Origin: Gammaproteobacteria bacterium
GTDB taxonomy: Bacteria; Pseudomonadota; Gammaproteobacteria; SZUA-140
DNA length: 35,807 bases
NCBI GenBank assembly: GCA_026982565.1
Contig: JALSGV010000184.1
Location: forward strand, 1-35,807
Direction: 5' to 3'
Shown: one piece after another, positions 1 to 35,807 of the stretch
How the letters are laid out: the number at the start of each line of letters is the position of its first letter
Numbering within the stretch: the first letter of the stretch is position 1
Position numbers and translations under genes: made by a program
The notes under the pieces: model-generated
The model's input: the letters and a program-made list of their open reading frames with translations, nothing else
The model's database searches: none
What the model was told of the DNA's origin: nothing

Positions 1-198
1 TCGGGCGCGCCACCCGCTTCGCTCGTGTCCCGCCCACCTGTCGGATTTCCAGCCCCTTCGGGGCGTTCGCCGTGCTGCGTTCGTCCACTGGACGAACGGT
101 CCCGGCTCACCCTCTCGGGCGCGCCACTCGCTTCGCTCGTCTCTTTCCGCTGGAGCGGCAACTGGCCGCGAACGTCTCTGGTTCTCAACATCGCTGCG
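1..198. repeat. Left copy of island-flanking direct repeat
   Basis: This stretch matches 34914-35108 in the same orientation, at roughly 85% identity judged by eye. The match ends in both copies at the bases TCAACATCGCTGCG, with looser similarity for about 25 bp more. Inside the repeat, the segment starting TCGGGCGCGCCAC at position 1 recurs in related form at 115, so each copy is a degenerate tandem of units of about 111-114 bp. It also contains the 9-bp-arm palindrome at 78-98. The repeat may continue upstream of the window. It marks the left edge of the defence island and could be an attachment site or an older duplication. No integrase is present to decide. Confidence 0.8.
78..98. repeat. 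21-bp palindrome in left flanking repeat
   Basis: CGTTCGTCC and GGACGAACG form a perfect inverted repeat with 9-bp arms and a 3-nt centre (ACT). The identical 21 bases occur at 34988-35008 in the right copy, while surrounding sequence has diverged. An invariant palindrome inside divergent repeats suggests a conserved protein-binding or recombination core, or a structured RNA element. The sequence alone does not choose between these. Confidence 0.6.
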
Positions 199-346
199 CG
201 CCGAGGGGTGCGTCCTGCATTCCGATATACGGAAGGGGTGCCTGCGGTATGTCGGAAAAACATGTGCCAAGATGGCGGGCGAAGTGGAAATGGAGCTATT
301 TTCAGGCTGATTCCATTGCTGAGTGACGGGTATGTAACCAGCACGA
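199..346. other. Non-coding stretch beyond the left repeat
   Basis: No convincing gene, promoter or terminator is seen here. Open frames that cross it (for example 25-405 on the plus strand) start inside the flanking repeat, have no ribosome binding site and run into the 3' end of the leftward SNF2 gene, so they are not taken as genes. Confidence 0.5.
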
Positions 347-3136
347 TCACTGGCTGCCTGATTGGCATACGGGCCAAACCCCGAGGTCAAGAGTCAATGC
401 GCTGACTATGGCCTGGGGCAACGGCAGGCGCGCGGCCAGCCGTTCGGCTTCTAATCCACTTGCGGGGGGGCGTGCACCGCCCATGGTGATGCCGAACCAT
501 TGTTCGCGATCCGTCACCACCCGGTACTTCTTCTCGTCCTGGGTGCCCCCGATGTAGGGGAAGTACACATGGATGGGTCTGCCGGACAGCTCGGCCTTGG
601 CGCCGATACGGTCGATGCGGCCGGTGCGCTGTTCCAGCACACTGGGGTTCCAGTCCAGGTCGTGGTGGATGACATGGCGGCAGGCCATCTGCAGATCCAC
701 GCTTTCGGCCATGACGCTGCTGCCGATGAGGATCTCGGGATAGAAGGGCGTGTTGAAGGCCAGCATGACAAGGCGGCGGGACTCCGGCTTGCTGCCGCCA
801 TTGACCAGGCGCACGTTGGCGACTAGCCGGTGGGCAGCCGCCCTTTCGTCCTCGGCGAAACCACTCGTGTCGGTGTGGAATCCCGTCTGGATTCTGCCGA
901 GGGCCTCGAGGTATTCGCGGCGCTCCTCGCTGCCGCAGCGCTCGCCGAGGTGGGCGCAGAAATTGTCCACCAACGCCCGGAGCTGGAGACCGGAGGCCCC
1001 GGGGTGCTCGAAGGCCTCGTGAAGCCAGCGAGGATTGAGCGGGCGCGACAGATCCGTGTAGCGCAGCAGGAAGGTGGGGGTTCGCAGGAAGCGGGCGAGG
1101 ATCTCCTCGATGCGCTTCGGGTGGTCCGGGTCTTCGGCGAGGGCCGGATGGTTTCGCACCATCCCGGCCACGATCTCCGCCAGCGCCCTGCGCACGGGGC
1201 GTCCCGGATCGAAGTGATCACCGATGTTCCTGAGGCGGCGCTCGAGTTCTCCAGCGGGGCATCGGAGCTGCTGCAAGGCGGTCTCATCGACCCATTCCAG
1301 CACTCGGCGGGAAAGATGCCGGCGCAACGCTTTGCCCGTTTCCACATAGTGGCAGAAGATCAGCACCTTCTCGCCGCGCGTCCAGAGTGTCATGGCGAGG
1401 TCGATCACCGGTCCCAGCTTGGGATGTGCCTCGGCCGACAGCGCTTCCCGGTTCCTCACCGTATTATTGATATGACTCTGATACCAGCGAAGCCGGTCCT
1501 CGGCGGACTGGGTGTGGAGTGGCAGCTCCGAGGTCTCGTCGCGCCGGGTGTCGAGGAAGGCCTCGTAGCTCGAGGCCAAGCCCTCGGCGAACACCGGTGC
1601 GCGTGCATCCTTGAGTGCTGCCATGCGGTTTGCCAGGAGGAAGGGCAGGGTGTGCCCGGCGCGCACTTCCAGGCCCGGTCCGTGTACGTCACCGGTGCCC
1701 TGGGGCTCCGCCCGCAGGGCATCCCCCGTGAAGCGGCGGCGGCGCGGCGGTCCCCCCGGGGCGAGGTGCTGGGGACGCACATGACGCACTACCCAGGGGC
1801 GCAAGGCCGTCTGGGCCTGGTGCAGGGCGTGCCTGGCATCGTCGAATCGCGCGAGCACCTCCCCTGCCAGTGGGTAGTCGCCTGCCATGCGCTCCAGGGT
1901 GCTGCGCCAGTCATCGTCCAGGGAGCCGGCCTGCAGCACCCGCGCCGGTTCCAGGGTGCCCCATTTGTCCTCCAGTGCCACGGCGGCGATCCGCGCGGCG
2001 TCCAGCAGATCACGGAGCCGGTCGATGTGCTCCCGGTGTTCGTGCATGCCGCCCGGCGGGGCCCGCTCCCCGGACCAGCGGATGCTGGCGAAGCGCTCCA
2101 GCACGTGGCACAACTCCTCGTGTCCCAGCTGGAAGGGCGTGGCCGTGAGGAACAGCATGCGCTCGAAGACCTGGGTGAGTGCCCCCTGGGCGAAGCGCCG
2201 AGCCGGGGTCTCCTCGTCCTGCTCTTGGAACAGGCCCGCCAGGCGGGTGCCGCCGTGGCGCAGGTGGTGTGCCTCGTCCATGATGAGCAGCGGCAGTTTC
2301 AGATGCATGCCGTTCAGGCAGGCGCCCCATATTCTGAGCAGCTCGTCCGACAGGGCGCGGCGAATCGCCTGCAGGCGCCGGTTCAAGGTCTTGGAATGAC
2401 GGCGGGGCATGGAGGCCAGCAGGGCCTGCAAGGGGGAGAGGTCGATGCGCTGGAGGACTTCCACGACCGCCTCGGGCACCGGGTCGTCGTTGTCCGCCGG
2501 GGCATGACCCGCCCGGGTCAGCACCTTCAGCCAGCGGGCCGGCGGGGCATCGAGCAGCGCTTCCCACACCGCCGGGGGGATGCGGAGATGCTCGCAACGC
2601 AGCAGCCGCGGCGCGAACCTGGCCACCGCCCGCTTCAGCCCCCTGTCCCGGTTCCAGAGCAATGCCTGCCTGAGCAGGGCATAGCGGGTGAAGACATCCC
2701 GCACGCGCCGGTTGAACAGGCCATGGGGCACGAGGACCATGGCGCAGCGCCGCTCGGGCGGGTCGTCGAGCAGCTTGAGAAAGGGCACGGGATACTCGGC
2801 CTTGCCGATGCGAAAGTGCCTGGCGAGCGGCTCCGGCAGGCAGCGCTCCCGGAACACCTGTGCATCCCGGTGCCATTTCTCGAGCACCCCTGGGGGACAC
2901 ATGACGACCACCGGCCCGGGGCGCCGGCCCGGCCCCAGGGCGACCGATGCCGCTACCGCCAGGGCCACGAAAGTCTTGCCCATGCCGACCTCGTCGGCCA
3001 GGATCACACCGGGCTGGTGTTCGAGGCGCTCCAGCAGGACCCGGGCGGTGTGGGTCTGGCGCTGCGCATCTTCTGGTCTGACCCGGCCCGTCACGTGCAG
3101 GTCGATGGCCGGCTGGAGGGGATAGTGCCAGCCCAT
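347..3136 (-). CDS. SNF2/RapA-type DNA helicase-like ATPase
   Basis: This 929-aa protein has the motor core of a superfamily 2 SNF2-family ATPase, which uses ATP to translocate on double-stranded DNA. Visible motifs are Walker A ADEVGMGKT (about residues 47-55), motif II DEAH (287-290), motif III TATP (331-334), and the motif V/VI region ending in EQRTGRIDRIG from residue 835. The order and the DLDWNP-EQRTGRIDR signature resemble the RapA/HepA branch. The wide gap between motifs I and II (about 230 residues) holds an insertion of unknown role. It is the last gene of the leftward operon, and its ATG overlaps the stop of the PLD gene by one base (TGATG), indicating translational coupling. It probably powers the PLD protein's action on foreign DNA (inference). 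It is distinct from the DrmD-like SNF2 gene at 12333. Confidence 0.85.
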   Translation of the reverse strand: MGWHYPLQPAIDLHVTGRVRPEDAQRQTHTARVLLERLEHQPGVILADEVGMGKTFVALAVAASVALGPGRRPGPVVVMCPPGVLEKWHRDAQVFRERCLPEPLARHFRIGKAEYPVPFLKLLDDPPERRCAMVLVPHGLFNRRVRDVFTRYALLRQALLWNRDRGLKRAVARFAPRLLRCEHLRIPPAVWEALLDAPPARWLKVLTRAGHAPADNDDPVPEAVVEVLQRIDLSPLQALLASMPRRHSKTLNRRLQAIRRALSDELLRIWGACLNGMHLKLPLLIMDEAHHLRHGGTRLAGLFQEQDEETPARRFAQGALTQVFERMLFLTATPFQLGHEELCHVLERFASIRWSGERAPPGGMHEHREHIDRLRDLLDAARIAAVALEDKWGTLEPARVLQAGSLDDDWRSTLERMAGDYPLAGEVLARFDDARHALHQAQTALRPWVVRHVRPQHLAPGGPPRRRRFTGDALRAEPQGTGDVHGPGLEVRAGHTLPFLLANRMAALKDARAPVFAEGLASSYEAFLDTRRDETSELPLHTQSAEDRLRWYQSHINNTVRNREALSAEAHPKLGPVIDLAMTLWTRGEKVLIFCHYVETGKALRRHLSRRVLEWVDETALQQLRCPAGELERRLRNIGDHFDPGRPVRRALAEIVAGMVRNHPALAEDPDHPKRIEEILARFLRTPTFLLRYTDLSRPLNPRWLHEAFEHPGASGLQLRALVDNFCAHLGERCGSEERREYLEALGRIQTGFHTDTSGFAEDERAAAHRLVANVRLVNGGSKPESRRLVMLAFNTPFYPEILIGSSVMAESVDLQMACRHVIHHDLDWNPSVLEQRTGRIDRIGAKAELSGRPIHVYFPYIGGTQDEKKYRVVTDREQWFGITMGGARPPASGLEAERLAARLPLPQAIVSALTLDLGVWPVCQSGSQ

Positions 3137-5229
3137 CAGCGCTTCCTCCCCATCAGGCGCCCGGCTTCCGCCTGCGCCGCCGTCACATAATGTCGGAGAT
3201 CGGCGTCGGCCACTTCGGACAGGCTCCCGGCCTGGGCCAGGATGTCTTCGATCACCGGCAGCAATGCCGCCCTCATGGTGTCTGTCCCCAATGCCCCGGG
3301 TTGTGTCTGCGGCTGGACATGGGCCAGCTCCAGGGCCAGCTCCGTCAGCACGAAGGCCTGCTCGGCCGAGGCCAGCGCACGGTTGCCATGGGCGGCGATC
3401 TCCCGCTGGAGGGCCCGGGCCAGGGCGAGGGGGCCGATGGGACCGTGGACGCGCCAGTGCAGGCCGCCCTCCGTGTAGACGGGGCGCTCCAGCCGTTCTC
3501 GCAGGGCGGACAAGGCCCAGCTCACCCGACGGATGCGCTGCAGCATGAAATGCCGGGTATCCACCCGGGCATGGAAGTCCACCATAAGCGGGGGCCGGGA
3601 CTGTCCATCGTCACGGGCATACCGTCGCCAGGCCGCCAGGATGCGATGCAGGGGGCGGGCGCTGGTCAGGGCATGGATCAATGTGTCCAGATCCAGGTTC
3701 CTCAAGGCCTCGATCTGGGGCAGGACTGATTGATCCTCCACCTCCACGGGCCACCAGGCAGGCCGTTCGACATCCGGCCAGCGCACCTCCAGCCCCGAGG
3801 GCGGGGGGCTGTCGTCGGCCCAGGGCAGTGTGATGCGCTCGGGGGCGCCACGCGCGCGCCAGGCCTGCTCATCGATCAGCAGCTGTGCCGGTGATTCCGT
3901 ACTTACGACCCAGCCTGCCGGCAGGCCGGCATGGGGATGAAATGCCAGTCGCAATACCTGCTGTTCTCCTTCCCTGCTCAGAACGGCCTTGCCAAAGCCC
4001 TGGGGCAGTGGGGGTGGCATACTCTCCTCCTGCGCTGTTTCGTCGGGGAGCGGTTGCCAGTCCCATAAGCGGCAGTCGCCAGGGATGGGCTCGGTCGAAA
4101 CCACACCCGCTGCGAGCAGCCGGGCACGCTTGCGCGCCTTGCCGCGGCTGGCAATGTAGAGCAGGTTGGCCTCGTAATTGCGCCGGCGACCGATGCCCAG
4201 CCCGGCCGAGGTGAAGTTGCTCGAACCCACCATCAGGGCCTGCCAGCCATGACCCGAGAGTCCCACGGTCTTGGCATGCAGGGGCCGGTGGACCGGGGCC
4301 CGCTCTTCCTCCAGGTCGTCGATCACCCGGTAGAAGGCATCCTGCCCGCCCCATGAGGTGTCCAGCAGGTGGCGGGGGGCATGGAGCTGGACGGGTTGCT
4401 GGGCCTCATCCGGGAGTCGCGCTGGTACACACCACTCGATTTGGGCGTCATCGCCCCGGGCCAGCCATTCCCTCAAGCGGCGCGCGGGCAGGTTCTGGCG
4501 GGCCTGCGGCGGATCGAAGAAGGGACTGGTTACCCGCGCCTGGACGGGCGGGCTTTCCACACGCCGCTGCCACAAGGATTCCAGCTGCTCCAGCACATCG
4601 GGACCCTCGGGCGCCAGGAGTACCGGGTGCACGCCCTGATCCTCGGCGCTGCCCCAGTCCGCCGCAAGCTGCTCGGCCCGCGCCAGCAATGCACGGCAGC
4701 GTTCGGTGCCCGGGCCGTCCCCGGTGTTTTCGATCAGGTCCTGCAGCAGGGCGAGCACCGGCGGCAGGGCGGTGCGCGGGGCGGTACTGCCTTCCCGATA
4801 GTCGAGCACGCCGACGACCTCCTGATTGCGTCGGCAACCGTCCTCGGTGAGATTCGCCGAGCCGATCACCAGGCGCAGATGATGGCTCCACACGAGCAGC
4901 CAGATCTTGGCGTGCATCACGCCGCGGGTGAGCCGCACCGGCAACAGGTCCCAGTGCAGGCTGCGGCACCCGCGGCAATGGTGGGCATCGACCAGCGCCG
5001 CCTTGCAATCCACCGAGGCCAGGCGCTCCTCACGCTCGATCAGCCAGGCGATGTCGTCGGTGCCGGGATCCGATTCCATGCCGACGAAGCGCGCCAGGCA
5101 CTCCTCCTCGAACAAGGCGGCGGAGAAGGTGTAGCTCGTGGCCAGGCAACCTATGGCCGCGCCGGCATCCGTGGGCGCTTGCCACAGGTCGAGCAGCGGC
5201 ATCTCGCCTTCACGCCGGGTGCTGCTCAT
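3136..5229 (-). CDS. Phospholipase D-family protein with two HKD motifs
   Basis: This 697-aa protein carries two PLD-type motifs: HAK with downstream GSANLT (H106, K108, N126) and HAK with GSSNFT (H318, K320, N338). Paired HxK(x)nN motifs form one active site in PLD-superfamily nucleases and phospholipases. In defence islands next to helicases the usual role is DNA or RNA cleavage. The first 360 residues hold the catalytic part; the rest (about 340 residues) is helical and unrecognised. It has no signal peptide, so it is expected in the cytoplasm. DISARM contains a PLD protein, DrmC, but DrmC is far shorter, so equivalence is uncertain. The start overlaps the stop of the 444-aa gene by 4 nt (ATGA), and its own stop overlaps the SNF2 start. 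It is the likely effector of the leftward operon (inference). Confidence 0.8.
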   Translation of the reverse strand: MSSTRREGEMPLLDLWQAPTDAGAAIGCLATSYTFSAALFEEECLARFVGMESDPGTDDIAWLIEREERLASVDCKAALVDAHHCRGCRSLHWDLLPVRLTRGVMHAKIWLLVWSHHLRLVIGSANLTEDGCRRNQEVVGVLDYREGSTAPRTALPPVLALLQDLIENTGDGPGTERCRALLARAEQLAADWGSAEDQGVHPVLLAPEGPDVLEQLESLWQRRVESPPVQARVTSPFFDPPQARQNLPARRLREWLARGDDAQIEWCVPARLPDEAQQPVQLHAPRHLLDTSWGGQDAFYRVIDDLEEERAPVHRPLHAKTVGLSGHGWQALMVGSSNFTSAGLGIGRRRNYEANLLYIASRGKARKRARLLAAGVVSTEPIPGDCRLWDWQPLPDETAQEESMPPPLPQGFGKAVLSREGEQQVLRLAFHPHAGLPAGWVVSTESPAQLLIDEQAWRARGAPERITLPWADDSPPPSGLEVRWPDVERPAWWPVEVEDQSVLPQIEALRNLDLDTLIHALTSARPLHRILAAWRRYARDDGQSRPPLMVDFHARVDTRHFMLQRIRRVSWALSALRERLERPVYTEGGLHWRVHGPIGPLALARALQREIAAHGNRALASAEQAFVLTELALELAHVQPQTQPGALGTDTMRAALLPVIEDILAQAGSLSEVADADLRHYVTAAQAEAGRLMGRKR

Positions 5230-6560
5230 GACTCGGCCCGCCCGAGGTATTCACAGAATCGGCGCAGGGGGTGCGACCGGTACTGATTGACGAAGCGCAG
5301 GCTGTCTCCAGACGCTGGGGTCTCCGAAAGACGATAGCGCGGGCGGACCAGGACTCGGTCGTCTGCGAAGCGCTCGATCCAGGGCGCCTTGCCCTCGGGC
5401 GGTTTCTCCGCCTGGATGCGCTCATGGTGCGAGATCAGACGATCCAGCCAGCGGCTGGCCGGACCCGTCGCTTCGGCGAGGGATGCGAAGCGCTGCTCGA
5501 AGGCCTCCACCAGCCCGGGAAGATCCAGGCGCTCCAGCGCCCGGGCACTGGCCTCGTACCACGGTCCGACCCGGGCGCTGGCTTGTGAGATGGGGGGTGC
5601 CTTGGCCAGGATCTTCAAGGGGACAGGGTGCGGCTGGGCCGCCCACAGAACCGACTTGAAGGCCTGCTGGATCAGGGCGCCGAAGCGTTCATAGGCCTGC
5701 ACGGCCTCGAGCCACAGGCGGATGTCCGCCGTGGGCGCCTGCCCCAGCAGCCAGGCCATCACGCCGGCTTCGCCCTGTGCTGCCAGTATCTGTCCGGCCG
5801 CCGCCGTGCTCAGCCGGTCGAGGAACCAGCCCCGTTCTCCCTGATGACCCGCTTCGTGCAGCAGCAACCAGATGCGGTCACACACCGGTGGCCCCATGGC
5901 ATAGGCGGACAGGTTGAGGGTCAACCGTTCCACATCACCGGGATTCATCCTCCGGGTATGGCTGGCGGCCAGGCCTGCCTCCACCAGCGCGCGCAAGCGG
6001 TGTCTGAAGTCCACGCCAGGCCCTGTCCCGGAGATGAATCCCCGCAGGTTGCACTCTACCGCCCAGATATGCAGCAACTCGGCGCCCGCTTCGAGCAGCA
6101 GACCGTCGGCGTCGATCAGGCCCAGCGACGTCGCCAGGGTCCGGTAGACACCCTGGAGACCGAACACCGAGGGTGTCTTGAGATAGTTGGAGGCGCCGAC
6201 AGGCTCACCGCGTTCGATGGCCTGCCTCACCTTGTTGCGGCCGGGCAGGGCGGCAAGCGATTCATCCAGTCCTGCGCGGATCAGGGCCTCCACCAAGTAC
6301 CACTCGTAGACCATGGCGGGTGGGCTCTTGCCGTCTGCGGCCACCCGCTCGGCCTCGAAGCCATCGTCCACCCACGCACCCACGCAGACCGCCACCAGCC
6401 AGCGGGGGTCCACCTGCCGTTCGCGCACTCCCGGAATCATGTGTACCGCCAGGCGTTCGGCGATCAGGGTCAGACCCAGCGGATCCAGCGTGCCCTCGGC
6501 CGTCAGCGCGGGATCCCAGGCGGATCGAAGTGGAACGAGTAAAGAGGCAAGGGGCTGCAT
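5226..6560 (-). CDS. Uncharacterised 444-aa protein heading the leftward operon
   Basis: I do not firmly recognise this protein. It has no transmembrane segment or signal peptide and looks largely alpha-helical. The opening region (GTLDPLGL, then an ERL-V-MIPGVRERQ-D-RW pattern, residues about 23-55) loosely recalls the DUF6361-type proteins that accompany PLD and SNF2 genes in defence loci; this is memory-based and weak. The start at 6560 is supported by a TATAAT box on the same strand ending 6 nt upstream, which would give a leaderless mRNA beginning at the ATG. No Shine-Dalgarno site is visible. It is translationally coupled to the PLD gene through an ATGA overlap. First position in the operon suggests a structural or sensor role, but no function can be assigned. 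Confidence 0.75.
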   Translation of the reverse strand: MQPLASLLVPLRSAWDPALTAEGTLDPLGLTLIAERLAVHMIPGVRERQVDPRWLVAVCVGAWVDDGFEAERVAADGKSPPAMVYEWYLVEALIRAGLDESLAALPGRNKVRQAIERGEPVGASNYLKTPSVFGLQGVYRTLATSLGLIDADGLLLEAGAELLHIWAVECNLRGFISGTGPGVDFRHRLRALVEAGLAASHTRRMNPGDVERLTLNLSAYAMGPPVCDRIWLLLHEAGHQGERGWFLDRLSTAAAGQILAAQGEAGVMAWLLGQAPTADIRLWLEAVQAYERFGALIQQAFKSVLWAAQPHPVPLKILAKAPPISQASARVGPWYEASARALERLDLPGLVEAFEQRFASLAEATGPASRWLDRLISHHERIQAEKPPEGKAPWIERFADDRVLVRPRYRLSETPASGDSLRFVNQYRSHPLRRFCEYLGRAES

Positions 6561-6572
6561 GGGGGGATTATA
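6560..6572 (-). promoter_or_regulatory. Likely leaderless promoter of the leftward operon
   Basis: On the minus strand a perfect TATAAT (6572 to 6567) is followed by six C residues and then the ATG at 6560. By sigma-70 spacing, transcription would start at the A of the ATG. The -35 is poor at 17-bp spacing (GCCATT). A perfect TTGACA at 6588-6583 lies only 10 bp from the -10, too close for ordinary use. Confidence 0.45.
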
Positions 6573-6673
6573 GGTCTGTGTTTGTCAAGAATGGCTAAGC
6601 TGATTGTTTTTATTATCGGGCGATTTGGTAATCAAGCCAAAAGCACTGGCTGCGCCTTCACGCCTCAGAGTGC

Positions 6674-6718
6674 TTGCCCCATTCCCAAAATGGGCATTAG
6701 AATGCCCTAAATGGGCAT
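6674..6718 (+). promoter_or_regulatory. Promoter and operator of the rightward defence operon
   Basis: TTGCCC (6674-6679) and TAGAAT (6698-6703) form a plausible sigma-70 promoter with an 18-bp spacer. The predicted start lies at about 6710, one base before the ATG at 6711, so the mRNA would be essentially leaderless. The 16-bp palindrome GGGCATTAGAATGCCC (6692-6707) covers the -10 box exactly. Copies of AATGGGCAT begin at 6689 and 6710, 21 bp apart (two helical turns), and a degenerate inverted copy GCCCCATT lies at 6676-6683. A winged-HTH repressor bound here would block its own promoter. That the first gene's product is this repressor is inference from position. Confidence 0.55.
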
Positions 6719-7127
6719 AACAACCTCCACCAAGAAAACGCCCCTTCACCGTCGAAAGACAGGTGGGCCTTCCCCAGATTTACCTCGCAATCTTGCCAAT
6801 GCCTTGTTTACCACCACCCAGCAGCGCGTGCTGGCATTGCTGTTTGGCCAGCCTGAGCGTAGTTTTTATGCTTCGGAGCTTATCGCACGAACACGGTCAG
6901 GTTCTGGTGCTGTGCAGCGTGAACTCAAACGTCTTGTGTCATACGGCTTGGTGACAGTCAGGCCCATCGGTAATCAGAAGCATTACCAGGCCAATCCCAA
7001 TTCGCCGGTATTCAATGAACTCCGCGGCTTGGTGAAGAAAGCCCTATGCGCGGAAAGCCTGAAACCTTCAAGCTCCAAACAGACACGGAGAAAAAGACTG
7101 GCTGTGAAAGATCGGGAAATGGAGTAA
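6711..7127 (+). CDS. Winged helix-turn-helix transcriptional regulator
   Basis: This 138-aa basic protein has a single winged-HTH domain. Helices fall around residues 35-82, with a SELIARTRSGSGAVQRELKRL recognition segment, followed by a wing ending GNQKHYQAN (87-95). The pattern resembles ArsR/MarR-like regulators, especially those found beside nucleotidyltransferase toxins, with a lysine- and arginine-rich C-terminus. It lacks metal-binding cysteines. The ATG at 6711 has no Shine-Dalgarno; the -10 box 7 nt upstream supports a leaderless start. Its stop (TAA, 7125-7127) lies 4 bp before the helicase gene, whose GGAG site overlaps the end of this gene. It is the likely autorepressor of the whole rightward operon, binding the palindrome over its own -10 (inference). 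Confidence 0.8.
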   Translation: MGITTSTKKTPLHRRKTGGPSPDLPRNLANALFTTTQQRVLALLFGQPERSFYASELIARTRSGSGAVQRELKRLVSYGLVTVRPIGNQKHYQANPNSPVFNELRGLVKKALCAESLKPSSSKQTRRKRLAVKDREME

Positions 7128-7131
7128 TCCC

Positions 7132-12332
<5,201 letters not shown>

Positions 12333-12336
<4 letters not shown>

Positions 12337-15143
12337 GCGAGGCTTTGAACTTTCAGCCAGGTAGCTTGATCCGGGCCCGCGGCCGGGAGTGGGTCATTCT
12401 CCCCGAGTCGCGGGATGAGGTGTTGGTTTTGAGACCCTTGGGGGGCGGGGAGCAGACCACGCGAATCTATGTCCCGCTGGAGCGTGAAGGCATCCGTGCT
12501 GCCAGCTTTCTGCCACCGGACCCTTCGATCACCGGCGGCCGCAGCGCCGGCTTGATCTTGAAGGATGCGCTTACCATGAAGCTGCGCGCCGGTGCTGGCC
12601 CCTTCCGAAGCTTCGGCAATATCGCCGTCGAGCCGCGGCCCTATCAGCTCGTGCCCCTGCTCATGGCTCTGCGCCTGCCGACGGTGCGGTTGCTCATCGC
12701 CGACGACGTGGGCATCGGCAAGACCATTGAGGCCGCCCTCATCGCCCGCGAACTCATGGACCGGGGCGAGATTCATCGCCTGACCGTTTTGTGTCCCCCG
12801 CATCTTTGCGAGCAGTGGCAGGAGGAACTAGCCGAACATTTCAACATCCAGGCCGAGATCGTGCGCACCAGCACCGCGGGCCGTCTCGAACGCGGCCTGC
12901 CGGCCGGCAAGTCCCTGTTCGAGGTCTATCCCTTCACCGTGGTCAGCCTCGACTACATCAAGTCCGACCGCCGCCGCGACGAGTTCCAGCGTGCCTGTCC
13001 AGGCTTCGTCATCGTCGATGAGGCCCACACCTGCACCCAGGGCCAAACCAGAGCCCGCCACCTGCGCCACCAGCTCCTGCGCGGGCTGGCCGATGATACC
13101 GAGCGGCACATGGTCTTCCTGACAGCCACTCCCCACAGTGGCGACGACGAGGCCTTCTACAACCTGCTTGGCTTGCTGGACAGCCAATTTCACCGCTTGG
13201 GCGAAGCGCAGGGTGATGAGCGCACCGCTCTGCGTGATCGCCTCGGCCGCCACTTTGTGCAGCGCCGCCGCCCCGATATCGAGGAATGGCAGGACAAGCG
13301 TTTGTTCCCCGATCGTCTGGTCCGGGAGACCACCTACCGCCTCACCGGCGACTGGGGCCGCATTTTCAGCGACGTGCTCGAATACGCCCGCGAGATGATC
13401 CGCAAAGGCGAGGGAATGGGGGCGCGCCAGCAACGCATGAACTGGTGGGCCGCGCTGGCCCTGTTGCGCTGTATCTCCTCCTCGCCAGCGGCCGCCGTGC
13501 AGGCACTGCGCACCCGTATCCTGGCCGAAGAGCAGGGAGATGCGTTAACCGAGGAAGACGAGCAAAGTATCGCCGCCGCCGTGTTCGATACAGAGGATGA
13601 CGATTTGAGTCAGGACGATACCGTCCCGGGAGCACTGACCAGTGATAATGCCGTCTATCTCGGTGTACTGCTGGAACAGGCGAAGGACCTGCACGGCCCG
13701 AGGGCAGACCCCAAGCTCAAGGCCTTGATCGAACAACTCGGCGAACTGGTGGCAAAAGGCTGTCATCCCGTGGTGTTTTGCCGTTATATTCCCACGGCCC
13801 ACTACGTGCAGGAGCATGTGGCCAGCGCGTTCAAAGAATACGAGGTTATCGCCGTCACCGGCGAACTCACCCCTGCCGAGCGGGAAGAAAAGGTCTACGC
13901 GTTGCAGAAAGCGCCCAAGCGCATTCTGGTTGCCACCGACTGCCTCTCCGAAGGCATCAATCTTCAGAAGGGCTTCGACGCCGTCGTTCACTACGACTTG
14001 TCCTGGAACCCCACCCGCCACGAACAACGCGAGGGTCGGGTGGACCGCTTTGGCCAGGAGGCGCCCGTAGTACGTGCCGTCATGCTCTATGGTGAGGATA
14101 ACCCGGTCGATGGCGCCGTGTTGCGGGTCATCCTGCGCAAGGCTGAGCGCATCCGCAAGGAGCTGGGCGTGCTGGTACCCATGCCCGAAGACCCCGACAA
14201 GGTCACCGAAGCTGTATTGCAGGCCGTCATGCTGGGCAAGGGGAACCTCGATCCGAAACAGCAGCAACTGGCCCTGACATTGGACGAGATCGATCACCGT
14301 CTGGAAGGCGAATGGGAGAGCCTGCGCGAGAAGGCCGAAAAGAGCCGTACCATCTTTGCCCAGCGCCGCCTGCGTCCCGAAGAGGTCATCCCCGAATGGC
14401 GGCGCGCCATGGCTGCTTTGGGCAGCGAGGAGGATGTCGCGCGTTTCGTCACCGGGGTCGCCCAGCGCCTCGGAGCGCCGCTGGAAAAACGCGGGAAGCA
14501 CTGGCGCCTGCCGGTGCGCCACCTGCCACCAAGCCTCAAGGAGCGTCTCGCCGTGCACGGCATCGAAGAATTTCTCGATCTGACCTTCCATTATCCACCA
14601 CCGGCTGAGGCGGTCTGGATTCACCGCAGCCATCCGCTGGTATCCGTGCTGGCCGACTATGTTACCGAGACCGCCCTCGACGGTGACCAGCCGGAAATCG
14701 CTGCCCGTGCCAGCGCCCTGTTTTCCAGCCGGGTCGAGGTACGCACCGTGCTTTGGCTGCTGCGGCTGCGGGTGCAGATCACCCTGACCCGCGAGATAGG
14801 CAGCCGCACGTTGCTGGCCGAAGAGGCACTTGCCGCCGTCAGTGAAGGCGACGCGCCGCCGCGCCTGCTTGGCCCCGCCGATGCCCGCGCTCTGCTCGCC
14901 GCCCAGGCCGAGCGCAACATGGAATCGGCCCTGCGCAGCCGCCATGTGCAACGGGCGCTGGACCGCTTGCCGGAACTGCAAAGTGCATTCGACAGCCTGG
15001 CACAAGAACGGGCCGAGGCCATCCTCGCCGACCATCGCCGGGTGCGCGATGCAGCCCAGGCCCGCGGCCGGTACGAGGTCGAACCCATGCTGCCCATGGA
15101 TGTGGTCGGGGTCTACGTCCTGATCCCGGCCCGGAGCATCTAG
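12333..15143 (+). CDS. drmD: DrmD-like SNF2 helicase
   Basis: This 936-aa protein is a SNF2-family ATPase whose sequence closely resembles, from memory, the class 1 DISARM helicase DrmD. Motif I is ADDVGIGKT (124-131 for the core), motif II DEAH (229-232), motif III TATPHSGD (from 264), and motif VI EQREGRVDRFGQ (from 564). The N-terminal region before motif I includes a short beta-rich GSLIRARGREWV segment typical of this group. After the motor, about 350 helical residues complete the expected length. In DISARM the DrmD-DrmMI pair defines class 1. The start overlaps the upstream stop by 4 nt (ATGA), and the methyltransferase begins 3 bp downstream, matching the usual DrmD-DrmMI order. It is expected to translocate on DNA as part of the restriction complex. 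Confidence 0.82.
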
Positions 15144-15146
15144 GCC

Positions 15147-18100
15147 ATGACGCGGCGTCTCCAAAGCGGCACCGGCTTCGACGCCCTGCGCATCGAAGGC
15201 GGCCTGCTACCGGCCGAGTTCCTGCACACTGTGGCTGCCCTGCAGGCCCCGCAACAGTCGGAAGCCGACTATGGCGTTCCCCCCGGCCTCAAGCTACGCG
15301 ACGAGATTGGCCGCTACTGGCGTATCGCCCACAGCCTCTGGCAGCGCTATGCCGAGCAGGTGGAACGCACGGATACCGATGCCCGAAAGGCCGGTATCGA
15401 CGGCTGGCTCGAGCCGCTGCTCAAGGAGGTCCTGGGATTTGCCGACCTCCACGCCACGTCGGCGCGAGTGAAGGACGAGCGCCGGTTTCCGATCACCCAT
15501 CTCGCCTGCGACGACCAAGTCCCGCTGGTGCTCACCACCGCGGACCATCCCCTCGACAAGGGCGATGTGGCCTTTGGCGAGGAGGGCCGCAGGCGCTCGC
15601 CCCACGGCCTGGCCCAGGAGTATCTCAACGCCGAGGAGGCCTGCCTCTGGGCCATCGTGGCCAACGGCACCCACCTGCGCCTGCTGCGCGACAACCCCAG
15701 CCTCACCCGTCCGGCCTACCTGGAGGTGGATCTGGAACGGATGTTCCGCGAGGAACTCTACCCGGACTTTGCTGCCTTCTGGCTCCTGTGTCACGCCAGC
15801 CGCCTCTGCCCCCGCGAACCGGGCCGGCCGGAAAACTGCATCGTGGAGGGCTGGCGGGATCAGGCCCAGGAAACCGGCGAGCGCGCTCTGGAACGCCTGC
15901 GCGATGGCGTGGAACGGGCCCTTCGCGAGCTGGGCTCGGGTTTCCTGGAACACCCGAAGAACGGTACCCTGCGCCAGGCCATCGAAGAGGGCAGGCTGTC
16001 CGAGGATGCCTTCTTCCAGCAGCTCCTGCGCTTGATCTACCGCTTTCTGTTGCTGTTCACTGCCGAAGACCGCGACGTGCTCCATGCGCCGGGGGCAGCC
16101 CCCGAGGCCCGTGCGCTCTACCGGGACGGCTACAGCGCGGGCCGATTGCGCGAGTATGCGCTCTCCCGCGCCAGCTACGACCGCCACCACGACCTCTGGG
16201 AAGGCCTGAAAGTTACCTTCCATGCCTTGCAGACCGGCGCCGAGGCCCTGGGCCTGCCGCCCCTGGGCGGCCTGTTCGAAACCGGGCAGTGCCCCGACCT
16301 GGACGCCGCCCGCCTGCCCAACCGCCGCCTGCTCGCGGCCGTCCACGCCCTGGCCTGGTTTCGTGTCGGCGACGCCCTCACCCGCGTCAACTACCGGGAC
16401 ATGGACATCGAGGAACTGGGCAGCGTGTACGAGAGCCTGCTTGAGCTGGTGCCCGTGGTGCACGTAGACACCCACCCTTGGTGTTTCGGTTTCCTGGGCG
16501 ATCCGGAGCCCGGAGAGGAGCCGGTGCAAGGGAAGGGCCGCGGCAGTGCGCGCAAGACCACCGGCAGCTACTACACCCCCGACGTCCTCGTACAAGAACT
16601 CGTCAAATCCGCCCTGGACCCCGTCATCGAACGCACCCTGAAGGAACACGCCCAGAACCCCGTCGAGGCCCTGCTGGCGCTCAAGATCGTCGATCCCGCC
16701 GCCGGCTCCGGCCACTTTCTGCTCGCCGCCGCCCGCCGCCTCGCTGCCGAGGTGGCCCGTCTCCAGGCCGGCGCCGACCAGCCCACCGAGGCCGACTATC
16801 GTCATGCCCTGCGCGAGGTGGTGCGCAGATGCATCTACGGCGTGGACTTGAACCCCCTGGCCGTGGAGCTATGCAAGACCGCCCTCTGGCTGGAAACCGT
16901 GGAGCCCGGCAAGCCCCTGGGCTTCCTCGACGCCCACATCCGCTGCGGCAACGCCGTGGTCGGTGTGCTCGACCCCGAAATCACCAAGGACGGCATCCCC
17001 GACGCGGCCTACAAACCCCTGACGGGTGATGACAAAAAGGCCGCCAGTCAGTTGAAGAAGGCCAACAAGGCCGCCCGCGAGGCCGGCGTGCAGGCGCTCG
17101 ATTTCAGTGCCGCCGTCGCCGAGCCCGACCTCTGTGCCGTCGATCTCGACCACATGCCCGAGGACACGCCCGAGCAGATCGCCGACAAGCGTGCCGCCTG
17201 GGAAGCGGCGCAGACCAGTCACGCCTGCCGCCACCAGCGCCGGCTCGCCGACCTCTACACCGCCGCCTTCTTCGCCCCCAAGCGGCCCGATACCCTAGAC
17301 GCCGTACCCACCACCGCCGACCTGCAGGCTTGGAAGGACGGTGCCGAGGTGCGCTCTGCCGTGGCGCAAATGGCCGAGCGCCTCGCCGCGGAGCACCGCT
17401 TCTTCCACTGGACCATCGAGTTTCCGGAGGTCTTCGCCCGGGGCGGTTTCGACTGCGTGCTGGGCAATCCGCCGTGGGATGTTTCCCAATTGTCCGAGGA
17501 AGAATATTTTTCGGTTCACGCTCCCAGCATTGCCAGGCTGAAAGGGAACAAACGCAAGCAAGCCATCGCCGAGCTGGAACATGAAAACCCTGCACTGTGG
17601 TCACAATACCAGAGCGACAAACGGAAGATTGAATCCGCGAATCAGTTCGTGCGCGAAGCCGGTCGTTTTCCATTGACCGCCTTTGGCAAATTTAACCTTT
17701 ATGCGCTTTTCGCAGAGACTTTCCTCGCCCTTGTGAAGGAAAAGGGGCGGGCCGGCATCATCGTGCCCACCGGCATTGCCACCGACGACTCCACCAAGGC
17801 CTTCTTCGCCCACATCACCGATGGACAGCGGCTGGCCTCCCTGTACGATTTCGAGAACCGTGAAAAACTGTTCCCAGCTGTAGACAGTCGCATGAAGTTC
17901 AGCCTGCTCACCCTCGGCAGTGACTGCCCCGAGGCCGATTTCCTCTTCTTCGCCACCCGCATCACCCACCTGCGCGACCCACGCCGCCACTTCCGGCTCA
18001 CGGCCGCCGACATCGCCCTGCTCAACCCCAACACCCGCACCTGCCCCGTGTTCCGCAGCCGCCGCGATGCGGAGCTGACGGAGAAGATCTACCACCGGGT

Positions 18101-19112
18101 GCCCGCGCTCATCGACGAATCGAAGGACAAGGGGGGAAATCCCTGGCATGTCCAGTTCCGTCAAGGGTTGTTCAACATGACTTCCGACAGCGACCTCTTC
18201 ATGGAATCGACTGAACTAGAGGAAGCCGGCGCCACCCGGCAGGGTCCCAACTGGGTGTTGCCCAATGGCGAGGTCTTCGTGCCGCTGTACGAGGCCAAGA
18301 TGGTCCACCAGTTCGACCACCGCTGGGCCGAATACGAAGACGACGGCAAGACCACCCGCGACCTTCTTGACGCCGACCACGCCGACCCCACCCGCACCGC
18401 CCGCCCCCGCTACTGGGTGCCCCGCGCCGAAGTCGAATCCCGCCTTCAGGCCCGCGACTGGCAACGCGGCTGGCTGCTGGGCTGGCGGGACATCACCAAC
18501 GCCACCAACGAACGCACCGTCATTGCCGGCGTGGTGCCGAGGGTGGGGGTGGGGCACAAGTTCCCCCTATTTGCGGGATTTACCGATACTATAACCGTTG
18601 GGCAAATAGCTGCTTTCTATTCAAATTTGAATAGTCTTGTTCTTGATTATATTGCACGTCAAAAAGTAGGGGGAACTTCACTGACATATTTCTACCTGAA
18701 ACAGTTTCCGTTGCTTCCACCCGACGCCTACACCCAAACCGACCTCGACTTCATCGTCCCTCGCGTCCTCGAGCTGACCTACACCGCCGAGGATATGCGC
18801 CCCTGGGCCGAAGACCTGGGCTACCGCGGCGACCCCTTCCCCTGGGATCCCAGCCGCCGCCGCCAGCTCCGCGCCGAACTCGACGCCTACTACGCCCGCC
18901 TCTACGGCCTCACCCGCGACGAACTGCGCTACATCCTCGACCCCGCCGACGTCGAAGGCGACGACTACCCCTCCGAGACCTTCCGCGTCCTCAAGGAAAA
19001 GGAAATCCGCGAATTCGGCGACTACCGCACCCGCAACCTGGTGCTGGACGCCTGGGACCGGCTGGAGGAGGCTGGTGTTGGAGGGCGCGCTGTGAGACAG
19101 GTGCGCGCATGA
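15147..19112 (+). CDS. drmMI: DISARM class 1-type adenine DNA methyltransferase
   Basis: This 1321-aa protein is an Eco57I/type IIG-style N6-adenine methyltransferase without a visible nuclease motif. The SAM-binding motif I is DPAAGSGHF (516-524), preceded by TGSYYTP (472-478). The catalytic motif IV is NPPW (774-777). The long N-terminal part and C-terminal target-recognition region match the size of DrmMI in class 1 DISARM. Methylation of host sites would protect self DNA from the rest of the system. Two patches, about 17490-17720 and 18575-18715, are clearly more AT-rich than the rest, which is extremely C/G-rich at third positions; the second encodes the conserved FDYIARQKVGGT-like segment near the C-terminus. 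This suggests recombination within the gene. It starts 3 bp after drmD and overlaps the next gene by ATGA. Confidence 0.85.
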   Translation: MTRRLQSGTGFDALRIEGGLLPAEFLHTVAALQAPQQSEADYGVPPGLKLRDEIGRYWRIAHSLWQRYAEQVERTDTDARKAGIDGWLEPLLKEVLGFADLHATSARVKDERRFPITHLACDDQVPLVLTTADHPLDKGDVAFGEEGRRRSPHGLAQEYLNAEEACLWAIVANGTHLRLLRDNPSLTRPAYLEVDLERMFREELYPDFAAFWLLCHASRLCPREPGRPENCIVEGWRDQAQETGERALERLRDGVERALRELGSGFLEHPKNGTLRQAIEEGRLSEDAFFQQLLRLIYRFLLLFTAEDRDVLHAPGAAPEARALYRDGYSAGRLREYALSRASYDRHHDLWEGLKVTFHALQTGAEALGLPPLGGLFETGQCPDLDAARLPNRRLLAAVHALAWFRVGDALTRVNYRDMDIEELGSVYESLLELVPVVHVDTHPWCFGFLGDPEPGEEPVQGKGRGSARKTTGSYYTPDVLVQELVKSALDPVIERTLKEHAQNPVEALLALKIVDPAAGSGHFLLAAARRLAAEVARLQAGADQPTEADYRHALREVVRRCIYGVDLNPLAVELCKTALWLETVEPGKPLGFLDAHIRCGNAVVGVLDPEITKDGIPDAAYKPLTGDDKKAASQLKKANKAAREAGVQALDFSAAVAEPDLCAVDLDHMPEDTPEQIADKRAAWEAAQTSHACRHQRRLADLYTAAFFAPKRPDTLDAVPTTADLQAWKDGAEVRSAVAQMAERLAAEHRFFHWTIEFPEVFARGGFDCVLGNPPWDVSQLSEEEYFSVHAPSIARLKGNKRKQAIAELEHENPALWSQYQSDKRKIESANQFVREAGRFPLTAFGKFNLYALFAETFLALVKEKGRAGIIVPTGIATDDSTKAFFAHITDGQRLASLYDFENREKLFPAVDSRMKFSLLTLGSDCPEADFLFFATRITHLRDPRRHFRLTAADIALLNPNTRTCPVFRSRRDAELTEKIYHRVPALIDESKDKGGNPWHVQFRQGLFNMTSDSDLFMESTELEEAGATRQGPNWVLPNGEVFVPLYEAKMVHQFDHRWAEYEDDGKTTRDLLDADHADPTRTARPRYWVPRAEVESRLQARDWQRGWLLGWRDITNATNERTVIAGVVPRVGVGHKFPLFAGFTDTITVGQIAAFYSNLNSLVLDYIARQKVGGTSLTYFYLKQFPLLPPDAYTQTDLDFIVPRVLELTYTAEDMRPWAEDLGYRGDPFPWDPSRRRQLRAELDAYYARLYGLTRDELRYILDPADVEGDDYPSETFRVLKEKEIREFGDYRTRNLVLDAWDRLEEAGVGGRAVRQVRA

Positions 19113-22100
19113 ATGCAGAACTCGATCAGGCCATCCTCGACTACCTGAAGGCGCATCCGGCCAGCCTGGCCCGCGAGGTCGCCGATGCTCTGGGCGTGGA
19201 CAAGCGGCAGATCAACAGCCGCCTGTATGCTGCCCTCAAGGGTCGGGTGGAACAGGACCGCAGTTATCGCTGGTCGCTGGCTGGCCAAGTGTCCACCGGC
19301 GAAGAGGCGGCTGGTGAGGCTGCGCGCAGATATCCAGACACCGTGCTCTCGCGCCTGGCCCGTTACTATCTCGCCTGTCTCGGCCACGACGAGGGCGGGG
19401 TGTCGGTGTTCGCCGCCAGCCGTCACGAACTGGACTACCGTGAACTGCCACAGCTGCCCGGCATGGATGGTGCCGGTTTGCCCGTGGAGGAGCTGCGTGC
19501 CATGCAGGCGCGGCGGCGCAGGGATCGCTCGCCAGTGCAGCTCTATTTCGGCTATCCAGTGATGCTGGGCCTGCAGCGCTCTCGCCGCTCCAACTGGCAG
19601 GGCTTCATGGTGGAACCCCTCTTTTTGTTCCCACTACGCCAAGGGGCGCAGGGCGGGTACGAGCTGGACCTGTGCTGGCCGGTCATCAACCAGAAGGCCT
19701 ACCGGCGCCTCACCCATGCCAGTGGCAATCAGGTCATGGACGAGATCGTCCAGCTGGAGGGCGAGTTGGGGCTGGTGGAGGCCGACGTGGCGCCCGATCT
19801 CGACGAGCTGGCCTTGCGCCTGCAGGCGGTGCGGTCCGAGTGGCCCTGGCAAGAGGACATCGATCCACAAAGGCTGTCCGCCGAGCCGCAGCTCTCGGAA
19901 CTCGAAGTCGAAGGCATTTATAACCGCGCCGTGCTGATGCTGGTGGAACGTCCCCCCTTTACTCAGGGCCTGGAGTCCGAACTCAACCGGCTTGCCATGC
20001 TCCCGGAAGGGAGTGCCGATGGCACTGCGTTGGGCGATTGGCTGAGCGGCCAGGTTTCTGAGGCCGAATCCGAGTCCCACGCGCTCCTGGAGGTGCTGCC
20101 CATGAACATTGAGCAGCGCCAAGCGGTGCAGAGCGCACTGGGGCGGTATCTCACCGTGATCACGGGCCCGCCGGGGACGGGCAAGTCCCAGGTGGTTACC
20201 AATTTGCTGATCAATGCCGCATGGCGCGGCCAGAAGGTGCTGTTTGCTTCCAAGAACAACAAGGCGGTGGACGTGGTGGAGGTGCGAGTCAACGGCCTCG
20301 GCAGCCGCCCGACGCTGCTGCGGGTGGGATCCAACCAATACATGGCCGGCCTCGCCGAGTACCTGATCTCCCTACTTGCGGCCACCACTACCGAGGAAGA
20401 CGAGTTGGCCTACCGGGAGCTTTGCGGGACTCACGAGAGTCTGGCCGGCGAGCTGGAGGGCTTCGGCCGTGAGGCGCGGGCGATCATCGAGCTGCGCAAC
20501 CGGGTGGACAGGCTGGAGCAGCAGGCCGAGAATGCGCGCAAACGGCTGGGCGCGGCCGTCTTCGCCAGCCTGCGTGGGCAGGACCGCACGGCGCTGGAAA
20601 CCGGGCTCGCCCGGTTCCGTGAACGGCTCCAGCGGGCGGATCGTTCGCGCCAGCCCCTGTTGACCCGGCTGTTCTGGCGCTGGGTGTCCAGCGGTCGCTA
20701 TGCCGCGCTGCGGGCAGCGGCTGAGACGCTAGCTGGCTCGCCTGCGCGGCTGGGGTTGCCGCTGCCCGAGACCGCGCCTTCCGATGCCAGTTTCGGGCAG
20801 TGGCTTGAATTCGGCAGCCGACTCGACGAGCGCTTGGAGGTGGCCAGCGCAGTGCTGGACTATTTTGCCGCCCTCCGGGAACTGGAGGCCAGCCGGCGGC
20901 TGGAGGAGATCGCCGTGGCGCAGGCGCGCTGCCAGCAGCGCATGGCAGAGAACGCGCTGCACCTGTGGGATGCTTGGCTGAGGCTCCAGCCGGGCAGGCT
21001 CGCGGCAGGGGATCGCGAATTGATCAACCGCTATGCGGCCCTGCTGAAGATGGTTTTGGATCAGGGTGCCAGCGAGAACATGGATCGTGCCGTCTATCGA
21101 GAATATTACAAGCTGTTCCCGCAAGTGAGCCATCTGCTGCCCTGCTGGGCGGTGACCTCACTTTCCGCCCGCGGCAAGGTGCCCTTCGAGCCCGGCTACT
21201 TCGACCTGGTGGTGTTCGACGAGGCCAGCCAGTGCGACATCGCCTCGGCGCTGCCCCTGCTGTATCGCGCGAAGCGTGCCGTGGTCATCGGTGATCCCAG
21301 GCAGCTCTCACATATCAGCGCCTTGCCGCGTGGTCAGGACCAGAAACTTTTGGAGCGCTTCGATCTGCTGGGCAGCTACCCCCATTGGGGCTATGCTCAC
21401 AACTCGCTGTTTGATCTCGCCGCCGGCCATGCAGGGAGTAGTCAGATTATTGCCCTGCGAGATCATCATCGCTCCCAGGCGGATATCATCGAGTTTTCCA
21501 ACCGCTATTTCTATGAGGGACGGCTGCGTGTCGCCACCCGCTACGACCAGCTGCGCCGTCCTGCTCCTGATGCCCCTGGCATCCGCTGGGTGGATGTTCA
21601 GGGTCGTGTCGTGCGCCCTGCAAGCGGTGGCGCTGTCAATGAGGCCGAGGTGGAAATGGTGGTGAAGGTATTGGCCGATTTGGTGCTGCAAAAGGGATAC
21701 CGAGGCAGCGTCGGCGTCGTGTCGCCATTTCGTCTCCAGGCCAATCGCATCCGCGAGGAGGTCAACAAACTTCCCGAACTCTCCCAGCGCCTGCTCGACC
21801 AGGGCTTCATTGCCGATACTGTGCACAAGTTTCAGGGCGACGAACGGGATGTCATGATCTTCTCGCCGGTGGTTTCTACCGACACACCGAATACTGCGCT
21901 CGGCTTTCTGCGGTCCCAGGGCAACCTGTTCAACGTGGCCATTACCCGTGCGCGTGCCCAGCTCGTGGTGGTCGGGGATCGTGCTGCTTGCGGGAACTCG
22001 GGTGTTGACTATCTGGAGCAATTCGTTCGCTACGAGCTCGAACTCGAGAACCGCGAAGAACGCTACCACGAGACTCAGCTCCACGATCTGGGCCCTGAAT

Positions 22101-22471
22101 ACCCTGCCGTGGCCAATCCTGAACAGGTATCGGAATGGGAAAAGATCCTCTATCGGGCCCTGTATGCAGCAGGCATACGGACTCTGCCGCAATACCAGGT
22201 TGAGAAATATGCGCTCGATCTTGCCTTGATCGACGGCAATCGCCGCCTCGATATCGAAGTGGATGGCGAGCGTTACCATCGCAATTGGAGCGGGGAACTG
22301 TGCTACCGCGACATGTTGCGCAATCAGCGCATGTACGAGCTGGGATGGGACGTGATGCGTTTCTGGGTCTATGAGGTGCGCGATGATCTGGCAGGTTGCG
22401 TGGAGAGGGTGGTGAAATGGAAGAACGATGTTGCCGGTTTCGGCAGCCAGGCCAATGGGGGAAGCGAATGA
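19109..22471 (+). CDS. Upf1-like SF1 helicase with Vsr/DUF559-like nuclease tail
   Basis: This 1120-aa protein has three parts. Residues 1-55 look like a winged-helix DNA-binding domain (AREVADALGVDKRQINSRL). The middle is an AAA_11/AAA_12-type superfamily 1 helicase: Walker A GPPGTGKS (353-360), motif II DEAS (704-707) followed by GDPRQL, VHKFQGDERD (from 905), and NVAITRAR (942-949). A long helical, partly coiled insertion lies between the Walker A and DEAS motifs. The last 90 residues contain RRLDIEVDGERYH (D1048, E1050, D1052) and a following LRNQRMYELGWDVMRFW, the pattern of Vsr/DUF559 endonuclease-fold domains. It would be a helicase-nuclease acting on foreign DNA. It is not part of the canonical DISARM gene set. 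ATGA overlaps link it to both neighbours. Confidence 0.8.
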   Translation: MNAELDQAILDYLKAHPASLAREVADALGVDKRQINSRLYAALKGRVEQDRSYRWSLAGQVSTGEEAAGEAARRYPDTVLSRLARYYLACLGHDEGGVSVFAASRHELDYRELPQLPGMDGAGLPVEELRAMQARRRRDRSPVQLYFGYPVMLGLQRSRRSNWQGFMVEPLFLFPLRQGAQGGYELDLCWPVINQKAYRRLTHASGNQVMDEIVQLEGELGLVEADVAPDLDELALRLQAVRSEWPWQEDIDPQRLSAEPQLSELEVEGIYNRAVLMLVERPPFTQGLESELNRLAMLPEGSADGTALGDWLSGQVSEAESESHALLEVLPMNIEQRQAVQSALGRYLTVITGPPGTGKSQVVTNLLINAAWRGQKVLFASKNNKAVDVVEVRVNGLGSRPTLLRVGSNQYMAGLAEYLISLLAATTTEEDELAYRELCGTHESLAGELEGFGREARAIIELRNRVDRLEQQAENARKRLGAAVFASLRGQDRTALETGLARFRERLQRADRSRQPLLTRLFWRWVSSGRYAALRAAAETLAGSPARLGLPLPETAPSDASFGQWLEFGSRLDERLEVASAVLDYFAALRELEASRRLEEIAVAQARCQQRMAENALHLWDAWLRLQPGRLAAGDRELINRYAALLKMVLDQGASENMDRAVYREYYKLFPQVSHLLPCWAVTSLSARGKVPFEPGYFDLVVFDEASQCDIASALPLLYRAKRAVVIGDPRQLSHISALPRGQDQKLLERFDLLGSYPHWGYAHNSLFDLAAGHAGSSQIIALRDHHRSQADIIEFSNRYFYEGRLRVATRYDQLRRPAPDAPGIRWVDVQGRVVRPASGGAVNEAEVEMVVKVLADLVLQKGYRGSVGVVSPFRLQANRIREEVNKLPELSQRLLDQGFIADTVHKFQGDERDVMIFSPVVSTDTPNTALGFLRSQGNLFNVAITRARAQLVVVGDRAACGNSGVDYLEQFVRYELELENREERYHETQLHDLGPEYPAVANPEQVSEWEKILYRALYAAGIRTLPQYQVEKYALDLALIDGNRRLDIEVDGERYHRNWSGELCYRDMLRNQRMYELGWDVMRFWVYEVRDDLAGCVERVVKWKNDVAGFGSQANGGSE

Positions 22472-25176
22472 ACAGGGAAACGTCTGAAGGAATGCACGAA
22501 TTCAACTGGCTTGACGTCTGGTCACGCATGGATGCGGCGGAGCGTCAGATGGCTGCCGAGGCCTTCGTGCGTTGGCTGAGAGCCGGACCTGAGGAGCTGG
22601 TCAAAGGATACGCGCCGGGTTTTCTGAGGGCCTTTGCCAGACACATGCATTTCAGGCCGGAGACGATCCTCAGGATGCAGGATGCCAAGCTGGCCCGGCA
22701 GATCCAGAAAAACCTGCCAGCCTTTTTCGACCATCGGGATTGGGCCTTGTTCTTCCAGTGTTTTTACATGCAGCACAAGGTCGGACTCATGTGTCGTTTT
22801 CTAGACTTGTGTGGTATTCCCCACGATGAAGAAGGCGTTGTGAGGGAAGCGTTCGAGGCGCCTCGGGACATTGCTCCTGTCGTCACCACGCTGATCGGCG
22901 AATACGGTGAAGACGAGGTGATTCGCTATCTCATGGTGCTCTGCCTGCATCTTCCCGAAGCCTGGTCATTTGTCATGCCAGTCTTGTCCAGTCTCCTAAG
23001 CCGCCAGGCACGATCCGCTCAATCCCAGGAGCCAGCAGAGCAGGAGGAGAAACAGCCCTCTGTTCAGGAGCTCGCAGACGAGTTTACACAGCTCGACAGG
23101 GTGCTGATAGACCAAATCATTGCCACGGCCGCAGGGGAGGAGCGAGGCCTGAGCCCGGAACAGCTCCAGGACCTGGTGGAAACCGTGCATGCCTTGGATA
23201 CCCGAAGGAACCGTACCTATTTTCATCTGGGATTCATGGATGCCCTGTTGCCAGAACAGGAGCCAAGCTTCGATAGGCCGGAGATGAACGATGCCCGCAG
23301 GCAGTGGTACCTTGCCGGCCTTTTGGCTGGCTATGCCCGCCGACGGGACAAGGAAAAGATCGCAGAATGGATCGCTGGCCGTCAGTCGGATTTCATGCGG
23401 GCAGCCCAGGTGCCAGGGGGGGCCGGCAGGTCCATGGCCAAGACTCTATTTGGGTTCCTGCTGGAGCTCGACATGCTTTCACCGGCCATTGTATTGCTCA
23501 GGGGACAAGTGACGGAGGCTGGTCCGGATATGCGCTGGTTCGCGCTGGATCACGCCAGCGAGCGGCTTCGCGCCGGCGACATCGCATCCGCCAAGGCCTT
23601 ACTGGCATTGTTACACGAGAAGCTGTCAGAGATTGCCTTCGTGGAGCCAGAGGAACACGATGATTTCCTCAGCCGGGTGCAGCGCAAGCTGGGCCAATGC
23701 TATCAGGCGGCCGGTGACTTCTCCCGCGCAAGCACCTTGTTTGATCAACTCATCAAGAGTGACACAACCTGCAGCGCGGATTTGCTGGCGGACATGGGCC
23801 TGGTGGCTGCAGGTTTCTCCAGCCTGCAGGAAGTGGTGCTTGAAGGCGACGAGGAGCGTCGCACGTTGATGCGTCAAGCCCTGCGCAAGGGGGAGGCACG
23901 CTTCAATGAAGCTGTTGAGCAGTTTGGCAGCAATGCCCATCATGCGCACTACGTGCTGGCCGTCTTGAGATATCTCGATTTCATGGATGGTGGCCAAGAG
24001 TCTGCGCGGAGGAAGGCCATTGGTCATGCGGAATCCGCTCTCGCAGGCATGATAGGAGCGAGCCAGGCGGCGGCCTACGAGCGACTGGGAATCCTTGGCC
24101 GCTGCCGGTTCATGATCGCAGTACTACGCATGGCTTCCTTGGAACCGGCCCAGGCGCCCGCTGCCAAGCATGCCTGGGACGCGATTACCGCCACTGCCGG
24201 TCATTTTCCATCTGAGCATCTGGATCGTTTTCTGGAGAATGCCGCACTGGTGGATCAAGGCATCGCTCTGGAGATTGCAGAGTCCATATGGCATGCCAGG
24301 GAGGCCGATGCCCTCGATTTCCTCATAGCTCACAACTGGATCATAGAGTCTGATGTGCTACGAGCGGCCTTCCTGGAATTGGCCAGGGATGAAATGCGCC
24401 CGCGCCATGAACGCTTCCGGCTGTGGTCACTGCTCGTGCCCGCCGTCCTAAGGGATGGGGACCTGGGCGTGGCGGAAGAAGGCCTGGACAGTCTGGAGGC
24501 GTTGGTGGATGCCGACAGCACTTTTGCTGATCAATTTCTAGAATGGCTGAAGAACGTGGCTAATTATGATCCCGTATGGGATGAGGCCGATGTACTCAAG
24601 GTAAGGTATCGGGTTTTTGCCAGGATCGGGAAGGACAACGAGGCTTTTCTTGCCTTGCGTGATTTGTTCTTCTCCCTCCGTGACCGGAGGCCGGACGAGG
24701 CCCGGCAGATCCGGGAGCTGTTCGCAATTCGCAAGGCGCCTTCAGAACTCTATGAAGATCTTTTTGTTCCAGAGAGCGAAGATCTTGCTACCCAGACGGT
24801 GCAGGATGCAGAAGAACGCCTGTGCAATGGCGAAAAGGTGCGTGTCCTGTTCGTCGGAGGCAACGAAATCCAGGCCCAGTATGACGACACCATTCGGCGG
24901 CGGATAAACGCAGATTGGCCCGGTGTCGAAATTGCCTTTGAGCACACGGGGTGGTCTTCCAACTGGGGGCGAGAAATGGACCGCCTCAAGCGGGAGGCCG
25001 CCAGATCGGACGCAGTGGTCCTCATGAGCATGATGCGGACCATGCTTGGGAGAAAGCTCCGTGAGGCGCTCAATGATCCACCCAGGCCATGGGTGCCATG
25101 TACTGGTACGGGCCGCAAGGCCCTGGAGGACAGTATTCGCACTGCCGCACGTATCGCTGCGCAGGCACGGGTCTAG
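22468..25176 (+). CDS. Large helical protein with C-terminal DUF2325-like domain
   Basis: This 902-aa protein is mostly helical with TPR-like repeats in its middle (around residues 420-760). It ends in a compact alpha/beta domain beginning VRVLFVGGNE (about 791-902) with a later SDAVVLMSMMRTML segment. That arrangement resembles DUF2325-like domains, with a glycine-rich first strand and a conserved 'aDavv' strand; the assignment is from memory and tentative. A longer frame opens at 22396, but the start at 22468 is preferred because it gives the ATGA overlap seen throughout this operon and has a GGGGGAAG site just upstream. It could be a scaffold or sensor that connects the DISARM-like and Druantia-like parts (inference). 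No catalytic motif is clear. Confidence 0.7.
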   Translation: MNRETSEGMHEFNWLDVWSRMDAAERQMAAEAFVRWLRAGPEELVKGYAPGFLRAFARHMHFRPETILRMQDAKLARQIQKNLPAFFDHRDWALFFQCFYMQHKVGLMCRFLDLCGIPHDEEGVVREAFEAPRDIAPVVTTLIGEYGEDEVIRYLMVLCLHLPEAWSFVMPVLSSLLSRQARSAQSQEPAEQEEKQPSVQELADEFTQLDRVLIDQIIATAAGEERGLSPEQLQDLVETVHALDTRRNRTYFHLGFMDALLPEQEPSFDRPEMNDARRQWYLAGLLAGYARRRDKEKIAEWIAGRQSDFMRAAQVPGGAGRSMAKTLFGFLLELDMLSPAIVLLRGQVTEAGPDMRWFALDHASERLRAGDIASAKALLALLHEKLSEIAFVEPEEHDDFLSRVQRKLGQCYQAAGDFSRASTLFDQLIKSDTTCSADLLADMGLVAAGFSSLQEVVLEGDEERRTLMRQALRKGEARFNEAVEQFGSNAHHAHYVLAVLRYLDFMDGGQESARRKAIGHAESALAGMIGASQAAAYERLGILGRCRFMIAVLRMASLEPAQAPAAKHAWDAITATAGHFPSEHLDRFLENAALVDQGIALEIAESIWHAREADALDFLIAHNWIIESDVLRAAFLELARDEMRPRHERFRLWSLLVPAVLRDGDLGVAEEGLDSLEALVDADSTFADQFLEWLKNVANYDPVWDEADVLKVRYRVFARIGKDNEAFLALRDLFFSLRDRRPDEARQIRELFAIRKAPSELYEDLFVPESEDLATQTVQDAEERLCNGEKVRVLFVGGNEIQAQYDDTIRRRINADWPGVEIAFEHTGWSSNWGREMDRLKREAARSDAVVLMSMMRTMLGRKLREALNDPPRPWVPCTGTGRKALEDSIRTAARIAAQARV

Positions 25177-25214
25177 GGAGGGCGGTATGTATGCGCCATA
25201 GGCCGGGAGGGATA

Positions 25215-28200
25215 ATGGACCAAGTGGAATGGTTGAACCAATTTCTGATCAAGAAGGTTGGCAACAGGCTCCCTGACGGGCGCCCGCTTTATGCCTATCG
25301 TTGCGATGAAAGGGAATACGAGACACTTGCGACTCTGGTGAGGGACATGCTTCAAGGCTTGGATGCAGGCAGGAGTTACAAGCGGTTTGCAGAGTTGTTC
25401 TGTCTTCTTGCCGCAGAGACCTGGCAAAGACGCTATGAAGGCGGACCTTGGGCCTACGATTTGATTTTTTCCGCGCTGGGGACGGGCAAGCCTGCGCAAA
25501 ACAAGATCACTGATTGGATTGAGCGGGGCCTGTCGTGGTGGAAGCGGGATGTGCTGATCTCTAAGAAGGGGCGGAAGCAGTTTTTGCTCACCATAGGCTG
25601 TGAAGGCGGAATTCCGAGAAAATTGCTTGTCAGGCAAGAGAGTCGCTTGACGGATTTTTTCCGTGAGTTGCTTACCGCAAGTCGGCGTATAAACTCTCTT
25701 TCTGAGATGGAATTGTTGGCCAGGAGAAATCACCATCGCCTGCCTCATAGTCTCAGACAGGATGTGATTTTCGACCTCAGTGCTCGCTTAGTTCAGGCGA
25801 TCAACGAGTTGCAACCACTTGTCCAGGGCGTGGATGACCCCATCGAGACGCTGGATCAGGCAAGGCCAGGTTGGCGGGATGTGTTGCCCCTGCCATTGGG
25901 TGACGAGGCCATAGAGCTGCTGCTGGGCAAGTTGGTGCGCCACGCGCAGAAAATCAGAGCCCGCGCTACTCAACAGTTGCACTGGCGGCGCCAATTGCTG
26001 GGTGTGGGACAGACTCCCATTCTGAAGGCCCGGCTTGTTCTGCCTGAATTCATAGAGAAAGACCAGGTTATACGGTGGCTCGGGGCCGCCGAGCCGCCGC
26101 GGCGCTTGCGTATGATGCTCTCTATAGAAGATCAGTCCTATAACGTGGCTGCATTGACACATATCAGACGCCACGAGGGGGAGGAAGGATACCGTTGCGA
26201 GTCCCTTGTTCGGAGGGGCTTATCCTTTGAGGGTCGGCTGGCCACTCGTCCCAGCTGTCTACTGCTCACTGATGGCGAGCATGACGTTGAGATCCACGTG
26301 CCAGGTAGCGAGGGCCTAGACGATCTGCCGTGGGTCTTTCGCGATCAAGAGGATGGGCGTGGGAGGCTGTTGCTTGGCGTGGGCTCGGTGCGCACACACC
26401 TGAGATCTGTCCTTGTGGCAGTGGCCGATGGAGATGAGATCGAAACGACGGGCGGATCGGCAAGCGTCGAGCTGGCTGGCATCATGGAACGGACAGGGCG
26501 CCGCCTGTACCGGATACAGGGTGGCGCGGCTGTAACCAGCGCCATGGGAGACGTGTACCGGATTCGATGCAATGCGCAAGTAGAGCGTGGTGGGGGATAC
26601 CGGATAAGTGGCAGGCAGCTTGCTGGCATTCTCAATGGCCCTGTTTATCTGGGCATGCCTCGCGTTGAGCATGTAGATGAGCAGGGGCAGGGGCGCCTGG
26701 ATCCTCAAGCCACCATGGAGTGGATGCCAGTTGCAGATGCTCAGCGAAACTGGTGCAGGGACACTGCTGCTTGCCTGGGGCAGATTTGGCTCCGGAGTCT
26801 GGATCCTGAGGATGGCAGTATTCTGTTCCGGCGCAGAGTCGAAGTGGTCCCTAAGGATTGCCGGGTGCGGATCAAGGTAGGCACGCGTAGCCAGCCGGGA
26901 TTCGTGGAGATTGCCGGTCTCCAGGGTGCAGAGCTTGCTACGCAAGCATCTGAATACCTGAACATAGAGCGCCAGGGAGATTGTGCCCGCCTTGTGCTGA
27001 GCGACGAGGTTCCGAATGATCTTGTCCAGGTGGAAGTGACTCTTGCGTGGCCTGACCGTTCACCGTTGACGCTGTGCCTGCCTGTACCCCGGGTTGGAGG
27101 CGCGTTTACCTATGGAGGGCTTCCCTTGCCGCGGTATACGCTGATTGCCCTAGACAGGCTGGGTGTCTATCGTGCCGAGGCGCGAGGGCCGGATCCTGGA
27201 CGTTACTACATCGAGGTAGATGTTACAGCGACGGGTGGTCTCGATCCTGATTTGCGCAAGCTTCTGTGGCTCAGGCACTCCCTGAAAAAGAGGGGGGATG
27301 GCGTGCATGAGGCTATCCTGCATCCGATCCAGGAACCAGTAGGTGAACTCATGGCCATGGCTGCAGATACGGATGTCAGGGCCAGGCTTGTACTCTACGA
27401 CGAGGCCGGCCGCGATCTGCACCGAATCCAGGTGGCACGCTATGACATGATGCTGGAGCCTGATCGCGAGAATAATTGCGTATGTCTTGCCGGAGAGGCG
27501 CTCCGTAAACTGGGTGAGGGTTGGCAGGACAGGGTCACGGTGGAGATGCTGCCACTCTGGCGGCCCGATGAAGAGCCAAGAAAGCTGAGTGCTTTGGAAG
27601 AATTTGCCGGTACGGCCTGGGCTATTCCGGATGATCTGGAGCCCGGCCCCTGGTGGATCATAGGGCGAGACGCGGGCTGGACGCGGTTCAAGCCCCTGTT
27701 GTGGACCATCAACCGAGAAGACGAAGCCAGACCTGAAGTCCATAGTGGGGAAGTGGGGCTTGCGAATGCCGTGTGTGAGCCGGATGTGGAATCCCGCGTG
27801 CAGCTTATGGATGATCTTATCAGGTGCCTCTGCGAAGATATGCACCACCCTGATTGGGATGGCATAAAGAGCTATCTGCGGCTGACGAAGGAGCATCCCG
27901 CCCATACCCTCGAGATCATGAATGCCATGGTCAGGCATCCCGAATCACTGGTACACCTTCTCATGCGATCCATAGATCAAGACGACCTCGAGCAGGCCTG
28001 GAAGCTAGAACGCGAGATGCCCTTTGCCTGGTGGCTAATACCTGCCGCCAAGTGGCAGCTGGTTGCGCAGAGATATTTCTATTCTCTCGTTGATTCCCTT
28101 GCCGACCTGGAAGATAGAAAACAGATCGTTGAGAAAGTATTTTTAGATACGATTGAGCGGCTTGGGGCGCAGGCCCATTGGTTACAGGTGCTGTGTGACT

Positions 28201-28613
28201 GGATCCAAGAGTCCGTCTTTCCAGGTATGGAGCCCAGGACTCCCGAGTGGAAAATCGTGCGTAGCAATCCCCAAGGCTTGCTGTGCCAGGTGCCCCTGCT
28301 CGTGGAGGAAATGAGGCGGGAACTCATGGAGCGAATTGAACCAGGGATAAAGTGGCCTGAAGGCATGAGAGTGAGGGAGCGGTCGCAATGCCTGCCGGAG
28401 GGTTTAAGGTTTAGCGACTATGGTTACCGGCGCGACGTGTTCTGCGCCCCCTTCGTGGCCGCCATGTACTTTCTTCAGGAAGAGGAATGTCCGCGCTCAC
28501 AGGTCCTGGAGTTACGGCGCTTGCGGGCCTTCGACCAGGAATGGTTTGATCACAGTTTTGCCCTGATGATCTGTCAAGGTCTTGCCAGCGTATTGCCAGG
28601 GGACAAAAAATGA
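25215..28613 (+). CDS. druH: DruH-like / STY4851-ECs_5259-type protein
   Basis: This protein has 1132 aa from the chosen start. The N-terminus (LPDGRPLYAYRCDEREYETL) recalls the STY4851/ECs_5259 family, large proteins encoded just before a giant DUF1998 helicase. Size and position match DruH of type III Druantia, whose two genes are druH and druE. No nuclease, ATPase or transmembrane motif can be read; the middle looks beta-rich and the C-terminal third helical. The frame is open from 25089, which would overlap the previous gene by 88 bp. ATG 25215 is preferred because GGGAGG lies 5 bp upstream; ATG 25191 is also possible. The 38-bp spacer before it is the only real break in the operon. The stop overlaps the druE-like start by ATGA. 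The family call is from recall, not a search. Confidence 0.65.
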   Translation: MDQVEWLNQFLIKKVGNRLPDGRPLYAYRCDEREYETLATLVRDMLQGLDAGRSYKRFAELFCLLAAETWQRRYEGGPWAYDLIFSALGTGKPAQNKITDWIERGLSWWKRDVLISKKGRKQFLLTIGCEGGIPRKLLVRQESRLTDFFRELLTASRRINSLSEMELLARRNHHRLPHSLRQDVIFDLSARLVQAINELQPLVQGVDDPIETLDQARPGWRDVLPLPLGDEAIELLLGKLVRHAQKIRARATQQLHWRRQLLGVGQTPILKARLVLPEFIEKDQVIRWLGAAEPPRRLRMMLSIEDQSYNVAALTHIRRHEGEEGYRCESLVRRGLSFEGRLATRPSCLLLTDGEHDVEIHVPGSEGLDDLPWVFRDQEDGRGRLLLGVGSVRTHLRSVLVAVADGDEIETTGGSASVELAGIMERTGRRLYRIQGGAAVTSAMGDVYRIRCNAQVERGGGYRISGRQLAGILNGPVYLGMPRVEHVDEQGQGRLDPQATMEWMPVADAQRNWCRDTAACLGQIWLRSLDPEDGSILFRRRVEVVPKDCRVRIKVGTRSQPGFVEIAGLQGAELATQASEYLNIERQGDCARLVLSDEVPNDLVQVEVTLAWPDRSPLTLCLPVPRVGGAFTYGGLPLPRYTLIALDRLGVYRAEARGPDPGRYYIEVDVTATGGLDPDLRKLLWLRHSLKKRGDGVHEAILHPIQEPVGELMAMAADTDVRARLVLYDEAGRDLHRIQVARYDMMLEPDRENNCVCLAGEALRKLGEGWQDRVTVEMLPLWRPDEEPRKLSALEEFAGTAWAIPDDLEPGPWWIIGRDAGWTRFKPLLWTINREDEARPEVHSGEVGLANAVCEPDVESRVQLMDDLIRCLCEDMHHPDWDGIKSYLRLTKEHPAHTLEIMNAMVRHPESLVHLLMRSIDQDDLEQAWKLEREMPFAWWLIPAAKWQLVAQRYFYSLVDSLADLEDRKQIVEKVFLDTIERLGAQAHWLQVLCDWIQESVFPGMEPRTPEWKIVRSNPQGLLCQVPLLVEEMRRELMERIEPGIKWPEGMRVRERSQCLPEGLRFSDYGYRRDVFCAPFVAAMYFLQEEECPRSQVLELRRLRAFDQEWFDHSFALMICQGLASVLPGDKK

Positions 28614-31600
28614 GCATGCGTTATGGAGAAATCATTCAACATCTGCAGCGCAGTGCCACACGGGCTATCCTGGGGCTTCAGGGAGTCCGCAACGAGGCTT
28701 TGAGGGAGTACCTGCAGGATATTTACCAGCGCTTTCCTGGTAAGCCGGGGAGTCTTCTCGCTGACCCCGTGTTCGAAGCTACTTTCGGATGGAAGGAAGC
28801 CGATGTGGATATGGCAGGCCTCTCCGGGGACCTGCTGCATCCATCGCTGGTCCAGGCGCTTGCCTCGCCACCGCGCGCACTCGAGGAGGAATATGCTTTT
28901 CCCCTGAACCGCAGGCCCTACAGACACCAGCTTGAGGCTTGGCGGGCCCTGATCGAAGGTAAGCCGCCACGTTCGGTATTGGTAAGCAGCGGAACGGGCT
29001 CAGGCAAGACAGAGTGCTTTCTTATTCCCATCCTCGATGATCTGGCGAGGGCTTCCGATGGAGGGAAACGAAGGCTCACGGGTGTGCAGGCCTTGTTTTT
29101 ATATCCTCTCAATGCCCTCATCAAGAGCCAGAAGGATCGCCTGGCAGCTTGGACCGAACCTTTCGGTGGTACCTTGCGCTGGTGTCTCTACAACCGGGAT
29201 ACGCAGGAACATGCTCCCCCTCAGAGGCAGCAGGAGTTCCGTAGCGAGGTCAAGGGGCGGGATGTATTGCGGGCTGATCCACCGCCCATCCTGGTGACCA
29301 ATGCCACAATGCTGGAATATATGTTAGTGAGACGAGTGGATCGTCCGATCATCGATCAATCACAGGGGAAGCTGAAATGGATCGTGATCGACGAGGCCCA
29401 CAGTTATCTGGGTTCACAGGCCGCCGAGCTGGCTTTGCTGCTGAGACGGGTATTGCTGGCCTTTGGTTGTACACCCGGTGAGGTGCACTTTGTTGCCACC
29501 TCAGCCACGATCGGAGGGGAGCGCGGTCGAAGCGAGTTACAGGCATTTCTCGCCGACATCGCTGGGGTGGATACCAGCCGCGTGTCTGTGATCCTGGGCG
29601 AGCGGGAGGTGCCACCCCTGCCTGAACCACTGGCGGAACATCATGAACCTCTCCCGCCATCTAAACAACTCCAAGAAATGGATCCCAGATCCAGGTTTAA
29701 GGTGCTGGCCATGAATCCTGTGGCGAGAAGGATATGTGCGCGCCTGGCCCAGGGATCTATACGGCTTTCGGACGTGGCTGCTTATCTCGGTGGCGATGGG
29801 GGTGACGCACAGCATAACCGTGCGCTCGAGTTACTGGAACTCTGCAGTGACGCGTGCGGTGAATCGGGAGAACCTTTTCTACCCTTGCGGGCCCATCTGT
29901 TTCAGCGGGTGCAGCCCGGTTTGTGGAGCTGTGCTAACGGAGAATGTAGCGGCAGGAAAGGTACCGCACTCGAAGACAAGGCATGGCATTTCGGGGCTGT
30001 ATTCAGTGGGCGCAGGGAAAAATGCCCTCATTGTGGTTTTCCTGTCTTTGAAGTACTTCAATGCAATCTGTGTGGTCAGGAAGTCCTCGAGGCTGAGGAG
30101 GTGCATGTTGATGCCTCCGTATTGCTTAGCCCCCGTCGCGAAACTCAGGAAGAGGATGAATTTCTGCTTGATCTTGATGTAGCGGAGATGTCGGATGATG
30201 AAACTCTGGAAGGTCAAGGGGTATCCTCGCAGGGGTTGAAAAGGCTGCTGGTGCCTGCAACTGGGGCCCAGTGTCAGGAACGCCTGTCGCGAGAAGGCCT
30301 GCTCAATGGCGAGGGGAGCGTCATTGACGTGGGTTTGCAGATTCCGGATGAAGACGGCCGCCTGACCTGTCCCTGTTGCGGAGCACGGGAAGGGAAATCC
30401 AGTGATGACACCTTCTTTCGCAGCATGCGCCTGGGCGCGCCATTCCTGTTGCAGACTGCCATCCCTGAACTGTTGAGACATCTGCCACCTATGGCCACTA
30501 GGGTCAGCCAGCCGCCAGTACCACTCGAAGGGAGGCGATTACTGGCTTTTACCGATAGTAGACAGGGAACGGCGCGGATTGCTGCAAGACTCCAGCAGGA
30601 GTCAGAACGCAATTATGTGCGTAGCTTGCTCTATCATCGCCTTGCCCAATTGGGTGGTGAACAGGATCACGCTGCAATAGCAGCGCTTCAGAATAAAGTG
30701 GAGGAACTGGAGCGCTATGCTTCGCAATCCCCAGTACTTCGGGAAGTCTATGAGGGAAAGAAGAAGGAATTAGATGCCTTGTTGGCGCAAAGCCCAGGCG
30801 TGATGAGTTGGGATGATGCCCTGAATTACCTCCTCGGGAATATAGGGTTCATAAATCACTTGTTGCCTAGCCTGAGGGAATTGATTACCTCTCGCTTAGA
30901 CGATCGCCAATTGGCAATGTTGTGCCTATGGCGGGAGTTCATGCTTAGGCCAAGGCGCCAGTTCTCAGTCGAAGGGCTGGGGCTGATCCGGCTGGCGTAT
31001 CCAGCAATAGAACGCCTCAAGGGTGTGCCGCCAGTACTTATGCGCTACAGCGTCGGCGAGTCAGAATGGCATGATCTGCTGCGCGTCGTGCTCGATATCC
31101 ACGTGCGCGGCTGGCGTGCCGTGAGTATACCCCAGGATATCCTCCGCTGGACCGGAAACATCATTGTGACGCGCGTGATTCTGCCACCTGGCAAGGAAAA
31201 GACTGATAGGACACAGCAGGCTTGGCCTAGTATTTACCGCCAGGGCGGTCACAGGTCGGGGCTCGTGCGCCTTATTGCCCATGCCTTTCATTTGGACCCA
31301 GAGGCGTCCCAGAGCCGCGCGGAGATTGAGGAGATCCTCCTGGCGATATGGGATGCGCTCAAAAATGTTCTTACTGTGGATAACAGGGGCAACTATGTAT
31401 TGGACATGCCGCGGCAAGTATCGATCGCTGCGGTGCACAAGGCGTGGCTCTGCCCGGTTACCCGACGCCTACTGCCTGTGACCTTTCGAGGGATAACCCC
31501 TTATTTGACGCCGACAGCGGACGGGCGGCTAGCCCGTTGCATAGAGGTCGAGATGCCGCGTCTGCCTGAGCCGTTCTGGGGTGGGGACCGCGATGCGGGT

Positions 31601-34600
31601 TTGGCATGGCTGGAGTCCGATGAGCGGGTTATTCATTTACGGCATCTGGGTTGCTGGGGTGACCTCAATGACCGTATCGCGGCATTTGCCGATTATTTCC
31701 GGGCTGTGGAGCACTCTGCGCAGATCGACAGCCGATTGTTGACACAGCGTGAAGAGATGTTCAAGGAAGGTAGGATCAATTTCCTGAGCTGCTCCACCAC
31801 CATGGAAATGGGTGTCGACATCGGCGGACTTACTGCCGTTGCGATGAACAATGTCCCGCCCCATCCCGCCAACTTTCTGCAGCGGGCGGGCCGTGCGGGC
31901 AGGCGTGGTGAGCAGCGCGCCCTCAGCTTTACGTTGTGCAAGAGCAATCCCCAGGGTGAGGCTGTTTTTGGAAATCCTCTCTGGGCCTTTACGACCACAT
32001 TACGCGTTCCGCAGGTATCCATGCAAAGCCGGAGAATCGTGCAGCGCCATGTCAATTCGCTCATGCTGTCCCGGTTCTTTGCGCAGTGTATTGATGAGGA
32101 TGTCTATAGGCTGCAATGTGGCTGGTTCTTTCTGGGTTCTGATGATGGCCGGATTTCATCTCCAGCCAGCAGATTCATAGCATGGTGCAGATCGCAAGCA
32201 ATAGATGATGACAACGAGAATCTGCTTGTCCTGTTGGTGAGAGGCAGCGTGCTCGATGGGGTGCCGCTGGAGCAGATTTTCGAGGAGGCAGCCCTGGATA
32301 TGGAGAGGGTGCGTGCTGCATGGAGGGCCGAGTACGATGCTCTGGAGCGCAACCTCGAGGAGCTGAAGACCACAAGGGGCAACAGCAAACCTGAAAAGGC
32401 CGTCAGTATCCAGCGGGATAGGCTTTCCAGGGAATACTTATTGTCGGAACTGGCCACCCGCGGCTTTCTGCCCGGATATGGTTTTCCTAACGGCGTGGTC
32501 AATCTTGTCACTACGACCCTCGATGATCTGGGGTCCAAGTCGCGCAATGGCGAGGAGCGCGAGGGGAATGCGGCCATGAGTCATGGATTCCCTTCGAGGC
32601 CCATCCATCAGGCACTGAGAGACTACGCCCCCGGCATGGATATCACCCTGGATGGCCGTGTATTCCATTGTGGTGGTGTCACTCTCAACTGGCACCTGCC
32701 TGCGCATCTGGAGGCAGGACAGGAGATCCAGGCGATCTCGTGGATATGGCGCTGCGTAGAATGCAATGGGTCTGGCACGCGCTTGTATATGCCCGATCGT
32801 TGTCCGCTGTGCGGTGCCAGTGAGCTGAAGGTTTATGAATATCTCCAGCCTGCCGGCTTTGCTGTGGACATAAGAAGCAGACCACATAACAACATCAACA
32901 TCCAAAAATATGTGCCGGTTTGCGACCCATTCATATCAGCGCAGGGCGCGGATTGGATGTCCCTGCCTGATCCTGCGCTGGGGCGCTACCGCCACAGTAT
33001 GAATGGCCATCTGTTCCACCGCAGTGAAGGTGTTCATGGCAAGGGCTATTCGCTGTGTTTGCGCTGCGGACGCGCGGACTCCACCACCGAGGACGGCATG
33101 ACTCCTGATACACTCAAACGCCACAAGCGACTGCGGGGTGGACGTAATGATGATAATGAAAAATACTGCCCGGGCTATGAGGAAGGTGCCGTCAAGGATG
33201 GCATTCTCCTTGGAGCGTCCCTTTATACCGATGTCTTTGAACTCCAGCTCAAGCATCCATCATCTTCAAAATACGCCAGCCGGGTGCAGGCCTATTCCAT
33301 AGCCGTGGCCTTGCGTCGTGCGTTGTGTAGGTCGATCGGCGTTGAAGAAGACGAGATCGGTATCCATACCGCCAAGGAGCCAGGTCCGTCGGGTGATGAG
33401 CGTGTGTATTCTATCTATCTTTACGATAATGCCACGGGAGGCGCGGGTTACGTGGCATTGATGGGCACGGCCCTGGATGTCCTGCTGACTGATGTCACGC
33501 GCCTGCTCGCATGCCAATGTGATAAGGCTTGTCAGTCTTGTCTACTGATGCATGATACTCAATACCATGTGGATTTACTGGATCGCAAGGCCGCGCTCAA
33601 ATTCTTGGATGAGGATTTCCTTACCGCACTGCGTCTCCCAGATTCGCTGTTGGCATTCGGGAAGGAGACGCGCCTCGAGCTGGAACCTTTGGCGCTTGCG
33701 CTACAGCGTGAACTCCAGCGCCACAGTGCTGAGGAGATCAGATTTTACCTGGGTGGAAAGGCGGAATCCTGGGAGCCTTTATTGTGGTACCGTCATTTCG
33801 ACATGGCCAGATTCAGCAGGATGAATATGCGTACCACCTTCATTGTCCAGGGAGACGTTTTGGAAGACCTTGAGAATTCACAGGCTGATGAAATGGCTGC
33901 CATTGTTGAGGTATCGGGAGGACAGTTATGGCGCGTCAAGAAGCCAGCTGTTGCCCAGAACGGCATGCCGATGGTGTTAGAGGTTGTTGGGAAAGATTCG
34001 ATATTGCGCTGGGCGTCCACTGTGGAGGATGCTGCCATTCCATCACCGGCGTGGGGGGGTGGAAGTCAGGGTGCTCGATATGTTTTGGGGGAAGCGGATA
34101 GGCAAGGTGCGCAATATCCGGACGACGTAAGCCAGGTGCCGCCATCACAATTGAGAAGATCGTATCCGGGGCTTATCGAGCTGGTCATTAGGAATGAGTT
34201 AAATGGGGAGGCTTGCTCATTTGGAGAGCGGGCATGCAGGTTCATTTCCGACAGTGACGATACGGTCAGGGAATATGCCCTACGAGGCAACCTCATCTCG
34301 AGCATTGTCTATAGCGATAGATACCTGCTATCACCTCTGACCCTTGTTCTTCTCCGGTCCTTTTTGGGTGAAATTGCCGGCAAAATGGGGTGTGTAGACC
34401 ATACCACGCAAATCGAGGTCGTGACAGAGAAGCAATCTATCAATGAACCCCGAACTCCATATCAGATCTTCCATAATTGGCAGGATGGTAACGCAAGGCG
34501 CAAAGTGTTTTACGAACTTTTCGGAGATATCGGTCCCTGTAAGCTGGAAGAGCGTGATAAGTCGCAAGTACCACATGCGCGTCTACTTACGGTGAGTTGG

Positions 34601-34798
34601 GCTGATGGTGCCGAATGGATCCTGCGCCTCGACCAGGGGCTAGGCTATTGGCGAGTGAAGCATGGCGAGAAAGCCTCCTTTCGTTTTGATGTCGATGGCA
34701 AGAGACAGGCACAGGTTCTGCGCGAGCTGAATCTCAAGGTCCTGGGGCAAAGCCAGCATTTTGCGACCTATTGGTATAGCGGTATGAGAATGCCCTGA
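28610..34798 (+). CDS. druE: DruE-like giant DUF1998 helicase
   Basis: This 2062-aa protein is a superfamily 2 helicase of the DUF1998 type and matches Druantia DruE in size and order of parts. Motif I is GTGSGKT (128-134), motif II DEAH (261-264), motif III TSAT, motif V MEMGVDIG (from 1065) and motif VI QRAGRAGRRG (from 1091). Zinc-type cysteine clusters occur at 472/475 with 485/488, 587/589/590, and 1382/1385 with 1398/1401. The DUF1998 part has NATGGAGY (from 1607) and cysteines 1635, 1637, 1641 and 1644. About 400 further residues have no recognised domain. DruE is the one protein shared by all Druantia types. Codon use includes more ATA and AGA/AGG than in the methyltransferase. It is the last gene of the operon, and its start overlaps the DruH-like stop. 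Confidence 0.8.
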   Translation: MSMRYGEIIQHLQRSATRAILGLQGVRNEALREYLQDIYQRFPGKPGSLLADPVFEATFGWKEADVDMAGLSGDLLHPSLVQALASPPRALEEEYAFPLNRRPYRHQLEAWRALIEGKPPRSVLVSSGTGSGKTECFLIPILDDLARASDGGKRRLTGVQALFLYPLNALIKSQKDRLAAWTEPFGGTLRWCLYNRDTQEHAPPQRQQEFRSEVKGRDVLRADPPPILVTNATMLEYMLVRRVDRPIIDQSQGKLKWIVIDEAHSYLGSQAAELALLLRRVLLAFGCTPGEVHFVATSATIGGERGRSELQAFLADIAGVDTSRVSVILGEREVPPLPEPLAEHHEPLPPSKQLQEMDPRSRFKVLAMNPVARRICARLAQGSIRLSDVAAYLGGDGGDAQHNRALELLELCSDACGESGEPFLPLRAHLFQRVQPGLWSCANGECSGRKGTALEDKAWHFGAVFSGRREKCPHCGFPVFEVLQCNLCGQEVLEAEEVHVDASVLLSPRRETQEEDEFLLDLDVAEMSDDETLEGQGVSSQGLKRLLVPATGAQCQERLSREGLLNGEGSVIDVGLQIPDEDGRLTCPCCGAREGKSSDDTFFRSMRLGAPFLLQTAIPELLRHLPPMATRVSQPPVPLEGRRLLAFTDSRQGTARIAARLQQESERNYVRSLLYHRLAQLGGEQDHAAIAALQNKVEELERYASQSPVLREVYEGKKKELDALLAQSPGVMSWDDALNYLLGNIGFINHLLPSLRELITSRLDDRQLAMLCLWREFMLRPRRQFSVEGLGLIRLAYPAIERLKGVPPVLMRYSVGESEWHDLLRVVLDIHVRGWRAVSIPQDILRWTGNIIVTRVILPPGKEKTDRTQQAWPSIYRQGGHRSGLVRLIAHAFHLDPEASQSRAEIEEILLAIWDALKNVLTVDNRGNYVLDMPRQVSIAAVHKAWLCPVTRRLLPVTFRGITPYLTPTADGRLARCIEVEMPRLPEPFWGGDRDAGLAWLESDERVIHLRHLGCWGDLNDRIAAFADYFRAVEHSAQIDSRLLTQREEMFKEGRINFLSCSTTMEMGVDIGGLTAVAMNNVPPHPANFLQRAGRAGRRGEQRALSFTLCKSNPQGEAVFGNPLWAFTTTLRVPQVSMQSRRIVQRHVNSLMLSRFFAQCIDEDVYRLQCGWFFLGSDDGRISSPASRFIAWCRSQAIDDDNENLLVLLVRGSVLDGVPLEQIFEEAALDMERVRAAWRAEYDALERNLEELKTTRGNSKPEKAVSIQRDRLSREYLLSELATRGFLPGYGFPNGVVNLVTTTLDDLGSKSRNGEEREGNAAMSHGFPSRPIHQALRDYAPGMDITLDGRVFHCGGVTLNWHLPAHLEAGQEIQAISWIWRCVECNGSGTRLYMPDRCPLCGASELKVYEYLQPAGFAVDIRSRPHNNINIQKYVPVCDPFISAQGADWMSLPDPALGRYRHSMNGHLFHRSEGVHGKGYSLCLRCGRADSTTEDGMTPDTLKRHKRLRGGRNDDNEKYCPGYEEGAVKDGILLGASLYTDVFELQLKHPSSSKYASRVQAYSIAVALRRALCRSIGVEEDEIGIHTAKEPGPSGDERVYSIYLYDNATGGAGYVALMGTALDVLLTDVTRLLACQCDKACQSCLLMHDTQYHVDLLDRKAALKFLDEDFLTALRLPDSLLAFGKETRLELEPLALALQRELQRHSAEEIRFYLGGKAESWEPLLWYRHFDMARFSRMNMRTTFIVQGDVLEDLENSQADEMAAIVEVSGGQLWRVKKPAVAQNGMPMVLEVVGKDSILRWASTVEDAAIPSPAWGGGSQGARYVLGEADRQGAQYPDDVSQVPPSQLRRSYPGLIELVIRNELNGEACSFGERACRFISDSDDTVREYALRGNLISSIVYSDRYLLSPLTLVLLRSFLGEIAGKMGCVDHTTQIEVVTEKQSINEPRTPYQIFHNWQDGNARRKVFYELFGDIGPCKLEERDKSQVPHARLLTVSWADGAEWILRLDQGLGYWRVKHGEKASFRFDVDGKRQAQVLRELNLKVLGQSQHFATYWYSGMRMP

Positions 34799-34838
34799 AA
34801 TGCTACTACCAACTTGGCGAAATAAATCATGGGGCAAC

Positions 34839-34858
34839 AATGGGGGTAACCCCATTTT
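34839..34858 (+). terminator. Weak terminator-like hairpin after the operon
   Basis: AATGGGG (34839-34845), loop GTAA, then CCCCATT (34850-34856) and two more T residues form a 7-bp stem 41 bp after the last stop codon. The T tract is short, so termination may be weak or partly Rho-dependent. The AATGGG half resembles the operator half-site near 6689, which may be coincidence. Confidence 0.4.
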
Positions 34859-34900
34859 AATGGGTAAAAATTTACAGTATAATAAGCTAGTTAAGTTTGT

Positions 34901-34922
34901 TGTTCGAATCCTCTCGGGGCCA
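34901..34922 (+). other. tRNA 3'-end-like fragment at the right island edge
   Basis: GTTCGAATCCTCTC followed by GGGGCCA looks like the T-loop, T-stem 3' half and acceptor end of a tRNA (the T-arm of proline tRNAs has this form). The bases before it (TTTGTT) do not pair with the CCTCT half, so no full tRNA gene is present here. Displaced tRNA 3' ends are typical of islands inserted at tRNA genes. Nothing upstream of position 1 is visible to test for the intact gene. Confidence 0.35.
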
Positions 34923-35108
34923 CTCACTGCGTTCGTGTCCCGCCCACACTTCGGATTTCCGGCCCCTCCGGGGTGTTCGCCGAGCTGCGTTCGTCCACTG
35001 GACGAACGGTCTCGACTCACCCTCTCGGGCGCGCCACTCACCTCGCCCGTCTTTTTCCGCTGGAGCGGCCCCCGGCCGCGAACGTCTCTGGTTTTCAACA
35101 TCGCTGCG
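34914..35108. repeat. Right copy of island-flanking direct repeat
   Basis: This matches 1-198 in direct orientation, from TCGGGG to ATCGCTGCG, with scattered substitutions and small indels. The internal tandem unit recurs at 35025 (TCGGGCGCGCCACTCA), 111 bp after the first. The two copies bracket all eleven defence genes, giving an island of about 34.7 kb. Divergence between copies suggests the insertion or duplication is not recent. Confidence 0.8.
34988..35008. repeat. 21-bp palindrome in right flanking repeat
   Basis: CGTTCGTCC-ACT-GGACGAACG is identical to the palindrome at 78-98. Preservation of both 9-bp arms in both otherwise divergent repeats points to selection, possibly for binding of a recombinase or other protein. 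Confidence 0.6.
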
Positions 35109-35199
35109 GATCGGGAGGGTAGCCCTTGCATCCGTAAACCGCTACGAGCAGCTCCGTAGACACGAAAAGATGAGAGCCAGATGCGTAGCTGATAAGCGG
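35109..35199. other. Short spacer between flanking repeat and CRISPR remnant
   Basis: No gene or clear leader-type AT-rich sequence is seen. The position one period (61 bp) upstream of the first repeat holds no CRISPR repeat. Confidence 0.4.
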
Positions 35200-35289
35200 A
35201 TCTTCACCGCACCCGCGGGGATCGACCCGAAAAGCTCTCTTTTTCCCATTGTCCACGTAAGTCTCCCCCGCACCCGCGGGGATGAACCG
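35200..35289. CRISPR. Two-repeat type I-E-like CRISPR remnant
   Basis: Two 29-nt repeats (35200-35228 and 35261-35289) share the hairpin core CGCACCCGCGGGGAT and match at about 23 of 29 positions. They are 61 bp apart, leaving a 32-nt spacer (35229-35260). Repeat length, spacer length, the central palindrome and the GATGAACCG end are all typical of type I-E arrays. The first copy is degenerate toward both ends, as last repeats often are, which would place the array's old leader to the right on the reverse strand. No third repeat follows at 35322 and no cas gene is in the window. It is probably a decayed array fragment. Confidence 0.7.
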
Positions 35290-35538
35290 GCAGTAATCCG
35301 AGAAGAATGGCAGCCAATTCGATCATGCCTGGTTATTCAGAACGACGCTCGCCGGGCGTGGAAAATTGGGGATACCCGCCTGGTTACGGGACTGAAAGAA
35401 AGCCGCGAGTCGGAGGCTGGACGGCCGGGAGTGGATGGAATGGCCGGCCGCCAATAATGCAAGCCTCAATAGTCGAAGTTTATGGGGTTCAGTCTGGGTT
35501 TGTCGTTACAGGTGTTGCCTGTTATCCAAGCGACACCT
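35290..35538. other. Intergenic stretch with no supported gene
   Basis: Frames of up to about 185 codons cross this region, but they begin inside the flanking repeat or span the CRISPR remnant and lack ribosome binding sites. No promoter, RNA gene or mobile element end is recognised. Confidence 0.5.
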
Positions 35539-35651
35539 GTCATTTCGGGCGCAGTGAGAAATGACAGGTAAGTGTGGCGACACGGGCAAGGAGGTGCGGC
35601 GGGGATGACATTACCCCTGTCATTCCGAGCGAAGCGAGGAATCTTGGGGCA
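35539..35651. repeat. Intergenic repeat, first copy
   Basis: This unit starts GTCATTTCGGGCGCAGTGAG and ends TTGGGGCA. It contains the inverted pair CATTTC/GAAATG and the segment TCATTCCGAGCGAAGCGAGG, a common form of bacterial interspersed palindromic repeat. A second copy begins 156 bp downstream. Confidence 0.75.
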
Positions 35652-35694
35652 GTGGGGCAGGATTTCTCCCTTCGGTCGAAATGACAACGTTTCT

Positions 35695-35807
35695 GTCATG
35701 CCGGGCGCAGTGAGAAATGACAGGGAAGTGTGGCGACACGGGCAAGGAGAGGCAGTGGGGATGACATTACCCCTGTCATTTCGGGCGCAGCGAGAAATCC
35801 TGGGGCA
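35695..35807. repeat. Intergenic repeat, second copy, at window end
   Basis: This repeats 35539-35651 in direct orientation, with shared internal sequence AAGTGTGGCGACACGGGCAA and GGGATGACATTACCCCTGTC. It reaches the last base of the window, so the tandem may continue. Between the copies (35652-35694) lies a linker with another GTCGAAATGAC element. Confidence 0.75.

What the first reader, a model, noticed from the sequence alone, without database searches (positions are those of the whole stretch)
6711..34798. One operon joins a class 1 DISARM-like core to a type III Druantia-like pair
Seen: seven large genes and a regulator run in one direction with ATGA overlaps or gaps of 3-4 bp, broken only by a 38-bp gap. 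Known: DrmD plus DrmMI mark class 1 DISARM, and DruH plus DruE make type III Druantia. Inference: here both sets, plus a helicase-nuclease and a 902-aa linker protein, are built into a single transcription unit, so they may act as one composite system rather than neighbours in an island.
Basis: partly seen in the sequence, partly recalled or inferred. Interest (0 to 1): 0.85.

Follow-up and report, generated by a model that had tools for sequence, protein, structure and literature searches.

The report
Two phage-defence systems in one operon
This stretch of bacterial DNA strings two already described anti-phage systems, ARMADA and Druantia, together with two extra genes and one switch gene into a single 28,000-letter gene train, an arrangement I saw in no other genome examined but whose main parts are known.

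Summary
The operon is real: seven large same-strand genes plus a winged-helix gene, with ATGA overlaps, 3-4 bp gaps and one 38-bp gap. The Druantia half is correctly named: DruH and DruE match type III models and solved proteins. The "class 1 DISARM core" is not DISARM; the YprA-SNF2-methyltransferase trio fits ARMADA Type I (preprint PMC12458937, which reports synergy of ARMADA Type II with Druantia III). Conservation argues against one composite machine. The nearest trio (74-75% identity) lacks the other genes. ARMADA lay in the DNA held around DruE in 1 of 79 loci, and that was Type II. In a 369-genome class sample only this genome had both halves. Relatives of the 902-aa protein lie apart from this window's genes. 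New: the joint, and its switch. The first gene keeps the DNA-binding part of a PDC-M05A HTH-nucleotidyltransferase and two tandem 21-bp operators, seen nowhere else in the 2.64-Mb assembly at up to one mismatch; such palindromes lie at the start of 5 of 6 plasmid relatives. Most likely: two stackable systems under one repressor.

The parts
6681..6722 (+). tandem operator: two 21-bp units (6681-6701, 6702-6722), each with a CCC-N5-GGG palindrome, overlapping a -10-like hexamer and the start codon of the first gene
   Evidence: the repeat finder; promoter-like site 6674-6703; motif only here in the window and, at up to 1 mismatch, in the 2.64-Mb assembly; palindromes around the start codon of 5 of 6 plasmid relatives of the HTH gene, tandem at exactly 21 bp in 3
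6711..7127 (+). winged-helix regulator (138 aa), the DNA-binding part of a PDC-M05A HTH-nucleotidyltransferase without its nucleotidyltransferase domain
   Evidence: PADLOC PDC-M05A 1.6e-35, profile positions 5-92 of 201; a full-length plasmid relative matches 6-197 and has an NTP_transf_2 domain
7132..12336 (+). ArmC-like YprA-family helicase (1734 aa) with MZB zinc domain and Vsr-like C-terminal nuclease motif
   Evidence: Pfam DEAD, Helicase_C, MZB; DUF559 E 0.0013, below cut-off, at the C terminus; tree; 75% identical to the YprA of a trio in G222
12333..15143 (+). ArmA-like SNF2/RapA helicase (936 aa)
   Evidence: PADLOC DpdE PDLC02853 691 bits, DrmD 297 bits; NCBIfam DrmD 341 bits, below its 610 cut-off
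15147..19112 (+). ArmB-like PglX/DrmMI-type adenine methyltransferase (1321 aa); NPPW and DPAAGSGHF motifs present
   Evidence: PADLOC DrmMI 258 bits; Pfam Eco57I; motifs
19109..22471 (+). SF1 helicase (AAA_11/AAA_12) fused to a Vsr-like MTES_1575 nuclease (1120 aa), called HelNuc here; not ArmD
   Evidence: Pfam; no BLAST match to Klebsiella ArmD at E up to 1
22468..25176 (+). 902-aa protein (p902): TPR-like helical body with a conserved C-terminal alpha/beta domain; no family
   Evidence: no PADLOC or NCBIfam match; weak TPR hits; relatives aligned
25215..28613 (+). DruH, Druantia type III (1132 aa)
   Evidence: NCBIfam NF038336 523 bits, cut-off 150; solved DruH 9tud 1.2e-56
28610..34798 (+). 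DruE, Druantia type III YprA-family helicase-nuclease (2062 aa)
   Evidence: PADLOC DruE3 2214 bits over residues 4-2057; solved chain 9tu7, listed as DEAD/DEAH box helicase, 1231 bits, which I take to be the solved DruE

Best explanation
A defence operon built by stacking. A self-sufficient ARMADA Type I trio (YprA helicase with Vsr-like nuclease, SNF2 helicase, PglX-like methyltransferase), a helicase-nuclease gene, a TPR protein gene and a self-sufficient Druantia III pair were joined head to tail behind a winged-helix repressor taken from a PDC-M05 two-gene cassette. The repressor binds two tandem 21-bp operators over its own promoter and probably holds the whole 28-kb transcript at a low level. 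Once expressed, ARMADA would act on incoming DNA, its methyltransferase helping to tell self from foreign, while DruH senses a phage structural protein and DruE attacks replication intermediates with 3' single strands. The halves act in parallel and add up or synergise. Shown here: identities, presence of motifs, gene order, operator conservation, lack of conservation of the joint in the samples searched. From papers: ARMADA and Druantia activities and the synergy of ARMADA II with Druantia III. Inferred: a single transcript, repression, the role of the methyltransferase, and synergy in this host.
For: Druantia III identity. Trio in ARMADA Type I order, with the YprA in a clade of nine ARMADA-I-like rows (support 100/100). 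The trio occurs without the rest at 74-75% identity in G222; DruHE, HelNuc relatives and p902 relatives occur without this window's other genes. Operator. GC3 differs between the ARMADA end (0.70-0.81) and the p902-DruH-DruE end (0.60-0.66). Synergy of ARMADA II with Druantia III: PMC12458937.
Against: No expression data. The codon change is a gradient: HelNuc and p902 correlate at 0.87, as high as pairs within a half, and no operon gene is an outlier against the host: correlations to host usage are 0.84-0.95, host ORFs of at least 300 aa have median 0.89 and minimum 0.60 (n = 36). So composition does not show foreign origin. The ATGA and short-gap joints could instead mean long co-evolution of the whole unit. 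The tree used my own ARMADA-I-like rows, not the published reference, and one of them (G371) has another gene order. In DruH 2 of 5 published ATP-contact residues are kept in a 25%-identity alignment.
Confidence: 0.65

Rival explanations
1. One integrated machine: the ARMADA enzymes, the helicase-nuclease, the 902-aa protein and DruHE form a single composite immune system in which the 902-aa TPR protein is the adaptor between the halves.
For: Unbroken co-direction with ATGA overlaps at the MTase-HelNuc and HelNuc-p902 joints. One dedicated operator. p902 shares codon usage with DruH and DruE (0.87-0.88). In the class sample 4 genomes have HelNuc-like hits above 350 bits (G000, G025, G087, G371) and 2 of them (G000, G371) also have an ARMADA-like YprA, in G371 on another contig; small numbers.
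Against: p902 in 0 of 79 DruE loci; its 5 relatives in the class sample have none of this window's genes in the stretches read (one contig is only 6.8 kb). HelNuc relatives in G025, G087 and G371 lie without the window's other genes. No ARMADA Type I next to DruHE among 79 genome loci or 9 viewed DruH plasmid loci (by annotation); of 25 viral-contig loci the 2 with DruH have no ARMADA and those with ARMADA have no DruH.
Confidence: 0.12
2. Plain neighbours in a defence island, with separate internal promoters, or an assembly join; no shared control.
For: Fragmented MAG; a 38-bp gap before DruH; compositional gradient; a mechanical same-strand ORF of at least 100 aa ends within 60 bp upstream of DruH in 10 of 67 scored loci, so a close upstream gene is not by itself special. 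Promoter-like sites in 6400-22500: 5 against 2.9 expected.
Against: ATGA overlaps at two of the three new joints are unlikely from an assembly error; promoter-like sites in 22300-35807 are fewer than in shuffles (4 against 6.4).
Confidence: 0.2
3. A class 1 DISARM variant fused to Druantia.
For: Relatives of DrmD (297 bits in PADLOC) and DrmMI (258 bits).
Against: No DrmB or DrmC among the listed matches (lists are capped at 25 families a protein; the C-terminal pieces of P0002 and DruE, scanned apart, match DruE models only). DrmA models match only the helicase motor of P0002 (NCBIfam 18 bits against a cut-off of 950); the YprA is closer to DruE3 (339 bits) than to DrmA (54 bits).
Confidence: 0.02

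Closest known systems
ARMADA Type I (Bell et al. 2025 preprint, PMC12458937)
   Same: YprA helicase first, then BrxHII/DrmD-like SNF2 and PglX-like methyltransferase; C-terminal Vsr-like nuclease motif in the YprA; no RelE-GajB gene
   Different: here the trio is followed, with ATGA coupling, by a helicase-nuclease, a 902-aa protein and DruHE, and preceded by a PDC-M05A-type wHTH with its operator
ARMADA Type II + Druantia III (+ Zorya II) islands of E. coli (same preprint)
   Same: an ARMADA and a Druantia III with co-directional genes; reported synergy
   Different: ARMADA is Type II with ArmD there, and in the Klebsiella plasmid and Enterobacter copies that I saw it lies downstream of DruHE; here it is Type I, lies upstream, and is joined through two extra genes
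Druantia type III
   Same: adjacent DruH-DruE with ATGA overlap, full-length matches to both
   Different: DruHE forms the 3' end of a longer operon
PADLOC candidate PDC-M05 (HTH-nucleotidyltransferase + 143-aa partner)
   Same: the wHTH domain and the palindromes at the start codon
   Different: nucleotidyltransferase domain and partner gene are missing; the wHTH heads a defence operon instead
DISARM class 1
   Same: relatives of DrmD and DrmMI
   Different: core genes drmA, drmB and drmC not found

Membership tests
ARMADA Type I | YprA-family helicase with DUF1998/MZB zinc domain | tested here: met
   Pfam DEAD, Helicase_C, MZB in P0002
ARMADA Type I | BrxHII/RapA-like SNF2 and PglX-like methyltransferase in the same operon | tested here: met
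   motifs
ARMADA Type I | gene order YprA, SNF2, methyltransferase | tested here: met
   same order in L002, L005, L167
ARMADA Type I | C-terminal active Vsr nuclease in the YprA protein | tested here: inconclusive
   DUF559 match at 1668-1715, E 0.0013, below Pfam cut-off; RPDF..IYIDG motif present
ARMADA Type I | YprA protein falls in the Type I clade | tested here: inconclusive
   clade of nine rows at 100/100, apart from Klebsiella ArmC; the published Type I reference was not in the tree, and Klebsiella ArmC and G166 are long branches that the program warns of
ARMADA Type I | BrxA-like insertion after RecA1 | not tested
   no structure made of P0002
ARMADA Type II | ArmD: RelE-GajB-like UvrD helicase | tested here: not met
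   P0005 is AAA_11/AAA_12 + MTES_1575; Klebsiella ArmD is UvrD/GajB and does not match P0005
DISARM class 1 | core drmA, drmB, drmC (definition recalled) | tested here: not met
   no curated DISARM cut-off reached; no DrmB or DrmC among listed matches (lists capped at 25; for the C-terminal pieces)
Druantia type III | DruH | tested here: met
   NF038336 523 bits, cut-off 150; 9tud
Druantia type III | DruE of subtype 3, adjacent to DruH | tested here: met
   PDLC00037 2214 bits; 28610 overlaps the DruH stop
Druantia type III | two C-terminal PLD domains in DruE, the last active | tested here: inconclusive
   last 362 residues match the DruE3 model to position 2052; the motif H-x-K-x4-D was not found; H1989 sits where the consensus of 8 DruE has H-x-R; fold not modelled
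conserved composite ARMADA-Druantia system | same gene order in unrelated genomes | tested here: not met
   0 of 79 DruE loci with ARMADA Type I alongside (61 of 79 hold a full 10 kb upstream); 0 of 368 other class genomes with both halves
PDC-M05 | HTH-nucleotidyltransferase plus M05B partner | tested here: not met
   only profile positions 5-92 of 201 matched; no M05B among the listed matches

The most novel reading that the evidence does not exclude
A 28-kb composite immune system in which a repressor captured from an HTH-nucleotidyltransferase cassette (lacking that cassette's catalytic domain and partner gene) switches on ARMADA Type I and Druantia III together, and the 902-aa TPR protein physically couples the phage sensor DruH to the ARMADA modification-restriction enzymes.
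Probability: 0.1. Interest if true: 0.75.

Novelty: new variant of a known kind. Interest (0 to 1): 0.42.

Why it matters
It suggests that large helicase-based defence systems are stackable: whole systems can be placed behind one repressor so that they are expressed together, which bears on how synergy between ARMADA and Druantia could be fixed by selection. The operator gives a testable handle on how such costly operons are kept quiet. It also points to a likely annotation trap: YprA-SNF2-methyltransferase trios can be read as DISARM or Dpd because of model names.

Tried and rejected
DISARM reading: rejected, no drmB or drmC seen and drmA models fit only the motor. HelNuc as ArmD: rejected. 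p902 as a regular Druantia or ARMADA subunit: not supported; no match in plasmids, viral contigs, solved structures or NCBIfam. I thought of DUF2325 for its C-terminal domain from memory; hmmscan gave no such match. Structure models of p902 (mean pLDDT 50.9) and of its last 126 residues (58.8) are too poor, so no fold search was run. A tRNA 3'-end-like string at 34902-34922 as an integration site: no second copy in the own genome at up to 2 mismatches or in 38 relatives at up to 1, so dropped. Single-protein viral scans for p902 and DruH found nothing. A row label in the tree ("Competibacter_L066") is my error: L066 is a Phycisphaerales MAG; the result is unaffected.

Limits. Of the 79, 61 hold a full 10 kb upstream of DruE and 18 are cut by the contig; in a layout identical to the window's, 10 kb would show p902, HelNuc and only the last 0.5 kb of ArmB. 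Among the 79, SNF2-like hits without the other two ARMADA genes are in L061, L065 (184 bits), L069, L084, L092 and L105, and weak partial HelNuc hits (37-110 bits) in L031, L036, L038, L042 and L060. In the class searches only up to 2 candidates a genome were scored. Of 19 DruH plasmid records I viewed 9; of 258 plasmid records with a P0002 match I viewed 4. Of 79 DruE loci, 77 genomes could be searched for the ARMADA YprA; 4 had it: about 276 kb away in one, on another contig in three (the DruE contigs, held over those coordinates or too short, show no YprA). L089's Type II ArmC did not pass the 1e-38 limit used there, so Type II is undercounted in those two calls. One search scored 67 of 79 loci. 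Supplementary files of papers could not be read.
Full report
What is there. The window is one complete contig (C184) of an unnamed 2.64-Mb assembly. Terminator-like sites are not enriched over shuffles. Promoter-like sites number 5 against 2.9 expected in 6400-22500 and 4 against 6.4 in 22300-35807.

Identity of the parts. The last two genes are Druantia type III. DruH scores 523 bits against an NCBIfam cut-off of 150 and matches the solved DruH 9tud. DruE matches the PADLOC DruE3 model over residues 4-2057 at 2214 bits and the solved chain 9tu7, listed as a DEAD/DEAH box helicase. I compared 19 DruE and 5 DruH positions named in PMC13192584 (abstract, two Results sections and found passages read) by way of a Klebsiella copy, whose residue agrees with the paper at all but one position (97). 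In DruE 14 of 19 are identical to the Klebsiella residue; of the 5 that differ, three are in the C-terminal nuclease region. In DruH 2 of 5 ATP contacts are identical, in a 25%-identity alignment. The nuclease chemistry of this copy is therefore not shown.

The first three large genes are a YprA-family helicase, an SNF2 helicase and a PglX/DrmMI-type methyltransferase. DISARM is defined by drmA, drmB and drmC (recalled); no drmB or drmC was seen. The match lists are capped at 25 families, so I scanned the C-terminal pieces of both YprA proteins apart: they match only DruE models. The preprint PMC12458937 describes this trio as ARMADA and, for Type I, the order seen here (read: abstract, Introduction, whole Results and Discussion, Conclusions, one Methods section, figure legends and passages). 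The window YprA falls in a clade of nine ARMADA-I-like rows at 100/100, apart from DruE and from the Type II ArmC of a Klebsiella plasmid. Klebsiella ArmC sits on a long branch, the published Type I reference was not included, and one of the nine (G371) has another gene order. ArmD, the Type II hallmark, is absent: the fourth large gene is an AAA_11/AAA_12 helicase with a Vsr-like nuclease and does not match ArmD.

The 902-aa protein has no family beyond weak TPR signals. Relatives exist in 5 of the 368 other genomes of a class sample; none of this window's other proteins is matched in the stretches read around them, though one contig was only 6.8 kb long. By eye their neighbours look like housekeeping genes (not tested). 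The C-terminal 120 residues carry an invariant pattern (GG-E-Q, GW--NW, VVLM--RT--GR) and a low-confidence alternating strand-helix prediction.

Are the halves one system? (a) The closest relative of the trio, in G222, is 75/74/75% identical over the three genes and is followed by an AAA ATPase gene, not by HelNuc, p902 or DruHE. Other Type I-like trios with some downstream DNA held (G249, G034, Roseomonas, A. caldus, D. radiodurans, two viral contigs) also show none of them; in G249 and D. radiodurans the methyltransferase is split, and in A. caldus the trio is interrupted by an IS. (b) Of 79 DruE loci from one genome per species, 1 has ARMADA in the DNA held (up to 10 kb a side), an Enterobacter locus with Type II downstream; six others have an SNF2-like hit without the other two genes, the strongest in L065 (184 bits). 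(c) In one 369-genome class sample, long ARMADA-I-like YprA hits (E up to 2e-201) are in 9 genomes and DruH in 12; only the window's own genome has both. With 8 and 11 other carriers, chance alone would give about 0.24 joint genomes, so this shows independence, not avoidance. (d) Of 77 DruE genomes searched, 4 have such a YprA: one about 276 kb away, three on other contigs. (e) Of 19 plasmid records with DruH, 9 were viewed: a Klebsiella plasmid has DruHE followed by ARMADA II; in the other eight no ARMADA trio is annotated within 15-18 kb. DruH-DruE coupling itself is general (gap of 30 bp or less in 60 of 67 scored loci), and a same-strand ORF ends within 60 bp upstream of DruH in 10 of 67. 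Within this sample the joint is an occasional stacking event, not a conserved architecture.

Composition agrees with stacking but does not prove it. GC3 falls from 0.70-0.81 in the trio and 0.76 in HelNuc to 0.66, 0.62 and 0.60 in p902, DruH and DruE. Codon-usage correlations are 0.85-0.92 among the first four, 0.87-0.88 among the last three and 0.54-0.87 between. The change is graded, and as a control no operon gene falls outside the spread of host ORFs (0.84-0.95 to host usage; 36 host ORFs of at least 300 aa: median 0.89, minimum 0.60).

The switch. Just before and over the first start codon lie two 21-bp units in tandem, each with a CCC-N5-GGG palindrome. The 15-base consensus with up to one mismatch occurs twice in the 2.64-Mb assembly, both here. 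The first gene matches only the DNA-binding part of PDC-M05A. Plasmid relatives are about 200 aa long and are annotated as nucleotidyltransferases or a putative regulator; three that were scanned have the nucleotidyltransferase domain, and the Sulfuricella pair matches PDC-M05A and PDC-M05B nearly full length. CCC-N5-GGG palindromes lie around the start codon in 5 of 6 relatives, in 3 as a pair exactly 21 bp apart. In 2000 dinucleotide shuffles a single site arose in 0.4-16% of the seven regions' shuffles, a pair at 21 bp never, so the pairs are strong evidence and the single sites (L228, L229) weaker. The Comamonas relative, the most distant, has none. The protein very likely still binds this operator and represses its own operon. 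That it controls all eight genes is inferred from the coupling.

Mechanism. From papers: ARMADA II needs all four of its genes, acts without killing the cell, and synergises with Druantia III against a subset of phages (PMC12458937). DruH is a likely sensor and DruE a helicase-nuclease that loads on 3' single strands (PMC13192584). A mycobacterial study reports that DruH-DruE contact is essential and that a phage tail protein activates the system (PMC13316683, abstract and outline only), whereas PMC13192584 saw no stable DruH-DruE complex. For this operon I infer parallel action of two systems expressed together.

Novelty. Three searches of the paper library and the read parts of PMC12458937 showed ARMADA II with Druantia III, but no statement of an ARMADA I-Druantia III operon or of this operator. 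Supplementary tables could not be read, so the pairing may be listed there. I rate it a new variant of a known kind.

Noticed in passing
window 347-6560, - strand: A divergent three-gene set: SNF2 helicase (PDC-M27C 107 bits), PLD protein (ZacB 55 bits) and a 444-aa protein without matches; a further candidate defence cassette that shares the 150-bp intergenic region with the operon.
   Followed up: partly
window 35199-35290, + strand: Two CRISPR-like repeats 61 bp apart (CCCCGCACCCGCGGGGATGAACCG and a degenerate copy read by eye), type I-E-like from memory; one match in the window at up to 3 mismatches; no cas gene among the large ORFs identified in the window.
   Followed up: partly
window 34902-34922: String like a tRNA 3' end about 100 bp after the DruE stop, a possible integration scar; no second copy in the assembly or in 38 relatives.
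   Followed up: yes
window 35572-35591 and 35728-35747, and around: Dispersed repeats at the contig end (GTGTGGCGACACGGGCAAGG twice, and variants of 'cgggcgcagtgagaaatgacagg'); possibly why the assembly breaks there. Tandem Repeats Finder reports none.
   Followed up: partly
window 12333-15143; L167 7771-10587: PADLOC model PDLC02853, named DpdE, fits two ARMADA Type I SNF2 proteins nearly full length (691 and 731 bits) and a Type II ArmA poorly (135 bits): the model name may cause ARMADA to be reported as Dpd.
   Followed up: partly
L226, L227, L230 (plasmid PDC-M05 type cassettes): Tandem CCC-N5-GGG palindromes 21 bp apart around the start codon of HTH-nucleotidyltransferase genes, apparently the operator of this family.
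   Followed up: partly
L014, L016, L017, L020, L021: A family of roughly 870-930-aa proteins (relatives of p902) with an invariant C-terminal motif and no Pfam domain beyond weak TPR.
   Followed up: partly
L173 (G371), L181 (G166): ARMADA-like loci with SNF2 and methyltransferase before the YprA gene and extra genes between; G371 also has a HelNuc relative on another contig.
   Followed up: partly
L205-L207, L214, L217, L220, L223 (IMG/VR contigs): ARMADA Type II-like and Type I-like operons on contigs classed as viral, with no DruH match beside them in the DNA held.
   Followed up: partly
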